From assembly GCF_008274585.1 (NCBI RefSeq), contig NZ_VTRT01000001.1, positions 930,001 through 994,000 on the forward strand: a stretch of DNA of 64,000 nt, written 5' to 3'. Every line of letters begins with the position of its first letter. The stretch's first letter is position 1. This DNA is from Pedobacter sp. BS3 (lineage in GTDB: Bacteria > Bacteroidota > Bacteroidia > Sphingobacteriales > Sphingobacteriaceae). A model generated the notes under the pieces. The model worked only from the letters and a program-made list of their open reading frames with translations. It searched no databases and had not been told where the DNA came from. Below are positions 1 to 64,000 of this stretch, piece after piece. The translations under genes were made by a program, and so were the position numbers.

Positions 1-274
1 AAGGCAGCATGTACGAACGGGCTTTATCAACCGCAGCTTTTTCCATACCGGCAAATACAGTAACCAGTCTGTCGGGACGCTTCTCATGCGATGCAGCTAT
101 CTTAGCAGCCGGACGGGCATTGGCTGCTGCACAGCCACAAACAGAATTTACTACAACAAATACAGTTCCCTCGCTGCTAATGGCGGCATCTACTTCCTCA
201 GGGGTTTTTAACTCTTCAAAACCGGCGCCGGTTAAATCCTTGCGCATGGGCTCTACCAAATATTCCGGATACAT
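1..274 (-). CDS. Bacilliredoxin, BrxA/BrxB family (partial, C-terminus off the window)
   Basis: The 91 visible residues begin MYPEYLVEPMRKDL and contain VNSVCGCAAANARPA with Cys46 and Cys48, the CxC signature of the BrxA/BrxB (formerly DUF1094, YphP/YqiW) thioredoxin-fold proteins. In Firmicutes these remove bacillithiol from oxidised protein thiols; Bacteroidota homologues are inferred to act in thiol redox control. The start is the ATG complement at 272-274, which gives the usual N-terminus. The family is usually about 135-150 residues, so roughly a third of the gene is missing at the window edge. It is divergent from the peptidase gene at 454. Confidence 0.88.
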   Translation of the reverse strand, partial: MYPEYLVEPMRKDLTGAGFEELKTPEEVDAAISSEGTVFVVVNSVCGCAAANARPAAKIAASHEKRPDRLVTVFAGMEKAAVDKARSYMLP

Positions 275-453
275 AATTTAAAATCTTTGAATAATTTCAG
301 CACAAAAATAATAAATCGCCAAAGTATTTGTTTTAATATCTGGAATATAACATTTAACTGACTATGCAGATTATCAGCTAAATATCTTGTTTATTCCGCA
401 AGGAGTATTATATTTACACTCCCGTTTGAGTTTAGAAACCTTATCTTATTATT

Positions 454-1299
454 ATGAGCAAAAGTAAACGTGATATCAGCACGGTTATAATTGTGAGCAG
501 GGATCAACAGCAAAGCCGGTCTTTACGTATTCCCACAAAACACATATACCGGCTAAAGCATTACATAGCGTTTGTTGTACTGCTTATTGTTTCATTAAGC
601 TGTGCGGTGTTTTACCTGCACCGGCAAAACCAGCACCATGAAGAGGAACGGCAAAGATTGTTACGGCAGGTATTATCGTTAAAGCAGCAGATACCCGAGC
701 CGGATACGGTGAACAGGGCACAGGTTTATATTCAGGGCATTGAAGCGAAGCTGAAAAAAATAAACAGCTATCTAACTAAACGTGGATTAAAAGGATTTTC
801 CGTTAAATCGGTAGGTGGAGTGGCCGCAGATACCTCACTTTCAGAGGAAGAATTATACTCATCGTACGATGATTACCTGGCCCGGGTATTAACCGGCGTT
901 GCGTTTACGCCAATGGGCTATCCAAAAGTAAGCGATCTGACCTCTTTCTTCGGTTATCGCGGCGATCCGTTCGATTCCGGCCGGGGTGAGTTTCACCCGG
1001 GTATTGATTTCAGGGGACACCGTGGCGATAAGGTAACCTGCACCGCTAACGGAACAGTAATCAGCGCCGGTTGGATGGGCGGCTACGGGAACTGTATCCG
1101 TATACGGCACGCCAATAATTACGAGACCTTATACGGGCATCTTTCAAAAATCAATGTTAAAGTAGGGCAGAAAGTAAAGGTAGGCGATAAGATCGGGGCA
1201 ATTGGCTCAACAGGTCGCTCTACCGGTAACCACCTGCATTACGAGGTAAGGAAAAACGGTAAAGCGGTTAACCCGATAAGCTATTTGCGGTTAAATTAA
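454..1299 (+). CDS. M23 family (LytM-type) peptidoglycan endopeptidase, membrane anchored
   Basis: A 281-residue protein with a basic cytoplasmic N-terminus, one membrane segment (about residues 37-55), a coiled-coil-like stretch (about 58-110) and a C-terminal LytM domain (about 155-281). The zinc/catalytic motifs are visible: HPGIDF (His181, Asp185), LYGHLS (His229) and GNHLHYEV (His260, His262), so it should be an active metallo-endopeptidase cutting cross-bridge peptides in the periplasm. It lies 82 bp upstream of a bactofilin gene on the same strand. This pairing recurs in other bacteria, where the bactofilin scaffold positions the M23 enzyme for local wall remodelling; a role in cell shape is therefore likely. 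Confidence 0.9.
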   Translation: MSKSKRDISTVIIVSRDQQQSRSLRIPTKHIYRLKHYIAFVVLLIVSLSCAVFYLHRQNQHHEEERQRLLRQVLSLKQQIPEPDTVNRAQVYIQGIEAKLKKINSYLTKRGLKGFSVKSVGGVAADTSLSEEELYSSYDDYLARVLTGVAFTPMGYPKVSDLTSFFGYRGDPFDSGRGEFHPGIDFRGHRGDKVTCTANGTVISAGWMGGYGNCIRIRHANNYETLYGHLSKINVKVGQKVKVGDKIGAIGSTGRSTGNHLHYEVRKNGKAVNPISYLRLN

Positions 1300-1315
1300 T
1301 CTGATGGCAAACTTT

Positions 1316-1337
1316 AAACCCCGAACAATCGGGGTTT
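1316..1337. terminator. Stem-loop between M23 peptidase and bactofilin genes
   Basis: A perfect 9-bp stem (AAACCCCGA / TCGGGGTTT) with a 4-nt loop lies just after the peptidase stop codon. It has only a very short T tract, so it may be a weak terminator or an mRNA-processing hairpin that lets some transcript continue into the bactofilin gene. Confidence 0.4.
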
Positions 1338-1381
1338 CACTATGTTCAACTTTTCACCTTCAACCTTAACTTAACAACGTT

Positions 1382-1786
1382 ATGTTTCAGAAATCGCGAA
1401 AAATGAATCTTGATGAACAGAAAATAACCTCGCTGATCAGCGAAGGTTGCGTTCTGGACGGGCAATTAAAAGCGCCCGGGTTTATCCGTATTGACGGTAC
1501 GGTGCATGGCAACGTAACGGTTGAGCAAGGGCTGATATTGGGCGAAAAGGCATCGGTTAACGGCGACGTGGTTACTAAAGACATGATAGTTTACGGTACG
1601 GTAAATGGCAATATCAGTGCCCAGATATTAGAAATTAAACAAACCGGCAAGGTAAATGGCGATATCTCTACCCGCCAGCTACAGGTTGAACTGGGAGCCG
1701 TATATAATGGCAAGCTGAATATGTCGTACAAAAATACACCGGAGCTGCTGCCTAAAGCAACGGAAAAGGATGCTGCATTAGTATAA
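1382..1786 (+). CDS. Bactofilin (polymer-forming cytoskeletal protein)
   Basis: A 134-residue protein whose middle (about 20-110) is a repetitive beta-helix of short G/V-rich rungs (GFIRIDGTVHGNVTVEQG, VNGDVVTKD, VNGNISAQ), typical of bactofilins, which self-assemble into nucleotide-free filaments at the inner membrane. It probably acts with the M23 peptidase encoded just upstream. Its last 29 coding bases before the final few codons (1745-1773) are repeated exactly at 2696-2724, where the copy is followed by an alternative in-frame ending (DAVAI, then stop). That copy may be the ancestral 3' end, displaced by insertion of the cassette at about 1774-2695. The current C-terminus DAALV is therefore probably supplied by the inserted DNA. 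Confidence 0.9.
   Translation: MFQKSRKMNLDEQKITSLISEGCVLDGQLKAPGFIRIDGTVHGNVTVEQGLILGEKASVNGDVVTKDMIVYGTVNGNISAQILEIKQTGKVNGDISTRQLQVELGAVYNGKLNMSYKNTPELLPKATEKDAALV
1745..1773 (+). repeat. Direct repeat, left copy (within the bactofilin 3' end)
   Basis: A 29-bp segment identical to 2696-2724, in the same orientation. It lies inside the last codons of the bactofilin gene and marks the left edge of the putative inserted cassette. Confidence 0.85.
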
Positions 1787-1840
1787 ATATAGTATCACAA
1801 AAACCTAACTCCAGCTTCAACATCCGCCTTTTAACGGTAC

Positions 1841-2263
1841 TTAGAAAGAGATTTCTATAAGTTCTTGTCCGATACGGTGTAACTCCTTTTCTATCTCTTT
1901 TTTGCGTTTTTCACCTGGTGATTTACTTCCATTTAGATAAGCTGCCATTAATGGCTGAGATATGCCTAATCTTCTTGCAAAAGCAGAAATATTTAATTCG
2001 TGCAACTTTCTGAACGTTTTTACTATTTCCGTTGGTTCAGGTTTCGGTCTAAAAAATCCTCCAAAGCTTAAATCTTCATCCAAATCTGGCCAATGTATTC
2101 CGAATGGAGATGTAATATATTTTTCTCTTTGTCCGGGAGTTGCATTTTTGAGACTTGGATAATCAGTAAAATACTCTTTCCCTGTTTTTCCGTCTTTGGT
2201 TTCTATACATACAGCTTCATCTGTAAGCCATATTCTTTTAATGTTTTCTATTGTAAGTTCCAT
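1841..2263 (-). CDS. DUF2442 protein with C-terminal HTH (probable antitoxin/repressor)
   Basis: A 140-residue protein. Residues about 1-75 match the DUF2442 pattern (start MELTIENIKRIWLTDEAVCI; GIHWPDLDEDLSF near 56-68). Residues about 80-125 form a Cro/C1-like helix-turn-helix (FARRLGISQPLMAAYLNGSK). DUF2442 proteins are commonly encoded next to small DUF4160 proteins in toxin-antitoxin-like pairs. Here the start codon is 1 nt from the end of the DUF4160 gene remnant, so the two formed one operon. The HTH suggests it binds the palindrome at 2653-2670 in the operon promoter. Its partner gene is broken, so this may be a solitary antitoxin. Confidence 0.75.
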   Translation of the reverse strand: MELTIENIKRIWLTDEAVCIETKDGKTGKEYFTDYPSLKNATPGQREKYITSPFGIHWPDLDEDLSFGGFFRPKPEPTEIVKTFRKLHELNISAFARRLGISQPLMAAYLNGSKSPGEKRKKEIEKELHRIGQELIEISF

Positions 2264-2264
2264 A

Positions 2265-2625
2265 TCACTTATTGTTAAAAAATTCTACCCACCTTTCTAC
2301 AATTACTTCTTTATTTTCTTCTATTATGGTTTCTATTATCCTTATTTCAGATTTCTTAAAGCCATAATTTCTTACCAATTTTATATTGCGGAACAAAGGG
2401 TGCAACTTCAAATTGTCGCCGGTTGGTGGAGACACCAACCGGGGCGGAAGCCGTGGGCGGTGTCCCCACCGCCCACACGAAGCAAGTAATGCTACAATTT
2501 GAAATGCACCCGGAACAAATTGAATTTAGCGTGAGAACCATCTTTGTCGATGTGGATGTGTATAGGCTCATGGTCATTAGCAAAGAAATAAAATCTGAAC
2601 CCTAAAAATATAACACCGTTGGCAT
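2265..2625 (-). pseudogene. DUF4160 gene, frameshifted and split by a 114-bp element
   Basis: Read leftward from the ATG at 2625, the sequence encodes MPTVLYF, then needs +1 base in the A5/T5 run at 2604-2608 to continue as LGFRFYFFANDHEPIHIH and KDGSHAKFNLF, the DUF4160 signature (DHEPIHIHI). The frame is then interrupted by the insertion at 2398-2511. Beyond it the protein resumes as KLVRNYGFKKSEIR and ends WVEFFNNK, 1 nt before the DUF2442 gene. Removing the element and one target duplication rejoins NLFRNIKLVRNYGF in frame, so both lesions are secondary. The family's biochemical role is not established; association with DUF2442 suggests a toxin-antitoxin component that has been inactivated. 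Confidence 0.75.
2398..2511. mobile_element. 114-bp MITE-like palindromic element with 8-bp target duplication
   Basis: The ends are inverted repeats (GGGTGCAACTTCAAATTGT at left; complement of ACAATTTGAAATGCACCC at right, one indel/mismatch zone). The element is flanked by GGAACAAA on both sides (2390-2397 and 2512-2519), an 8-bp target-site duplication. Inside are two perfect 10-bp-stem hairpins: CCGGTTGGTG-GAGA-CACCAACCGG and GTGGGCGGTG-TCCC-CACCGCCCAC. It has no coding capacity, so a transposase elsewhere must have mobilised it. It interrupts the DUF4160 gene. Confidence 0.8.
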
Positions 2626-2644
2626 TGCTTTGATTGTTGCTACA

Positions 2645-2673
2645 CAAATATAGGTTATAAAATTATAACCAAA
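2645..2673 (-). promoter_or_regulatory. Promoter and operator of the DUF4160/DUF2442 operon
   Basis: On the minus strand a TATATTTG box (2645-2652) fits the Bacteroidota -7 consensus TAnnTTTG. A TTTG -33 box (2670-2673) lies 17 nt upstream. The spacer is almost exactly filled by a perfect palindrome, GGTTATAA-AA-TTATAACC (2653-2670), a good operator candidate for the HTH protein of the same operon. Confidence 0.6.
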
Positions 2674-2695
2674 AAATTTCAAGTAGCTATTTCAC

Positions 2696-2724
2696 CTGCT
2701 GCCTAAAGCAACGGAAAAGGATGC
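2696..2724 (+). repeat. Direct repeat, right copy (displaced bactofilin 3' end)
   Basis: Exact 29-bp copy of 1745-1773. In the bactofilin reading frame it continues AGTAGCTATCTGA, encoding AVAI then stop, i.e. a plausible natural end of the gene. The nonamer AGTAGCTAT also occurs just to its left (2682-2690). Confidence 0.8.
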
Positions 2725-2784
2725 AGTAGCTATCTGATCTCGGCCCCTTCTCTTCTAATCCTTTTGTCATTACAGTGGCAGCCC

Positions 2785-2815
2785 TTGCTATTCACCGGGT
2801 AATGCGGTAATTTTG
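2785..2815 (+). promoter_or_regulatory. Promoter of ahcY
   Basis: A TAATTTTG box (2808-2815) matches the Bacteroidota -7 consensus TAnnTTTG, with TTG at 2785-2787 20 nt upstream as a weak -33 element. Transcription would start about 2820, leaving a leader of about 20 nt before the ATG at 2840. Confidence 0.5.
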
Positions 2816-2839
2816 CATCTCATTAAAAAACAAAAATTT

Positions 2840-4156
2840 ATGTCATCAGTAGAGACAACCTATGTGCCTTACAAAGTTAAGGACATTTCACTGGCGGAAT
2901 GGGGCCGCAAAGAGATCCAATTGGCAGAGGCCGAGATGCCCGGCTTAATGTCGTTACGCAAAGAATTTGGACCGTCAAAACCCCTTAAAGGCGCACGTAT
3001 TGCAGGCTGCCTGCACATGACCATTCAGACGGCAGTGCTGATCGAGACGCTGATTGAGCTGGGAGCCGAAGTTACCTGGTCGTCATGTAACATTTTCTCA
3101 ACCCAGGATCATGCCGCTGCTGCTATTGCTGCTGCAGGTATTTCAGTATATGCCTGGAAAGGTATGAACGCCGAAGAGTTTGACTGGTGTATCGAGCAAA
3201 CCTTGTTCTTCGGTGAAGAACGGAAACCGTTAAATATGATTTTAGATGATGGCGGCGACCTGACCAATATGGTATTTGATAAATTCCCCGAATTAATTGC
3301 AGGTATTAAAGGTTTATCTGAAGAAACCACTACCGGCGTGCATCGCTTGTACGAGCGTATGAAAAACGGAACCTTGCATTTACCGGCCATCAACGTCAAC
3401 GATTCGGTTACCAAATCAAAATTTGATAATAAATATGGCTGCCGCGAATCGCTGGTTGATGCCATTCGTCGTGCTACCGATTTAATGCTGGCTGGTAAAG
3501 TTGCCGTTGTTGCGGGGTATGGCGATGTGGGCAAAGGTTCGGCAGAATCATTAAGTAGCGCCGGTGTACGTGTAATTGTTACCGAAATTGACCCGATCTG
3601 TGCCTTACAGGCTGCTATGGAAGGTTACGAAGTGAAAAAGTTTGCCAACGCCGTAAAGGAGGCTGATATTATTGTGACCACCACCGGTAACTGTGATATT
3701 GTACGTGCCGAGCACTTCAAAACAATGAAGGATAAAGCCGTGGTATGTAACATCGGGCATTTTGATAACGAAATTGACGTAGCCTGGCTGAACAACAACT
3801 ACGGACATACCAAAATAGAGATCAAACCACAGGTTGATAAATACACTATTGACGGTAAAGATATTATCCTGCTGGCCGAAGGTCGTTTAGTAAACTTAGG
3901 ATGCGCTACAGGTCACCCAAGTTTTGTAATGAGCAACTCGTTTACCAACCAGACACTGGCGCAAATAGAGCTTTGGACGAACTCGGATAAATACGAGAAT
4001 AAAGTATACACTTTGCCCAAGCACCTGGACGAAAAAGTTGCCCGTTTACACCTGGAAAAGATCGGTGTAGAACTGGATGTTTTAGATCCGCATCAGGCCG
4101 AATATATCGGCGTACCGGTAGATGGCCCCTATAAACCGGAACATTATCGCTATTAA
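2840..4156 (+). CDS. ahcY: Adenosylhomocysteinase (S-adenosyl-L-homocysteine hydrolase)
   Basis: A 438-residue protein that hydrolyses S-adenosylhomocysteine to adenosine and homocysteine, relieving product inhibition of methyltransferases. The family landmarks are present: [16 protein letters not shown] and [11 protein letters not shown] in the substrate domain, the NAD-binding loop [10 protein letters not shown], and the C-terminal [20 protein letters not shown] and HLDEKVA, ending in PYKPEHYRY. The frame can be opened further at a TTG (2813), but the ATG at 2840 gives the usual N-terminus and fits the promoter at 2808-2815. It stands alone and is followed by a strong terminator. No neighbouring methionine-cycle gene is visible. 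Confidence 0.96.
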
Positions 4157-4182
4157 TAGTTTCGATAAAAGGTTATAAAAAA

Positions 4183-4217
4183 AGCGCTGGATCAGTACTG
4201 ATCCAGTGCTTTTTTTA
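4183..4217 (+). terminator. Rho-independent terminator of ahcY
   Basis: A long stem (AGCGCTGGATCAG / CTGATCCAGTGCT, one mismatch) preceded by an A run and followed by seven T residues. It lies 26 bp after the ahcY stop and can work in both directions. Confidence 0.85.
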
Positions 4218-4475
4218 TCTTTCTATATAAGCCAGAGGCTTTAGAGTCTACAGGCGAAGCCGGAGCTTCGCCCGATCAGCTCGTTGATAAAGCATCAGGA
4301 AAATGTGCCGTAGGCACAACCGCTTTGTAAAAATACCTGCAAACGATATTTTGCTCCGTAGGAGCAACCCACGATAAAGATGGCGTACGGTCACGCTTAT
4401 CTGTATACTCCGGCCTGTTTACAAAGCGCCTGTCCCGATGGGACAAAAAGGATGTTGTTTGAAGTATCGATCGGG
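4204..4475. repeat. Long direct repeat, copy 1 (about 270 bp, period about 390 bp)
   Basis: Nearly identical to 4594-4869. It starts inside the ahcY terminator and is rich in small palindromes, for example GTGCCGTAGGCAC, GCTCCGTAGGAGC and GGCGAAGCCGGAGCTTCGCC. No credible gene is present in the stretch 4157-4873. The 118 bp between the copies (4476-4593) hold further palindromes (GGCGTTACAAACGCC, CTCGTTTCGCAAACGAG). The make-up suggests extragenic palindromic repeats. Confidence 0.85.
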
Positions 4476-4593
4476 TAGACCCCAGCTTCGTCCGAATTAT
4501 TTTTATGAAGATACGAAGCCCGGCCTGGTGGTTGCGGCGTTACAAACGCCGGACAGTAATGCACTCGTTTCGCAAACGAGCGCAAGCAGGTTC

Positions 4594-4869
4594 CAGCGCT
4601 TTTTTTATCTTTCTATATAAGCCAGAGGCTTTAGAGTCTACAGGCGAAGCTCCAGCTTCGCCCGATCAGCTCGTTGATTAAAGCATCAGGAAAATGTGCC
4701 GTAGGCACAACCGCTTTGTAAAAATACCTGCAAACGATATTTTGCTCCGTAGGAGCAACCCACGATAAAGATGGCGTACGGTCACGCTTATCTGTATACT
4801 CCGGCCTGTTTACAAAGCGCCTGTCCCGATTGGGACAAAAAAGACGTTGTTGGTTGAAGTGCCGATCGG
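4594..4869. repeat. Long direct repeat, copy 2
   Basis: Second copy of the 4204-4475 unit with a few substitutions and single-base indels. It ends about 5 bp before the stop codon of the aminotransferase gene. It re-creates half of the ahcY terminator (CAGCGCTTTTTTTATC), so the duplication boundary passes through that hairpin. Confidence 0.85.
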
Positions 4870-4873
4870 TACA

Positions 4874-5941
4874 TTAACCAACGATATAATTCCAGCCGAA
4901 TTCATCCGGAATGACACCATAGCGGATATCATTCAGCGTTTTTAACGTTTTGTTTGAAAATTCGCGGGTCGATGGGTCGCTGAGCTGGTATAGTTGACCT
5001 TCGTGACCAATTTCTGTAATAGGCGCTATAGTAGCGGCCGTACCTACACCAAAAGCCTCGGTAAGCTGCCCGTTTTTGATAGCTTGAATAATTTCAGCTA
5101 CAGCCACGCGGCGCTCTTCAACTTCTATGCCCCAATGTTTGGCCAACGCAATTACAGTATCGCGGGTAACGCCTTTTAAAATGGTATCGCGGGTTGAAGG
5201 GGTGATCAGCCTGCCGTTAATGATAAACATGATATTAGCGGCACCCAACTCCTCGATATATTCGTGATTTTTGGCATCAGTCCAGATAAGCTGGTCAAAG
5301 CCTTCTTTCATTGCTTCAGCAGATGGCAGCAGCGAACCGGCATAATTACCGGCAGCCTTGGCATAGCCGAACCCACCTTCGCAGGAGCGGGAATAATTTG
5401 TTTCGATTTTTACCTTCAGGTTTTTAGAAAAATAAGCGCCTACCGGGCCGGTTAGTACCATAAACTTATACGTTGATGATGGCTGTACACCCAGGGCGGC
5501 ATCGGTGGCAAACATAAATGGCCTGATATACAGCGAATGATTTGCTTTATCAGGAACCCAGTTGCGGTCAAGGTCTACCAATGCGGCAATACTTTGCACA
5601 AAGATATCTTCGGGAATGGCGGGCATGCTTAACCGTTGTGCCGAGTGATTTGCCCGCTCAGCATTTTTGTAGGGCCTGAAAATACCGACGTTTCCATTGA
5701 CGTGCTTATACGCTTTTAATCCTTCAAAAAAAGTTTGTCCGTAATGTAAGGCAGAAATTGCCGGACTTAAAGAAAGGTTGCCATAAGGCACAATGCGTAA
5801 GTTTTTCCATTCGCCGCCTTCGTAATCGGCAATAAACATGTGGTCGGCAAAATGCTTCCCAAACGGCAGGTTATTAAAATCTGTTTCTGATAACCTTGAA
5901 GCCGTTGTTTTAGTGATTTGGATGTCAATAGTCGCTGTCAC
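4874..5941 (-). CDS. ilvE: Branched-chain amino acid aminotransferase
   Basis: A 355-residue fold-type IV PLP enzyme that interconverts leucine, isoleucine and valine with their 2-oxo acids using glutamate/2-oxoglutarate. The PLP lysine is probably Lys195 in FGYAKAAGNYAGSLLPS. Other class IV features are LHYGQTFFEGLKAYK (about 65-79), EELGAANIMFI and the glycine-rich GVTRDTVIALA. Length matches the long (type II) bacterial BCATs. It is a single gene facing ahcY and separated from it by the repeats. It could serve synthesis or degradation; no ilv operon is present here. Confidence 0.93.
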   Translation of the reverse strand: MTATIDIQITKTTASRLSETDFNNLPFGKHFADHMFIADYEGGEWKNLRIVPYGNLSLSPAISALHYGQTFFEGLKAYKHVNGNVGIFRPYKNAERANHSAQRLSMPAIPEDIFVQSIAALVDLDRNWVPDKANHSLYIRPFMFATDAALGVQPSSTYKFMVLTGPVGAYFSKNLKVKIETNYSRSCEGGFGYAKAAGNYAGSLLPSAEAMKEGFDQLIWTDAKNHEYIEELGAANIMFIINGRLITPSTRDTILKGVTRDTVIALAKHWGIEVEERRVAVAEIIQAIKNGQLTEAFGVGTAATIAPITEIGHEGQLYQLSDPSTREFSNKTLKTLNDIRYGVIPDEFGWNYIVG

Positions 5942-6078
5942 GGGTATTCAAGTTTGGAATATATAGATACAAAGAAACGCTTTTTGTTTCAATGTTGAAA
6001 TGTAATTGGCAAATAAAAGCCTAAGGATCTACGGTTTATTGCCGCTACCTGACATTTGTAGTTTCCTTGCTGCCCTGT

Positions 6079-6549
6079 TTATTCTACCGGCTCAACCCTT
6101 AATCCAACGTCGCTGATTTCTTTCAGCGGATTGTCACGCATATTCTGCTCTAACTCAAAGATATATTTTCCCTTTTCGGGGAACTTATATCCCGTTTTAA
6201 CGGGAAGCTGGTAACTGTATAAATTCCCCGAACCGCTGCCCAGCCATTCACCATCGGGATAAGCCAGTTGAAATTCTTTGCGGACGGTATCCAGCTTACC
6301 GTCGGGGTTACGCTGCCGGATAAGCACAAACAGGTTTGAATATTTATAATCGGCCGTATGGCGCAAATTCATGTAAATATTATAGCGTTTGCCGGCATCG
6401 GTTATGGTTACAGGAACCGTAATTTTTTTGATATAGCTCCAGTTGCGATGAGGAACCGGCTGATTTACATCTACTATTGCCGTATCGGAGCAGGCCTGCA
6501 AACCCAAAACAAAAAGCAATCCTGCAACAACACTTATCCACTTACCCAT
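6079..6549 (-). CDS. gldH: Gliding motility lipoprotein GldH
   Basis: A 156-residue lipoprotein. The signal peptide MGKWISVVAGLLFVLGLQAC carries a lipobox with lipidated Cys20, and the rest is a beta-rich domain (NWSYIKKITVPVTITD, YNIYMNLRHTADYKYSNLF, GEWLGSGSGNLYSYQLP) typical of GldH. GldH is needed for gliding in Flavobacterium and is associated with the type IX secretion/gliding apparatus; it is widespread in non-gliding Bacteroidota too. The frame is open much further upstream, but the ATG at 6547-6549 gives a clean signal peptide. It overlaps the end of the RicT gene by 8 bp, so translation is probably coupled. It is the last gene of a holB-ricT-gldH operon. Confidence 0.9.
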   Translation of the reverse strand: MGKWISVVAGLLFVLGLQACSDTAIVDVNQPVPHRNWSYIKKITVPVTITDAGKRYNIYMNLRHTADYKYSNLFVLIRQRNPDGKLDTVRKEFQLAYPDGEWLGSGSGNLYSYQLPVKTGYKFPEKGKYIFELEQNMRDNPLKEISDVGLRVEPVE

Positions 6550-7861
6550 TATCAGAATTTTTAGGCCTGTTACCTTTAAAGCGCCGCTTATTTTTGTTCC
6601 TGTTCTGCTGTCCGTTCTGCGGAGCACTTTCTTTTTGCTCGCTGCCTTTAGCGGTTGGCGGGGTGCTATTAGCCAGGCCCTGCTGCTGGCGATTATTGTT
6701 TTGCTGCTTATGCTCGCCGTTGTTCTTATTCCGGTTGCGGTTGTTGCGGTTTTTCTTCCTCGACCGTTCGTCCAGCCGGGTAATGCTATCCTGGCCAACC
6801 ACGTTCTCATAATCCAGGATCTTATCAATAACCGGTGGCGCAATTTCGGCGGCAATTTCTTTCAGGTCGCCGGGTTTTACGCCCTGTTTATTGAGCTGCT
6901 GAATTTCCTTTACACGGTCTATCTCCAGCGGGATCCAGGTATCATCGTTCGGATAACTGAACCACATCAGCTTTTTAAAGATGTCTGTTTTTTGCAGCCG
7001 GGCTATACCGCGTTCGGTTTCAAGCTGCTCAACGTTATCGGGGATGTCTTTTAATGCATCCATATAGGTATCCAACTCATAATTGAGGCAGCATTTCAGC
7101 TTGCCGCATTGGCCGGCCAGCTTCAGCGTATTCAGTGATAAGTTTTGATAACGTGCGGCCGATGTAGAAACGGTTTTGAAATCGGTTAACCAGGTTGAAC
7201 AGCACAATTCACGTCCGCATGAGCCAATTCCTCCTAAGCGGCTGGCTTCCTGCCGCATTCCGATCTGCCGCATTTCAATACGGATACGGAAAGCTTCCGC
7301 CATCCGTTTAATCAGCTCGCGAAAGTCAACACGTCCTTCGGCCGTATAGTAAAACGTGGCTTTGGTTTTATCGCCCTGGTAATCCACATCGCTCAGCTTC
7401 ATAGACAGGCCAAGCTCCAGCGCCAGCTTACGGGCCCGGTGCATGGTTTCCCATTCCAGATCTTTGGCTGCCTTCCACCGCTCTACATCGGCAGGATTGG
7501 CTTTCCGGTATATCTTTTTGGTAACATCATCTACGGTAAGGTGCTTTTTTTGCAGCTGCATCCGCACCAGTTCGCCGGTTAGCGAAACGTGGCCAATGTC
7601 ATATCCGCCGGTAGCGGTTTCTACAGCAACCAGTTCGCCGGCTTCCAGGTAGATATTTTCGTGGTTAATGTAAAAATCCTTGCGTGAGCCTTTAAACTTT
7701 ACCTCGACAATGTTAAACGGTTTATAATTGGATGGCATATCCATATCAGACAGCCAGTCGTAAACATCTAATTTGCTGCACCCGTTGGTAAGGCATGTGC
7801 CGTTACTTTTGCAGCCGGCAGGTGCGCATCCGCCACCTGTTGAACAACTTCCACAACCCAT
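6542..7861 (-). CDS. ricT: PSP1-domain protein, RicT/YaaT family
   Basis: A 439-residue protein. The N-terminus is cysteine rich (MGCGSCSTGGGCAPAGC...C...C). The PSP1 core (about 45-310) holds IDYQ-type beta strands and the conserved block RLGGIGSCGRELCCSTWL followed by GQCGKLKCCLNYE, with cysteines placed as in RicT. The C-terminal 80 or so residues are a low-complexity N/Q/R/K tail rich in RNRNKNN-type repeats. In Bacillus RicT joins RicA and RicF in an Fe-S containing complex that promotes RNase Y-dependent mRNA maturation; in Bacteroidota the partners are unknown. The basic tail could bind RNA (inference). It starts 2 bp after holB. Confidence 0.88.
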   Translation of the reverse strand: MGCGSCSTGGGCAPAGCKSNGTCLTNGCSKLDVYDWLSDMDMPSNYKPFNIVEVKFKGSRKDFYINHENIYLEAGELVAVETATGGYDIGHVSLTGELVRMQLQKKHLTVDDVTKKIYRKANPADVERWKAAKDLEWETMHRARKLALELGLSMKLSDVDYQGDKTKATFYYTAEGRVDFRELIKRMAEAFRIRIEMRQIGMRQEASRLGGIGSCGRELCCSTWLTDFKTVSTSAARYQNLSLNTLKLAGQCGKLKCCLNYELDTYMDALKDIPDNVEQLETERGIARLQKTDIFKKLMWFSYPNDDTWIPLEIDRVKEIQQLNKQGVKPGDLKEIAAEIAPPVIDKILDYENVVGQDSITRLDERSRKKNRNNRNRNKNNGEHKQQNNNRQQQGLANSTPPTAKGSEQKESAPQNGQQNRNKNKRRFKGNRPKNSDNG

Positions 7862-7863
7862 AA

Positions 7864-9024
7864 TTATTGTAATATGATAGAGTCCGCCGTTTGGCGGAGC
7901 GTATTAAACTTTAATATCTTTATAAGTTGTAAAGATACATCTAAAAATAAAATTTTAGGGTTTGCATTTCTTTCAATATGATAATGCGCCTTTTCCAACT
8001 CGCTGATGATAGCATCGGCCTGGTTCAGCTTTAACACCTTGGCCGAAAAATTTATGGCAACCTCACGCTCGGCCGAGGGTAAACGTACCAGCTTTTCAGC
8101 TCCTGATAGTATCAAAATACATTCGCGGATGAAATGAATACCGTAACGAAGAAAATCTTTCTGGTTCTCACGACCCATTTTTGCCAGTGTTTCTACGTAA
8201 TCGGTAAGCTGCGATACTTTATTACCGAAACACAGCCTGAGCCAGTTGGAAAAAAGCTCAAAATTATTGTTGGCGTCCTCGCGATACAGGTTACGGGCGG
8301 TTTGCAGGTTGCCATCGCTTAAATAAGCGATCTGCATGGCTCTACCGGCATCAACATGATGCGTCTTTACCAGGTAATCGCGAATATCCTCGTCTGTTAA
8401 CCGGTTAACTTTTACCAGCTGTGTCCGCGACAAAATAGTATTCAGAATCTGATCCTGGTTTTGAGCAACCAGCAGGAAAAGTGTTTTTTGCGGCGGCTCT
8501 TCGATGATTTTCAGCAGCGTGTTACCTTCTTTGTCCAGGTATTCCGGCAGCCACATAATCAGCACCTTGTACTCGGACTCAAATGGTTTTAAACTTAGCT
8601 TCTGGATAATCTGATGACATTCCGCTATGTTGATATTGGCCTGTTTGTTTTCTGCGTCAAGCTGGCTGCGCCATTCATCCAGGCCCAGGTATGGGTTAGC
8701 TAAAAAAGCCTCACGCCAGGCATTGAGAAATGTAAGCGCCGTATCTTCTTTATGTTTAGCGAAAAAAGGATATGAAAAATGCAGGTCGGGATGGATCAGC
8801 TTCTGGTATTTACGGCACGATGCACATTCGCCGCAACTGTCATCGACCTGACGGTTCTGGCACGAGATGTATTGTGCATACGCCAGGGCAATGGGCAGAC
8901 TGCCGCTGCCTTCAGGCCCCAGGAACAGCTGGGCATGACTTATCCGGTTTTCCTGCACGGTTCTGAGCAGATGTTTTTTTACTTCGTTCTGGCCAACAAT
9001 ATCTCTAAACTGCATGGTTTGCAA
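7864..9024 (-). CDS. holB: DNA polymerase III subunit delta-prime
   Basis: A 386-residue AAA+ clamp-loader subunit. The N-terminal FRDIVGQNEVKKHLL (box II) is followed by a P-loop-like GPEGSGSLPIALAYA that lacks the Walker lysine, as usual for delta-prime, which does not hydrolyse ATP. A zinc module with four cysteines (CQNRQVDDSCGECASC) follows. KIIEEPPQKTLFLLVA and ILSRTQLVKV match box VI and the SRC-like sensor I region. It is the first gene of the holB-ricT-gldH operon, with 2 bp to the next start. MQTMQ may be trimmed to the second Met (9015). Confidence 0.9.
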   Translation of the reverse strand: MQTMQFRDIVGQNEVKKHLLRTVQENRISHAQLFLGPEGSGSLPIALAYAQYISCQNRQVDDSCGECASCRKYQKLIHPDLHFSYPFFAKHKEDTALTFLNAWREAFLANPYLGLDEWRSQLDAENKQANINIAECHQIIQKLSLKPFESEYKVLIMWLPEYLDKEGNTLLKIIEEPPQKTLFLLVAQNQDQILNTILSRTQLVKVNRLTDEDIRDYLVKTHHVDAGRAMQIAYLSDGNLQTARNLYREDANNNFELFSNWLRLCFGNKVSQLTDYVETLAKMGRENQKDFLRYGIHFIRECILILSGAEKLVRLPSAEREVAINFSAKVLKLNQADAIISELEKAHYHIERNANPKILFLDVSLQLIKILKFNTLRQTADSIILQ

Positions 9025-9215
9025 ATTAATGAATTAATGGCAAGTAGCAATAAGTTAAAAGTGGAAAGTTGAAAGTGAAAAGTTGGGCTCCGTATCCCGA
9101 ATCGTTCCTCTCGGGACAGGCTGTACGGGAAAATCCCGGCCTTTCGGGTTAAAATTAAAAAGGCCACAGACATGGGCCAACTTGTATAGCTGTCAGTCTC
9201 CACATTTTTCAAACC

Positions 9216-9281
9216 GTTGAAGTTATTAAAAAGCCGGAGGCTTTAAGGTAACGGAACGAAGCAGGGGCTTCGCTCTATCTG
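9216..9281. repeat. Interspersed palindromic repeat, copy A
   Basis: GTTGAAGTTATTAAAAAGCC, then GGAGGCTTTAAGGTAACGGA and ACGAAGCAGGGGCTTCGC. It is almost the same as 10408-10470 and related to the GCCAGAGGCTTTAG / GGCGAAGC...GCTTCGCC blocks at 4220-4265 and 4610-4655. It contains two small hairpins (AGCCGGAGGCT, GAAGCAGGGGCTTC) and lies just downstream of the Rpn gene. Confidence 0.75.
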
Positions 9282-9303
9282 AATCTAACGGATACCTGGC
9301 TGT

Positions 9304-10218
9304 CTATTTTCTCTTTTTTAGGGAGGCTCTAACTTTCTGCACAAAATCAACAGGTACTTCGGCAACTTCTGCCGCCTTGCTATCCGAAAGGCCAAGTTTG
9401 GTTATCAGGTTGCCGACTACCTCGGCTTTCCCTTCAGCCTTTCCTCTTTCCATACCTCTTTCCATACCTCTTTCTTCAGCGGTTTTTAGCACCGAGTAGG
9501 TATCCCATTTGTCCATAAGGCTTTTCTCGTACAGCATATACTCCTCCTTTTTTAAATTGGATATTTCTGATATCCGGAACAGTTTCTGAAATATTTTCTT
9601 ATGCAAAATTACGGGAATTTTTTTCAATTTTCCCATATTGCGCAGTACATAGAACCAGCGATCCAGGTCTGTTTGTATCTCCTTTTCTTCAAGGTTAAAG
9701 TTTGGCAATTCTAAAAATATAAAACCCAGCTTGTGGTAAAAGGTCTCTCCTGTTTCTTCCTCAGCCAACCGAACCCGGTGCAGGTATTTATCAGGAGCTG
9801 TGTTATCAAAATTAAAATCCATCAACCCGATGAAATACACTTCTTTTAACGCATAATCCCAATCTTTTCTACCTTTTGGGCCTTGCTCATGCAGCTTGCT
9901 GGCGGTATAAAATATTGCCCTATCTGTAAAATACTTTTGTTCAGCTCTTTGCACCTCAACAATAAAGGTCTCTCCGTCCGCACCTGTGCAGGTCAGGTCG
10001 AAAATAGTTTTCCGGTATCCTTTTAAAGGGCCGTTGTTTTCCTGTGGATTATAGACCAGATCACGTATTATTTTGCGACCCTGGAACAACTCGTTAAGGA
10101 TTGCAATGAGCAGGTCTTTGTTTGGCTCGGAGCCGAATATCCTCTTGAACCCAAAATCAGTGAGTGGGTCTATATAACGCCCTATCAAAGGCGGCATGTA
10201 TCTTGCGGTTTTTGCCAT
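9304..10218 (-). CDS. Rpn family recombination-promoting nuclease/putative transposase (PD-(D/E)XK)
   Basis: A 304-residue protein starting MAKTARYMPPLIGRYIDPLTDFGFKRIFG, the standard Rpn/PDDEXK_2 opening. The nuclease core is seen as FDLTCTGADGETFIVEVQ (Asp and the E-x-Q variant of the E-x-K motif) after KGYRKTI. The C-terminus carries the short degenerate repeat RGMERGMERGKAEGKAE found in many members. In E. coli, Rpn proteins are Ca/Mg-dependent DNA endonucleases that raise RecA-independent recombination; the cellular role is unsettled and a phage-defence function has been proposed. The gene sits between two copies of a palindromic repeat (9216-9281 and 10408-10470). Confidence 0.9.
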   Translation of the reverse strand: MAKTARYMPPLIGRYIDPLTDFGFKRIFGSEPNKDLLIAILNELFQGRKIIRDLVYNPQENNGPLKGYRKTIFDLTCTGADGETFIVEVQRAEQKYFTDRAIFYTASKLHEQGPKGRKDWDYALKEVYFIGLMDFNFDNTAPDKYLHRVRLAEEETGETFYHKLGFIFLELPNFNLEEKEIQTDLDRWFYVLRNMGKLKKIPVILHKKIFQKLFRISEISNLKKEEYMLYEKSLMDKWDTYSVLKTAEERGMERGMERGKAEGKAEVVGNLITKLGLSDSKAAEVAEVPVDFVQKVRASLKKRK

Positions 10219-10321
10219 GATTAAAGATAAGCTATTTTGTAATAAATTAAATATCAGTACTGTGATACGCCGATCCGGTTTAGGCGGATTTTTTGCTACG
10301 TTTATAGGTTTTCCCTAATGT

Positions 10322-10366
10322 GGCGCAAGATTAAGCAGTTGGGCCGTAGAAGGCCTATCTTGTGCC
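10322..10366. repeat. Imperfect inverted repeat upstream of the Rpn gene
   Basis: GGCGCAAGAT and ATCTTGTGCC form a 10-bp stem with one mismatch, enclosing GGGCC...GGCCT. Together with an ATCCG...CGGATTTTTT hairpin near 10273-10295 and the repeat at 10408-10470 it fills the 308-bp gap 10219-10526, in which I see no gene. Confidence 0.5.
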
Positions 10367-10407
10367 CTACTTGCAGCGCAAAGTGCCATATAAGAAATGT
10401 TGACTGT

Positions 10408-10470
10408 GTTGAAGTTATTAAAGCCGGAGGCTTTAAGGTAACAGAACGAAGCAGGAGCTTCGCTCTATTT
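10408..10470. repeat. Interspersed palindromic repeat, copy B
   Basis: Same unit as 9216-9281 (GTTGAAGTTATTAAAGCC, GGAGGCTTTAAGGTAACAGA, GAAGCAGGAGCTTCGC), in the same orientation about 1.19 kb away. The two copies bracket the Rpn gene. Confidence 0.75.
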
Positions 10471-10526
10471 GATAAAATGGTTTAAATTATCAATATGCTT
10501 ATGTACTTTTACCGATATTCTTATCT

Positions 10527-10943
10527 ATGCCTCGCATTATAGCCTTTGATTATGGAACCAAACGCCTGGGTATTGCGGTTACAGACCCTTTACAGATCAT
10601 CGCCACGGCACTTACCACCATACACCCGAAAGACAGCATTGATTTCCTGAAAAAATACCTGCAAACCGAATCCGTAGAATGTTTTGTAGTAGGCATGCCC
10701 CGGCAAATGGACGGCACGGAATCGCAGTCGGCGCAACATATACGTGGATTTATGACTATCCTGAAGAAGAACTTCCCGGATATACCGATAGCACAGGTGG
10801 ATGAACGCTTTACCTCGAAAATGGCCTCGGCAAGCATCGCTCAAAGCGGATTGAAAAAATCTGACCGGCAGAACAAAGCGCTGATTGACCAGGTTTCTGC
10901 TACGCTGATCTTACAAACTTACCTCACGATGAGTCAAAAGTGA
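10527..10943 (+). CDS. ruvX: RuvX/YqgF, RNase H-fold resolvase-like protein
   Basis: A 138-residue protein with the YqgF/RuvX motifs: IAFDYGTKRLGIAVTD (first acidic residue Asp8), FVVGMPRQMDGTESQSA, and VDERFTSKMA with DQVSATLILQTYL at the C-terminus. Family members act in 16S rRNA 5'-end maturation (E. coli YqgF), and some cleave Holliday-junction-like DNA in vitro. Length is typical. It stands alone and transcription likely starts from the AT-rich leader at 10490-10525. Confidence 0.92.
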   Translation: MPRIIAFDYGTKRLGIAVTDPLQIIATALTTIHPKDSIDFLKKYLQTESVECFVVGMPRQMDGTESQSAQHIRGFMTILKKNFPDIPIAQVDERFTSKMASASIAQSGLKKSDRQNKALIDQVSATLILQTYLTMSQK

Positions 10944-11114
10944 AAAGTCAAAAGTTGAGTGAAACGAAATCCCCGGGTAATTTGGGGTTCAGGGTCAAAA
11001 GCCCGGCAAGCGTTCATTGGCTCCTTAATAAAAAATTAAGAACATATCATGGGGGGCCAGACAACAGGCCAGCTGTATTTTTGAACATAACCGCATTTGT
11101 TATAGGCTAAACAG

Positions 11115-11339
11115 TCAGGTAACTACAACATCTTTTTGGTGTACATATCCCATGCCGTTATGCTCCCATTCCAGTAAAAGTTTCCAGGGGCCTTTTTTAA
11201 ATTTATCCATGCAAACCTCCAGCAGGTTATCTGTGCCGGTATTGAATGTTTTTACCCGGTTAAGCTTTTTGTTTGAAGGATGCAGGAATTTGATTTTTCC
11301 CTGAACCGGATGGCAAAAGTTAAATCGTAATGTTTTCAT
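11115..11339 (-). CDS. FixH-like short protein (periplasmic domain only)
   Basis: A 74-residue protein with GKIKFLHPSNKKLNR, then FKKGPWKLLLEWEHNGMGY. This follows the spacing of the C-terminal half of Bacteroidota FixH/CcoH (GxIxFxxPS ... KGxWKxxxxWExxGxxY). The usual N-terminal membrane helix is absent, and no Met-initiated continuation upstream supplies it. FixH helps assemble cbb3 oxidase; no cco genes are in this window, so this may be a truncated relic or a soluble domain. Its position beside a FixL-like kinase and a CRP/FNR regulator fits an oxygen-linked function. Identification rests on pattern similarity only. Confidence 0.5.
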   Translation of the reverse strand: MKTLRFNFCHPVQGKIKFLHPSNKKLNRVKTFNTGTDNLLEVCMDKFKKGPWKLLLEWEHNGMGYVHQKDVVVT

Positions 11340-11510
11340 GATAAACCTCTCCTTCTAAAACATAAAGGTCTGAATATTAACCCGTACAGGTAATGAGTTG
11401 CCGCACCGTTTTAGGTGAGCAATATCACTTTTGGGTAGAACCGGCCGATGGCTGATAGTTTTCCGGATTTTTACTACTCAATTCGATAAATAATTCCGCT
11501 ATAAATAGGG

Positions 11511-11604
11511 GATTGCTTCATCATACCTCCTCGTCCTGAGGCTTCGGGAAAAGGGAAAGAAGTGTGCGTTGGAATGTCCCAAGGACTCCTGTGGAGAAGC
11601 AATC
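11511..11604. repeat. 94-bp inverted-repeat element
   Basis: GATTGCTTC at 11511-11519 and GAAGCAATC at 11596-11604 form the ends of a palindromic unit containing CTCCTCGTCCTGAGG and CAAGGACTCCTGTGGAG. It resembles the GATTGCTTC...GAAGCAATC intergenic repeats seen in many Bacteroidota genomes. It lies in the 308-bp gap 11340-11647, which shows no gene. Confidence 0.6.
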
Positions 11605-11647
11605 TGTCAATAATCAGCTGAAAAATTACCGATTCCATGGTTTATTG

Positions 11648-12706
11648 CTAATTTTTCATCCGCTGTAGCCGGACTACATCAAGCAGCTCTATCTGGCTTC
11701 CCTGTTTGCTGATAAGGCCTTCTTCCTTAAAATCACTTAATGTACGGCTTACCGTTTCTGTTGCCATACCGGCCATGGCGGCCAGGTCTTCGCGTGAGAT
11801 CCGTATGGATGAACTGCCGCCTGTTTCACTGCCTTTTTGCCTGGAAAGCCTCAGCAACACTTCGGCCATGCGTTTTCTTACAGAATGATAAGCTAACTGC
11901 AGTAACTGTTCCTCCTTTTCACGGAGATTGTTTGATAGTATATTGATGAATTTTTGCCCTATATCAGAGTATGTGTGCAATAATTGCCTTACCACATCTT
12001 TGGATAAAAGGCATACCGTGGTATCTTCAATGGCTTCGGTGGTTTCGTTGTATGCTTCGTTCAAGATAAGCGCATGAATGCCGAAATATTCTTCGGGTTC
12101 GTATATCCCGGTAACCAGCTCACGTCCATCTTCGCTTAGCTTAAACGCTTTTACACGGCCTGAAATTACCAGGTATATTCCCTGCACCGGGTCGCCTTCG
12201 TAATAAATAACCTGCTTTTTGCGAATGTGTCTGACTTTGCGCTCAGAAACCAGCTTTTGCAATTCGGCCAGACCGCCATGCTGCGCCAGCTGCTGCAGAT
12301 TTTCCAGCGATCTGCTGTAAAAAGCCTGTTGCTGCTTACGCTTTGAAAGCCGGCTCTCAATGGCGTTCATCAGCTCTATTTCATCAAATGGTTTGGTCAG
12401 GTAATCATCGGCGCCCATTTCCATACCCTTGCGCATATCTACCCGTTCTGTTTTTGCCGTTAAAAAAATAAAGGGAATGGTTGCCGTTTCCGGATTTTTA
12501 TTGAGCAGGTATAACACGCCGTAGCCATCCAGCTCGGGCATCATAATATCGCAAAGTATCAGATCGGGCAGGTGAGCCTGCGCCAGCTCAACGCCTTTTT
12601 TACCGTTTTCGGCTTTTAATACGGTATAACCTGCCAGCTCGAGAATTTCTGCGGTACTTTCGCGGATATCCTCATTATCTTCAATAATCAGTAGCGTTGT
12701 TTGCAT
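11648..12706 (-). CDS. Response regulator: receiver domain fused to CRP/FNR-type regulator
   Basis: A 352-residue protein. Residues 1-120 form a receiver domain with phospho-acceptor Asp53 (LILCDIMMPELDGYG) and Lys105 (DDYLTKPF). Residues about 145-265 form a cyclic-nucleotide-binding-like domain (QVIYYEGDPVQGIYLVISGRV). Residues about 275-345 form a CRP-type winged helix (ISREDLAAMAGMATETVSRTL, EEGLISKQGSQIEL). Oxygen-type FNR cysteines are not evident, so signalling probably comes through phosphorylation. Its start lies 26 nt inside the end of the upstream kinase gene, so the pair is translationally coupled. The design joins FixJ-like input to FixK-like output in one chain. Confidence 0.9.
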   Translation of the reverse strand: MQTTLLIIEDNEDIRESTAEILELAGYTVLKAENGKKGVELAQAHLPDLILCDIMMPELDGYGVLYLLNKNPETATIPFIFLTAKTERVDMRKGMEMGADDYLTKPFDEIELMNAIESRLSKRKQQQAFYSRSLENLQQLAQHGGLAELQKLVSERKVRHIRKKQVIYYEGDPVQGIYLVISGRVKAFKLSEDGRELVTGIYEPEEYFGIHALILNEAYNETTEAIEDTTVCLLSKDVVRQLLHTYSDIGQKFINILSNNLREKEEQLLQLAYHSVRKRMAEVLLRLSRQKGSETGGSSSIRISREDLAAMAGMATETVSRTLSDFKEEGLISKQGSQIELLDVVRLQRMKN

Positions 12707-13892
12707 TGTTTAATGGAAAAGTTAGCGTAAATATGGTCCCTTTATTAATGTCACTTTCAAATGAAACAGTTCCGTTCATAAGTTGTGCGTAACGTTTCAC
12801 AATGTGTAAACCCAGGCCTGTTCCGGGAATATTACCGGTATTATGCGCCCTGAAAAATGGCTCGAACAGGTTTTTATGGTCTGTTTGAGGGATGCCTATG
12901 CCGTTATCTTTAACCGTTATAATGCATTCGGCCGGAGTGATCTGGGTATTAAATTCTATAAATGTATTTTCGCCCGAATATTTAATGGCATTGGTTATCA
13001 GGTTGATAATACAATTTTTTAGTAAGTTCTGGTCAAGCGATACCATGCGGTCAAAACCGGTATGCTGGTAAATAATAGATTGATTGTCACGCGAAATCAT
13101 TTGCAACTCCTCGGTAATTTCTTCGGCAAATTTTACCAGGTCTATGGGCTTAAATACGGGTTGAATATTACCCGCCTCAAGACGCTCGTGCGAAAGAAAA
13201 TCGCTGAGGATAGACATCAGGTTGTTCACCGCATTTTTAATTTTAGTAACATGCTTGGTGATATTGGCTTTATCTGATAGCTGCGAGTATTTTTCAATTA
13301 ACGATGCCGATAGCTGGATAGAGCTTAAGGGCGTACGGAACTCATGCGAAGCCATAGACACAAAGCGGCTTTTCAACTGGTTAAGCTCTTTTTCTTTTTC
13401 AAGCGATAAGCTCACTTCCTCCTTGGCGGTTTCAAGCGCCTCAACCATGTTGCGTAACGATGATGTCCGCTCTTCAACCAGTTGTTCCAGCTCTGAGGCA
13501 TAGTTGCGTATGCGCTCTTCGGCCTCTTTTTCTTTGGTCAGATCATGAATAAAGCCGGTATATATTTTTCTGCCCGAGTATTGTACCTCGCTTACTCCCA
13601 AACGGAAAGGAAAAACGCTGCCGTCTTTTTTCAGCCCCTGAACCTCGCGGCCAATGCCAATAATATGTGCTTTCCCGGTGCGCTGGTAACGGGCAATATA
13701 CTCGTCGTGCTGCTCACTGTAGGGGCTGGGCATTAGCATGGAAATGTTCCGGCCGATAACTTCATCAGGCTGATAACCAAACAGTTTGCAGGCAGAAGGA
13801 TTGATGGATTCTACCAGGCCCTTGTCATCAATGGTAATAATTCCATCAATGGCATTTTCAATAATGGCTTTAAGTAAGGCTGAATTATCCAT
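12681..13892 (-). CDS. FixL-like PAS sensor histidine kinase, probable heme oxygen sensor
   Basis: A 403-residue soluble kinase without membrane segments. The PAS domain (about 5-120) contains QHDEYIARY and KAHIIGIGREVQGLKKDG. Relative to Bradyrhizobium FixL the heme ligand and pocket residues are kept with the same spacing: His62 (His200), Arg68 (Arg206), His76 (His214), Arg82 (Arg220). A coiled coil (about 120-175) leads to HisKA with His183 (MASHEFRTPLS), then HATPase boxes NLITNAIKYS, DNGIGIP and GTGLGLHIVKR. It should bind heme and lose kinase activity with oxygen, phosphorylating the downstream receiver-CRP/FNR protein (inference from FixL). It is the first gene of the pair. Confidence 0.88.
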   Translation of the reverse strand: MDNSALLKAIIENAIDGIITIDDKGLVESINPSACKLFGYQPDEVIGRNISMLMPSPYSEQHDEYIARYQRTGKAHIIGIGREVQGLKKDGSVFPFRLGVSEVQYSGRKIYTGFIHDLTKEKEAEERIRNYASELEQLVEERTSSLRNMVEALETAKEEVSLSLEKEKELNQLKSRFVSMASHEFRTPLSSIQLSASLIEKYSQLSDKANITKHVTKIKNAVNNLMSILSDFLSHERLEAGNIQPVFKPIDLVKFAEEITEELQMISRDNQSIIYQHTGFDRMVSLDQNLLKNCIINLITNAIKYSGENTFIEFNTQITPAECIITVKDNGIGIPQTDHKNLFEPFFRAHNTGNIPGTGLGLHIVKRYAQLMNGTVSFESDINKGTIFTLTFPLNNANNATDY

Positions 13893-14219
13893 TAGCTAAA
13901 AATAACGAAATATATTGGCCCAAATAAACGAAATATTCTCCTACTGCGAAGTGAAAAGTTTTACGTTGCAGGCAGGAGGCCGGAGGATTGGAGGTAGCCT
14001 ATAGCTAATGGTTCATAGTTCATGGCCTGTAGTCCGGAAGTCGGGAAGGTCAGAAAAGACCGGAAGCTTACTCCCTCCCTTGCGCTACCGCTAAAGCTAA
14101 GGCGGCACGCGGTTGGTAGTGGGTTTCCAGGTTCCGTGAAATGATTTAAGTCACAAAAGCGGTTGCGGCGTATCATTTTACAGCCAGCAACTGTAGCAGA
14201 ACTTTGTATTACCAAATAA
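13893..14219. other. 327-bp intergenic spacer between divergent genes
   Basis: No credible gene. It must hold the divergent promoters of the kinase and the CoA-transferase. It also carries a short motif, GGAAGGTCAGAAAAGACCGG (about 14044-14063) followed by AAGC, which recurs in degenerate form near 20429-20452 (GGAAAGTCAGAAAAGGCCGA, then AAGC), suggesting a small dispersed repeat. Confidence 0.5.
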
Positions 14220-15512
14220 ATGGGTTGTTTTAATAACATGAGAAACTATGTTACCGTCGAAGAGGCAGTCAAAAAAATACAACCGGGCAGCCGGGTTTTT
14301 ATCCATGGCAGTGCGGCCACACCTGTGCACCTGGTTAAAGCATTACAAAACAGGCATTCAGAGCTAAACAATGTAGAGCTGGTAAGCATAACCACATTAG
14401 GTGATGTTAACTTTAACGATCCGGTTTACCGTAAAAGCTTTTTCTTTAATTCTTTATTTGTTTCGGCAGCTACGCGTGCAGTTGCCAACAGCAGTTATGG
14501 CGATTATGTACCGGTATTTCTGAGCCAGATACCACAACTTTTCAGGGAGCGGGTGCTTGCCGTAGATGTTGCGCTCATACAGGTTTCGGTGCCCGATGCG
14601 CATGGTTACTGCTCGCTGGGTACATCGGTTGATATTGCCCGGGCAGCTATTGATACGGCTGCTTATGTTATAGCGCAGGTAAACCCGGATATGCCGCGTA
14701 CACATGGCGATGGGTTTATTCATATCAGTAAAATTAATGCTATGGTATGGCACCAGGCCGGTTTGCCCGAGGTTGATTATTCGGCCAAAGTGAATGAAAC
14801 AACGGCAGCTATTGGCCGCAACGTAGCCTCGCTGGTTGAAGATGGCGCCACCCTGCAACTGGGCATTGGCAGCATACCCGACCAGGTTCTGAAAAACCTG
14901 GGCAATCATAAAAACCTGGGCTTGCACACCGAAATGCTTTCAGATGGTGTGATCCCGCTCATTGAGAGTGGCGTGATCAATAACAGCCAGAAAAAGCTAA
15001 ACCGCGGAAAATCGGTAACCGCTTTTATGGTGGGTACGCGTAAGCTATATGATTTTGTAAACGATAATCCGGCCTTCCGGGTAATGGATATTTCGTATGT
15101 GAACGATACCAGTGTGATACGCCAGAACCCGCGGGTTGCTGCCATCAATTCGGCGGTTGAGATTGACCTTACCGGCCAGGTTTGTGCCGATTCTATTGGC
15201 ACTTACCAATATTCGGGCATTGGCGGACAAATGGACTTTATCCACGGAGCGTCCCTGTCGCCGGGCGGAAAACCTATTATTGCATTATCTTCGGTAACAT
15301 CATCGGGAGCATCTAAAATAGTGCCTTTTTTACAGGAAGGCGCAGGCGTGGTAACTACCCGCGGCCATGTGCATTGGGTGGTTACCGAGTACGGTATAAC
15401 CGACCTGTTCGGCAAAAGCCTGAAACAGCGGGCTAAAGCGCTGATAGAGATAGCGCACCCCGATCATCGCGAAAAGTTAGAAGAAGCCTTTTATAACCGG
15501 TTTAAACAGTAA
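14220..15512 (+). CDS. Acetyl-CoA hydrolase/transferase (4-hydroxybutyrate CoA-transferase type)
   Basis: A 430-residue class I-type CoA-transferase. It shows IHGSAATPVHLVKAL near the N-terminus, DGATLQLGIGSIPDQVL, HTEMLSDGVIPLIESG and the C-terminal FIHGASLSPGGKPIIALSS, with RGHVHWVVTEYGITDLFGKSLKQRAKALI. Such enzymes move CoA between acyl-CoA and acetate or hydrolyse acetyl-CoA; the exact acyl group cannot be read here. Start could be 14220 or the Met at 14238 (MRNYVTVEEAV), the latter closer to the family N-terminus. A 596-residue protein gene follows 21 bp downstream, so the two are probably co-transcribed. Confidence 0.88.
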   Translation: MGCFNNMRNYVTVEEAVKKIQPGSRVFIHGSAATPVHLVKALQNRHSELNNVELVSITTLGDVNFNDPVYRKSFFFNSLFVSAATRAVANSSYGDYVPVFLSQIPQLFRERVLAVDVALIQVSVPDAHGYCSLGTSVDIARAAIDTAAYVIAQVNPDMPRTHGDGFIHISKINAMVWHQAGLPEVDYSAKVNETTAAIGRNVASLVEDGATLQLGIGSIPDQVLKNLGNHKNLGLHTEMLSDGVIPLIESGVINNSQKKLNRGKSVTAFMVGTRKLYDFVNDNPAFRVMDISYVNDTSVIRQNPRVAAINSAVEIDLTGQVCADSIGTYQYSGIGGQMDFIHGASLSPGGKPIIALSSVTSSGASKIVPFLQEGAGVVTTRGHVHWVVTEYGITDLFGKSLKQRAKALIEIAHPDHREKLEEAFYNRFKQ

Positions 15513-15533
15513 TTGTAAATTCAATAAACGCTT

Positions 15534-17324
15534 ATGAGCCATACCTTCCATATCCCTGTAATGGGCCTGGGATTTTCTATTGATACCCCCTTGAAAGTAG
15601 CCAAATACGGGATATCTTCTGTAATTTCTGTAGTTGATGATATGCTTACCGAGCGCATGCGGGAGTTTTACAGCCGGAGCCGGCAGCAAACATTTATCCC
15701 GATAGACAGCCGCGAGGCGGATAGCCGTGCAAGGCGGATAACGGCTTACCTCAACCTGGTGAATGAAATGGTACAGCAGCAATTTGCAGAGCTGAAAACA
15801 CAACCATTTGAACCCTTGGCCGATATTACCCGGTATTTTCAGCTGCTGCCCGAAACATCGCCCTTGAAGGCAAAATACCATCGGATGCTTAGAGAAACTG
15901 ATGCCGGGGCAAAGCTGCAATTGCAGCAGGAGCTGAGAGCAGAGATGGTTTGCGGCTCAATTGACGTAAATATCATGGCAAAGGTAGATAAGCTGAACTT
16001 TGCTCCGGGACATAAACCGTTGGGCGAAGAGTACAGCGATGCCTTATCGTCCCTGCGGGGATTTGTTAACAGTAACCTGCAATCATCGCTGGTATTATCG
16101 GCAGGAATGAATCCCCGGTTATACAGTTACCTGGAACATTTTCCTGATTTTTTCCCCGACAGCAATGGCCGCTTTACGAAAAAGATCATCCTGAAGGTCA
16201 GTGATTTTCGTTCTGCTTTGATACAGGCAAAATTCCTGGCAAAAAAGGGTTTGTGGGTATCAGAGTTCAGAATTGAATCGGGACTGAATTGCGGCGGTCA
16301 CGCCTTTGCCACCGAAGGTTATTTGCTTGGCCCCATACTGGAAGAGTTTAAGCAGAAACGGCAGGAATTGCTTCACGAGCTGTATGAGCTGTATCAGAAA
16401 GGCTTACAGGCCAAAGGACTGACCGTGCCGGCCAGGCCTGCGTTGCGCATCAGCGTGCAGGGCGGTATTGGTACTGCCGAAGAGAATAGTTTCCTGCTTA
16501 ACTATTATGAGATAGACAGCACGGGCTGGGGAAGTCCGTTTTTGCTGGTTCCCGAAGTTACTAATGTAGACAATGAAACCTTACAGCGATTGGTTTCTGC
16601 CCAAAAAGAAGATTTTTATATCAGCAATGCATCGCCGCTGGGTGTTCCTTTCAATAATTTCAGGCACAGCTCTATCGAGCTGCAACGCCGTCAGCGTATA
16701 GAACGGGGACGGCCGGGAAGCCCCTGTACAAAAAAGTACCTGGTATCTAATACTGAATTTACTGCCGAGCCGATATGTACCGCTTCACGCGAATATCAGC
16801 ATCTGAAAATAAAAGAATTACAGGCTTCGGGACTTTCGAAAGCCGATTACCAGGAACAATATAACCGCATTACCGAAAAGATCTGTTTATGCGAAGGACT
16901 TGTTGCTTCCGTATACCGTAAAAATAACATTCTGAAGCCAAAAGAAAGTTCGGCAGTAGCTATTTGCCCGGGACCAAACCTGGCTTATTTTTCACGTATT
17001 TACTCGTTAGACGAGCTGGTGAAACATATTTATGGTAAGCTTAACCTGCTGTATGGCGTAAAGCGTCCGCACATGTTTATTAATGAGCTTACCTTATATA
17101 TTGATTATCTTAAAAAGGATATCGGTAATCATATCCATGATCTTAACGAGAAAAAATCACGGTATTTTGCAACTTTTAAGAGCCGGTTACAGCAGGGAAT
17201 TGAGTATTATAAAGAGCTGCTTCTTGAAATTCATAACCAAACGGATGAATATCTTGGCAAAATGTACCAGGAGCTTTGTGATGCAGAGCTGAGGCTGCTG
17301 GAAATCAATTTTTCGAAGGCTTAA
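15534..17324 (+). CDS. Large conserved hypothetical protein with nitronate-monooxygenase-like motifs
   Basis: A 596-residue soluble protein, function unknown. The middle resembles the TIM-barrel flavin fold of nitronate monooxygenase/IMPDH-like enzymes: IESGLNCGGHAFATEGYLLG (about 249-268, compare the GGH loop), RISVQGGIGTAEE (about 302-314) and TGWGSPFLLVPE (about 330-341), then SPLGVPF. The N-terminus (IPVMGLGFSIDTPLKVAKYG) resembles the first strand of such barrels. It also has cysteines in IEKICLCEG-like context and a helical, possibly coiled C-terminus (about 520-596). No signal peptide. It follows the CoA-transferase by 21 bp, so they may share a pathway. The fold assignment is inference from motifs. 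Confidence 0.6.
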   Translation: MSHTFHIPVMGLGFSIDTPLKVAKYGISSVISVVDDMLTERMREFYSRSRQQTFIPIDSREADSRARRITAYLNLVNEMVQQQFAELKTQPFEPLADITRYFQLLPETSPLKAKYHRMLRETDAGAKLQLQQELRAEMVCGSIDVNIMAKVDKLNFAPGHKPLGEEYSDALSSLRGFVNSNLQSSLVLSAGMNPRLYSYLEHFPDFFPDSNGRFTKKIILKVSDFRSALIQAKFLAKKGLWVSEFRIESGLNCGGHAFATEGYLLGPILEEFKQKRQELLHELYELYQKGLQAKGLTVPARPALRISVQGGIGTAEENSFLLNYYEIDSTGWGSPFLLVPEVTNVDNETLQRLVSAQKEDFYISNASPLGVPFNNFRHSSIELQRRQRIERGRPGSPCTKKYLVSNTEFTAEPICTASREYQHLKIKELQASGLSKADYQEQYNRITEKICLCEGLVASVYRKNNILKPKESSAVAICPGPNLAYFSRIYSLDELVKHIYGKLNLLYGVKRPHMFINELTLYIDYLKKDIGNHIHDLNEKKSRYFATFKSRLQQGIEYYKELLLEIHNQTDEYLGKMYQELCDAELRLLEINFSKA

Positions 17325-17368
17325 ACGGCATAAAGACCAGTCAATAAATACCTGAATAGTACTGTTTA

Positions 17369-17390
17369 AAACCGTTAAAACGGTTTGTTT
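17369..17390 (+). terminator. Hairpin after the 596-residue protein gene
   Basis: AAACCGTT-AA-AACGGTTT followed by GTTTTTG, 44 bp past the stop codon. It is a plausible first terminator. Confidence 0.6.
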
Positions 17391-17400
17391 TTGTGGTGAT

Positions 17401-17442
17401 CCTTTAGCCCCGCTATCTAAGCTGTGGGCTAAGGGATTTTTT
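17401..17442 (+). terminator. Second hairpin with T tract
   Basis: CCTTTAGCCC pairs with GGGCTAAGGG (one G-T pair), followed by ATTTTTTATAA. It backs up the hairpin at 17369. The rest of the gap 17443-17656 holds no gene that I can support. Confidence 0.65.
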
Positions 17443-17656
17443 ATAATGGTATCTAACCATCTTTCGGTTATATGCCTTAACCTGGTAGGCGGTACCGGAT
17501 TACTCCAGATCTGCATGTATCTTATAATCCAACTTACAGCTATAAAGGTATAGTCCACTAAATAAGCGTTGTGTACATGGATGTTAGGGGTAAAAAAACT
17601 AATTACATAGTTACTATTTGCTGTAATTCAGATCGAGAGGTATATACTATTCTTCA

Positions 17657-18262
17657 TTATTCTATCGCTTTCATCCGTAAATGAAATTCGATATGCAGAC
17701 GGTTCTCGGTGCGTATCATTCCGCCCAGCTTTTGCGGAGGGGTGAGGTTAAAATCAGAAAAGTTAATATCGCGTGAGCCGATGAGGTGAATAACGCCATT
17801 GCTATCCATAGAGATGCTGTACGGAACATCAAAGCTGCGGGTAACGCCGGCCAGCTCTATGTTTACATTGCCGGTAACTTTGTCCGGTTTTTGCAGCTCA
17901 GGGAAACGGCTCAGGCTGATAAATTCGATATTCAGTTTGGGGAATTGTTTTTGTTTCAGCGTTTTCCGAAGATCGCTTGTCATAACCGCATTGTGGCAGT
18001 CAAATCGCTCTACATCAAGGCTGATACGGCCTTTTACAGGTACATTGCCTTTATCGTTTTTACGGATCAGTAAGGTATCGGGCTTGCCATAGTTGGCAAT
18101 TTCGCAATTGAATTTGTTGACATTGGTATTGCCCTCAACACGCAGGGAGCAGCCCTGCATAATTACCCATTTTGCAGTTCCGTAATAATTTTCGGGAACG
18201 AATGCTGTTAACAGGATAAACAGCATAGAATATAAGGGAAGGGGCGAGGTGCGCATGATCAC
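17657..18262 (-). CDS. YceI family periplasmic protein (divergent)
   Basis: A 201-residue protein with an N-terminal hydrophobic signal segment (MIMRTSPLPLYSMLFILLTAFV) and a YceI-like lipocalin barrel: CSLRVEGNTNVNKFNCEI, then VERFDCHNAVMTSDLRKTLK, KFPKLNIEFIS-type strand, VTGNVNIELAGVTRSFDVPYS and INFSDFNLTPPQKLGGMIR. YceI proteins bind isoprenoid lipids (quinone-like or polyisoprenoid) in the periplasm. It is the third gene of a YceI / outer-membrane barrel / YceI operon, 63 bp after the barrel gene. Two cysteines in the mature part suggest a disulfide. Confidence 0.8.
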   Translation of the reverse strand: MIMRTSPLPLYSMLFILLTAFVPENYYGTAKWVIMQGCSLRVEGNTNVNKFNCEIANYGKPDTLLIRKNDKGNVPVKGRISLDVERFDCHNAVMTSDLRKTLKQKQFPKLNIEFISLSRFPELQKPDKVTGNVNIELAGVTRSFDVPYSISMDSNGVIHLIGSRDINFSDFNLTPPQKLGGMIRTENRLHIEFHLRMKAIE

Positions 18263-18325
18263 TATAGGGATTTAAAAAAGGCCGGGCTTATCATGCTGCC
18301 CGGCCCCTGAGTTAACTATTGGCAG

Positions 18326-19672
18326 TTAGAATCCAACAACGGCCTGGATAACGTAGCCATTAAATTTTCCGCTGTTCCTTTGATCGGTAGCAGGAAAATC
18401 TTTGTATTTCTGTACCACATATTCGCCTTTAAGCAGGATATTGCGTGTAATGAACCAGCCTGCAGAAAAGGCAACCCGGTCAATATTAACATCCTCGGTG
18501 TACACAATGGCCGGAATAGCGGGGGTAGTGCCGGTTGCCGGAATAGCCGCAACATTGGCTGGTCTGGCACTAACAGCATTATAGCGCAAGCCTACAAACA
18601 GGTCTTCGTTCTGGCCAAAGCGGTACACACCGTCAATAGCATACTGATCAGCATCCCGTGCAGCTGTTTCGGATTTGGAGCGGCCTTTGGCTGCTTCGTA
18701 TGTTCCGAATAATTCCAGTCCGGATACTTTCAGGAACCCGTTCAACTGGTAAGCAGTGATCTTGTAGGTAAAACCGGGATTGAACCGTCCTGAAAAGGCG
18801 TTGGTAGCATAGGTTACACCGCTGCCGGCTTTTTCCATTACCATGAAATAATTAGATCCGGTACGGTCGCCTCCGTATAGCGTATTGCTGCCAGAGCTGC
18901 CGTTATGATATACTGAGCCGGATACCCGTACCCGTATTTTTTCGACAAGCTGTTTATCATAACCGAGTTTACCATAAACAGAAGGAGATTTGTGTTCTGG
19001 TGATACATCTTCAATATTACCTTTGATCATCCCGTTAGAAACACCTAACATACCAAATACACTATTTTTTTGCAGGTAAACTTCGCCGCCAATTTCGGTG
19101 GTAAAGGCATCCATGATATAGTTCTCAACAAATGGATTGTAGAGGGTATGGCCTCCGTCAGAACGGCGGAAGTGCGCATCGCCATAGTTTATTTCCATGT
19201 GTCCCACTTTAATGGTGGCAATCTCCATCAGGTCTTGCCAGAACTGTCCTTTAAAAGGGAGCTTATCAAACTGGATATACCCGCCTTTAACCCAGGTTTC
19301 GTTATGGTGACGTGAAGACAGGTAGCTGGTCACGTTTAACCGGATACCGTCGGCAAGCTGCACATCCATGTATAAATTGGCATTAGCAGTGTTAAAGCCG
19401 GGCGATATGGCATACAGCTTATTGGTGGGAACGCTGGCGCCGTTATTTTCATGTTTCAATCCCTGGAATGATTGGGTAAAGCCCGCACCGAAACGAAGCT
19501 TTAACCCGTTGAAGGCAGCTGTATCTTTAGGAGTTTCAAAAACATTTATGCCGCTTTGATCATAAGGCCTCAGGTTAGCTATTTTACCGGTTTGCGCTTG
19601 TAAGGCAAACGGACTTGTTAAAGCAAGAAGTATTACTAAACTTCTTAAGCTGGTAAAAATCTGTGTTTTCAT
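18326..19672 (-). CDS. Outer-membrane beta-barrel protein (porin-like)
   Basis: A 448-residue protein with a signal peptide (cleavage likely after ALQAQ) and alternating aromatic beta strands across the whole length (YMDVQLADGIRLNVTSYLSS, VRVSGSVYHNG, LFVGLRYNAVSA, RVAFSAGWFITRNILLKGEYV), ending with a strand that closes in VVGF, a terminal Phe typical of outer-membrane barrels. It has no TonB plug. It resembles hypothetical Bacteroidota porins; substrate unknown. It lies between two YceI genes in one operon, so it may handle lipid-soluble or electron-transfer cargo linked to YceI (inference). Confidence 0.75.
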   Translation of the reverse strand: MKTQIFTSLRSLVILLALTSPFALQAQTGKIANLRPYDQSGINVFETPKDTAAFNGLKLRFGAGFTQSFQGLKHENNGASVPTNKLYAISPGFNTANANLYMDVQLADGIRLNVTSYLSSRHHNETWVKGGYIQFDKLPFKGQFWQDLMEIATIKVGHMEINYGDAHFRRSDGGHTLYNPFVENYIMDAFTTEIGGEVYLQKNSVFGMLGVSNGMIKGNIEDVSPEHKSPSVYGKLGYDKQLVEKIRVRVSGSVYHNGSSGSNTLYGGDRTGSNYFMVMEKAGSGVTYATNAFSGRFNPGFTYKITAYQLNGFLKVSGLELFGTYEAAKGRSKSETAARDADQYAIDGVYRFGQNEDLFVGLRYNAVSARPANVAAIPATGTTPAIPAIVYTEDVNIDRVAFSAGWFITRNILLKGEYVVQKYKDFPATDQRNSGKFNGYVIQAVVGF

Positions 19673-19702
19673 GTTTATTTTTTAATTAGAGGGTTGTAAA
19701 TT

Positions 19703-20317
19703 TTATTTATTAAACTTTAGTGCAAATTCAATGGTAACTTCGTCGCCGGTTTTCAGGGCGCCCATCATAAACGTGGGCGGCTCGATCTTAAAATCGGTCA
19801 TTTTTATTTTCTTTGACCCGGTGCAGGTAACGCTTCCGTCGGCATTAACCCGTGCGGTGGCGTTCAGGGCAATGTTTTTTGTAACACCGGCAATGGTAAG
19901 GTTGCCGGTAGCCTTTATGGTTTGTCCGGAAACATCAGCGGTATTCAGCTTAAAGCTTATTTTGTTAAACTGCTCGGCTTTAAGCGCCTTGTAGGCCCGG
20001 CCATCCATACTTGTTTCTTTGCTTTTCAGGTTTTTAACCGGCAGGGTAAAATCAAGCTGGCTGATGTCGCTCAGTTCGCCGGCCTTAAACGTAAACTGGG
20101 CATCGCAGGTAAACGTCTGTGCCTTCATATCCCAGTCGTGCAGGTTAGAAGTTCCCAGAACTTTGATCTCGCCGCCTGCTTTATAAGCAACGCCTTGGCC
20201 AAAAGTTAACTGTGCTGCAGATAAGATTATCACAAGTAAGGCAAATAGTCTGCGACTTCCTTGCCTGTTGGTTTGATTACTTTTCATTGTTTTGTTGTTT
20301 TTTAATTGTCGGTTCAA
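19703..20317 (-). CDS. YceI family periplasmic protein
   Basis: A 204-residue protein with a signal peptide ending near QLTFGQ. The YceI barrel follows: IKVLGTSNLHDWDMKAQTFTC, FTLPVKNLKSKETSMDGRAYKAL, KISFKLNTADVSGQTIKATG, LTIAGVTKNIALNATARVN and KMTDFKIEPPTFMMGALKTG, the last being the family hallmark. It is closer to the family consensus than the paralogue at 17657. The start may instead be the Met at 20287 (MKSNQTNRQ), which leaves a shorter n-region. First gene of the operon, 30 bp before the barrel gene. Confidence 0.88.
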   Translation of the reverse strand: MNRQLKNNKTMKSNQTNRQGSRRLFALLVIILSAAQLTFGQGVAYKAGGEIKVLGTSNLHDWDMKAQTFTCDAQFTFKAGELSDISQLDFTLPVKNLKSKETSMDGRAYKALKAEQFNKISFKLNTADVSGQTIKATGNLTIAGVTKNIALNATARVNADGSVTCTGSKKIKMTDFKIEPPTFMMGALKTGDEVTIEFALKFNK

Positions 20318-20463
20318 AACTACTTACGGCAGCCTGGTTGCTACATGATTGCTATCAGGATGTGAAATGATCTTTCTCATTTTCAGTAATGGTGAATTTT
20401 AAGTGGAAAGCTGGTGGTTCACAGTCCCGGAAAGTCAGAAAAGGCCGAAAGCAAGTTTTCATA

Positions 20464-20543
20464 ATTGACAGTGGACAATTGACAGTGGACAATTGACAGT
20501 GGACAATTGACAGTGGACAATTGACAGTGGACAATTGACAGTG
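20464..20543. repeat. 14-bp tandem repeat, 5.7 copies
   Basis: Five perfect copies of ATTGACAGTGGACA plus a 10-bp partial copy, in the spacer between the YceI operon and radA. Copy number may vary by slippage. No spacers, so it is not a CRISPR array. Confidence 0.95.
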
Positions 20544-20776
20544 CCTGTATGGTTTGTACCGGGGCAGAAATGTGTTATAAGCTACAAGCTGTGGTTGCGA
20601 GGCCCGTAACACGCAACTCATAACAGGCAACAATTAATCAATTAAAGTCTCTCCTCCGGATGAATCCTTCAGGCACGTCTGTACATTCATTATGCACTAT
20701 CCCATACAGTTTTTTGACTTTTCATTTTGACTTTTACCATAGCATTGATACCTTCGGAACAAGAACAGGAAGAGAA

Positions 20777-22162
20777 TTGGCCAAGACAAAAACAGCATAT
20801 TTCTGCCAGAGCTGCGGATATGAATCGCCTAAATGGCTGGGTAAATGCCCGGCCTGTCAGCAATGGAATACCTTTGTTGAAGAGCTGCTGGAACAGGATA
20901 AAAACAATCATCCCACATGGAAAAGCACAGGCGGAGCCCAGCAATCCAGAATTAGCAAACCGGCCCTGGTACAGGAGATCATTTACAGCGAAGAACAGCG
21001 TTTGCTTACGCCCGATAAAGAACTTAACCGGGTGCTGGGTGGCGGCATAGTCAGCGGATCGCTGGTGCTGATCGGCGGTGAGCCCGGTATTGGTAAGTCA
21101 ACGCTGATGTTACAAATTGCATTAACCCTTCCGCAGCAAAAAGTGCTGTATGTATCGGGCGAAGAAAGCGAGCAGCAGATCAAAATGCGGGCCGAGCGCC
21201 TGCTTCCCGGTTTTGCAACCGGTGAGACCTATATCCTTACCGAAACATCCACTCAAAATATTTTCAAGCAAATTGAGCAGCTGGAGCCCAACCTGGTTAT
21301 TATTGATTCCATACAAACGCTTCATTCGGCACATATCGAATCTTCACCGGGAAGCGTTTCGCAGGTACGCGAATGTACGGCAGAGCTGTTGCGCTTTGCC
21401 AAAGAGTCGGGCACTCCGGTTTTTATCATCGGTCACATTACTAAAGATGGTATGATAGCAGGCCCCAAGATTCTGGAGCACATGGTAGATACGGTGCTGC
21501 AGTTTGAGGGCGACCGGCATCACGTTTACCGCATATTGCGGGCCGTGAAAAACCGCTTCGGCTCCTCATCAGAGCTGGGTATTTACGAGATGCAGGGAAC
21601 CGGCTTACGCGAAGTCTCCAATCCATCAGAAATATTGCTGTCGCAACGCGATGAACCGCTGAGCGGCGTAACCATATCGGCCACCATGGAGGGAATGCGC
21701 CCCATGCTCATTGAAACGCAGGCGCTGGTAAGCACATCGCCTTATGGTACGCCGCAGCGTTCTTCCACGGGCTTTGATACCAAACGTATGAATATGCTGC
21801 TGGCCGTGCTCGAAAAACGGTGCGGGTTCCGCTTAGGCGCAAAAGACGTGTTCCTGAATATTGCCGGCGGCATCCGGGTAGAAGATCCCAGCATTGACCT
21901 GGGCCTTGTTGCCGCTATCATTTCCTCACACGAGGATATTCCCATATCCTATAAAACCTGCTTTGCCGCCGAAGTCGGGCTTTCGGGCGAAATACGTGCC
22001 GTTACCCGGATAGAGCAACGCATTGCCGAGGCCGAAAAACTGGGCTTTGAACGGATATTTATCTCCAAATACAACATTAAAAACCTGGATACGTCGCGTT
22101 ACCACATCAAGCTGGAAACCGTTGCCAAAATAGAGGAAGTATTTACGGTTTTGTTTGGGTAG
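20777..22162 (+). CDS. radA: DNA repair protein RadA/Sms
   Basis: A 461-residue RecA-like helicase that drives branch migration in recombinational repair. It shows the N-terminal C4 zinc finger (CQSCGYESPKWLGKCPAC), Walker A GEPGIGKST, the RadA-specific KNRFGSSSELGIYEM and the Lon-like C-terminal domain (GFDTKRMNMLLAVLEKRCG, GGIRVEDPSIDLGLVAAI). The frame opens at 20660, but that N-terminus is foreign to the family. TTG at 20777 gives LAKTKTAYFCQSCGYE, matching the usual MAKTKTxYxCQxCG, and GGAAGAGAA lies just upstream. I therefore take the TTG start. It stands alone. Confidence 0.93.
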   Translation: MAKTKTAYFCQSCGYESPKWLGKCPACQQWNTFVEELLEQDKNNHPTWKSTGGAQQSRISKPALVQEIIYSEEQRLLTPDKELNRVLGGGIVSGSLVLIGGEPGIGKSTLMLQIALTLPQQKVLYVSGEESEQQIKMRAERLLPGFATGETYILTETSTQNIFKQIEQLEPNLVIIDSIQTLHSAHIESSPGSVSQVRECTAELLRFAKESGTPVFIIGHITKDGMIAGPKILEHMVDTVLQFEGDRHHVYRILRAVKNRFGSSSELGIYEMQGTGLREVSNPSEILLSQRDEPLSGVTISATMEGMRPMLIETQALVSTSPYGTPQRSSTGFDTKRMNMLLAVLEKRCGFRLGAKDVFLNIAGGIRVEDPSIDLGLVAAIISSHEDIPISYKTCFAAEVGLSGEIRAVTRIEQRIAEAEKLGFERIFISKYNIKNLDTSRYHIKLETVAKIEEVFTVLFG

Positions 22163-22530
22163 GGGAGAGGTAGAGGAGGTTTAGGGTTGACGGTGTAAGG
22201 TTTGGGGTAAGATAGCTCAGCCTGATTTGTACAAGCAGACGTAGCGGCTAATTTTTGGAAAAGCAGGGCTTGCATAACATCGGTTCCTGCGGTCCGGCTT
22301 TACGCTTATACGCCTGCAGGCATTCCACACAGGCCGGTATTCGCTACAATCCGGTTTAGCTAACATTTGCCAATGCTGCTATTTATATTGTTATTCCGCT
22401 CTGTTCATTGTACCTTCCAGACTTCCCTTTAGATTAGCTTCAACAAGAATTAACGGGTTGTTATTATTGTTGAAGCTTTCTTTTTGCTTCTTTTTCTTTG
22501 TTGACAACTCCGATTTTTGTTGAAAAGATT

Positions 22531-22611
22531 AAACACTGACAGGGGCACATTAAAAGACTTGCCAGGCTCAAGGCCTATACTTCGATTCAATCCCCCTGTC
22601 AGTTTGTTTAA
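22531..22611 (+). ncRNA. Candidate IS110 bridge RNA region (structured leader)
   Basis: Upstream of the transposase, CTGACAGGGG (22536-22545) pairs perfectly with CCCCTGTCAG (22593-22602), extended by flanking pairs to 22531-22609. The enclosed 47 nt form a large internal loop. IS110 elements of this group encode their target- and donor-binding bridge RNA in the non-coding end 5' of the transposase, so this hairpin and the following 100 bp are the best candidate. The loops cannot be assigned by eye. The 549-bp gap 22163-22711 holds no protein gene. Confidence 0.45.
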
Positions 22612-22711
22612 ACAAGCATCAAATAGAAATTAGAGTTCCAGGCTCATTAGTAAGGTATTGATTGTGTTTAAACAGTTTAATCTCGATTATTAACAATCAA
22701 AAAGCAAAGTT

Positions 22712-23719
22712 ATGGAATTCACTTATTTCATCGGCATCGACGTCTCAAAAAACGAACTGGATTTTGCAGTAATGCGTTTAAACACGCTCTTGTTCCACAG
22801 GGAGATTGCCAATACGGAGCAGGCCATCGGTATCCTAATCAAAGAGCTGGCCAAACAACCTGGATTCGATTGGCCAAACGCTGTTTTTTGCATGGAGCAT
22901 ACCGGAATCTACAACAATCATCTATTGGCTTTCCTGCATAAAAAGAAAGCGAACATCTGGTTAGAGTCTGCCATCCAGATCAAGCGGTCATCAGGAAAGA
23001 TAAGGGGCAAGAATGATAAAGTGGATGCGATAAGAATAGCCGACTATGCCTATACCAAAAGGGCTAAGGTACGCTTATGGATACCTAAAAGGGAAGTTGT
23101 CCAACAACTGGCCAACCTTACGGTTACCCGTACCCGTTTAATAGAAGCAAAAAAGATGTTAGGGACACCGCTCCAAGAACAAGACAGCTTCACTGGGAAA
23201 GGTATCACAAAACAGAGCACGGCGGTTTGCAGCCATACCCTGAAAGCAATAGATGCCGATCTTGAGCGGGCTGATAATGCGATAGATGGACTGATTGATA
23301 AAGACCCGGAGTTAAAGCGATTGTTTGGTTTGGTGACATCGGTAACGGGCATTGGTAAGGTAACCGCTACACAGATATTGGTCACCACTAATGAATTCAA
23401 GGACATAAGTGCCCCAAAACAATACGCATGTTACGCCGGAGTAGCTCCTTTTGTGGAAGAGTCGGGAATTTTCAAAGGCAGGGGCAGGGTATCACACATG
23501 GCAAATAAAAAAGTGAAAACACTCCTGCACATGTCGGCTATGGTCGCCATACAACACAACAGGGATCTTAAACAATATTACCAGCGAAAAGTAAACGAGC
23601 AAAAAAAGAATAAAATGAGCGTGATCAACGCAATCAGAAACAAACTCATACTAAGAATATTTGCCTGCGTTAATCACAACTCTCCCTATGAAAATAATTA
23701 TCAAAAATTTCTTGCTTAA
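22712..23719 (+). CDS. IS110 family transposase (DEDD recombinase)
   Basis: A 335-residue protein. The RuvC-like N-domain has the DEDD set at Asp10 (FIGIDVSKNELDF), Glu62 (FCMEHTGIY), Asp102 and Asp105 (GKNDKVDAIRIADY). The C-terminal Transposase_20 domain has VTSVTGIGKVTATQIL and QYACYAGVAPFVEESG, where Ser251 is the likely catalytic serine. Length and motifs are complete, so the element is probably active. No clear terminal inverted repeats, as expected for the family. It lies between radA and the purD-3'-end copy at 23852, right beside the putative island boundary. Confidence 0.93.
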   Translation: MEFTYFIGIDVSKNELDFAVMRLNTLLFHREIANTEQAIGILIKELAKQPGFDWPNAVFCMEHTGIYNNHLLAFLHKKKANIWLESAIQIKRSSGKIRGKNDKVDAIRIADYAYTKRAKVRLWIPKREVVQQLANLTVTRTRLIEAKKMLGTPLQEQDSFTGKGITKQSTAVCSHTLKAIDADLERADNAIDGLIDKDPELKRLFGLVTSVTGIGKVTATQILVTTNEFKDISAPKQYACYAGVAPFVEESGIFKGRGRVSHMANKKVKTLLHMSAMVAIQHNRDLKQYYQRKVNEQKKNKMSVINAIRNKLILRIFACVNHNSPYENNYQKFLA

Positions 23720-23851
23720 ATCATAGAAATCGAAGTTTCTCTGCTGTTTGTAAATCAAACTTCGTAAGTCTATTTTTTGAAGGCTAAGCAGCTCAGATAA
23801 GCTTGTCTTACTTTTAGTGATTTTGAAAGGTTCGAACATTCCTGATTGGTA

Positions 23852-23906
23852 AATCCGGCATCATCTATACTATTACAATAAATCAAAACCAATATCCTTA
23901 CGGAAG
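23852..23906 (+). repeat. Copy of the purD 3' end (left boundary of the putative island)
   Basis: 38 bp (23869-23906) are identical to 44995-45032, and the preceding 17 bp match with one mismatch and one indel. In 44995-45032 this sequence is the stop codon and last 11 codons of purD. Here it is cut off from any purD coding sequence at 23907. Confidence 0.9.
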
Positions 23907-23910
23907 CAGA

Positions 23911-23950
23911 CACGAACTTTGACAACTTTCTAAAATTGTCAAAGTTCGTG
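23911..23950. terminator. Perfect 15-bp-stem hairpin at the island edge
   Basis: CACGAACTTTGACAA (23911-23925) pairs with TTGTCAAAGTTCGTG (23936-23950) across a 10-nt loop. It sits 8 bp past the stop of the beta-helix gene, so it can end the long leftward operon, although no T run follows. It also begins 5 bp from the purD-end repeat. Confidence 0.6.
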
Positions 23951-23958
23951 TAAGTAAG

Positions 23959-25953
23959 CTACAATTTTACCAGTTTTGCCTTTACCACACTGTTTCCGTG
24001 GCTAAGATACAGCACATATACGCCAGCCGGTGCAGTTGTTGCAATGGAAACATTTGAACTGCCGTAGTTTACACTACCCTGTTGTACAGTTGCTCCGGCC
24101 TCGTTCACCAATTTATAACTATAATTTCCAGTAGTGTAACCATTTAACGCCATATTAATTACATTTCCCTTTACCGGGTTTGGATAAATCAGTATGCTCT
24201 CTATGGCAAGCGAGGTTACTTTTACCGTTTGTATATCTTTATATCTGGCAGTAGTGCCATCATTATCTACGGTTACCAAACGATAGTAGTTAACACCCAA
24301 TTGCGGGCTGGCATCTGTTGTGTTGTACGAAGCCGAACCATTGGCACTTACGGTGGCCACGTTTACAAAATCAATGCCGTTTTGCGAACGTTCTATTTCG
24401 TAGCGCTTTACATTGTTCTCTGTACCTACGCTCCATTTTAATTGAGTACGGTTGTTAACCAAGCTGGCAGTAAAAGCACTCACGGTAACCGGTAAAACAC
24501 TCTGATACTCGTAAGCCCCCATATCTACTCTAACACCATTATATATACGTGGGTTTATGCCTGTTATATCGAAATCGTAGCCAGATATAGCACTGTTTAG
24601 CCCCTTGTCTATTACACTGCCGCTATTGCTACCTAAAGTATAATCGCCTGTGGTAAAAGGTGCACCGACAAATGCGGGCGAGTTGCTAAACATAGGGTCT
24701 GCATTGATGTTGCCTGTACCGCTGCTATAATTTGTTTCATTGGCTACTCCGGCGTATTGCACATCGCTATAGGTAACGGTGGCAGTAGCCCCGTTGGTAG
24801 CATTGTTCCATATACCGTGGTTATTACCGTAAATTATACAATTGATAATTACGGGATTAGTACCAGAGCCAGCCGCACCTGTGTTACACATTGCACCACC
24901 AATACTGGCGGCATTATTGCCGGCAATGGTACAGTTGATAAAAGCTGGTGTACAGGTTTTACCGGCGGCACTAAAATTATACACCCCACCACCGGCATTG
25001 GCGCCCTTATTGCCCGAAAAAAGGCAGTTGATAAACTTGGCGGTAGTAGTGTTTAAGTTTAACACCCCTCCACCGCTAGCACCAGAACCAACACTTGCCT
25101 CATTACCTCTAAAAGTACAATTAGTAACAATAGGGTTAGTGTTCTCATTGGTCAAGCCACCACCGCTATAAGTAGCCCTTGTTGATTTATTACGGATAAA
25201 CGTACAATTGGTAATGGTAATGGTAGTTGGGTTGGCAACATCCATATAGGTGTACAAACCGCCGCCATAACCCGGTGCAGTATTGCTATCAAATGTGCAG
25301 CTGGTAATGTCGGCATTAGACGCCGAAGAGATAATTACCGCTCCGCCACTGCCTGCCGATGTATTGCCATAAAACATACAGTTTGTTATGGTAATGGGAC
25401 CGCCAGCACTATATAACGCACCACCGTTGCCGCTGGTTGTTGTTTTGTTGCCTTTAAAAATACAATTGGTAACAATAGCATTGGCATTGAAGTTATTCAT
25501 GCCGCCACCACCACTAGCGTCCACACTACCATCCTTAATGGTAAAACCATCATACGTTATGGGTTTGGTAAAAGGTGTTACGGTACCAGCATTTGCAATC
25601 ACCCTACTGCCATTGCCTACAAAATTGGTGCTGTCGGCTGCGGTAGTGCCAAATACCCTGTCACCCAACGAGGTTTCTGTCCCGGCAAAGCCGCCATATA
25701 GTTTTACGCCGCTTTTGGTTCCGGTCAGGTCAATAAGAGGTAGGCCACTTGCGGCAGTGTAAGTACCTTTCTTTACAAAAATCATGTCGCCATCAGTTGC
25801 AGCACTAATGGCGGCCGCAAGGGTTTTGGCATTATCCCAGTCTGCACCGCTGTTACCGGCAACCCCGTCTGTTGTTACAAAGTAGATGGTGGTCTGTGCT
25901 TTTAGCATGCTTATTGCTAAACATAGCAACAAGGTAAAATAATACTTTTTCAT
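23959..25953 (-). CDS. T9SS-exported beta-helix protein (choice-of-anchor Q / Pmp-like repeats)
   Basis: A 664-residue protein with a signal peptide (MKKYYFTLLLCLAISMLKAQ). A right-handed beta-helix (about 25-480) is built from repeats such as NCIFKGNKTTTSGNGGALY, NCTFRGNEASVGSGASGGG and NCTIAGNNAASIGGAM, each with the GNxxxxGGG Pmp-like pattern. A fibronectin-like stretch (about 490-580) and a C-terminal Por sorting domain (YPNPVKGN...GVYVLYLSHGNSVVKAKLVKL) follow. It should be secreted by the type IX system and kept on the cell surface, where a beta-helix could act as adhesin or polysaccharide-active enzyme; no catalytic residues are recognisable. It is the last gene of the SusC operon, 50 bp after the BACON gene. 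Confidence 0.82.
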   Translation of the reverse strand: MKKYYFTLLLCLAISMLKAQTTIYFVTTDGVAGNSGADWDNAKTLAAAISAATDGDMIFVKKGTYTAASGLPLIDLTGTKSGVKLYGGFAGTETSLGDRVFGTTAADSTNFVGNGSRVIANAGTVTPFTKPITYDGFTIKDGSVDASGGGGMNNFNANAIVTNCIFKGNKTTTSGNGGALYSAGGPITITNCMFYGNTSAGSGGAVIISSASNADITSCTFDSNTAPGYGGGLYTYMDVANPTTITITNCTFIRNKSTRATYSGGGLTNENTNPIVTNCTFRGNEASVGSGASGGGVLNLNTTTAKFINCLFSGNKGANAGGGVYNFSAAGKTCTPAFINCTIAGNNAASIGGAMCNTGAAGSGTNPVIINCIIYGNNHGIWNNATNGATATVTYSDVQYAGVANETNYSSGTGNINADPMFSNSPAFVGAPFTTGDYTLGSNSGSVIDKGLNSAISGYDFDITGINPRIYNGVRVDMGAYEYQSVLPVTVSAFTASLVNNRTQLKWSVGTENNVKRYEIERSQNGIDFVNVATVSANGSASYNTTDASPQLGVNYYRLVTVDNDGTTARYKDIQTVKVTSLAIESILIYPNPVKGNVINMALNGYTTGNYSYKLVNEAGATVQQGSVNYGSSNVSIATTAPAGVYVLYLSHGNSVVKAKLVKL

Positions 25954-26003
25954 AATTGAAATTAATTTTAGATTAACTATTTTGTTATTTAATTGATTGT
26001 TTT

Positions 26004-27263
26004 TTATCTTTCTTTCAAAACCTGAATATTATCCAATAAAAACACCGGATTAACTACATTATTTTTTGCGCTGAATCTAATAGATGTAGCAGACGTTGCC
26101 CCCTCTACAACCAGTTCTCTATTATCCCATTGCAGGTATAGAGGATTAAGTTCTTTGCTGGTACTGCCATCATCAAAAGTGCCGGCACCCAAAACATCCA
26201 CAATTACGTACGTATCATTATTGTTCGCTTTTGCCATCGAAAACGTTACCTTAACCGCTACCTTACCCTGAATTTGGGACAACGCAGGTGTAGTAATATA
26301 TCCTCCGTTTCTTGCACTGGTATTTAACTTGATATGACCGGGGCGTTCGTACACATCCAAACCCGTCCACCCTGTCAAGCCTCTTAATGCCAGATAGGCA
26401 GGATGAACAAACCTGAAATAATCCTGGCTTCCATCGGCATAAGAAACTACGGTTTTATATTGGGGATTTGCCGGAAGCATATCTTTCAACACGCCGTTAT
26501 CATCCAATTTATCCCAAGCCACCAATGCTATACCTGGTGTATTGGCAATCTGATCTCCCCCAAACTCCAGCAAATTAAAATCCTGCGACAGATAAACCAT
26601 TCCTACCGGATCATCGTTCCCTTCTACGACAGCGTTCACCACTACCTCTTCTCCCAACAAGCTCAAGGTAAATTGTATTTCTCCCTTTTTGGCCGGTACC
26701 CCGCTCAATGGGATACGGATTGTACCGGTCTCTTCGGTAAGATCTGCTTGAACATCCGCAACAACCACTCCCTCACTGCCTGTGCCACTAACCCGGGTAG
26801 TTACCAATACAGGATCTGGAACACCGCCTCTGGAATAAGGCAATACAAGGTAAATCCCGTCCAGGCTGTACGTAGGCATGAGGGGTTCTGTGAAAGATGG
26901 CGTACCGAAGGTGATCTTACCTCTTTCCTGTTCGACCATCATCACGCTTTGTTGCGTAGCCGTAATTATTTTGAGCGCTGCTTCCCGCTCATCTCCCGTG
27001 TTTCGCTCCACTGTAATGGTAATCACCTGAGACTGGTCTTTATCCCCCTGTCCGTTCATTTTATCCACAGTAATCCAATCCGCCCCGCCAAGATCAACAG
27101 ACCATGCCTCGTTCGTCTTTAACGTAAACATTCTCTTTGCCCCTTTATAATCAAACATCAGCTTCTCCGGATCTTGCTTTAAAAATGGTTCCAAATGCTC
27201 TTTTGAGCATGAGAAAAAAGTTAGCAACAACGATGCTATACTTAAGTTGATAATTTTTTTCAT
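26004..27263 (-). CDS. BACON-domain surface lipoprotein
   Basis: A 419-residue lipoprotein with lipobox FFSC and lipidated Cys19. A BACON domain (about 35-115) is visible in the aromatic pattern NEAWSVDLGGADWITVDK and the conserved ITITVERNTGDEREAALKI. A beta-rich middle and C-terminal region (about 230-419) resembles a carbohydrate-binding jelly roll (KVAVKVTFSMAKANNNDTYV, FLLDNIQVLKER). BACON proteins sit in glycan-utilisation loci and help position glycans or enzymes at the cell surface. It is encoded between the aldolase and the beta-helix protein in the SusC operon. Confidence 0.75.
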   Translation of the reverse strand: MKKIINLSIASLLLTFFSCSKEHLEPFLKQDPEKLMFDYKGAKRMFTLKTNEAWSVDLGGADWITVDKMNGQGDKDQSQVITITVERNTGDEREAALKIITATQQSVMMVEQERGKITFGTPSFTEPLMPTYSLDGIYLVLPYSRGGVPDPVLVTTRVSGTGSEGVVVADVQADLTEETGTIRIPLSGVPAKKGEIQFTLSLLGEEVVVNAVVEGNDDPVGMVYLSQDFNLLEFGGDQIANTPGIALVAWDKLDDNGVLKDMLPANPQYKTVVSYADGSQDYFRFVHPAYLALRGLTGWTGLDVYERPGHIKLNTSARNGGYITTPALSQIQGKVAVKVTFSMAKANNNDTYVIVDVLGAGTFDDGSTSKELNPLYLQWDNRELVVEGATSATSIRFSAKNNVVNPVFLLDNIQVLKER

Positions 27264-27289
27264 GGTTTTATAATTTATAGTTAAAAATC

Positions 27290-28120
27290 CTAACTCAAAA
27301 AATCGACAACGTTTTCCGGCTTCGCCTTTTTATGAACGATATCCATCAGTGCCCTGGTTATGCCCCGGGGATTACGATGCTGGATCACATTTCGTCCATA
27401 TACGATTCCCCTCACGCCTTGCTGCATTAGATTATACGTCCTTTCAAGGATATCCTGATCACTTGTTTTCCCTCCGCCTCTGACAAGAACAGGGATTTCA
27501 CCTGCTATTTCCACTACTTTGTAATAGTCTTCAATCTGATCTGTTGGATCGGCTTTAATGATATCAGCACCCAATTCTACACCTTGCCTTACCAGGGGAA
27601 GTATCTTCGACAAGTCTCCATCTACCATGTATCCCCCTGCCTCGCTATTGGGCCTAAACACCAAAGGCTCTATCATCAGGGGCATACCATATCGCTCTGC
27701 TTCGGGTTTTATACGCAATATATTTTTGATGCAGTCCTCCATCACCTCAGGCTCATCGGGAATACTGAATAAATTTACCACCACACAGGCCGCATCCAAT
27801 TTAAGCGCTTGCTCTACGGGGTTGTCTATCATCAAACTGAAAAGCTTTCTGGGCAGTTTTTTTCCATATACATTCGCCACATCAGTCCTTAAAACCAAAG
27901 ACGGCTTTTCCCTCCCTGGAATACGCTGTAAATAATGGGCTTGCCCTACGGTCAGCTGAATGGCATCCGGCCGTGCCGATATCAAGGTATCTACTACCTT
28001 ATTGATGTTTTCGATACTTTCCAGAAAAGGGTACTCATTGAAAAACCCATGGTCAATGGCCACATCAAAACAATTTCCAGACTGACTATTAAATAGCCTT
28101 TTTAACCTAAATTCTCTCAT
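27290..28120 (-). CDS. DhnA/LsrF-type class I aldolase
   Basis: A 276-residue TIM-barrel enzyme. The family signature is clear: FDVAIDHGFF (about 18-27), LRTDVANVYG, MPLMIEPLVF, and ELGADIIKADPTDQ, in which Lys189 is the expected Schiff-base lysine, then VLVRGGGKTSDQDILE for phosphate binding and RGIVYGRNVIQHRNP. Enzymes of this family cleave ketose-phosphates (class I fructose-bisphosphate or sulfofructose-phosphate types) or 3-keto sugar phosphates. Here it is the only aldolase beside an isomerase and a PfkB kinase in the same locus, so it probably splits their phosphorylated product. It is cytoplasmic yet lies among surface lipoprotein genes. Substrate unknown. Confidence 0.8.
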   Translation of the reverse strand: MREFRLKRLFNSQSGNCFDVAIDHGFFNEYPFLESIENINKVVDTLISARPDAIQLTVGQAHYLQRIPGREKPSLVLRTDVANVYGKKLPRKLFSLMIDNPVEQALKLDAACVVVNLFSIPDEPEVMEDCIKNILRIKPEAERYGMPLMIEPLVFRPNSEAGGYMVDGDLSKILPLVRQGVELGADIIKADPTDQIEDYYKVVEIAGEIPVLVRGGGKTSDQDILERTYNLMQQGVRGIVYGRNVIQHRNPRGITRALMDIVHKKAKPENVVDFLS

Positions 28121-28127
28121 GGCTAAT

Positions 28128-28925
28128 CTATTTTTTTATATAATCAATAGCTTCCCCTGCATACCCCAGATTATCGTTTCCCGAGTCTTTTCCAATCAGA
28201 AGCTCGCTGTCGGATATGCTGGCTATTCCAATAGAGGCATCAAAAGGCCCCCAACCCGCGATTTTAAAATCATTGGTCAGCCGTATAAGTCCGATATTGC
28301 CATAACAACCTACCCAAAACTCACCCCCATGATAATCTATGGTCTGTATACCGAGCGATGTATACCCGCTTTCAACGATATATCTCTTTTTGAAGTTGAA
28401 ATCACTATCGTACTCATACACATAATTTTCAAAAATCTCTTCGGGCAATCCGCCTACTACATAGAAACTATCTCCTCGTTTCACTATTCCACCCGCTCCG
28501 TAAATCACCTCGGGAATATGATAGGTAGACAGACGCTCCAAGGTACCGGCATCATACACATACACCCAGGAATCTGCTAAGCCATTGATATTATTCCACG
28601 TTCCAAATCCAACGGCTACATATACTTTGCCCGAGACAACAGTCAAGTCTCCGTGATGGTATGGGACATCGATCTTCTTCAAAACTTTCCCGTGCATATC
28701 TGTCTTGACCAACTGATTGGTATAACACCAAAACATATTGTTCTCGTCACGGGCAATACCTTGCAGGTGCATAGGGTAAGTACCTTCGCAGGTTATGATC
28801 TCACGGGCTTCGTACCCTTCTAAAACCGGAGCATCCAGTTCCGCTTTTGTGGTATCTGTATCCTTTTTACAAGCTAATACGAAGCATAACCAAAAAAAAG
28901 ATATGATCAACAATTTAATTTTCAT
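28128..28925 (-). CDS. Surface lipoprotein, beta-propeller-like
   Basis: A 265-residue lipoprotein: signal peptide with lipobox VLAC, lipidated Cys19, then KKDTDTTKAE linker. The body has repeated YVYDAGTLERLSTYHIPEVI / FKKRYIVESGYTSLG / LIRLTNDFKIAGWG units, which suggests a small beta-propeller with about five blades. It directly follows susD (33 bp), the place where SusE/F-like glycan-binding lipoproteins usually occur, and it probably helps bind the substrate outside the cell (inference). It ends 7 bp before the aldolase gene. No catalytic motif seen. Confidence 0.65.
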   Translation of the reverse strand: MKIKLLIISFFWLCFVLACKKDTDTTKAELDAPVLEGYEAREIITCEGTYPMHLQGIARDENNMFWCYTNQLVKTDMHGKVLKKIDVPYHHGDLTVVSGKVYVAVGFGTWNNINGLADSWVYVYDAGTLERLSTYHIPEVIYGAGGIVKRGDSFYVVGGLPEEIFENYVYEYDSDFNFKKRYIVESGYTSLGIQTIDYHGGEFWVGCYGNIGLIRLTNDFKIAGWGPFDASIGIASISDSELLIGKDSGNDNLGYAGEAIDYIKK

Positions 28926-28958
28926 CTTTTTATTTTTTAGTAAAACATTTATAGACTT

Positions 28959-30701
28959 TTACCATCCCTGGGTCTGTGTCAGATTTGTATTTAACTGTAG
29001 CTCTACAGTCGGAACAGGGTACAGATAGTCCCTGGTCTCGTTAAAACTCCTGTTGTTGAAAGTGGGATGCGGATCTTTAAGACCATTATTATCCAACACA
29101 AATTCACTGCTCAGATTGTAATACTGTACACCTGGCACCTGTGCCGGAGCACTGCCCGAATACAACACTACATCGGTTGTACCGTTGCCATCCATATCGT
29201 ATGAACCTGCCCCCGGGAAATATATTCCACGAATAGGCTGTGTCAGTGTCTGACCCGACTTCCACCGCACAATATCATCCCAACGGAAATTCTCCATATA
29301 AAGCTCTATTCTTCTCTCCCGTCTTATCTCTAAAATGACCCCCTTATATGCTCCCTTTACATTGGGGTATTGAGCACCTATATACGGGCAGGGCGTAGCA
29401 TTGGATAAGGCCAGGTTAAGATTGGGCATATTAACCCGATCACGTAACCGTTTTATCGACCGATCTATATCACCCTGCGTAATGGTTCCCAGCTCTGCCT
29501 TTGCTTCGGCATAGTTCAACAATACTTCGGCGTACCTAAAAAGCGGCAAATCATTAACCGATCGGTTATCTCCATCATATATAGGCTCTGTTACATACTT
29601 GGTTACCTGATAGCCTGTAACGGTTGCGCCCAGATTGGGTACTAACGCCTGCGTAGATCCCTTTCGGGTATAGCCAGGTGTACGTATGGTCTGGGACAGA
29701 CGCAGATCTCTATTGGCCACCTCTTGCGTAAAGAAAATCCGGTTAAAATTCGGCTGATCTGTAAAACGGCTCCCATCACTTTTCAGGTAACTATTTACCA
29801 TATCTTTAGGCATACCAGGCCTTACATTGGAAGTCGTCAGCGAATAATAGTTAGCGGCATGCCTAACAGCCAGGGCCTCATCGTATTGCCTGCTCAAAAT
29901 AACCTCCTCCGTCTTTGCATCCAATGAATTGAAGAGCGTTGCATAATCCTCGTCGGGATGGCCCGTGGTATATATCCCATAGGGCGAATTGAGCATTAAC
30001 TCGAGGGATGCTTCCGCACACTTCTCTAGATAAGGCTCATATCCCGAAATATTTCTATACTTCATGTAGGTACCCTCGTATAATGCTACGCGAGACTCCA
30101 GGGCCAATGCCGTATATTTGGTAATCGTATAGGGTTTTACCTCCTCGTTCAAATTCTGGATGGCCCAATCCAGGTCTTCCAGTATCTTGTCTACGATATA
30201 CCGCCTCGGACTTCTCGATTTCCTTAAGCTTTGGACATCCGAAGGGTCAATAACATAATCGTACCATGGGACATCTCCAAAGCGTTTTAGCTTATCAAAA
30301 TAGAAATAAGCCCTAAAAAACCGTGCAACCCCGCCATAGTGGCGTTTAGCGGCTTCATCGGGAACTTTTTCATAGTTTGCCAAAAAATAATTGATATCCC
30401 GCAAATATCCCCAGGTCCATCCTCCTCCCGATGTAGGTACGGTTCGCGTTCCCAACACTTCCTGTGAAAGCGTAAAGTGAACAACATTTGCCGCCCGGGC
30501 ATCGCCGGAATATATGGTCACTCCATCCGGCAGCATCTGATAGAAACCGTTCGTAAACAATTCCAGATCTCGGGCTTTGTTAAAAAAGGTTTCTCCAGAA
30601 ACTGACGCTACCGGAATCTTATCCAGATAACTATCCTTACATCCCATCAGTAAGACACATGACAGGATCGATATAATTTCCTTTTTACCTAACATAATCA
30701 A
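28959..30701 (-). CDS. SusD/RagB-family surface glycan-binding lipoprotein
   Basis: A 580-residue lipoprotein with lipobox LLMGC (Cys21). It begins KDSYLDKIPVASVSGETFF, the standard SusD start, and contains the helical TPR-like region, RFFRAYFYFDKLKRFGDVPWYD and YAEVLLNYAEAKAELG, with the conserved C-terminal VILEIRRERRIELYMENFRWDDIVRWK. SusD sits as a lid over SusC and captures oligosaccharides for import. It lies 5 bp after susC. Ligand not predictable from sequence. Confidence 0.95.
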   Translation of the reverse strand: MIMLGKKEIISILSCVLLMGCKDSYLDKIPVASVSGETFFNKARDLELFTNGFYQMLPDGVTIYSGDARAANVVHFTLSQEVLGTRTVPTSGGGWTWGYLRDINYFLANYEKVPDEAAKRHYGGVARFFRAYFYFDKLKRFGDVPWYDYVIDPSDVQSLRKSRSPRRYIVDKILEDLDWAIQNLNEEVKPYTITKYTALALESRVALYEGTYMKYRNISGYEPYLEKCAEASLELMLNSPYGIYTTGHPDEDYATLFNSLDAKTEEVILSRQYDEALAVRHAANYYSLTTSNVRPGMPKDMVNSYLKSDGSRFTDQPNFNRIFFTQEVANRDLRLSQTIRTPGYTRKGSTQALVPNLGATVTGYQVTKYVTEPIYDGDNRSVNDLPLFRYAEVLLNYAEAKAELGTITQGDIDRSIKRLRDRVNMPNLNLALSNATPCPYIGAQYPNVKGAYKGVILEIRRERRIELYMENFRWDDIVRWKSGQTLTQPIRGIYFPGAGSYDMDGNGTTDVVLYSGSAPAQVPGVQYYNLSSEFVLDNNGLKDPHPTFNNRSFNETRDYLYPVPTVELQLNTNLTQTQGW

Positions 30702-30706
30702 TTCAA

Positions 30707-33700
30707 TTAAAACTGTAATGAAATACCAAAAGAGTAACTTGCCATAAAAGGTGTAACCAGTGCGGCGCTTCGATAAGCTGATGCACTCACCTGATTAAAA
30801 TTCACCGTACTACCCGCAGCTTCCGGATCAACGTACTTGGTAAGCTTTGTAAGTGTCAGCAAGTTCTCTCCACTAAAAAATAATCTTGCACGCTTCAACC
30901 CTCCCTTGATAATCCATTTTGAGGGCAAGGTGTATCCTATGGTAAGGTTCTTCAGCCTCAGATAAGAAATATCCTGCAAATATCTGTCGTTGACGGTAGA
31001 AAGTGTAGCGTTATCATTGAATGCGATGAAGCCCCAAAGACGGGGGAAATAAGCATTTGGATTTTCGGGAGACCACATATCATTAAGCATATCCTTGCGT
31101 ATAAATGAAGAATACGATTGTGAATACACATTCCAGAAAATGCGGGCATTGGTATGCGGATACCAATCTTGCTTGCCTACTCCATTGAAAAAAGCCGATA
31201 CATCTATACCGTTCCATGAAGCCTCCAGACGGAGTCCATACAGATATTGTGGAACACTATTACCTATAATCCTGCGGTCGCCCGGATTATCTACCGTATT
31301 AGCTCCCGGGCTGATCCGCATATCACCGTCCAGGTCGGCATATTTTACATCTCCCGGCTGTAGCCCTCCGGTATTAATCTGTCTTGCTGCCACCAATTGT
31401 TGATTGGCATGATTCGCTATATCTTCCGGCGATTGGAACAAACCTTCTATATGATAGCCCCATATTTCGCCGATAGTCATACCTGTGTAGTAGTCCAACA
31501 GGCTTTTTGCAGGGTTATCAAAATGGGTAATCTTAGTCTTTGTATTGGACAGATTAGCGGATAAGCCAAAGTGAAACGGTTTTCCGCCCAGATTAAATTG
31601 ATCCTTATAGCCCAAAGAAATTTCAAAGCCATTCGTACGCAGATCGGCAGCATTGGCCAGAGGTGAGCTTGTCCCTAACACACTTGGCAGCATGGCACTC
31701 TGTGTCAGCATACCTTTGGTGTCTCTCCTGAACAGATCGCCATTGATACTGAGCCTGTCCTTGAAAAACGACAAATCCAGGCCTACATTGGAAGTGGTCA
31801 CTTTCTCCCACGTGATATCCAGAGGCGTAAGTGCCGGCGATCCTACGTAATCCAGGTGTTGCCCGTCAAGTGCGTACCCCGTATTGACGCCTTTGGCAAG
31901 CAAGGAGTAATACACATAATTGCCAATATTCTGATTGCCCAACGATCCATAGGATCCTCTGATCTTGAACAGGCTGAGCCAATCTGATGCTCCTTCCATA
32001 AAATGTTCTTTGCTTACAACCCATCCCGCAGAGGTTGACGGGAAAAACCCCCACCTTGAATTTTTGGGAAACCTGGACGTACCATCATACCTCCCGTTCA
32101 GTTCGAGAAGATACTTGCCCATATAGTCATAAGACAAGCGATAGAAAATTCCCCGCAAAGCCCACTCTCCTCCATCTCCCGAATTCTCAGGCACGCCACT
32201 GGCCAGATTCAGTGAATTCAGATCATCAGAAATGTTGTCCTGCTTGCTCGCACTGATATTTTTCGTGGAAAATTGCTCCTGATTGAATCCCAAAAGCCCT
32301 TTTAAATTGTGCTTGTGCAGAGTGACCGTATAATCTGCATATAGGTTGACCGCATTATAATTGCTCGTTGTACGATACTCGGAAAGTTCATCTACACCCA
32401 CATAGTCAATCTCTCCCGGATACAGTGAGTACGGGATTTTCGTTGATCTCTGAAAAGATTCATTATGATTTTGGCGAAATGAATAACTCCCTGTCACCTT
32501 AAAACCTTTGAATGGCGACACATCTGCCGTCAGGAAATTCGAATATTCAGACTCATCCGTCTGGCCAATGGCTTTGCCATATAATGCCGATGCGTATCTT
32601 CCGCCTGAAATGGTATATTGATTTAAGCCTGTCTTATAGAAAGCTGTGCCATCAGGATTGACAGGCATATAAAACGGCGGGGCCATGGTCGATCCCCAGC
32701 CGATGATATCGTTGTCGCCACCCCACGTTCCATCATCCGCTCCTCTATGGATCAAATCCTTTGAAGAGAAATATTGGGAATTGTTTGTAAATTTTAACCA
32801 GTTATTGACCTTAATTTCGAACTTCCCTCTTAAATTATCCCGCTGATAGGTATCATCCTGTACCTTAAGGATACCCAGTGAATTGAAGTGCTGAAAAGAA
32901 AAAAAACTTTTAAGCTGTTCGTTTCCACCTGAAACAGAACCACTGTATTGTTGAGAAGGAGACCATTTACGGTTAAAATAGTCCCACCAATCGGTATGTC
33001 CATAATGAACCCATTGATCCCTGCCATTACGATTAGCTATGATAACCCTGGCCAAATAAGGTTTTTCAGAAACCTCTTTCAAAGCCTCATAGTCAGCATC
33101 TGTGTATTGGCTAAATGTAGCTCCAGTGGCTGTTTTATGGGCTTCGTCAATCAACTGAATCGCCTGGTAAGGATCCGTAAGAAAATCCGTATTAACCGTA
33201 GGCGTATTCAAGGAGCTTGAAATATTAACATCTATGGCCATCTTGCCTTGTTGTGCATTTTTCGTAGTAATCAAAATAACCCCATAGGCTCCTCTTGCTC
33301 CATATATAGCGGATGCACCTGCATCTTTCAACACACTAATTGTAGCAATATCATTGACATTCAGATTATTGATATCCCCCTCAAATCCATCTATGATGAC
33401 CAGAGGAGAACCACCGTTAATGGAGGTAAATCCCCGGATATTGATCCGTGCATCTGCACCGATTTTACCTGTAGAACGTACAATATTCAAACCAGGACTT
33501 ACTCCCTGCAACAGGGATCCCGCATCAACCAGCGGACGTTCTTGCAGAGAAGAAACATCTATGCTTGCGATAGCACCTACCAGGCTTTCCTTTTTCGCCC
33601 GTCCAAACCCTACTACCACAACCTCTTTTAATCCTGTAGCCTCATCTTCTTCCAATACAAAATTTAATTGTACCGCCTTATCTCCTACTACTATATTTGA

Positions 33701-34027
33701 CTTCAAGGCTTTTTGATAGGACACATAACTTACCTCGACCGAATAAGTCCCATGGGGAACTTTTATTTCAAAATAACCATTTATATTCGAGCTCGTGGAT
33801 AGGTTCAATTCCTTTATGCGGATACTGGCGCCCACCAGTTTTTCATTTTTGACATCAGTAATATATCCCATTATTTTCCCATCCCGCTGAAAAAACAAAG
33901 TATTACGGTTAGAAATATTATCTTTGCTATATAAAGTAGTCGTACAGAATTGAAACACAAGTAATGTCAAGCCGATGACATTGTGTTTTGATTGAATACA
34001 CTTTATTACTTTATCTAAGATTTTCAT
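30707..34027 (-). CDS. SusC/RagA-family TonB-dependent oligosaccharide transporter
   Basis: A 1106-residue outer-membrane receptor. Residues about 50-135 form the carboxypeptidase-regulatory-like extension (GKIMGYITDVKNEKLVGASI), followed by the TonB box (KEVVVVGFG, about 135-145), the plug (SLLQGVSPGLNIV; SVLKDAGASAIYGARG, ending VILITTK) and a 22-strand barrel ending SYSFGISLQF. It imports sugar fragments with the SusD lid using TonB energy. First gene of the second operon section; its leader holds two perfect copies of a 24-bp unit (34031-34078). A 176-bp gap separates it from glycerate kinase, so it may have its own promoter. Confidence 0.95.
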   Translation of the reverse strand: MKILDKVIKCIQSKHNVIGLTLLVFQFCTTTLYSKDNISNRNTLFFQRDGKIMGYITDVKNEKLVGASIRIKELNLSTSSNINGYFEIKVPHGTYSVEVSYVSYQKALKSNIVVGDKAVQLNFVLEEDEATGLKEVVVVGFGRAKKESLVGAIASIDVSSLQERPLVDAGSLLQGVSPGLNIVRSTGKIGADARINIRGFTSINGGSPLVIIDGFEGDINNLNVNDIATISVLKDAGASAIYGARGAYGVILITTKNAQQGKMAIDVNISSSLNTPTVNTDFLTDPYQAIQLIDEAHKTATGATFSQYTDADYEALKEVSEKPYLARVIIANRNGRDQWVHYGHTDWWDYFNRKWSPSQQYSGSVSGGNEQLKSFFSFQHFNSLGILKVQDDTYQRDNLRGKFEIKVNNWLKFTNNSQYFSSKDLIHRGADDGTWGGDNDIIGWGSTMAPPFYMPVNPDGTAFYKTGLNQYTISGGRYASALYGKAIGQTDESEYSNFLTADVSPFKGFKVTGSYSFRQNHNESFQRSTKIPYSLYPGEIDYVGVDELSEYRTTSNYNAVNLYADYTVTLHKHNLKGLLGFNQEQFSTKNISASKQDNISDDLNSLNLASGVPENSGDGGEWALRGIFYRLSYDYMGKYLLELNGRYDGTSRFPKNSRWGFFPSTSAGWVVSKEHFMEGASDWLSLFKIRGSYGSLGNQNIGNYVYYSLLAKGVNTGYALDGQHLDYVGSPALTPLDITWEKVTTSNVGLDLSFFKDRLSINGDLFRRDTKGMLTQSAMLPSVLGTSSPLANAADLRTNGFEISLGYKDQFNLGGKPFHFGLSANLSNTKTKITHFDNPAKSLLDYYTGMTIGEIWGYHIEGLFQSPEDIANHANQQLVAARQINTGGLQPGDVKYADLDGDMRISPGANTVDNPGDRRIIGNSVPQYLYGLRLEASWNGIDVSAFFNGVGKQDWYPHTNARIFWNVYSQSYSSFIRKDMLNDMWSPENPNAYFPRLWGFIAFNDNATLSTVNDRYLQDISYLRLKNLTIGYTLPSKWIIKGGLKRARLFFSGENLLTLTKLTKYVDPEAAGSTVNFNQVSASAYRSAALVTPFMASYSFGISLQF

Positions 34028-34030
34028 TAT

Positions 34031-34078
34031 TTAAGTTTTTGATTTACAATTCACTTAAGTTTTTGATTTACAATTCAC
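34031..34078. repeat. Two tandem copies of a 24-bp unit in the susC leader
   Basis: Copies at 34031-34054 and 34055-34078 are identical (each begins TTAAGTTTTTGATTTACAAT and ends TCAC). They lie 3-51 bp upstream of the susC start codon. They could be a duplicated leader or paired binding sites. A separate palindrome, TATCATCC/GGATGATA, lies at about 34125-34142. Confidence 0.85.
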
Positions 34079-34203
34079 TGCCTTAGTTTTTGTACAGAAT
34101 TTCGGGCAGTATTTTTATCGACCTTATCATCCTGGATGATAGGGTTTATTTTTTCCTATACTGTCATTTTTTATTAGAACACACTCTTTTGATGGTTTAA
34201 CAT

Positions 34204-35343
34204 TCAGTTTTTTATCGCTAATAGATTTCCTATTTGTTTGGAAGTCCTTATTAAATTTTCCCGTGTATTTTTCAGCGCTTCTTCCCTGCATTCGGGCTCG
34301 TTCCCAATACTGAATAGTCCATCAAAGACCTCTTGTAACTCTTCTACAACGGTTCGTGTTACCTTCCCGGCCAAACCTATGACAGGTACATGCTTGCTTT
34401 TTGCTATTCGTGCAACAACAACCGGAGCCTTTCCGCCCAAAGACTGCATATCAATACACCCCTCTCCTGTAATCAATATATTAGCTGTTGAGATAGCTTC
34501 GCATAATTTCACCATCTCGCAAAAATATTGTGCACCATAAAGCAGTTCGGCCTGTAGATATACCTTACATGCCGCTGCAACACCTCCCGCCGCCCCGCCG
34601 CATTCGTGGTCTGCCAACGATTCGCCCATACATTTGAGCGTATCCTCATTAAATTTCTCCAGAAACTTTTCCAAAAAAATTACCTCTTCCTGAGTGGCTC
34701 CTTTTTGTGGTCCAAATACAGGAGCTGCTCCCAATTCTCCCAACAGTGTGTTGTTAACATCACATAAAACCCGGATCTTACAATGACGCATTCTCCGGTG
34801 TAAGCATGTCACATCTAAACGGTCTACTTCAAAATAGTTGACCGGCCTTGGAGCAATCTCTCTACCACTACGACCCCAAAAAGAGACACCTAACTCGGCC
34901 AACATCCCCACACCACCGTCCACTGTAGCTGACCCACCCAAGCATAAGATCATATCAGAAATACCCAAGGACAGAACATGGTTTATGAGTTCCCCCAGCC
35001 CCTTGGTGGACGCTTCTAAAGGCGTTATTTTCACGCCTCCTCGTATTGTTCCAAATCCCGATGTCTCTGCAATCTCCAGTACGGCTGTTTGCCCATCATC
35101 GATCAATCCGTACCACGCATTCACCATCTCACCGTATGCACCCGTCACCCGAAAAGAGCAATGCCTGCCCTTGAAAAAATCGGTCAATAATCTCCCCGTA
35201 TAATCTCCCCCGTCGCCAATCGGAATAACGTGACTCACATGGTCCAGCACGCTTTCGGACAATCCTTGCTGAATAGCGTATGCCACTTCATCTGCAGGCA
35301 GCCCCTCTTTAAAACTATTGGGTGCAATGATGATCTTATACAT
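34204..35343 (-). CDS. Glycerate kinase (GlxK/GarK family)
   Basis: A 379-residue kinase of the glycerate-2-kinase I family: IIAPNSFKEGLPADEVA at the N-terminus, IPIGDGGDYTGRLL, CLGGSATVDGGVGMLAELG, GGAAGGVAAA and LITGEGCIDMQSLGGKAPVVVA. The usual product is 2-phosphoglycerate from D-glycerate, feeding lower glycolysis. Family members normally read GDGGEGT where this has GDGGDYT, a change at the active loop that may mark an altered substrate. It lies 1 bp after the glycosidase gene and ends the upper operon section. Its presence suggests that one product of the pathway is glycerate or a relative (inference). Confidence 0.88.
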   Translation of the reverse strand: MYKIIIAPNSFKEGLPADEVAYAIQQGLSESVLDHVSHVIPIGDGGDYTGRLLTDFFKGRHCSFRVTGAYGEMVNAWYGLIDDGQTAVLEIAETSGFGTIRGGVKITPLEASTKGLGELINHVLSLGISDMILCLGGSATVDGGVGMLAELGVSFWGRSGREIAPRPVNYFEVDRLDVTCLHRRMRHCKIRVLCDVNNTLLGELGAAPVFGPQKGATQEEVIFLEKFLEKFNEDTLKCMGESLADHECGGAAGGVAAACKVYLQAELLYGAQYFCEMVKLCEAISTANILITGEGCIDMQSLGGKAPVVVARIAKSKHVPVIGLAGKVTRTVVEELQEVFDGLFSIGNEPECREEALKNTRENLIRTSKQIGNLLAIKN

Positions 35344-35344
35344 T

Positions 35345-36757
35345 TTATTTCTGGCTCTCTTTTTTCAATTCTATCAGCAAGACAGACATACCGTCGATAT
35401 TAAGATCCAGTACATCACCGGCTTTAAATCCTTTCACGGCGGACACAGGCTGCATATTTTTATCTTGATCGGTAGCATACACCTCTACATCATACCTGAT
35501 ATTATTCTGGAGGTTTTCAAACCTGATCTGCCTTTTTATTTTTGAACCCCGACTATTTGTCAACAGCACGCCAACCGAAGAACTGTCTGCATTTTTACCT
35601 GCACATATCGTTACTGTACGATCCGGTTCACTACTCTTGCAGCCTACACGATTGTGATACATAAACAAGGTATTGAATTGCTTAAAGGCGTAATACACCT
35701 TTGATGGCACACCATAATAACTGAACATGCTCAAAGGGTTATAATCTGCTGCAAAAAAATTGGCTACATCGACAGGGCTATCCTGTAGCTTCATCAACAC
35801 GTTTGCAGAAAAAACAGCTCCTTCGGGCCCTTTCATCAAATCATATTCGTTTTGGAGATTATCGTAAATCGCTCTTGTAGAAGAGGCTCCCGGAAAAATA
35901 TATTGCCACCCCGATCTTAAATAATGCCATTCATTTAAGTGACTTTCTGTCTTGTTATAGCCGTACTTATCCAACAAGTTTCTGGCAATCTGTGCATCCC
36001 GGACAAGCGAATCCGTTTTTGCATAATAGGCATGCCAGCTGAAAAAATCAAGCGGTACCTGGTTTTGCTGGCAGTACTTCAGAAACGGTATAACCCATGA
36101 CGAATTAATATTCGTAAAAGCCGGACCTCCTATCTTCAATTTCGCATTGTATTTTTTCAGGCCTTTGGCTGCAACTTTAAAAAAGTCGAAGAACTCATCT
36201 TGTGTACCCGTCCAGCACGGTTTGTTATCAGGTTCATTGTATATCTCCCAATACCTGATATTGTAATGAAAACCATCTGCCCATCCTTCATTGTAATGCC
36301 TGATGATTTGCGTACAGACCCGTACCCATTTGGCATAATCTGACGGAGGCGACAAATGATATTTGGTTACGTGCTCTATGCTTACGCCGAGCCTGAATAT
36401 AATCTCAGATTTGTTTTTTAGGATAGGTTGCAGATAATCATCCGTTTTTTTGAAATAGTAATTTTTCGGGTCATTAGGATTGGCGTCAAAATCCGGAAAG
36501 ATGGCAGGCACATCCACGACATCAGGATGAGGCCAGTTGGCATCATGAAGCCGTGTATAAGGAAACCCTGCCCCCTTATGATATTCCGCTATGGGCTCCT
36601 GATGCCTGCTATAATAAAAAGGACCGCCATTCACTCCGTGCAAGGGCTTGATCTTTCCGATGTTTTCCTGCAAATCAATCGTCCAGACAGTATCTTTTCC
36701 AATCGCCCAAACAGAAAAAGGAAGCAGATATAAAAACAAGTAGATAAAAATCTTCAT
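35345..36757 (-). CDS. GH39-like glycoside hydrolase (beta-xylosidase type), secreted
   Basis: A 470-residue protein with a signal peptide (MKIFIYLFLYLLPFSVWA) and an (alpha/beta)8 clan-A fold. The acid/base is likely Glu175 in YWEIYNEPDNKP and the nucleophile Glu276 in ESHLNEWHY. HGVNGGPF, YTRLHDANWP and FSWHAYYAK are typical GH39-like spacing. A C-terminal beta-sandwich (about 385-470) closes the protein. It probably releases a terminal sugar in the periplasm or on the surface; beta-xylosidase, alpha-L-iduronidase or another specificity cannot be told apart. Between the ceramidase-like gene (12 bp) and glycerate kinase (1 bp). Confidence 0.8.
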   Translation of the reverse strand: MKIFIYLFLYLLPFSVWAIGKDTVWTIDLQENIGKIKPLHGVNGGPFYYSRHQEPIAEYHKGAGFPYTRLHDANWPHPDVVDVPAIFPDFDANPNDPKNYYFKKTDDYLQPILKNKSEIIFRLGVSIEHVTKYHLSPPSDYAKWVRVCTQIIRHYNEGWADGFHYNIRYWEIYNEPDNKPCWTGTQDEFFDFFKVAAKGLKKYNAKLKIGGPAFTNINSSWVIPFLKYCQQNQVPLDFFSWHAYYAKTDSLVRDAQIARNLLDKYGYNKTESHLNEWHYLRSGWQYIFPGASSTRAIYDNLQNEYDLMKGPEGAVFSANVLMKLQDSPVDVANFFAADYNPLSMFSYYGVPSKVYYAFKQFNTLFMYHNRVGCKSSEPDRTVTICAGKNADSSSVGVLLTNSRGSKIKRQIRFENLQNNIRYDVEVYATDQDKNMQPVSAVKGFKAGDVLDLNIDGMSVLLIELKKESQK

Positions 36758-36769
36758 ATATAGTTCCTC

Positions 36770-38212
36770 CTATCTAAATAATTCATTTATAATCCTGACA
36801 GTATTGTTTACCAGCACCTTCCCCCCATCATCACCGACCATAGTAGCCATCGCACTATACCCCCCTCCTGCCAAAGCTCTCTTTGTAGGAAGATAATCTG
36901 CATAATCACCGCACAACTGAACGACAAATATTTGCTTTGATGCACCTCTTCCTTTAATCATAAAGCCATAATCCACAAACAGCTCGAAAGGATTTGTAGC
37001 AAATACAATATCGCCCAGCCTAAGCACGTGGATTTCAGCTTTATAGATTTTCTGTATAGGATGGATTTTGTATTGTTCTACTTCCAACTCTTTCTTCCGA
37101 AGAATAGCATAGTCACTTTTTTTATTATCCCATGGCCCATGTCGTTTTACCTTTTCGTTAGACTTGATTTCTGCCAGGAACCTGTTCCATGCTGTTCCGG
37201 GAGAATTCTTGTCTTCGGGTTCCCTGGATTTGATTTCCCTGACGATGGACAGTGATTCGGCATAGGCTTCGGGAGATATGCTACGCAAGGGAATATCCAA
37301 TGTGCAGACGATATGTTTAAAAACGATAGCCTCCCGTTCACGCTTGCCTAAGTTGGAATAGGCTTCAAAAATCACATCTCCGATTCTTTTTCCCAACGCT
37401 ACAGTTCCTTCCGCTTCCCACATATTCGGTTCATCGGCCTTATAGCCTCTTGTCAAATCGCGGGGAGAGAGATCACCAGCTGCACCACATTGCGCCAGCA
37501 CATACAACGCTTTGGAGAATCGCTCTCGCAACACCTTCCGCACCTCATGCCAGTAGTCTGCCGATATGTAGTCTTTGGCTTCCGTTACCTGCGCCGGACA
37601 TGGAATATTTACAATGATACCTTCCAAATCTCCCTTACTATCCCTACAGAACAGCAAGTCCATAGAAGAATCACCCGGTCCTTCAATGCCTATATAATCT
37701 TCCCGATTCACTTCTCCATACATCTCGGTAGATCCATCTGCATACTGTACCCGTCTATTGTGCCCAACCGGCACATAAGTCAGACAGGATTGGAGACCTC
37801 CACTTGCCGTCCGGTTGTGCCATGCCGTAACAGCGGCCTCGGTCAGCTTGTCTATCAGCATGGTACCATATTCACTTTTTGCATCCGGCTCAGGCCCCGA
37901 ATGTGTATGGGTAGCGAAAATGAGCAACTTATTGGCATCAAACCCCTCCAGCCTATCCGCAACCTGTTTCCGCACACAACATTGAATTTCGGCGGTACAC
38001 CACAACAGGTCGATCGAAATCATGATCGCCTGCTCTTTAGCGCCGTCTACGGCGATAGATTCTAAAGCCAGAGCCGTAGCTGTCAGATTGCTCTGAACAT
38101 ATTTAGATAAGCGTTCGTAATACTGTCCAAACAAAGGGACAGCCCTCTCAGGCGTGATGTCGATCTCACTCCATCCGGTATATATTTTACCTGTTGTAAA
38201 CATCGTACACAT
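36770..38212 (-). CDS. Neutral/alkaline ceramidase-like hydrolase
   Basis: A 480-residue protein. It begins TGWSEIDITPERAVPLFGQY, carries LLIFATHTHSGPEPD (His102 and His104, zinc ligands of the neutral ceramidase fold), VPVGHNRR and LAQCGAAGDLSPRD, and ends with a YSAMATMVGDDGGKVLV-type block. Neutral ceramidases are zinc amidases cutting N-acyl bonds; many bacterial relatives occur in sugar loci and have no known substrate. No signal peptide is evident, so it probably works in the cytoplasm, which argues against true ceramide. Start may be the Met at 38203. It overlaps nothing and lies 2 bp after the aminotransferase gene. Confidence 0.72.
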   Translation of the reverse strand: MCTMFTTGKIYTGWSEIDITPERAVPLFGQYYERLSKYVQSNLTATALALESIAVDGAKEQAIMISIDLLWCTAEIQCCVRKQVADRLEGFDANKLLIFATHTHSGPEPDAKSEYGTMLIDKLTEAAVTAWHNRTASGGLQSCLTYVPVGHNRRVQYADGSTEMYGEVNREDYIGIEGPGDSSMDLLFCRDSKGDLEGIIVNIPCPAQVTEAKDYISADYWHEVRKVLRERFSKALYVLAQCGAAGDLSPRDLTRGYKADEPNMWEAEGTVALGKRIGDVIFEAYSNLGKREREAIVFKHIVCTLDIPLRSISPEAYAESLSIVREIKSREPEDKNSPGTAWNRFLAEIKSNEKVKRHGPWDNKKSDYAILRKKELEVEQYKIHPIQKIYKAEIHVLRLGDIVFATNPFELFVDYGFMIKGRGASKQIFVVQLCGDYADYLPTKRALAGGGYSAMATMVGDDGGKVLVNNTVRIINELFR

Positions 38213-38214
38213 CG

Positions 38215-39600
38215 TTAGTATCCATATTCTTTTTCTACTTCGGATATGGCCTCCTCTATGATCTCCAGTCCCATCATGGCATAGGCCTCATCCGTTATCA
38301 AAGGTGGCGACATCCTTAAAATATGTCCTGCAGGTATCCAGGCAAGCCCTTTACGAAAAGCCTTTTGGTACACCAGTTCTCCGGCCTTTGCAAAAGGTTC
38401 TTTCGTCTTTTTGTCTTTCACGAGCTCAATGCCCAAAAGAAAGCCTTTACCTTTCACATCGCCTATAATAGGATGCCTGTCCATCATTTCACGCATACGC
38501 ACCATCATCTTGGCACTAACATTTCTCACATTTTCCAAAAGACCTTCCTCTTCGATGACTTCTAGCGAGGCCAGGGCGGCGGCACAGGCCATAGGGTTGC
38601 CTCCATAACTTGATGAGCCTGATATCTTATCCATAGCCTCCGCATATTCGTCTTTGACAACGAGTGCAGTTACAGGGAATCCGTTTCCAAATGATTTTCC
38701 GAAAGTGACAATATCAGGTACTACATTCCAATGGTTCATCGTCAGCCATTCCCCTGTTCTTCCCATACCGGCAAGCACTTCGTCATCAAACAAGAGCACT
38801 CCCAATCTATCACATAGCTGTCTAAGTTTCGGAAAAAAATCATCCGGCGGAAAAATAGACCCGGCCCACCCTTGTGCCGGCTCAAGTACAAATGCGGCCA
38901 AATTGCCTACCGTTGCTTCCTGAATAAACTGCTCATAGAACCTGATATAAGCGTCCGTATCCAGGCTACCATCTGCTTTTGTCCAGATAGGTCTATACGG
39001 ATCAGGACGGGGCACCATATAGAACCCGGGAGCTCTGGTCGGCCCATAACTGTGTACATCGCCTCTAATCATCTGCCCGCAGCTTACGGCTGCCATTGTT
39101 TTGCCATGGAAATCACGGAAACATGATATAAATTCATGCTTGCCCGTAATGGCACGAGCCGCCCGAATACCGGCTTCTACCGCCGTAGCTCCGTCACTGA
39201 ACAGTTGGATAGACGTCAATCCTTTAGGCAGGATAGCTGCCATCTTTTCCATCAATTTTTCCTTTACAGGTGTGGTGAAATCATGCATGTTCATCAAGCG
39301 GTTTGCCCAATGGGCTATCGCTTCTGAAATTTTGGGATGACAGTGGCCCAGGGAAGTTACATAGATCCCCGAAGAAAAATCCAGGTAACGATTACCGTCC
39401 GAATCGATCAGAGAGATACCATGCCCGCTTTCAAAACACACGGGGAATAAATTTACCTGACCGCTTAGTCCTCTCATGTACTTTGCCGTGTTCGCATGCA
39501 TCCGCTTCGAAACCGGCCCAGGAGGGGCCTGAACAATCTGAGGTATCTGACGGGCACTTTCTCTCCACCAATCTTTGTTTACTTCTAAAGTCTTCATCAT
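38215..39600 (-). CDS. Class III PLP-dependent aminotransferase
   Basis: A 461-residue fold-type I enzyme. The PLP lysine is Lys302 (TFGKSFGNGFP), with FDDEVLAGMGRTG (Asp272, Glu274) and SDGATAVEAGIRAARAITG in the cofactor pocket. It follows the plan of 4-aminobutyrate / acetylornithine / beta-alanine-pyruvate / taurine-pyruvate aminotransferases and glutamate-semialdehyde aminomutase. Its genomic setting (between PfkB kinase, 18 bp, and the ceramidase-like hydrolase, 2 bp) is unusual: aminotransfer would suit a substrate with an amine, such as an amino sugar or an aminopolyol freed from an N-acyl group (inference). Substrate unknown. Confidence 0.88.
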   Translation of the reverse strand: MMKTLEVNKDWWRESARQIPQIVQAPPGPVSKRMHANTAKYMRGLSGQVNLFPVCFESGHGISLIDSDGNRYLDFSSGIYVTSLGHCHPKISEAIAHWANRLMNMHDFTTPVKEKLMEKMAAILPKGLTSIQLFSDGATAVEAGIRAARAITGKHEFISCFRDFHGKTMAAVSCGQMIRGDVHSYGPTRAPGFYMVPRPDPYRPIWTKADGSLDTDAYIRFYEQFIQEATVGNLAAFVLEPAQGWAGSIFPPDDFFPKLRQLCDRLGVLLFDDEVLAGMGRTGEWLTMNHWNVVPDIVTFGKSFGNGFPVTALVVKDEYAEAMDKISGSSSYGGNPMACAAALASLEVIEEEGLLENVRNVSAKMMVRMREMMDRHPIIGDVKGKGFLLGIELVKDKKTKEPFAKAGELVYQKAFRKGLAWIPAGHILRMSPPLITDEAYAMMGLEIIEEAISEVEKEYGY

Positions 39601-39618
39601 ATTGAATTAAATGTCTTT

Positions 39619-40746
39619 TTATAAGGTTATTACTGTATTTTCTAATGCTACCTGCTGCTCAATATTATTTAGATCTGGGAATTCATCACTTAGATCCAGG
39701 CAATACAGGCTTTCTTTTCCTGCCATGGCCGCCAGTTTGAGAGCCTCTAATGGTTTTTTTCGATGGAGCAATGCTGCTAAAAATACCGCTACGGCCGAAT
39801 CTCCTGCTCCGGAGGCATTCACAAAGCGTGTATCCTCAACAGCGTATGCTTTACAAAATATCTCCTGATCTGTCCATTCTTCTCCCAAATCCAGTATATC
39901 TTGCGCATCTCCTGTAACCATATATATGCCTTTATGGGCCAGCTTGATCATGACAATTTTTGCACCGAAGCCCAACAGTTGCCGTCCGATTTCCTGCACT
40001 GTTTCATTAGGGATAAAGTCTATTAAATTGCTTCCACCATACATAGCAACCAATTCCTGATACAAGTCAGGCATCAGCATGTATAAAATCTCTTCGATGC
40101 TTGGGGCGATAATGTCTGTATATGGCAGGACATTGTGCAAAATATCTCTCCATCTTATTTCTCCCGATCCCACGTGCTCATCCGGTAAACATAAATCCAT
40201 AGAAGTCACTGTACCGTGCTGCCGGGCATAGTCCAGCAGCTTGATCAGATCTTCTCCTCCATTTCTGTAAAATTTCTGCATAAGCGGTAAGTAGCCGAAA
40301 TGAAGTATTTTGCTCTTGGCTACCTGCTGAAAATTGACACAATCAAGATCAAAAAGATGACTACATCCGGGATATTCCAAGAACATCCTGTCATTACCCG
40401 GAGGAGAAAGCACCAGACCAAAGGAAGTTCCTGCATACTGGATTTTCTTCATGTCGCTCTCAATCTGTATTTCATTCAGACGGGCAGTCAGAAACTGGCC
40501 TAAATGATCGTCACCTACCACACCATTCAAAACAACCTTCTTCCCGATTCTATGCAAAACCAGCCCCGTATTGCCCACAACACCACCTACTGTAAAAGCC
40601 ATTCCGTCCAATTCCACCAGCATTCCTGGTCTGAAAAACTCCTTTGGAGGCGTAGGGATACGGTATGTTTTTTTGAATACAGGCAACATATCCACACAGA
40701 TATACCCACACACAAAGACATCAAAAGATTCACTGTTGTCCATCAT
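39619..40746 (-). CDS. PfkB-family carbohydrate kinase
   Basis: A 375-residue ribokinase-like kinase. GGVVGNTGLVLHRIG and GVVGDDHLG are the N-terminal signature; NASGAGDSAVAVFLAAL is the C-terminal one, with the general base Asp316 in GAGDS. It is longer than ribokinase, with an insertion around 185-250 (HVGSGEIRWRDILHN...SNLIDFIPNE). It should phosphorylate the ketose or ketoacid made by the isomerase encoded 7 bp upstream, for later aldol cleavage. Enzyme specificity is not readable. Confidence 0.88.
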   Translation of the reverse strand: MMDNSESFDVFVCGYICVDMLPVFKKTYRIPTPPKEFFRPGMLVELDGMAFTVGGVVGNTGLVLHRIGKKVVLNGVVGDDHLGQFLTARLNEIQIESDMKKIQYAGTSFGLVLSPPGNDRMFLEYPGCSHLFDLDCVNFQQVAKSKILHFGYLPLMQKFYRNGGEDLIKLLDYARQHGTVTSMDLCLPDEHVGSGEIRWRDILHNVLPYTDIIAPSIEEILYMLMPDLYQELVAMYGGSNLIDFIPNETVQEIGRQLLGFGAKIVMIKLAHKGIYMVTGDAQDILDLGEEWTDQEIFCKAYAVEDTRFVNASGAGDSAVAVFLAALLHRKKPLEALKLAAMAGKESLYCLDLSDEFPDLNNIEQQVALENTVITL

Positions 40747-40753
40747 ATCTTGA

Positions 40754-42121
40754 TTAGTGTAATACCACAGCTATATCATTCAACTCACAGAAATCAACAA
40801 ACTGGTTTCTGTAATCCCCATAGGCCAAAATATAATGCTGGCCTGAGATATGTTTTACAAATTGTTCGACCGGAGTTTCCAGTTTCACGAGCAGGCTTGG
40901 CAACTGCGGCGCAGGTTGCGTCCAACCAGCCTCTTCCCAGGAACAACGCTCACCCTGTCCATAGGCGATGTGCATTGTATAGTCAGAACCCGTATTAGAA
41001 ATTCTCGCAATCGTCAGCCCGCCCTCTTTCATGGCAGAAACATTGAGTAACCCTCCACTTATCTGGCCAAACGCGGCAGGCAGCACCCGTATGCCGCCCT
41101 CTACAACCTCCTGTGGAACATAATCAGGAACGCCCATCAGCACGCTATCTTCAAAGTATTCGTAAAACTCCAGGTAAGCCGCACATTGCCCTGTAAGCTG
41201 TTTGACGACAAGCTGTGTCACAGCTCCCATCACATCATTCTCAGGAATAGTACAAAAACCGGCCTCGTCGGCAAGCAGCATAAAGACAAAAGCCGGAGGA
41301 AACCCCAATATCTTTTTCATACCATCCACATCTTTCAAAGAAATCGCATCCAGACCCCTTTCGTCTGCGATCTGCTTAATAGCCAGATAATAAGTTATAC
41401 CTCGTTTTAAAAAATCTTTATCCATTTCCCCTAAAAACTCCCAGGCCGATTTTATCTTATCCAAGACAACCTGAACCTCATCTGCGTTTATTTTTTCGCT
41501 TAGCGAAACCACTTCCAGCATTTCAAAAAATTCAACTTCAATCCCCAGATTCTTTTTAAGGGATATTCCTTCATACAACGTATTATAGAGTCTCATATCC
41601 CTGAACCCCATCATTCCTATTCTAGAGTCTCGCAGGTTTTTACCGGCAAAAGCTGCTGTGATAAAACTTTCTATTTTTGATAGCGGCGAAGGGCTGCCAA
41701 TGATATTGTACAGATAAATAAACTTGTAACCTAAATCCTGAAATACTTTACGCAACGCCGAAGTACCTGCCTGAGCGGCGGTAGTTACAATATGCCCGTT
41801 TGGCTTTTCTCCGGCAAGCCCCCACAGCACGATTGGCAGATGTCTGTATTTGTCCGTGATCGAAATGACAGTATGTGAGGGTATCCATCCACTCAAACAT
41901 ATAATCAGCACATCAAATTTCTCCTGTGCTAACTCCTCCTGTGCCCGCAATACATCTTCTCCTCGTTCATCATCTGTCACCAGACCTGTTGTAACAATCT
42001 GATACCCAAGGCTATGGATCCCCCGCAGAGCCTTGTCAGACATCTCAGCAATGAGTTTTTTGGGTGAATTAACCTCTCCAAAGGATACAAAACCAACTTT
42101 TCTATCAATTTTACCTATCAT
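40754..42121 (-). CDS. Sugar isomerase, L-fucose/L-arabinose isomerase superfamily
   Basis: A 455-residue cytoplasmic protein. Two N-terminal Rossmann-like domains (VGFVSFGEVN; FDVLIICLSGWIPSHT; IVLWGLAGEKPNGHIVTTAA) and a C-terminal FucI-like domain (LLADEAGFCTIPENDVMGAVTQL; GGIRVLPAAFGQISGG; HYILAYGDYRNQFVDFCEL) match this superfamily. It contains EAGFCTIPENDVMGA with Glu and Asp in the position of the metal ligands. The C-terminal HYxxAYGDYRxQxxDFCELxxI is the FucI-family ending. It probably converts an aldose to a ketose, first cytoplasmic step of the pathway. Six bp separate it from the permease gene. Confidence 0.78.
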   Translation of the reverse strand: MIGKIDRKVGFVSFGEVNSPKKLIAEMSDKALRGIHSLGYQIVTTGLVTDDERGEDVLRAQEELAQEKFDVLIICLSGWIPSHTVISITDKYRHLPIVLWGLAGEKPNGHIVTTAAQAGTSALRKVFQDLGYKFIYLYNIIGSPSPLSKIESFITAAFAGKNLRDSRIGMMGFRDMRLYNTLYEGISLKKNLGIEVEFFEMLEVVSLSEKINADEVQVVLDKIKSAWEFLGEMDKDFLKRGITYYLAIKQIADERGLDAISLKDVDGMKKILGFPPAFVFMLLADEAGFCTIPENDVMGAVTQLVVKQLTGQCAAYLEFYEYFEDSVLMGVPDYVPQEVVEGGIRVLPAAFGQISGGLLNVSAMKEGGLTIARISNTGSDYTMHIAYGQGERCSWEEAGWTQPAPQLPSLLVKLETPVEQFVKHISGQHYILAYGDYRNQFVDFCELNDIAVVLH

Positions 42122-42127
42122 TATTTT

Positions 42128-43486
42128 TTATTTGTTTTTACTATTTCTATTTCTCCAGAATTCACTGATATTTTCCAGGCTGACACCTTTTGTCTCCGGC
42201 ACCTTGAGCCAGCAAAAAAGAGCCCCTAAAAGGCATATTATCGCAAACATCCAATATACACCGGCTCTGTTTCCGTATAGATCATTAAACCATTGATTAA
42301 GCATAGGAAAGAATTGCGCTGTAATAAATGAAGACAAATACAGAAAGAAACAAACAACGGCAGTTGCCTTAGCCCGTATTCGGTTCGGAAAGATCTCCGA
42401 AATAATAATCCAGCCCAAAGGAGCCAATCCCAATGTAAATGCACTAGTCCCGATAAGCATAGGAATCAACGTATACATAGGCGGCCAGCCCTGTTGGAAA
42501 TTTAACGCCATCACGATATGGCCGATCCCCATAAAAACCACACTCCAGATCAGTAACGTGCGCCTGTTCAAAACCTTGATAAGAGGAAACGAAATCAACG
42601 TACTGATAAGAATAAATACATACACTGGGAGCGAACTCAAAATAGCGTGTGAGCCCACGGTCACACCGGCACTCGCCATGATAGTAGGTGCGTAAAGCAA
42701 CAGCATATTGACACCATTGATTTGCTGAAGAATCATCAAAAGGATAGCGACTATCAGGGCACTTTTGATACCGGGCGATAAAAGATCCTTGAAATTTCCT
42801 TTTTCCTCAGACATACTTTCGGTGATCCGCTGTATTTCGACAGTAGCCATCTCCTGCCCATTGATTTTGGATAGTATTTTTTCGGCCAATTTCAATTTAC
42901 CGTTCATCACCAGCCAGCGTGGGCTCTCAGGAATACTGAGCAGCCCAATAATCAAAAACATAGCAGGAACAATCTGTGACATCATCATCCAGCGCCAGCC
43001 CCATCCATCAAAGGAGAAAAAATAACAGGAAACCGCGGCAATATTGATCCCAATGACATTAGATAATTGATTGACGTTCACCAGTACACCCCGCAAATGA
43101 GCCGGGGCCAATTCGGCTATATATATCGGTGACGAAATCATAGCCAGACCGATACCTAATCCCCCAAAGAAACGATAACAAGAAAAATCCCAGATACCCA
43201 GAGAAAATGTACAGCCAATCGTACTTATCACAAAAAGTACTCCGGCAAACATCAGCGTCTTCTTTCGTCCCCAACGATCGGCAAACCATAACCCTCCCAG
43301 GGGGCCAACTATGCAGCCTAAAATCGCACTACTTACAGCCAGGCCTTGCAATGCTTCAGGCAGTTCAAATTCAGCCGTTAGAAAGGGTAATGCACCGGAG
43401 ATAATGACCAGATCAAAGCCAAAAAGAAATCCACCCACTGATGCGACCAAAGCCACCCTTAAAATATACCATAAATTGATTTTCAT
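42128..43486 (-). CDS. MFS sugar permease (XylE/GLUT-type H+ symporter)
   Basis: A 452-residue protein with 12 hydrophobic segments. It shows the sugar-porter motifs GGFLFGFDLVIISGALPFL, WFADRWGRKKTLM, PESPRWLVMNGKL at the middle loop, QQINGVNMLLLYAPTI, and PETKGVSLENI at the C-terminus. It carries the freed monosaccharide across the inner membrane with protons. First gene of the leftward operon and divergent from the AraC regulator; the 237-bp gap between them should carry the regulatory sites. Confidence 0.94.
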   Translation of the reverse strand: MKINLWYILRVALVASVGGFLFGFDLVIISGALPFLTAEFELPEALQGLAVSSAILGCIVGPLGGLWFADRWGRKKTLMFAGVLFVISTIGCTFSLGIWDFSCYRFFGGLGIGLAMISSPIYIAELAPAHLRGVLVNVNQLSNVIGINIAAVSCYFFSFDGWGWRWMMMSQIVPAMFLIIGLLSIPESPRWLVMNGKLKLAEKILSKINGQEMATVEIQRITESMSEEKGNFKDLLSPGIKSALIVAILLMILQQINGVNMLLLYAPTIMASAGVTVGSHAILSSLPVYVFILISTLISFPLIKVLNRRTLLIWSVVFMGIGHIVMALNFQQGWPPMYTLIPMLIGTSAFTLGLAPLGWIIISEIFPNRIRAKATAVVCFFLYLSSFITAQFFPMLNQWFNDLYGNRAGVYWMFAIICLLGALFCWLKVPETKGVSLENISEFWRNRNSKNK

Positions 43487-43668
43487 ATAGAGTTATATCA
43501 TAATTTATCGCACAAAAACTGTTTATATATAGCACTAGTTACAATAAGATATTATTTTACCTCAAAGACTGTCAGGGTACACCCTATCCTGTCTTTCTTA
43601 TTTTAGTATACCCAAAATTATTGCAGATTGTCACGGCAAGAAACCACCATAATTCAAAAAAATAACAC

Positions 43669-43676
43669 TATATTTG
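43669..43676 (+). promoter_or_regulatory. -7 box for the AraC gene
   Basis: TATATTTG fits the Bacteroidota TAnnTTTG consensus; no good -33 box. It lies 48 bp before the TTG start. The same gap (43487-43723) also carries AGGGTACACCCT near 43576-43587, a palindrome that could bind the regulator. Confidence 0.4.
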
Positions 43677-43723
43677 CAATATACAATCCAATACCATTGG
43701 TTTAATAGCAATTTAGTATTTAA

Positions 43724-44593
43724 TTGGAACCCAAACTAGAAAAAATATCTCCGAATCTGCTTTCCTCTCTCGCCGTAAAAAGAGAGGTGACACCTTATAT
43801 GGATTATCCCCTCCACTATCATCCAGAATATGAGATAATCTTTGTAGAAAAAAGCAAAGGATTGAGAATAATGGGAAATCATGTAGATCAGTTTTCCGAT
43901 GGCGATCTGGCGTTCATCAGTTCTTATCTACCCCATGTGTGGAAAAACGACAAAGAATATTACGAAGGAAACAAAGAGTTATATGTAGATGTATACGTTA
44001 TTCATTTCCTGGAAGATTGTTTTGGAAAAGATTTTTTCAAATTGCCTGAATTAAATCATATAGCACAATTATTTGAATTAGGCAGACAAGGTATATCCAT
44101 ATTAGGCAAGGAGCACAGCAAGATATCCCAGATGATCAAAGCTGTCTATCATTCCAACGGATACGAACGGCTAATAAATTTTCTAAATCTGCTCGATACC
44201 ATAGCAACAGCAAAGGATATCAAATTACTTTCTACGCCACTATATGTTCAAAATATAAATAAAATAGAAACGGACCGGCTAAACATAGTGATCGACTTTA
44301 TGATGAAAAACTATCGTGACGATATCTATCTGGATCAATTGGCCGCTATCATCAACATGAACAAAGCTTCATTTTGCCGATACTTTAAAACCAGAACCCA
44401 CAAAACATGTACAGAGTTCCTCAATGAAATAAGGATTTCCCAAGCCTGTAAACTACTCTTAAATAAGAGCTTAAGTATTTCAGAAATCTGCTACAAGGTA
44501 GGTTATAACAACATCTCTTATTTTAACAGACAATTCAAAAAAATAACCAGAATGAGTGCCAAAATGTATAGAAAACAACTTGTCTCTATTTAA
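43724..44593 (+). CDS. AraC-family transcriptional regulator
   Basis: A 289-residue protein with an N-terminal cupin (PLHYHPEYEIIFVEKSKGLRI, about 27-47; FSDGDLAFISSYLPHVW) and two C-terminal HTH motifs (YLDQLAAIINMNKASFCRYFK; SISEICYKVGYNNISYFNRQF, about 255-275). The HYHPEYE cupin metal motif suggests it senses a sugar. The frame starts at TTG 43724 right after a stop codon, the only plausible start; the first ATG (codon 26) would cut into the cupin. It is divergent from the permease and probably controls the whole locus. Confidence 0.9.
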   Translation: MEPKLEKISPNLLSSLAVKREVTPYMDYPLHYHPEYEIIFVEKSKGLRIMGNHVDQFSDGDLAFISSYLPHVWKNDKEYYEGNKELYVDVYVIHFLEDCFGKDFFKLPELNHIAQLFELGRQGISILGKEHSKISQMIKAVYHSNGYERLINFLNLLDTIATAKDIKLLSTPLYVQNINKIETDRLNIVIDFMMKNYRDDIYLDQLAAIINMNKASFCRYFKTRTHKTCTEFLNEIRISQACKLLLNKSLSISEICYKVGYNNISYFNRQFKKITRMSAKMYRKQLVSI

Positions 44594-44599
44594 TAGGTA

Positions 44600-44856
44600 G
44601 CTACCTGGGCTGCCATGACAATCAACATCGTTGCCGTTTCAGGCATGACAATTGCAGAAACGCTGCACTATGCCACTAAAAGGATAAAGCTATAATTTCC
44701 GGCTATGAAAGTTTGACCAGCGACACTAATGGTAACGAATTGAAAAGCAAACATTTTGACATCAAAGTAGTATTGGTTCCGGCCGGGTCCGTTACTAAGC
44801 TTTCGTCGGTTAATATCAAAAACCTTAAACTGGTAGAAGGGGCTTTGGAATTATAA
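44600..44856 (+). pseudogene. Frameshifted gene remnant (3' end)
   Basis: After the AraC stop, one frame reads VATWAAMTINIVAVSGMTIA, then ETLHYATK, and the next frame continues KAIISGYESLTSDTNGNELK, VVLVPAGSVTKL and ends NLKLVEGALEL with TAA at 44856. The join needs a one-base shift near 44680. No start and no family recognised. It looks like the decayed end of a protein cut off when the island or its neighbour was rearranged. Confidence 0.4.
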
Positions 44857-44865
44857 ATGAATATG

Positions 44866-44896
44866 GACTTACGAAGTTTTGGAAACTTCGTAAGTC
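44866..44896. terminator. Perfect 14-bp-stem hairpin near the right island edge
   Basis: GACTTACGAAGTTT (44866-44879) pairs with AAACTTCGTAAGTC (44883-44896) over a 3-nt loop. No long T run follows. Its right arm, AAACTTCGTAAGTCT, also occurs at 23757-23771 left of the other purD-end copy, so it may belong to the duplicated boundary DNA. Confidence 0.55.
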
Positions 44897-44976
44897 TTAA
44901 AAACAGATTGCTTCACTGCCTGATTTCTCCGCTCATCGGGATTTGTAATCCCGATGCTCATAACCTCCGGATTTAT

Positions 44977-45032
44977 AATCCGGCATCACCTAATACTATT
45001 ACAATAAATCAAAACCAATATCCTTACGGAAG
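44977..45032 (+). repeat. purD 3' end, right copy of the island boundary repeat
   Basis: Direct repeat of 23852-23906; 38 bp identical (44995-45032). It covers the last 11 codons and stop of purD and about 20 bp beyond. Confidence 0.9.
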
Positions 45033-46273
45033 TAGAACGCGTCGAAGTAAATGCGTCCGGCATCGGCGGTAGCCTGTTGCACGGCGTCGAACAGGTTATC
45101 CCGTAAGGCGGTAACCGCTAAAACACGTCCGCCGGATGATTTAATTACACCGCCATCCAGCTCTGTTCCGGCATGAAAAACCCGGGATTCGCGAACATTT
45201 TCTATCCCGGATATAACCTTGCCTTTCAGGTATTCGCCGGGATAACCACCGGCTACAATTACAATGGTTGCGGCAGTTTTCGGAGAGATTTTCAGCTCAA
45301 CCTTATCAAGCGTTTGATTGCCCACTGCTTCCAGCAGATCAACCAGATCAGTTTCTATGCGGGAAAGCACACTTTGCGTTTCCGGATCGCCCATGCGTAC
45401 ATTGTATTCAATAACGTAAGGCTCGCCGTTTACATTCATCAGCCCGATGAAAATAAATCCTTTATACGGAATATTGTCCTGCTTCAGCCCGTTAATGGTT
45501 GGGATCACAATGCGTTGTTCCACTTTGCCCATAAAGGTTTTATCGGCAAACGGTACAGGAGAAATAGAACCCATACCACCGGTATTTAAACCGGTATCGC
45601 CCTCGCCAATACGTTTGTAATCTTTGGCGGAAGGTAAAATTTTATAATGCTTACCATCGGTTAATACAAAAACCGAAAGCTCAATGCCTCTTAAAAACTG
45701 TTCAACAACCACGGTGCTGCTGGCTTCGCCAAATTTGGCGTCCTGCAGCATGGCCTTTAATTCCGCTTTGGCCGATTCGAGTGTTTCGCATATCAGCACA
45801 CCTTTACCGGCTGCCAGGCCATCCGCCTTTAATACAATTGGTAAGGTTTGGGTTTCCAGGTATTGCAACCCTTCTTCAAGCGTTGCAAGCGTAAAGGTTT
45901 TTGATGCCGCGGTTGGTATACAATGTCGCTGCATAAACTGCTTGGAGAAATCCTTGCTTCCCTCTAATTGTGCACCTTGTTTTTGCGGACCAATTACCGG
46001 AATATGGGCCAGCTCTTCCTGCTCCAGGAAATAATCGTGAATACCTTTTACTAATGGCTCTTCGGGGCCAACCACAACCATACTGATGTTATTATCGATA
46101 GCAAACCGACCAACAGCTTCAAAATCGGTAGGTTTTATAGCCACATTTTTGCCATAAGCGCCTGTGCCGGCATTACCCGGCGCAATAAATAATTGTGTAC
46201 ACTTTTTGCTTTGCGCTATTTTCCAGGCAAATGTGCTTTCCCTACCACCGGAACCAAGTAAAAGAATATTCAT
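44999..46273 (-). CDS. purD: Phosphoribosylamine-glycine ligase (GAR synthetase)
   Basis: A 424-residue ATP-grasp ligase, second step of purine synthesis (phosphoribosylamine + glycine + ATP to GAR). N-terminal LLLGSGGRESTFAWKIAQS, then FIAPGNAGTGAYG, VVVGPEEPLVKGI, LKADGLAAGKGVLIC, GGMGSISP and EYNVRMGDPETQSVL are all present. It ends FRKDIGFDLL. The coding end is the duplicated segment also found at 23869-23906; the gene itself is intact. Confidence 0.96.
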   Translation of the reverse strand: MNILLLGSGGRESTFAWKIAQSKKCTQLFIAPGNAGTGAYGKNVAIKPTDFEAVGRFAIDNNISMVVVGPEEPLVKGIHDYFLEQEELAHIPVIGPQKQGAQLEGSKDFSKQFMQRHCIPTAASKTFTLATLEEGLQYLETQTLPIVLKADGLAAGKGVLICETLESAKAELKAMLQDAKFGEASSTVVVEQFLRGIELSVFVLTDGKHYKILPSAKDYKRIGEGDTGLNTGGMGSISPVPFADKTFMGKVEQRIVIPTINGLKQDNIPYKGFIFIGLMNVNGEPYVIEYNVRMGDPETQSVLSRIETDLVDLLEAVGNQTLDKVELKISPKTAATIVIVAGGYPGEYLKGKVISGIENVRESRVFHAGTELDGGVIKSSGGRVLAVTALRDNLFDAVQQATADAGRIYFDAFYFRKDIGFDLL

Positions 46274-46373
46274 AGCGGCAAAGATAAAAAAAGCGGTTTA
46301 GTTTCAGACCGGAAGTTATACGACTAATGTACAGTTGACAAAATGCAAATATGCTACTATAGCATTGGCTATC

Positions 46374-48887
46374 CTACCGCATTAATTCATTTATTTTATT
46401 CTGCCATTCGTCCTCAAACACTACTTGAAATTCAAAGTCGTGGTCGGGAAATTCGTCAAACAATTCTTTCCAAGCCTTTTTCGCTCCTAATTCGTTGCAT
46501 AATGCAAACACGTCTTGTTTGTATTTTGTGTCCTCGTTTTTCAAATGAATACCTTTTGTTTCTAACACATAAACCGTTCCGTAGTCGTCCTTGCTTTCTT
46601 GCTTGTCTGCGAGAAGAAAGTCGGGATAAATCTTGTTAGGTTTCCAACCTTGAATATGATAATCTTGTCGGCTCATATTGCGATACCACCACAATAGTTT
46701 CTCTTGTTCATCAAGGTAAATGGCAACCGATTTTTCAAGGTCATTGATGTTTTCTTCGGGAACGTAGTCAAACAAGGATTTCTGAATTGGCGTGTTGTCG
46801 TTACGGACTAACTGTTTGTTGCTTTTCACTTTTATTCTTGATGGCAACACAAATCCACCTTTGTTTTCAATCAAGAAAAAACAAAGTTTTTTGTCGGTAA
46901 TCATTTTTCTGAAAACTTGTTCTGATAAGCGGTTACGCTCTTTGTCTAAAACCTTTTTTAGTTCTTCTATGATGAAAACAAAATTGGTTGCAACCGTTTC
47001 ACGGTCATATTTCGTTTGTAATAAATCAATCGCTTTTTTGCCAATCTGGAAACAATACCAAGGGTTAGGAACTATTTCAGTTATCTGTCTTGTCAGAAAA
47101 ACTTCGTCTATTTCTAATGTTCCTGTTTTTTCTGCTCTGCCTGTTTCTCTTAGCAATTCCTGTTCTTCGTTGCTCAAACCCAAAACAATTTCTTGTTCTT
47201 TGCTCAACTTGTTTTGCAACGAAAGATTTTGAATTTCATCAATGTTAATGTCTTCCCAATCAATCTCACTTAAAATATCAATTTCAAAATTCAGATTTCT
47301 CCAACTTTCTGTTTCTTGTACAACAAATTTTGGTAAATAAATTTTCCCCTCGAACTTCTTAAAGCCCGAACGATACTGCATTTCACGGTCTTTTAAACTT
47401 CCTGTGTCCATTCCTGCTTCATCGCTTACAATTCTTCCTGCAATGTCGCCCAATCCTTCATCTTCTAATCCTTTTTTGATGTCGCTAACCAACGATTTTG
47501 CATTTTGTCGGAATGTAAAAACATAACATTCGTCCAAATCCTGTATTTTGGTTTTTCGTGCAAACGGCTGTCTTAAAATACGACCAACTAATTGCGTTAT
47601 TCCTGTTGCTGAACTTGGGTTTGTAAGCACGGTTAGCACATACGCAAACGAACAATCCCAACCCTCTTGCAAGGCTTGTTTGGTAATGATGTAGCGAATT
47701 TCGCAATCATTGGCAAACAAATCAATTCCCTCAATATCGTCTTTTTCGCTTGATTTGATAGCAATATGACTTTCGGGAACATTACATTTTTTGATTAAAT
47801 ATTCTTTCGCATCTTCTGCGTGAATAAACTTTTTATCTCGTTGGTCTTTCCCTGTTCGTTCAACTTGTATCAAACAAATCGGACGAATATATTCGCCTGT
47901 ATTGGCTTCGTACTCTTTGGCTTTTTTCTCTAAATCGTTTCGCTTTTCAAAACTTGCCAAAAGTGTGTCCTGCCAATCCAAACTTGTTTTGTTGGTTAAG
48001 TGAATATCCAACTTTATCATTTCTTCTTCGTGCAATTCACGACCTGTAATTTTTACCAACTCATTGCTGTTTGGCGGTGGTGTTGCCGAAAGTTCAAGTA
48101 TAAATGACGGATTGAAATTGCGTATTGTATTCCTCGCATTTTCGCCATAAGCACGATGTCCTTCATCAATCACAACAAGTGGACGTAAAACTTTCAAAGT
48201 ATTACCCAATGATGTTTTTATTTGCGTTCCGAAAACTTCCATTTCGGTTGTGAAACAATCTAAATTTGGAAGTAATTCTTTTAGTTTTTTATGTCCTTCA
48301 AAATCATCTTCTCTTGGAAAAAAATCGGTAAATCCGCCTTGGTCACGGAATACTTTTAGCGTTTCTTTGTTTTGACGGTTTGCAGACGGCAACATTAAAA
48401 GTAACACGACTAAATGTTCTTCCACATCAAGACGGTTAAACATTTCTGTCTTTTCTTTTATCAAAGTTCTGCCACCGCTCGAAATATCTAAAACCTGTCT
48501 GTATGGGTGATTTCTGTCTTTTAATGCTTTTATGGTTTGGCGATAAATTTGTGTGGACGGCACAACCCAAAGTACCAAACCTGTTTGTTTTTTGAGATAC
48601 GTTTTTTGGATACTGTCAATAGCGTGGCAAGCCAATAAAGTTTTACCGCCACCTGTCGGCACTTTCAGATAAATGTCGGGTACAGGTTCGTCCAAGCCGT
48701 TTGTTTTGGAACTGTAAACAATACGTCCTGTCGATTTTTCCCAAGCCTCTTTCGGGAAATTAATATGTTTTGCTAAATGCGGTTTGAGTTCGGCAATTTC
48801 TTCAAACTCTTTTTTCGCATCAGCCAAAGCACCCAAATAATCTTTGAGTTCCTTTAAAACTTTATCCTGATAGTGCTTTAATTTCAT
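46374..48887 (-). CDS. Type III restriction endonuclease, Res (helicase/nuclease) subunit
   Basis: An 837-residue SF2 helicase with nuclease tail. It shows Walker A VPTGGGKTLLA (77-86), DEGH box (241-244, VVIDEGHRAYGENA), SATPPP, and the helicase motif VI region QLVGRILRQP. A PD-(D/E)XK nuclease module lies near 750-800 (KIYPDFLLADK...VYVLETKG). It needs the Mod subunit to cut at unmethylated sites. The leftmost gene of the R-M cluster, 89 bp after a GxxExxY gene. The region appears AT-rich next to purD and ffh, suggesting acquisition. Confidence 0.92.
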   Translation of the reverse strand: MKLKHYQDKVLKELKDYLGALADAKKEFEEIAELKPHLAKHINFPKEAWEKSTGRIVYSSKTNGLDEPVPDIYLKVPTGGGKTLLACHAIDSIQKTYLKKQTGLVLWVVPSTQIYRQTIKALKDRNHPYRQVLDISSGGRTLIKEKTEMFNRLDVEEHLVVLLLMLPSANRQNKETLKVFRDQGGFTDFFPREDDFEGHKKLKELLPNLDCFTTEMEVFGTQIKTSLGNTLKVLRPLVVIDEGHRAYGENARNTIRNFNPSFILELSATPPPNSNELVKITGRELHEEEMIKLDIHLTNKTSLDWQDTLLASFEKRNDLEKKAKEYEANTGEYIRPICLIQVERTGKDQRDKKFIHAEDAKEYLIKKCNVPESHIAIKSSEKDDIEGIDLFANDCEIRYIITKQALQEGWDCSFAYVLTVLTNPSSATGITQLVGRILRQPFARKTKIQDLDECYVFTFRQNAKSLVSDIKKGLEDEGLGDIAGRIVSDEAGMDTGSLKDREMQYRSGFKKFEGKIYLPKFVVQETESWRNLNFEIDILSEIDWEDINIDEIQNLSLQNKLSKEQEIVLGLSNEEQELLRETGRAEKTGTLEIDEVFLTRQITEIVPNPWYCFQIGKKAIDLLQTKYDRETVATNFVFIIEELKKVLDKERNRLSEQVFRKMITDKKLCFFLIENKGGFVLPSRIKVKSNKQLVRNDNTPIQKSLFDYVPEENINDLEKSVAIYLDEQEKLLWWYRNMSRQDYHIQGWKPNKIYPDFLLADKQESKDDYGTVYVLETKGIHLKNEDTKYKQDVFALCNELGAKKAWKELFDEFPDHDFEFQVVFEDEWQNKINELMR

Positions 48888-48976
48888 TGTCTGAACCGTT
48901 GATTTATTTGATTATCAGATTTCGCTGATTTTTTTACTGTCTTTTTTATAATCATATCATCATTTAATCAAACGAA

Positions 48977-49420
48977 TCAGCCGTCTGATTTTTTGATTTG
49001 TTGTTTTGCCAACTTCCTTTCATTGGTTACTCGTTTAAATTCTAAACTTTTTGAACCAAAATTGATTAATAACCCTGTTTCTAATTTATATGCCTCCAAA
49101 TAATTTAATGCTTGTGCCAAATGAACATCTTCCAATTTTGTGAGCGCTTTTAATTCTACCATTATCGTGTCAGCGACTAAAAAATCAACTCGTCTTGTAC
49201 CAACATCAATTCCTTCATAATGAATAGTCATTTCCAATTCTCTTGCAAAGCCTAAACCTTGCTTTTGCATTTCAATAGCCAAACAACGCTGATAAATCAC
49301 TTCTTGAAAACCATTTCCCAAAGTACTATGGACTTTCATTGCACAACCGATTATCTTTCCTGTCAAATCAGAATGCCTATATTTATCATTTACAATTTCT
49401 TTCATAATCAACGACATCAT
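48977..49420 (-). CDS. GxxExxY protein (PD-(D/E)XK-like), copy 1
   Basis: A 147-residue protein with LTGKIIGCAMKVHSTLGNGFQEVIY (the GxxExxY motif is GFQEVIY), EMTIHYEGIDVGTRRVDFLVADTIMVELKAL (D and E-x-K nuclease-like core) and LINFGSKSLEFKRV. Function unknown; the family fold is that of restriction-type nucleases. It lies between mod and res, 15 bp after mod. A related copy is encoded at 51139. Confidence 0.88.
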   Translation of the reverse strand: MMSLIMKEIVNDKYRHSDLTGKIIGCAMKVHSTLGNGFQEVIYQRCLAIEMQKQGLGFARELEMTIHYEGIDVGTRRVDFLVADTIMVELKALTKLEDVHLAQALNYLEAYKLETGLLINFGSKSLEFKRVTNERKLAKQQIKKSDG

Positions 49421-49435
49421 TTAATCATTAAAAAA

Positions 49436-51115
49436 TCATCGGTTCAGACGGTAAATTTCGTAAGGTAATTGGCAAAAATCAATTCGGTATTCTAAACAAG
49501 TGTAATCGTCCACATATTTGGCAGGTGCAAATACCAAACGTTGTTTGCCTTTGAATTTTGGCAAAGATTTACAACGCTCCAAAGTCAAAGCGTTTGTTTT
49601 CAGCCATTCAATGTCTGCATTGTAAAACAAATACACTTCATAGTTTTTGCTTTCGCCTATAAAACCTGTTTGGGTGTCAATGTTTTTTTCGTTAAATTCT
49701 TCGCCTGTGGCGGTGTAAAAAAGATAACGTGCAAATTCTGTGAAAGACGGCAGATTTTCGCCACTCAACAAACTTTCCATTTCTATGGTTTCGCCCAATT
49801 CAAAATAACTGAACGTTCCACCTGTGCCTTTTTTCAGCAATTCGCTTTTGGCGGTTGGTACGCCTTTGATTACTCGTCTTGCTCTTTCCGCCGTCAATTC
49901 ATTTGCGTAATTTTCCATTTCTACTAAAATGAAATTTCGCTCAACTCCGCTTTCTTCATTTAGTTCTAAAACGGCTTGTGCCGTAGTTCCCGAACCTGCA
50001 AAACTGTCAAGAACAATATCGCCCTCGCTTGTCGCTAAGGATATACATTGCTTTACCAAAGATTTTGGTTTTGGAAAATCAAATTGATTTTCTAATCCCA
50101 ATTCTCGTAATTCAATAGTTCCCGTTTCATTTAAAAATGAATTATCGTCCCAAATAGATTTGGGTTTAAATGTGGTTTTACGATACTTCTCATAAATTCC
50201 GTAAGAGCCGTCAGTTTTCTTTTTGGCAACTAAATTACTTGTAGTTGTTTTTGAAGATGTATTTTTTGTAACCTTATCTTTTCCCCACCTCCAACAACTT
50301 TCTTTCATTTGTGAATTGAATGGTTCTACCATTTCAGTAAAACCCTCGCTTTCGGTCAATGAAACTAAACAAAATCCGTCTTTATCTTCTGATTTTGGGT
50401 TTATGTAAATCGGGTAAAACAAATTTGGACGATTGTGCTTTCCGAATTTTGGATTACGGTTTCTAAGTTCACGAACATTAAAAGCACCTATTTCGTCATT
50501 TAAGTTTAAATCACTTGTTTCGCTATCTTTTTCGAGTTCAAATAATTCAGTTTCTGGATTTTTGGTGTAAACGATTAAATACTCGTGTGTTTTCGCAATT
50601 TGATTATAGGTTTGCCCTCTACTGTTTGCTCTTACAATTACTTGACTGTAAAAATTGGTTTCGCCAAAAATTTCACTTAACAATACTCGTAAATTGGCAA
50701 GTTCATTATCATCACAAGAAATAAAAATAACACCGTCTTCGCTCAATAATTCACGCAACAGTTTTAGGCGTGGCATCATCATACAAAGCCATTTGTCGTG
50801 TCTTGTCAAATCTTCAATATCTACGGCTTTGCCCAACCATTCTTTAATCATCGGGCTGTTTACATTGTCGTTATACACCCAATTTTCGTTTCCTGTATTG
50901 TAAGGGGGGTCTATGTAAATGCACTTTACTTTACCTGCGTAAGTAGGCAAAAGTGCTTTCAATGCTTTCAGGTTGTCGCCTTGTACAATCAGGTTATCGT
51001 GCAAAGAAACTTTGTCCGTAAGGCTCAATTCTGCCTTTGGCACAAGTTGGTGGTATTTAACCGCCAAATGGTGGTTTTGCACAAATGTTTTTCCTTTGAA
51101 ATTGAGTGTTGGCAT
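49436..51115 (-). CDS. Type III DNA methyltransferase, Mod subunit (N6-adenine)
   Basis: A 559-residue beta-class adenine methyltransferase. Motif IV DPPYNTGNENW (69-79) precedes motif I (VLDSFAGSGTTAQAVLELN, near 370), the beta order. Target recognition probably lies in the variable central part (about 170-330). It reads leftward in the same direction as Res and both GxxExxY genes. It methylates one strand of an asymmetric site and gives specificity to Res. The start is 24 bp from the preceding GxxExxY gene. Confidence 0.93.
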   Translation of the reverse strand: MPTLNFKGKTFVQNHHLAVKYHQLVPKAELSLTDKVSLHDNLIVQGDNLKALKALLPTYAGKVKCIYIDPPYNTGNENWVYNDNVNSPMIKEWLGKAVDIEDLTRHDKWLCMMMPRLKLLRELLSEDGVIFISCDDNELANLRVLLSEIFGETNFYSQVIVRANSRGQTYNQIAKTHEYLIVYTKNPETELFELEKDSETSDLNLNDEIGAFNVRELRNRNPKFGKHNRPNLFYPIYINPKSEDKDGFCLVSLTESEGFTEMVEPFNSQMKESCWRWGKDKVTKNTSSKTTTSNLVAKKKTDGSYGIYEKYRKTTFKPKSIWDDNSFLNETGTIELRELGLENQFDFPKPKSLVKQCISLATSEGDIVLDSFAGSGTTAQAVLELNEESGVERNFILVEMENYANELTAERARRVIKGVPTAKSELLKKGTGGTFSYFELGETIEMESLLSGENLPSFTEFARYLFYTATGEEFNEKNIDTQTGFIGESKNYEVYLFYNADIEWLKTNALTLERCKSLPKFKGKQRLVFAPAKYVDDYTCLEYRIDFCQLPYEIYRLNR

Positions 51116-51138
51116 ATCTGTACCTTTGATTAAGTTGA

Positions 51139-51570
51139 TTATTTTGATTGAGTTGATGTATGTGGCTTGTTGGGGTCAAATTTTGAATTTATCAACCGCT
51201 TGTACTCTAAACTTTTTGCTCCAAAATTGATTAACAGCCCGATTTCTAAATTATATGCTTCCAAATAATTAATAGCTTGTGTTAAATGAACGTCTTCCAA
51301 TTTAATTAATGCCTTTATTTCTAAGGAAACTGCGTTATCAACGAAAAAATCGACTCGTCTTGTTCCTACAATCTTTTCTTTATAAAAGACTTTCATTTCA
51401 AATTCTCTTTGCGCAGGAATTTTTTGAAGAATAAATTCTTCTTCTAATGCCCTTTGATAAATGACTTCCTGAAAACCATTACCCAAAATTTTATGCACTT
51501 CCATAGAACAGCCAATTATCTTACCTGTCAGTTCGGAATACTTATATTTTTCGTTTATTATTTCCTTCAT
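51139..51570 (-). CDS. GxxExxY protein (PD-(D/E)XK-like), copy 2
   Basis: A 143-residue paralogue of the protein at 48977: LTGKIIGCSMEVHKILGNGFQEVIY, MKVFYKEKIVGTRRVDFFVDNAVSLEIKAL and LINFGAKSLEYKRL. Divergence is moderate. It lies just upstream of mod, so the R-M cluster has one such gene before mod and one between mod and res. Confidence 0.88.
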   Translation of the reverse strand: MKEIINEKYKYSELTGKIIGCSMEVHKILGNGFQEVIYQRALEEEFILQKIPAQREFEMKVFYKEKIVGTRRVDFFVDNAVSLEIKALIKLEDVHLTQAINYLEAYNLEIGLLINFGAKSLEYKRLINSKFDPNKPHTSTQSK

Positions 51571-51594
51571 ATCAAAATCATTTAATCATAAAAA

Positions 51595-51900
51595 TCAGGT
51601 CAACCTGTGGTTCAGACGGTATTTTACTTTTTCCTCCGCCACTTTCAAAGCCTGTAATGCCAAATCTTCATCTTGCACTTCGTAAGCCAATTTGTCGGAA
51701 AGCCACGCAATGATTACATCATTTTTGTGCTCTTTGTAAAAGTCGGAAAGTGCTTTTACCTGTTCTCTTGTCGGCATACGTTCATCTCGTTCTATTTTGC
51801 TTAAAATAGTCGGGTCAAGCGAAAGTTCAGCTCCGACTTCTCTAAGCAAAAGCCCTTTTGCCTCTCTCAATTCCCTTAGTATTGTTCCTATCGTTTTCAA
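51595..51900 (-). CDS. XRE-type HTH regulator of the R-M cluster
   Basis: A 101-residue protein with one helix-turn-helix (residues about 7-60: LRELREAKGLLLREVGAELS, then LDPTILSKIERDERMPTREQ) and a helical tail. It is the first gene of the cluster, 25 bp ahead of the GxxExxY gene. It probably acts like a restriction controller, delaying Res until DNA is methylated (inference from C-proteins). Confidence 0.82.
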   Translation of the reverse strand: MKTIGTILRELREAKGLLLREVGAELSLDPTILSKIERDERMPTREQVKALSDFYKEHKNDVIIAWLSDKLAYEVQDEDLALQALKVAEEKVKYRLNHRLT

Positions 51901-52165
51901 TTTGCTTTATTTTGACTTGACAAATATTGGCGAATATAAGAAAATGATCGTGTTGCTAAGTAAAGGCGCTTAGACATTTTATCAACAATATTGAATTTGC
52001 CGGGTGTTAGGTGCGGTTAGGCAATTTAAACATACTCTCTCTGGCACGAAAAACTATATTAATCTGTGAAATGTTAGGATCTTCTCATTTCTATATTTCT
52101 ATTAATGCTTGTATAGCCGTTCGGCAGGATTGCATCTATCTTACCAGGATAGACTGCAACTACTC

Positions 52166-53506
52166 TTATTTCCCAAAAGGCATTTTAGGCATTCCCCGCA
52201 TCATTTTTGATGCCATTGCCGGGTTAGAGAACATTTTCATCGCTTTGCGCATATCCTCAAACTGCTTGATGAGCTTATTAACCTCAGCGATGTTTGTTCC
52301 TGAACCTTTTGCTATACGGGCACGACGGCTTTGGCTGATGGCATCGGGATTTTCGCGTTCGTACGGGGTCATGGACTGGATAATGGCTTCAATGGGCTTA
52401 AAGGCATTATCGTCAATATCAATATCTTTTATGGCTTTACCAACGCCGGGTATCATGCCCATCAGGTCTTTCATGTTACCCATCTTTTTGATCTGCTGGA
52501 TCTGGCCGATAAAATCGTTAAAGTCAAATTTGTTTTTGCGGATTTTCTTCTGAAGTTCGGCAGCCTGCTTTTCGTCAAACTGCTGCTGGGCACGTTCCAC
52601 CAGCGAAACCACGTCGCCCATTCCCAGGATACGTGAAGCCATACGGTCGGGATGGAACACGTCCAGCGCTTCCATTTTCTCACCGGTACCGATAAACTTG
52701 ATCGGCTTGTTTACTACCGATTTGATGGATAAGGCAGCACCGCCGCGGGTATCGCCGTCCAGCTTGGTGAGCACCACACCGGTAAAATCCAGGCGATCGT
52801 TAAAAGCCTTGGCTGTATTTACCGCATCCTGACCGGTCATGGCATCTACCACAAACAGGATCTCATCCGGACGGGTTCCCGCTTTAACGGCCGCAATCTC
52901 GTTCATCATTTCCTCGTCAACTGCCAAACGACCGGCGGTATCTACAATAATTACATTATTGCCGTTGCGCTTACCTTCGGCGATACCTTCCTGTGCAATC
53001 GCAATCGGGTCTTTTGATTCGAGGTTAGCATATACCGGAACACCAATTTGTGTACCTAAGACCTGTAACTGATCAATCGCCGCCGGACGGTAAACGTCGC
53101 CGGCTACCAGCAAAGGTTTCTTGCCTTTCTGTGTTTTCAGGAAATTAGCCAGCTTACCCGAAAAGGTGGTTTTACCCGCACCATTTAGTCCGGCAATGAG
53201 TATGATGGTTGGATTTGCCTGCAGGTTCAGATCCGATGCTTCGCCGCCCATTAACCGGGCAAGCTCATCGTTCATGATCTTGGTAAGCAGCTGTCCTGGT
53301 GAAATACTGGTGAGCACATTCTGTCCCAGCGCTTTCTCTTTCACCTCATCGGTAAATGTCTTGGCCGTTTTATAGTTAACGTCCGCGTCCAGAAGAGCCT
53401 TACGGATCTCTTTCATGGTTTCGGCAACGTTTATCTCGGTAATGCTTCCCTGACCTTTCAGAACTTTAAACGCTCTGTCAAGTTTATCCTGTAAATTTTC
53501 GAACAT
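52166..53506 (-). CDS. ffh: Signal recognition particle GTPase Ffh
   Basis: A 446-residue SRP54. The N domain is followed by the G domain with GLNGAGKTTFSGKLA (G1), DTAGRLAVDEEMM (G3), LTKLDGDTRGGAAL (G4) and GTGEKMEALDVFHPDRMASRILGMGD. The Met-rich M domain (about 300-446) ends AMASKMMRGMPKMPFGK. Binds 4.5S RNA and signal peptides to target membrane proteins. Stands alone, divergent from tag. Confidence 0.97.
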   Translation of the reverse strand: MFENLQDKLDRAFKVLKGQGSITEINVAETMKEIRKALLDADVNYKTAKTFTDEVKEKALGQNVLTSISPGQLLTKIMNDELARLMGGEASDLNLQANPTIILIAGLNGAGKTTFSGKLANFLKTQKGKKPLLVAGDVYRPAAIDQLQVLGTQIGVPVYANLESKDPIAIAQEGIAEGKRNGNNVIIVDTAGRLAVDEEMMNEIAAVKAGTRPDEILFVVDAMTGQDAVNTAKAFNDRLDFTGVVLTKLDGDTRGGAALSIKSVVNKPIKFIGTGEKMEALDVFHPDRMASRILGMGDVVSLVERAQQQFDEKQAAELQKKIRKNKFDFNDFIGQIQQIKKMGNMKDLMGMIPGVGKAIKDIDIDDNAFKPIEAIIQSMTPYERENPDAISQSRRARIAKGSGTNIAEVNKLIKQFEDMRKAMKMFSNPAMASKMMRGMPKMPFGK

Positions 53507-53532
53507 GGTAGTAATCAGCTTTTAGCAGCCTG

Positions 53533-53540
53533 CAAAGTTA
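53533..53540 (-). promoter_or_regulatory. -7 box for ffh
   Basis: TAACTTTG on the minus strand fits TAnnTTTG, 27 bp before the ATG complement at 53504-53506. No strong -33 box. Confidence 0.45.
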
Positions 53541-53641
53541 TCATTTATCCTGTAATGCCGGTAATGATATTTGGATAAATTGCCGGCGTTTACCACACAA
53601 TTTACCATCTGAAACATCCGCAATTTGTTTACCTTAGCTGT

Positions 53642-54217
53642 ATGACTGCAAAAAATCAATCTGACCTTAAACGTTGCGGCTGGTGCGGCACAGACCCTTT
53701 GTATGTAAAATATCACGATGAGGAGTGGGGCAAGGAGGTGCATGACGACCGGATATTATTTGAGTTCCTGGTACTGGAATCGGCACAGGCCGGGCTAAGC
53801 TGGATAACTATTTTAAAACGCCGGGAGAATTACCGTGAGGCTTTCGCCGGATTTGACCCGGTTAAGGTTGCTCAGTTTACCGAAAAGGATGTGGAACGAC
53901 TGATGCAGGATACGGGGATTATCCGTAACCGGATGAAGATTGAAGCTGCAATAACCAATGCCCGTTTGTTTTTGGATATTCAAAAGGAATTTGGCTCGTT
54001 TGATGCCTATTTATACAGTTTTATGCCGGATGGCAAGCCTATATCGAATCATTTAAGTGATCATAAAATGGCTCCGGCACGCACCGAAATATCGGATGCC
54101 ATTGCCAAAGACATGAAAAAGCGAGGCTTCAAGTTTTTCGGTTCTACCATTTGCTATGCCCACATGCAAGCTACCGGCATGGTGAATGATCATGTGGCTG
54201 ATTGTGCGTTCAGATAA
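53642..54217 (+). CDS. tag: DNA-3-methyladenine glycosylase I
   Basis: A 191-residue HhH-type glycosylase that excises 3-methyladenine. It begins (after a short leader) with RCGWCGTDPLYVKYHDEEWG and has LFEFLVLESAQAGLSWITIL, IIRNRMKIEAAI and KFFGSTICYAHMQATGMVNDH, with Cys and His of the zinc snap. Usual length. It is divergent from ffh and followed by the toxin-antitoxin pair 43 bp on. Confidence 0.95.
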   Translation: MTAKNQSDLKRCGWCGTDPLYVKYHDEEWGKEVHDDRILFEFLVLESAQAGLSWITILKRRENYREAFAGFDPVKVAQFTEKDVERLMQDTGIIRNRMKIEAAITNARLFLDIQKEFGSFDAYLYSFMPDGKPISNHLSDHKMAPARTEISDAIAKDMKKRGFKFFGSTICYAHMQATGMVNDHVADCAFR

Positions 54218-54260
54218 CAGCCTCCCTCTGAATCTTTCTGATATTTAGTATTTTTGTGTT

Positions 54261-54485
54261 ATGCAATTGAGCAACACAGCCTTTTGGGATGTCGATATGG
54301 CGAAGATGGATGAGGATCAGCATGCAGATTTCATCATTGCCCGTGTGTTTCAATATGGCCTGATGTCCGATATTAAGGCGGTCATTAAGCATTATGACGC
54401 TCAAACAATCAACCAGGCATTAAAGAACTACCGGGGGTTAAACCGCCAGACTGTTAATTTCGCCAAAGTATTAGGCTATTTGTAA
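54261..54485 (+). CDS. Small antitoxin-like protein (DUF6922-like) partner of AbiEii
   Basis: A 74-residue protein: AFWDVDMAKMDEDQHADFII, YDAQTINQALKNYRGLNRQT. In similar operons this small protein precedes an AbiEii-type toxin. Its stop codon overlaps the next start by 1 nt (TAATG). Its role as antitoxin is inference; AbiEi-type regulators are normally much larger. Confidence 0.65.
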   Translation: MQLSNTAFWDVDMAKMDEDQHADFIIARVFQYGLMSDIKAVIKHYDAQTINQALKNYRGLNRQTVNFAKVLGYL

Positions 54486-55108
54486 TGTTGCATTTCAACA
54501 CCATATCTACACCATTGCGACAATTAATCGAGCAAGTCTGTATCATGCCCGACTTTAATCAATTTTATTTATGTGGGGGTACTGCTTTAGCGCTGCAACT
54601 TGGACACAGGATATCTGTTGATGCTGACTTTGTTTCTGAAAACAATTTTGATAAAGACAATCTGATTAAAGTTCTTATTGAGCGCTTTTCGGACGTAACT
54701 GATATACACCAAAATCAATATGGCGTTTTTCTGAGAGTATCTGGCTTAAAGCTGGATTTTTTGAGCTGGAATCTGCCTTTTATTGCAGAGCCTATAGAAG
54801 AGAATAATATCCGGATGATTTATAAAAAGGATATTATCGCGATGAAGCTGTTTGCCATATTACAACGCGGTGAAAAGAAAGATTATATGGATATTGCAAC
54901 GCTGCTTGATGAATATTCGCTAAAGGAGATGTTGAATTTTTATCAGGAGCGTCATAAAAATAGTGATATATCCCTCGTATTACGTTATTTGTCAAGTTTT
55001 TCTGATATAGATTTTCAGCCGGAGCCTAACATGCTGAATAACTTAACATGGGCTGTTGCGAAACAACGCTTACAGGAAGCAATAAAACAATATACGTTTA
55101 ATAATTAG
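54485..55108 (+). CDS. AbiEii/AbiGii-type nucleotidyltransferase toxin
   Basis: A 207-residue protein with FYLCGGTALALQLGHRISVDAD (G(G/S)xxL and D-x-D of the nucleotidyltransferase) and a LSWNLPF/KDIIAMKLFAIL helical second half. AbiEii proteins are toxins that act by nucleotide transfer, used in phage exclusion. It is encoded directly after the small partner protein. The DxDF motif reads DADF, so it should be catalytic. Confidence 0.85.
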   Translation: MLHFNTISTPLRQLIEQVCIMPDFNQFYLCGGTALALQLGHRISVDADFVSENNFDKDNLIKVLIERFSDVTDIHQNQYGVFLRVSGLKLDFLSWNLPFIAEPIEENNIRMIYKKDIIAMKLFAILQRGEKKDYMDIATLLDEYSLKEMLNFYQERHKNSDISLVLRYLSSFSDIDFQPEPNMLNNLTWAVAKQRLQEAIKQYTFNN

Positions 55109-55146
55109 ATTTTATTTCATTGCATTTTTAACACTTTAGTGTTTTG

Positions 55147-55231
55147 AACGAGTGTGTCTAGAAGGGTCCTCCGTTAGTAGTGCTCAAAGAAGAGAAATAA
55201 CGGTATTTTTGATTTTCCAGGCACACTCGTT
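55147..55231. repeat. Inverted repeat downstream of the AbiEii module
   Basis: AACGAGTGTG (55147-55156) and CACACTCGTT (55222-55231) are perfect inverted copies 65 bp apart, in the gap between two convergent operons. It may fold as a long hairpin or be a small element. Confidence 0.5.
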
Positions 55232-55258
55232 TATATCAATCAGCTCAATAGCACAGTG

Positions 55259-56848
55259 TTAGTTGTTCTTTGCCGTTATTTGCTTTTCATCTATTTTGCC
55301 TTTTAGTATATATGGAACTGAGGTCCCTGACAGATCATTATTGACAATGCTTACATCTTCTGCCATCCCCTCAAAGGAGCAAAATGGAATTTTAGCAAAG
55401 CGTGGTTTGTTATTGGTAATGTAGGCTCCTTTTATGGTGTTGAAACGAATGTAAGATGGCGCTGAGGATGATGTTTTGGCCTGAATATTGTCCAGTACAA
55501 CATCGCCTGAGTTTTGAAAATAGAATGCCGGACGCTCGTCCTGGGCTGCTATAAAATCCATAACAATGTTATTGAACCTGATACCGTTAACGTAATTACA
55601 GTTTATACCATAGGCCGGCGTTATTCCCCAGGTATAGTAATCGGGATAACCATGAGCATTTTTATCTACCATAGTGGGTTGGGCATCCCCGGCTTTTGCG
55701 CCTCCTGCAAACTGCAAATGAATGTTGCTTAGCGTTACATTTTCTATCGGGCATTGGTCATTACCTGATATCACCATACCGATGCGCTCATCAAATTCCT
55801 TTTTATGATATTTTATGGTGGTATCTGCCCTCCATTTACCGATACCATCGGCAATGATATCAGAGATAATGATATTCTTAACCTGGGTTCCAACGGCATC
55901 TGCCCGGGTATCGCACTTTAAAAATATTGCCCCGTTTGTATTATGCATGGTAATATTGCTGAATATTACCCGGTCTGCCCTGCCTCCGTCAACAATCTCG
56001 AACGCAATGCCTGATAAACGGGTGTCATATACCGTACAATTGGAGAATACAATGTTTTCAAAAGGACCCCTGCCAACGGCTCCTAATTTAAGTGCATTTG
56101 ATTCGCTGCTCACCACGCAATTAGTAACGGTTACATTTTTTACGCCGCGTTTCGTGTTACTTTTTAAGCAAATACCGTCGTCTCCGGAAAATACATTGCA
56201 GTTGGCTATACGTACATTATAACAATCAACGATATCAATTCCGTCGTTGTTGGCTACAATACGGCTTTTAATGGTAATACCATCAATCAGTACATCGTCG
56301 CAGGCATCTATTTTCATATTCCAGAATGCCCCGTTTATAACGGATATGTCTTTTATTTTTACAGCGGTTGAGCGTGAAATGGAAATAGGGAAGGGCCTTA
56401 CACCGCCGCCAATGCCACCATAGTTATTTTTGCCCTGGAAGTTTTTATGACCGCCGTTTCCGTCTATGGTTCCCCGGCCTAAAATAGCCACATTCGTTAG
56501 GTTCCTTCCGCTAATCAGTGCCCGCCGCTTTTCGTTTTTCCCCACTTCATACGGTTCCCATTCATAATCTTTGTAATCGGGGCTTCCTTTTAATACTGCG
56601 GAGGGTTCCAGGTACAATGCCACATTGTCCTTCAGCTTGATGGTGCCTGAGATAAACACCCCGTTAGGAATAATTACCTGGCCACCGCCATTTTGGGCAC
56701 AGGCGTCAATAGCTTTCTGGATAGCTTTTGTGTTCACGGTTTTACCATCGGCAACAGCCCCAAACTGCTTGATATTAATTATCTCCTGGGCTTTTAAGGA
56801 TACCAGCAAGCTTCCTAAAAGGTACGTTAAAATCAATTTCTTCTTCAT
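55259..56848 (-). CDS. GH28-family glycoside hydrolase (polygalacturonase-like), secreted
   Basis: A 529-residue beta-helix enzyme with signal peptide (ends SLKAQ). The catalytic Asp residues are in NNDGIDIVD and SGDDGICLKS, and a RADRVIFSN block fills the place of RIK. The usual GHG motif reads GAVGRG, which lacks the His, so specificity may be rhamnogalacturonan or another pectic glycan instead of plain polygalacturonate. It is the last gene of the second glycan locus. Confidence 0.85.
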   Translation of the reverse strand: MKKKLILTYLLGSLLVSLKAQEIINIKQFGAVADGKTVNTKAIQKAIDACAQNGGGQVIIPNGVFISGTIKLKDNVALYLEPSAVLKGSPDYKDYEWEPYEVGKNEKRRALISGRNLTNVAILGRGTIDGNGGHKNFQGKNNYGGIGGGVRPFPISISRSTAVKIKDISVINGAFWNMKIDACDDVLIDGITIKSRIVANNDGIDIVDCYNVRIANCNVFSGDDGICLKSNTKRGVKNVTVTNCVVSSESNALKLGAVGRGPFENIVFSNCTVYDTRLSGIAFEIVDGGRADRVIFSNITMHNTNGAIFLKCDTRADAVGTQVKNIIISDIIADGIGKWRADTTIKYHKKEFDERIGMVISGNDQCPIENVTLSNIHLQFAGGAKAGDAQPTMVDKNAHGYPDYYTWGITPAYGINCNYVNGIRFNNIVMDFIAAQDERPAFYFQNSGDVVLDNIQAKTSSSAPSYIRFNTIKGAYITNNKPRFAKIPFCSFEGMAEDVSIVNNDLSGTSVPYILKGKIDEKQITAKNN

Positions 56849-56868
56849 TATTGTTCTGCTAAAGGTTT

Positions 56869-57924
56869 TTACCGGATGGTTATTGATGAAACCGGGTTTG
56901 TCAAACGGTTGATACTTTTAGTGTATTTTGCAGGTTTATCATTCAAATTATCCGGATAACAAAGCACCTGTGCACCTTTGTTAATGTCTATGGATCTGAT
57001 TTCCTGCTTGCCTATACCGAACCGCTCCAGGTCCGTACTGTTATAAGTTCCTGGCTTGAGGATAACAGACCGGCCAGTATAATCTTCACCGGTATACAGC
57101 GTTACGTCTCCCGGTGACAATTTATAAATTATTTGCAGCACCTTATCCGCGTAACGGCCACCCAACACCAACTGACTGTATGTATCGAAATGCGGATTAT
57201 TCTTTTTCACATCAATGGATGTAAGTCCGGATGAAGATACCCAGGTACTGTAAGGGATACTGTCCTGTATTTGGCGAATTACCGGATTGACACCTTTTCC
57301 CCGGCCGTTCCAGGTTCCTACCTCACCAGCTATGAACGGCAGCTTGTCATTTCCGAGATCAGTCCGTAAATCTGCTACCAACTTCTTCAAACGACTCATA
57401 TACAATTCATTTTTAGGAGAGGAGTTATCACTTTCGCCCTGATGCCATATAATGGCCTTGATAGTGCTGCCGGGGGTAGCTGCCAGGGCAGCTTTTGCCC
57501 TTGCTATAGCCTGTTCGTATAAGTTATAATCATTCGGCCCTTCATATCCCTTTTGCCACCAGACTATGGATGTGCCTCCTTTCGCATTAACAACAACGCC
57601 AATGTCCTGCTTAACATAAGCTGTTAATTTCTGGGCAAAACCATAACCCGGTCCCAGTTTCTGAGGATATGATTTTTTTACGGTAGAATACCGGTTAAAG
57701 CCTTCTTCCTGGGTACACACCGCTTTTTCCCATTGGTTTTTATCGTTAAACAGAAAGACTTTTGAGAGCGTATCTCTTTGTAAAGTACTCACTTCGGCTA
57801 CACCAGCCATGTTGGATTGCCCGATAAGCAGGTAAATATCTAAATTTTTAACGGGTTTATCTTGTCCCTTTACTGTTGCTGTAAGTAATAGCAAAAGGCT
57901 TACTTGTCTGACAAAATATTTCAT
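56869..57924 (-). CDS. SGNH carbohydrate acetyl-esterase with beta/gamma-crystallin-like tail
   Basis: A 351-residue protein with a signal peptide and DUF303/sialate O-acetylesterase fold: IYLLIGQSNMAG (Ser37), KGGTSIVWW, IIWHQGESDN, and NPHFDTYSQL near residue 230. The C-terminal 80 residues (about 270-345) read GDVTLYTGEDYTGRSVIL and RFGIGKQEIRSIDI, the pattern of a beta/gamma-crystallin domain, which is not usual in this family. It probably removes acetyl groups from pectin or hemicellulose so the neighbouring glycosidases can work. Between GH2 and GH28. Confidence 0.82.
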   Translation of the reverse strand: MKYFVRQVSLLLLLTATVKGQDKPVKNLDIYLLIGQSNMAGVAEVSTLQRDTLSKVFLFNDKNQWEKAVCTQEEGFNRYSTVKKSYPQKLGPGYGFAQKLTAYVKQDIGVVVNAKGGTSIVWWQKGYEGPNDYNLYEQAIARAKAALAATPGSTIKAIIWHQGESDNSSPKNELYMSRLKKLVADLRTDLGNDKLPFIAGEVGTWNGRGKGVNPVIRQIQDSIPYSTWVSSSGLTSIDVKKNNPHFDTYSQLVLGGRYADKVLQIIYKLSPGDVTLYTGEDYTGRSVILKPGTYNSTDLERFGIGKQEIRSIDINKGAQVLCYPDNLNDKPAKYTKSINRLTNPVSSITIR

Positions 57925-57935
57925 GCTAGTTGATT

Positions 57936-60386
57936 TTAAAATGTTAATGTTGCTGTTTTCAAGCCATCACTCTTGACTATAATGGTATTGATACCGCTGC
58001 CGGTTTGCACCCGGATGCTGCCTCTGCCATTAAATGCCTGTACCTTGGATGAGCCGGTAGGAGTGCCCAGGTTTTTAATCAGTTTACCGTCTCCTGCAAG
58101 CGAAAAGTACAGGTAGTTTTTCGCGTCCAGGCAGGGAACGCCATTCGCATCTGTTAAGGTAACATTCACCTTAACGGTATCATCATTTTCGATGACCTTT
58201 TCTAATTTAATAGTTGCAGGCTTTCCCCATTTCTGCGTTTGATAGGTAAAAGTGATGGTATCCCTCACAAGCGCTTTGTCCTTAAAGCCGGTAACATGGA
58301 TCTTATTTTCACCTTCCCTGAAATACAGGTTCCACCGCAAGCCTGCGGCGGGAAAATCCTGGCTGTGTCGCTTTCTCTTACCCATGCTTTTACCGTTGAG
58401 GAATAACTCCACCTCATCGCAATTGGAATATACTTTAACCTGCTTTTCCTCGTCCGGCTTTCCCCAGCGCACTGGCCACGTATGCCCATAGATATGTACC
58501 ATGGCTTTCTCTGTCCAGTAGGATTGGAATACATAGTAAGCTTCTTTTTTGGTGAAATCGCGTTCTACAACGCCTTTCTGATTCACATAGGGTACCGGAT
58601 TTTCGGGCCGTAAGGGTGTAGAAAAATCTTTAAAACACCAGTATGCAGTCCCGTTGAGCCAGGGCATGGTTTCCTGCTCTTTCAGGTGCCAGTCAATCAG
58701 GTCGCAAACATAGGTTTCGCTCCAGTCGCCGTCCTTGGCTATCCTTGGCGGACCGCCGTTCAATAACGCATCGCCGTCTTTTTCGGCTCCTCCGTTACCG
58801 GTTTTAATAGGAGGTAGATTTTCATAAGGATTTTCCGCATGACGCCCCGCATGGCTATCGCCGCCCCACTCTACATGCAGGAAATGGTTCACCTGTTTCA
58901 TTTCAGCTTCTGAAATGGTTTTGTACTCCTTATACAAGCCCCTGTACCAGCCGGCCCATATAGATGGCGAATAAACATCCACAATGTCCTTACAAAAGTC
59001 GCACCGGCGGATAGCGGTTTTCCGTGACGGGTCTAAGCGATGAGCCAGATCATTCAGCTCTTTCATAAAAGTCCGGATCTTTTGCTTATCAAATTCCTGG
59101 AAATCACCGGGCCAGTCGTTCTCATTCCCCAGCCCCCATATCATCACCGAAGGGTGGTCATAATGCTGCTCGATCATGTTGGTGAGCATCCGTTTTGCCT
59201 GCTCCTGGTAAACGGGGCCGCCTAAACCACCGCGGCACCAGGGAATTTCTTCCCATACCAGGATGCCCAGGCTGTCGCACAGGTTAAGTACAATCTGCGA
59301 CTGCTGGTAATGCGCCAGACGAATGAAGTTCACGCCCATGGCTTTGATCAGCTTCATCTCGGTGCGTATCATATCTTCGGTCATGGCAGCGCCTACGCCG
59401 GCATGGTCTTCATGACGATGAGTTCCGCGTAGAAGCAATCGTTCTCCATTCAGGAAGAATGGCCCCTGTTCTTTAAAGATCACATCCTTGAAACCGATTT
59501 TTTCAGTATGTGTGATTTCACCGACAGCGGAACGAAAGCTTGCTTTTACAGTATATAATGCCGGGGTTTGCGGCGACCATAGGCGTGGGCTTTTAATAGT
59601 TAGGTTCCAGAACGCTGTTTCTGTTACGGCTTTCTCTCCCGACTCTTTTTCTAAAACCAGTTTGCCATCCGGCCCGTATACCCGTAATGTGCCCGACACT
59701 GTAGCGATATGATCCGGGTTATAAAACCGGGGCGTTACCTGTAAACTCCCCAGTTTATCAGCCAACGACACATGCGTTTTGATAAATAATTTTTCTACAG
59801 ACAAAGGCGGGTTGTATACCAGGTTCACATACCGGTAAAGCCCTCCATATACATTAAAATCAGAAAGACTGGAAGGGATCATTTCCCTGTCGCGTGAATT
59901 ATCTGTTCGGATAACAATGGGGATTTTATGTTTAAACCGTGTATTGTATACGGCTTTTTTCTTAAAATCGGCTACAGCCTGGGTAATATCTACCGTCCAC
60001 TCATCATACCCGCCTACATGACTTCCTACTTTCTGGTCGTAAATATAAACCTCGGTTTTTTGCCCGGCTCCCTCAAAATGCAGCAGGGTATTGCCGTTCG
60101 GATAGGGATTATTAATATCGAGCACGGTACGATACCAGGCGGGGCCCTGGTAATAATTTACATCCGGATCAACCGCATCTTCCGCATTGTAGCAATGCGG
60201 CAATGTAACAGGCTGCCACAACGGTACAATTTCTGCACTATCGCCCTCCACAGGTCTGACAGCTTCCCACGCTGTACTTAAATCCTGTTTAATAAACTGC
60301 CAGTTAGCGTTTAGCCGCTGTGCCTGCTGTGCATAAGTGGCCGGAATAAGCAGGAATAAGACAATGATCAATTTAACTTCTTTCAC
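57936..60386 (-). CDS. GH2-family glycosidase (beta-galactosidase/beta-glucuronidase type)
   Basis: An 816-residue protein with signal peptide and the GH2 plan: sugar-binding jelly roll (LPHCYNAEDAVDPDVNYYQG; AWYRTVLDI), immunoglobulin-like domain, TIM barrel with acid/base Glu in MIWGLGNENDWPG and nucleophile Glu in FLHVEWGGDSH, and a C-terminal Ig-like domain. The sugar cannot be identified. It lies in the pectin-type locus, 11 bp before the esterase gene. Confidence 0.9.
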   Translation of the reverse strand: MKEVKLIIVLFLLIPATYAQQAQRLNANWQFIKQDLSTAWEAVRPVEGDSAEIVPLWQPVTLPHCYNAEDAVDPDVNYYQGPAWYRTVLDINNPYPNGNTLLHFEGAGQKTEVYIYDQKVGSHVGGYDEWTVDITQAVADFKKKAVYNTRFKHKIPIVIRTDNSRDREMIPSSLSDFNVYGGLYRYVNLVYNPPLSVEKLFIKTHVSLADKLGSLQVTPRFYNPDHIATVSGTLRVYGPDGKLVLEKESGEKAVTETAFWNLTIKSPRLWSPQTPALYTVKASFRSAVGEITHTEKIGFKDVIFKEQGPFFLNGERLLLRGTHRHEDHAGVGAAMTEDMIRTEMKLIKAMGVNFIRLAHYQQSQIVLNLCDSLGILVWEEIPWCRGGLGGPVYQEQAKRMLTNMIEQHYDHPSVMIWGLGNENDWPGDFQEFDKQKIRTFMKELNDLAHRLDPSRKTAIRRCDFCKDIVDVYSPSIWAGWYRGLYKEYKTISEAEMKQVNHFLHVEWGGDSHAGRHAENPYENLPPIKTGNGGAEKDGDALLNGGPPRIAKDGDWSETYVCDLIDWHLKEQETMPWLNGTAYWCFKDFSTPLRPENPVPYVNQKGVVERDFTKKEAYYVFQSYWTEKAMVHIYGHTWPVRWGKPDEEKQVKVYSNCDEVELFLNGKSMGKRKRHSQDFPAAGLRWNLYFREGENKIHVTGFKDKALVRDTITFTYQTQKWGKPATIKLEKVIENDDTVKVNVTLTDANGVPCLDAKNYLYFSLAGDGKLIKNLGTPTGSSKVQAFNGRGSIRVQTGSGINTIIVKSDGLKTATLTF

Positions 60387-60436
60387 AATAAATTAAGTAT
60401 ACGTATCGGCAAAAAAATTTCAAGCTGGTTGGCAGC

Positions 60437-60883
60437 TTATTGTTCTAATGAAATCCAGTCTAATATAACTCCTCCCTGGCTGGAAACTACCACAAGGTCT
60501 TGTATTCCTGAAGTTCTAGTAATATCAATAACCTGTTCAGATAATACGGTCCATCCTGCTGTTTTAATATCAGCTTTACCCAACAGCGGGCCCGTTTCAC
60601 TTCCTGTCCTGAATTCGAGCGTCGCTTTTCCGTCTGAACTTCCGCTGCCTGCCTTTATCCTGATTTTGGATATTCCGGTCTGGAAATCGATCTTATCAAA
60701 ACGAATCCATTTACCCTTATCGAATTTATTGACTACGGTACCGGTTTCGGTCTTTTTACGGGCTGCTCCGCTTGTTTCGCTAAAACTTTCTGCTTCTATT
60801 TTATGACTGCTTTGTGCATATACTGCTACAGATATGCTCAAGGCCATGATACATAGGGCTACTACTCTTTGGTTCTTTTTCAT
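60437..60883 (-). CDS. Secreted CBM6-like carbohydrate-binding protein
   Basis: A 148-residue protein: signal peptide (MKKNQRVVALCIMALSISVAVYAQ) and one carbohydrate-binding module family 6 jelly roll (KIEAESFSETSGA, WIRFDKIDFQTGISKIRIKA, LEFRTGSETGPLLGKADI, DLVVVSSQGGVILDWISLEQ). No catalytic domain. It may help retain pectic chains at the surface. 50 bp separate it from the GH2 gene. Confidence 0.82.
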   Translation of the reverse strand: MKKNQRVVALCIMALSISVAVYAQSSHKIEAESFSETSGAARKKTETGTVVNKFDKGKWIRFDKIDFQTGISKIRIKAGSGSSDGKATLEFRTGSETGPLLGKADIKTAGWTVLSEQVIDITRTSGIQDLVVVSSQGGVILDWISLEQ

Positions 60884-60932
60884 TGTTCTCTATTTATGTT
60901 ATGTATATCTGATAATTTTTCATTTGCAGGTT

Positions 60933-63900
60933 TTAAAAAATAAATTTAGAGGTGACTATGCCAGGCTGCATATCCAGCTTTCCTACGTAAATTCCAGGCA
61001 ATAAGGTTGAGGAGGGAATTTGAATATCCTGACTGCCCTGATTTAACATGATACTATGGCTAAAGATCACCCTGCCGGATAGATCGTTTATCACGAGTTT
61101 GCCCATACCCGTTTTCACAGCATAAATACGAGCATAAAGTGATAGATCGCCGGCTTTATAAAAGGACAGACTTGCCCGCGGTGATAAGGATCTCACACTA
61201 AGTGTGCCCAACAGGTTAGAACTACCATTAAAATCTACTTGTCGTAACTGGTAATACCCGGTATTTGCTAAAGGCTGATAATCGATATAGCTATAACCCC
61301 GGGTACTTTTTGAGGTTCCGTTTCCTTGAACAGCTCCCAGCAGGCTGAACGTTTTGCCATCGGCCGACCGCAGAATATCGAATTGCATAGTATTATATTC
61401 TGACACAGTTGTCCAGTTTAATTGAATACGACCTGACTGATAATCAGCATTAAAAGCTTTCAGGGATACCGGAAGTGTAAGGTTCGGAAAAGTCATATTT
61501 ATATGGCTTAGCGTCAGGGTAGCTGAATTTGCCGATGGTGATGTGTTGCCTGTACTGGTAATGAGAAAAGCGTTTAAAGCTTTATCTGAATCGAGCTCCG
61601 TTTGCTGGGAGTAGGGGAAATTATAATTGCCCAGATCTGACATCCGCAGACCGTTTACCCAAAACTGGTAACGCTGCGGTGGTACAGTGTAACCTACGCT
61701 TCCGCGGATATATTCCTTACCAACAGTGTCATTATTCAGATATAATTCAATATCGTACTCATTCCCTTTAACAAAGTTTGCAATGGTGGTATATGATATC
61801 ACACCATCTGACACGGAGCGGTAGCATAGCCTAATACCTGAATCTGAATATATCCATCGCAGGGATGAAAAAATACTGCTGTTCACTGTCGATGTACTCA
61901 CCTGGCTACCGCTCGTAAATACACCACCCGTTCCGTTACCTACGCTAAAGGCATACTCACCATTTGTTCCGCCAGTTCCAAAGATGATTTTAAAGGAGAA
62001 AGCGGCGGCAGGACCAGCCTCCGTAATATCGTATACCGAGAATTTATTTAGTGCTGCTGAATTCGCAGTAATTTTTAAAGCCGCATCTGATGTCCCTAAA
62101 TTCAATAGCTCATAACCTCCATTGCCGGTAGAGCCCTGTGCTACCCGGGCCGAACCTGACGGGGGTGAAGGCAGGAAACCAACACTGCTTCCCGATGAAA
62201 CAGAATTGGAGGCAGATGTGCTATGGTAAGTTGTTCCCAGTGAACCGCCGGAACTTAAGTCATAACTCCATGTAGTAACGGGGTAGTTCCATACACCGGC
62301 GCTGTCCAGTTCTGTAGTTAACTGCAAGTTGGTGTAGGTAGTGAAGCCCAAAAAGGTATTATCACTTTTTACTCCGTAGGGGCTTTGCTTATTCCGGAAC
62401 GAGGCCAGCGAATCGGTCTGGTAATAACGGTAGGCCGTTTCTATGGCAGGCTGGATAACGTTGTTTGCCGTTGAGCAATCGCGGCAGCCAATCTGTCCTG
62501 CAAAGGCTTTGGCAATCCAGTTCCACCCCTTTCTCAGCCGTTGTGCATTGGCCTCGTATAAGGAACTATCCGTCTGTATCCTGGCCATTTCTGCGGCATA
62601 GGTGAACCCACACATGGAGTACTGCGGATGCGTACAATCTCTGGAACAAAGCTCAAATACCTCACCTGTGCTTCCATCAATAATCTCAGGCAATAAGCGT
62701 TGTATGATTCTTTTCCCTTCGGCATATTCAACAGCATTATCCTGGAATATGCCAATAGCCATTTTCGCATAACCGGCAGATACCCCCTGGTTATTCAGTC
62801 GTAAAGGTTCATTAGCGTCAACAGCTTCTACCATCTTGCTGATGTAGGTAGTATCCAGCCTGGTTAAAAAAGCAGAGCAGGCAGTAATAGCTGTAGATTG
62901 CCATCCGGAGCCGTTGCTGTTTACGGTGTAATTTTTTAATATCTCGGCAGCAGCGGCAAATGAGGGTGCCACCCACGATGCCTCCAGCCATTTTTGTGCT
63001 TCGGAAGTGCCGGAAACTACCTCATATCGATCAAAATTGCTTGCCCAGCCATTTAAAATATAGATCGCCGAATCAGCATCGGCAGTTAAGCCGGTACGGG
63101 CCCAACGCAATGCCCAGGCATAGGCTAAAATAGCATCTGTTCTGATCTGGTCTTCTGTTGGTGTACCGCCTGCTCCTTTTGCATATACTACTGAAGGGAA
63201 AGATGTCGGTACAGGGTTTGCAGCGATAAACTCTTCTACTTTCTGATATCCGGCCAGGCGGTATCTGTTGCCGGCATTGGCCTGCATAGCTATTTCGTCC
63301 AATTGCTCTTTACTCACACTGATACCGGGATGCGTAAAATTGGCAAGCGAAACTACCATCAGGTTATCCATATCATAGGTGGGTGTTCCTCCTGTCGCAA
63401 TGAATTTGAAATTGGATAAGCTTATCGTAGCCGTTGTAGCGTTGCGATCGGTTGAGAATTGTTTTACATCGTCTACCCAGATATTCCATTTGCCGTTTGC
63501 CAGGGTATATTTATTCCCATCCGGACCGGTATATTGGCAATCGGCTCCCGAAGCATTTATAAACCAGGTAACCAGATGCTCGCCTGAATAGTTATAGGTA
63601 CTGTTAGTGCCAGTTGATACATCCCTTAACGCATAATGGTAATCACCTGCCGATCCCACTAAACTTATTCCAAATTTGGAATTTATGTTTGTATTATCTT
63701 CCTGAGTACCGTCGGCAGAAAAGCCACTGCCGAAGAAGAACTGCGCCTGGCTGCTGCCAGTACTGGAAATGTTACTTACAGACAGTTTAAATCGTACAGC
63801 TATACACTGTGAAGCTGGATTAAGATTGCTTGTCCTTGCGAAAAATCCTGTGCCATTGGCTGCACCACTAATGGTTCTTTCAACATGCAGGGCATTATTG

Positions 63901-64000
63901 ACCACCGTAACCGTTACTCCATCCGAACCGCTACTCCCGGTCATGACCCCTGCAGCATTAAACTGACCAGCCGAGGGATTTGCCGGGTTTATGTAGTCCG
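60933..64000 (-). CDS. Alginate-lyase-like large T9SS protein (partial, 5' end beyond the window)
   Basis: The visible frame runs open to the window edge and covers about 1022 residues; the true start lies to the right. The middle (about 200-480 of the visible part) has an alginate lyase-type alpha/alpha barrel (AQKWLEASWVAPSFAAAAEIL, LRLNNQGVSAGYAKMAIGIF, MCGFTYAAEMARIQ). A beta-sandwich region follows, then a fibronectin-like block and a Por-type C-terminal sorting domain (GIYVGKLDMQPGIVTSKFIF). It should be exported by the type IX system and cut polyuronates. It stands before CBM6, GH2, esterase and GH28 genes in the same direction. Confidence 0.8.
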   Translation of the reverse strand, partial: DYINPANPSAGQFNAAGVMTGSSGSDGVTVTVVNNALHVERTISGAANGTGFFARTSNLNPASQCIAVRFKLSVSNISSTGSSQAQFFFGSGFSADGTQEDNTNINSKFGISLVGSAGDYHYALRDVSTGTNSTYNYSGEHLVTWFINASGADCQYTGPDGNKYTLANGKWNIWVDDVKQFSTDRNATTATISLSNFKFIATGGTPTYDMDNLMVVSLANFTHPGISVSKEQLDEIAMQANAGNRYRLAGYQKVEEFIAANPVPTSFPSVVYAKGAGGTPTEDQIRTDAILAYAWALRWARTGLTADADSAIYILNGWASNFDRYEVVSGTSEAQKWLEASWVAPSFAAAAEILKNYTVNSNGSGWQSTAITACSAFLTRLDTTYISKMVEAVDANEPLRLNNQGVSAGYAKMAIGIFQDNAVEYAEGKRIIQRLLPEIIDGSTGEVFELCSRDCTHPQYSMCGFTYAAEMARIQTDSSLYEANAQRLRKGWNWIAKAFAGQIGCRDCSTANNVIQPAIETAYRYYQTDSLASFRNKQSPYGVKSDNTFLGFTTYTNLQLTTELDSAGVWNYPVTTWSYDLSSGGSLGTTYHSTSASNSVSSGSSVGFLPSPPSGSARVAQGSTGNGGYELLNLGTSDAALKITANSAALNKFSVYDITEAGPAAAFSFKIIFGTGGTNGEYAFSVGNGTGGVFTSGSQVSTSTVNSSIFSSLRWIYSDSGIRLCYRSVSDGVISYTTIANFVKGNEYDIELYLNNDTVGKEYIRGSVGYTVPPQRYQFWVNGLRMSDLGNYNFPYSQQTELDSDKALNAFLITSTGNTSPSANSATLTLSHINMTFPNLTLPVSLKAFNADYQSGRIQLNWTTVSEYNTMQFDILRSADGKTFSLLGAVQGNGTSKSTRGYSYIDYQPLANTGYYQLRQVDFNGSSNLLGTLSVRSLSPRASLSFYKAGDLSLYARIYAVKTGMGKLVINDLSGRVIFSHSIMLNQGSQDIQIPSSTLLPGIYVGKLDMQPGIVTSKFIF

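Follow-up and report, generated by a model that had tools for sequence, protein, structure and literature searches.

We describe a gene set for sugar catabolism in Pedobacter sp. BS3, within a window of 64,000 nucleotides (the whole stretch of DNA analysed, contig NZ_VTRT01000001.1, positions 930,001 to 994,000), and conclude with high confidence that it encodes a conserved isomerase, kinase and class I aldolase pathway of which a ceramidase-fold hydrolase (CER) and a class III aminotransferase (AT3) are true members. More tentatively, at somewhat less than an even chance, the whole operon is dedicated to one uncommon monosaccharide from extracellular glycans, degraded by the enzyme order proposed below. 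The gene set appears not to be described among the literature matches listed, which covered titles and the starts of abstracts, with most subscription papers falling outside. Naming the substrate would assign functions together to two enzyme subfamilies, one of FucI-fold isomerases and one of ceramidase-fold hydrolases, and to a class III aminotransferase that is strongly conserved.

Organization of the locus

The locus consists of 13 minus-strand genes (23959-43486) and a divergent AraC-family gene, and all named ORFs are intact in the ORF list, bearing out the sequence-only reading of a one-strand locus with a divergent regulator. The genes are listed below by position in the window, the regulator first and the others in order of transcription.

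43724..44593, plus strand: AraC-family regulator, divergent (Pfam HTH_18)
42128..43486, minus strand: MFS sugar porter, XylE-like (Pfam Sugar_tr, TIGR00879)
40754..42121, minus strand: ISO, FucI/AraA-fold aldose-ketose isomerase of a distinct subfamily (predicted fold, profile alignments)
39619..40746, minus strand: PFKB, PfkB-family sugar kinase (Pfam PfkB, 92 bits)
38215..39600, minus strand: AT3, class III PLP aminotransferase (Aminotran_3, 308 bits)
36770..38212, minus strand: CER, ceramidase-fold hydrolase (Foldseek; signal peptide not found by eye)
35345..36757, minus strand: GH39-like glycosidase (Pfam GH39, 79 bits)
34204..35343, minus strand: glycerate kinase (Pfam Gly_kinase, 360 bits)
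30707..34027, minus strand: SusC-like TonB-dependent receptor (Pfam)
28959..30701, minus strand: SusD-like lipoprotein (Pfam SusD_RagB)
28128..28925, minus strand: beta-propeller-like lipoprotein, weak (NANM 23 bits, cut-off 45)
27290..28120, minus strand: ALD, DhnA-type class I aldolase of the DeoC/LacD family (Pfam DeoC, 116 bits)
26004..27263, minus strand: BACON-domain protein, possible surface glycan binder (Pfam BACON)
23959..25953, minus strand: beta-helix protein with T9SS-type tail (Pfam Beta_helix; Por_Secre_tail 26.5 bits, cut-off 27)

From the MFS porter to glycerate kinase the ORF coordinates leave gaps of 6, 7, 18, 2, 12 and 1 bp, confirming the tight packing (1-18 bp) reported for this upper section. 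A 176 bp gap precedes SusC, and gaps of 5, 33, 7, 26 and 50 bp separate the genes from SusC to the beta-helix gene. ALD, which had been placed in the upper section, lies downstream of SusC/D. With its SusC/SusD pair, glycosidase and catabolic genes (Pfam), the locus qualifies as a polysaccharide utilization locus. A promoter/terminator scan gave 50 promoter-like sites against a shuffle mean of 40.8, and 14 terminator-like sites against 14.8.

Most of the gene names first proposed are supported by Pfam and NCBIfam models, the exceptions being CER and ISO, which score under curated cut-offs and are both placed by predicted fold. The isomerase, kinase and aldolase, first read as a full pathway in a complete locus, do belong to one conserved catabolic set, but completeness is not demonstrated, because no aldehyde dehydrogenase was found among the 14 locus proteins scanned with Pfam; the locus also lacks a gene for handling the second product of ALD.

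Conservation of the gene set

ISO orthologs are rare: the 394 other genomes sampled from the phylum hold none above 28% identity. Outside this sample, 80 of 118 ISO relatives were kept as loci (ISO found in 78), and gene clusters were built from ORFs whose centres lie no more than 8 kb from ISO. In the 20 closest loci the same set recurs, with PFKB in 19, CER in 18, AT3 in 16, ALD in 11 and the Gfo/Idh protein GFO in 4, three loci that end 0.2-1.4 kb past ISO (L024, L026, L027) being scored as lacking AT3 and ALD. The neighbourhood search suggested with the sequence-only reading thus returns the same set, and AT3 and CER do belong with the isomerase, kinase and aldolase. At E<1e-15, PFKB, CER, AT3, ALD and GFO are absent from all 18 control loci, which were taken from the 21 non-own places found in the ISO search of the sampled phylum genomes and include two short stretches (L152, 13.9 kb; L155, 10.6 kb) and four loci whose ISO-like ORF was not re-found by blastp at E<=1e-5 (L141, L145, L147, L148). 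The recurrence of the core set in independent loci and its absence from the controls argue for grouping beyond chance.

Inter-locus distances, calculated from the best-scoring copy per locus with L047 left out, correlate with those of ISO for PFKB (0.91), AT3 (0.82), ALD (0.92) and CER (0.40), and the observed value was reached in none of 5000 permutations for the first three and in 5 for CER. Co-inheritance is loosest for CER; of its 18 copies in the near loci, 5 are only 26-39% identical.

An AraC cluster lies on the strand opposite ISO in 11 of the 20 near loci, a FucP-like porter replaces the MFS porter in 9, and GH39 relatives (36-38% identity) occur in L031, L035 and L071. The SusC/SusD partners are only 21-32% identical between loci, and the source glycan is therefore not fixed. 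The core occurs in isolates and MAGs of Bacteroidota, in one MAG from Terriglobia and in numerous Clostridia MAGs whose record titles point to herbivore guts; its substrate is therefore likely to be a sugar widespread in the environment, named by no model searched.

Enzymes of the core set

The AF2 model of ISO (pLDDT 90.3) has the three-domain FucI/AraA fold over its full length (426-439 residues aligned, Z 28-31), with VIA Z about 30-31 to AraA and 28-29 to FucI-type enzymes, although identity over the structural alignment is only 14-16%. E293, E317 and H428 are invariant in 40 sequences (numbering without the initiator Met). In a weak profile alignment (probability 69, columns counted by hand) E293 and E317 align with FucI E337 and D361, and in a weaker one (probability 32, also counted by hand) E293 and H428 align with AraA E306 and H450, with E317 one column off AraA E333; FucI E337 and D361 and AraA E306 and H450 are metal ligands. 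ISO falls below the cut-offs of Fucose_iso_C (25.5 bits, cut-off 29.3), the AraA model PRK02929 (24.1 bits, cut-off 622) and its best NCBIfam model, the sulfoquinovose isomerase SftI (44.9 bits, cut-off 700), and has no FucI equivalog match (NCBIfam) or PDB sequence match at E<=0.01. By predicted fold ISO is a FucI/AraA-type enzyme that has the metal-binding residues, and it lies outside the curated L-fucose, L-arabinose and sulfoquinovose isomerases. Its neighbours are AT3 and CER, whereas the E. coli fuc cluster has FucK, FucU and FucA.

PFKB is well above the Pfam PfkB cut-off of 25.8 bits, while its best NCBIfam model, IolC, gives 63 bits against a cut-off of 300. The solved structures closest to ALD are MJ0400, LsrF and archaeal FBP aldolase. 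Its lysine aligns with those of MJ0400 and LsrF, K188 being invariant in 10 sequences (numbering without the initiator Met) and presumably the Schiff-base lysine, so that ALD has the intact lysine of a class I aldolase of the DhnA type.

AT3 is conserved more strongly than any other protein of the set (58-87% identity across 13 relatives). K301, D272 and R428, which we take to be the PLP lysine, the aspartate and the carboxylate-binding arginine, are invariant in 14 sequences (numbering without the initiator Met), which together with the Pfam match places AT3 in class III. The solved structures nearest to it are of enzymes with amino acid substrates.

CER matches neutral ceramidase 2zws by Foldseek (E 1.1e-24, TMq 0.69, rmsd 9.0), and scores 16.9 bits with Pfam Ceramidase_alk (cut-off 32.1). 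It shares with neutral ceramidases (2zws, 4wgk) the catalytic-domain fold and, by sequence alignment, the HxH motif, E409 and Y439, although at 480 residues it is shorter than the solved ones (630-672). It differs in the column of the second His ligand, presumably Zn ligand His204 of neutral ceramidase, which in the same type of alignment reads P/Q/C (CPAQ), and in many Clostridia a Cys takes the place of the GDxSP serine. With these two changes CER is best regarded as a ceramidase-fold hydrolase that may not be an amidase.

Proposed pathway

The substrate may possibly bear an acyl and an amino group. In the proposed pathway the GH39-like enzyme and SusC/D would deliver the sugar, which the MFS porter would import; CER would take off the acyl group (amide or ester); AT3 would convert the amine to a carbonyl; ISO would convert aldose to ketose, to be phosphorylated by PFKB; and ALD would cut the phosphorylated ketose to give an aldehyde and a triose phosphate. 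Where a locus lacks ALD, GFO, whose best models are of the sugar-dehydrogenase type, would take over following AT3 and might reduce the carbonyl so formed. That the substrate is an N-acylated amino sugar and passes through the enzymes in this sequence is a reasonable working proposal that falls a little short of probable. In N-acetylglucosamine and galactosamine catabolism (NagA-NagB, Aga), deacylation and nitrogen removal likewise precede glycolytic cleavage, but here CER and AT3 would perform those steps and an aldose-ketose isomerase would act on the sugar.

Loci with ALD and GFO but no ISO also bear on this. Of the four examined, three (L119, L121, L134) encode a NagB-like protein and a de-N-acetylase of the PIG-L type, which in L121 both lie on the strand opposite ALD-GFO. 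The fourth, L135, lacks PIG-L, NagB-like, CER and AT3 relatives and has mannosidase-like neighbours (named by eye), while two loci with distant ALD homologs (50-52%; L120, L122) among other genes were not counted. The NagB relationship has an hhalign probability of 94.6 (E 6.7e-8), and the protein has no PDB sequence match at E<=1. ALD would thus be accompanied by one enzyme for deacylation and one of a nitrogen-removing type, in two sets that are not orthologous to each other, CER+AT3 and PIG-L+NagB-like, which supports, without proving, deacylation and nitrogen removal ahead of the isomerase, kinase and aldolase. This part of the original idea indirectly gains ground. Its assignment to CER and AT3 is weakened by the changed His column and by the scarcity of AT3 orthologs (E<=1e-100) in Clostridia, where 2 of the 25 ISO genomes searched have one; 3 of 5 other genomes searched alongside do.

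Clostridial variant and alternative readings

Among 30 distant, mostly Clostridial loci with full flanks, most retain CER (20), accompanied by an FGGY kinase (22), TIM (12), the KpsF-type isomerase SIS (12) and an FSA-type aldolase (11), the last four often contiguous. The FSA residues Q59, K85 and Y131, which we take to be of the aldolase type, do not vary among 8 loci and E. coli FsaA. SIS scores best with the models GutQ (128 bits) and KdsD (125 bits), both below cut-off, and the Lys of the GutQ GKSG motif is replaced by Ser, Thr or His.

Possible, though on balance doubtful, is a rare sugar without nitrogen, a pentose being the simplest case, with AT3 acting on a two-carbon oxo product and CER removing an O-acyl group. 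In Bacteroidota, ISO would form a ketopentose, PFKB would phosphorylate C1 and ALD would yield DHAP and glycolaldehyde; in Clostridia, FGGY and SIS would produce an arabinose 5-phosphate-like aldose for cleavage by FSA into glyceraldehyde 3-phosphate and glycolaldehyde. The Clostridial gene content, FSA residues and SIS models all favour a pentose, as do GH39, GH51-type and GH3 relatives, which lie no more than about 30 kb from certain ISO genes and belong to families with many pentose-acting members. The same reaction pair (FsaA, KdsD) was deliberately combined in a synthetic arabinose 5-phosphate glycolaldehyde pathway, which is man-made and runs in the building direction (PMC9947464); in the sources covered, such an aldolase route figures only as a synthetic design (PMC9947464, PMC6298115). 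A pentose would, however, leave the best conserved protein, AT3, with a side role and PIG-L and NagB-like proteins beside ALD unexplained, and the replaced SIS lysine and the absence of glyoxylate carboligase above cut-off from all eight genomes searched also tell against it. For the Clostridial variant, an erythritol-like tetrose route using TIM and the sugar-phosphate isomerase is less natural because FSA retains aldolase-type residues, and an apiose route can be framed by reasoning only. The broadest form of the N-acyl amino sugar proposal, a new route in which CER deacylates, AT3 converts amine to carbonyl and ISO, PFKB and ALD finish, while gut Clostridia use this isomerase and hydrolase to supply a natural aldolase route of the arabinose 5-phosphate type, is rather unlikely to hold in full.

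That CER splits an amide joining a sugar part to an amine or amino acid part, with the sugar, whose carbon chain never bore nitrogen, passing to ISO, kinase and aldolase and the released amine to AT3, would account for Clostridia that keep CER mostly without AT3; it also fits the M20 deacylase-like (6/30) and CapA-like (4/30, named by eye) genes of the distant loci and the amino acid substrates of the solved relatives of AT3. We consider this improbable, since CER is only a putative amidase and the pairing of AT3 with the sugar-type dehydrogenase GFO and with ALD better matches sugar chemistry. One Clostridial genome with ISO-FGGY-CER (L102) carries AT3, GFO and a GH39 homolog (34% identity) together on another contig (L123), a linkage that speaks for the amino sugar proposal.

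The L-fucose pathway (FucI-FucK-FucA) has the same isomerase, kinase and aldolase logic, but its E. coli enzymes include an FGGY kinase and a class II aldolase, in place of PfkB and class I here. Sulfo-EMP2 (SqvD, SqiK, SqiA) shares the layout of FucI-type isomerase, sugar 1-kinase and aldolase, but it uses a PfkA-family kinase and class II aldolase, so that this locus, with AT3 and CER added and no sulfonate genes recognised, falls outside it (PMC9594981). A sulfoquinovose or other known deoxysugar pathway is extremely improbable and was rejected with L-fucose on model scores and enzyme classes: SftI is the best NCBIfam model for ISO but far under its cut-off, and no sulfolactaldehyde enzyme, SqvB or YihQ profile matched the locus proteins scanned.

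Glycerate kinase

Glycerate kinase had suggested a C3 product at the glycerate level, which fails because the gene is not core: it is labelled in none of the 80 other ISO loci (some of which end early) and is absent from 5 of 8 ISO genomes. With no glyoxylate carboligase above cut-off in the eight, a core glycerate route was dropped. Glycerate kinase is a local accessory, starting 1 bp after the GH39-like gene, and a second copy is found at G000:C22.

Organization and conservation of the operon

The polysaccharide-utilization-type operon occupies the minus strand of the window from 43486 down to 23959, with an AraC gene divergent from it. Profile searches name MFS, PfkB, Aminotran_3, GH39, glycerate kinase, DeoC/LacD aldolase, SusC, SusD and BACON. 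The FucI/AraA-fold isomerase (ISO) and the ceramidase-fold hydrolase (CER) fall under the curated profile cut-offs, and both are assigned by structure instead. Intergenic gaps from MFS to glycerate kinase are 1-18 bp, so this section is likely one transcript, and a gap of 176 bp lies ahead of SusC; the coordinates bear out the tight packing, shared strand and divergent AraC gene described in the sequence-only reading. A 12-pair inverted repeat (34120-34146) between glycerate kinase and SusC is terminator-like on the plus strand only.

ISO orthologs are rare in the phylum: among 395 genomes (own included), 20 others match at 20-28% identity, and these matches look non-orthologous. Scanning GTDB species genomes for ISO turned up 118 relatives; the analysis covered 80 of these loci. 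The 20 near loci (L023-L042) have best-segment identities of 60-71%; 19 carry Bacteroidota-type titles, and L040 is titled Opitutus. L023 and L030 belong to named strains, Parapedobacter indicus and Agriterribacter humi. The remaining 60 loci (49-54%) come mostly from Clostridia MAGs, with L047 from a Terriglobia MAG.

The same neighbourhood, which the earlier reading proposed to look for in other genomes, does recur: the 20 near loci include the PfkB kinase (PFKB) in 19, CER in 18, the class III aminotransferase (AT3) in 16, the DhnA-type class I aldolase (ALD) in 11 and a Gfo/Idh protein (GFO) in 4. The four AT3 misses are L024, L026, L027 and L040; the first three stretches stop 0.2-1.4 kb past ISO. 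AT3 is present on other contigs in the genomes of L024 and L027, and is not found in those of L026 and L040 at E<=1e-100. Compared with the window CER, 13 of the 18 near-locus copies share 49-61% identity and 5 only 26-39%, and some of the latter may be other paralogs.

The phylum's 21 non-orthologous FucI/AraA-like places served as a control, with 10-20 kb taken around 18 of them (in 4 of the 18 the isomerase ORF was not recovered by blastp). PFKB, CER, AT3, ALD and GFO are absent from all 18 at E<1e-15, while SusC occurs in 5 and an FGGY kinase in 2. Matches at E 1e-5 to 1e-6 to PFKB (2 loci) and GFO (2 loci) are ordinary members of large families. Inter-locus distances correlate with those of ISO for PFKB (r 0.91, 20 loci), ALD (0.92, 12 loci), AT3 (0.82, 17 loci) and CER (0.40, 19 loci), window included; of 5000 permutations each, none reached r for the first three and 5 did for CER. 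The members of the set are thus co-inherited, with CER the most loosely linked. The operon is real and its parts are ordinary; the set is unusual, and its conservation exceeds chance.

An IS110-family transposase (22712-23719, plus strand), possibly relevant to the patchy distribution, lies just past the operon's downstream end.

Structures and active-site residues

Over its full length the predicted ISO model (pLDDT 90.3) aligns both with L-arabinose isomerases, at Z about 30-31, and with L-fucose and D-arabinose isomerases, at Z 28-29. E293, E317 and H428 are invariant in 40 aligned ISO sequences (numbering per alignments; initiator Met of window proteins left out). In weak profile alignments with hand-counted columns, E293 and E317 correspond to FucI E337 and D361 (probability 69), and E293 and H428 to AraA E306 and H450 (probability 32), with E317 one column off AraA E333. 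These four FucI and AraA residues are metal ligands.

Neutral ceramidases are the structural match of the CER model (pLDDT 88.4), with E 1.1e-24, TMq 0.69 and rmsd 9.0; the matches that follow have probability <0.4. By sequence alignment the HxH motif, Glu409 and Tyr439 are kept, whereas Pro, Gln or Cys stands in the ceramidase His204 column and many Clostridia have Cys in place of the GDxSP serine. Because of the two changed positions, CER is described as a ceramidase-fold protein and putative hydrolase of unproven chemistry. ALD keeps the Schiff-base lysine in its alignment. AT3 keeps the PLP lysine together with an Asp and an Arg.

Four CER-like genes lie in one genome region covered by L041 (8439-9941, 15306-16946) and L110 (10528-11910, 11979-13520; these two named by eye). 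Some of the four have apparent signal peptides, and GH51-type genes adjoin; the ceramidase-fold family is diversified here.

The Clostridial variant

Among L043-L102, 30 full-flank loci contain an FGGY kinase (22), CER (20), YjbQ (15), TIM (12), a KpsF/GutQ-type SIS isomerase (12) and an FSA-type aldolase (11), often contiguous (e.g. L075, L076, L088). These families would read naturally as phosphorylation of a ketopentose, its isomerisation to an aldose resembling arabinose 5-phosphate, and cleavage by FSA into glycolaldehyde and a triose phosphate; the FGGY, SIS and FSA representatives score below equivalog cut-offs. A FsaA and KdsD combination is described as a synthetic pathway (PMC9947464), and an arabinose 5-phosphate shunt is presented as a design (PMC6298115). 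The lysine of GutQ's GKSG motif is absent from SIS, so its role in the pentose reading calls for caution. A tight operon TIM-SIS-YjbQ-FGGY-ISO-FSA-CER is seen in L075, L076, L085, L088 and others, and its YjbQ (UPF0047) fits no pathway drawn.

AT3 orthologs at E<=1e-100 occur in 5 of 30 genomes, those of L024, L027 and L047 and 2 of 25 Clostridial ones. AT3 is not found in the other 23 at this threshold although CER is common in Clostridial loci, so these genomes either have another means of nitrogen removal, or the sugar itself carries no nitrogen. The proposed association of AT3 and CER with isomerase, kinase and aldolase holds in the near loci. The argument for a C3 product at the glycerate level, made earlier from glycerate kinase, fails because 5 of 8 ISO genomes lack this kinase; it is labelled in 0 of the 80 other loci.

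ALD, GFO and AT3 outside the operon

ALD and GFO are largely alternatives. ALD is not found anywhere in the four near-locus genomes with an operon GFO (E<=1e-20), nor GFO in 10 of 12 genomes with an operon ALD (E<=1e-70); in the two exceptions GFO adjoins a second ALD copy. An ISO-free ALD adjoins GFO in Parapedobacter indicus (L119) and the genomes of L040 (L121) and L033 (L134), with a PIG-L de-N-acetylase (by Pfam in L119 and L121, by 75% identity in L134) and a 310-residue protein nearby. All four genes form a single same-strand row in L119 and L134; in L121 the latter two are on the opposite strand, 5-8 kb from ALD-GFO. The 310-residue protein has no match in Pfam or PDB sequence searches, but its alignment to E. 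coli NagB spans 176 columns (probability 94.6, E 6.7e-8). A fourth ALD-GFO locus (L135), without PIG-L and the NagB-like protein, lies among mannosidase-like genes (named by eye).

In a Clostridial genome with ISO-FGGY-CER (L102), AT3, GFO and a GH39 homolog are together on another contig (L123). This cluster and the ISO-free ALD-GFO loci indicate that AT3, GFO, ALD and GH39 recombine as one functional group. A deacylase and a nitrogen-removing type of enzyme would accompany ALD in two unrelated forms. Such pairs are the best argument for the N-acylated amino sugar proposed from the sequence, as gene context, not chemistry.

In another Clostridial cluster (L136, 5115-12810) a GFO homolog is paired with a different FGGY kinase, an MFS porter and a protein that looks FucI-like by eye, so more than one isomerase may have GFO as its partner.

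Relation to known pathways and neighbouring features

The nearest described layout is sulfo-EMP2, with FucI-family SqvD, PfkA-family SqiK and class II SqiA (PMC9594981). The pathway logic is common to both, but the window kinase and aldolase belong to families other than those given there. ISO scores far under the sulfoquinovose isomerase cut-off, and no sulfonate genes were recognised in the window locus; identity with sulfo-EMP2 is rejected on these points. No description of the ISO-PFKB-AT3-CER-ALD set was found in the literature searched, which is weak evidence that none exists, as most subscription papers lie outside its coverage.

Some 11 kb away lies a further carbohydrate cluster (55259-63944, minus strand), pectin-like, which encodes GH28, a SASA acetylesterase, GH2 and a protein of 1003 residues with no Pfam match. 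Some other ISO genes, too, have GH28-like or SASA genes at distances of up to about 30 kb. The window also encodes a type III restriction-modification pair (46374-51115, minus strand; REase_III 652 bits, MTase_III 482 bits) and an AbiEii-type nucleotidyltransferase toxin-like ORF (54485-55108, plus strand).
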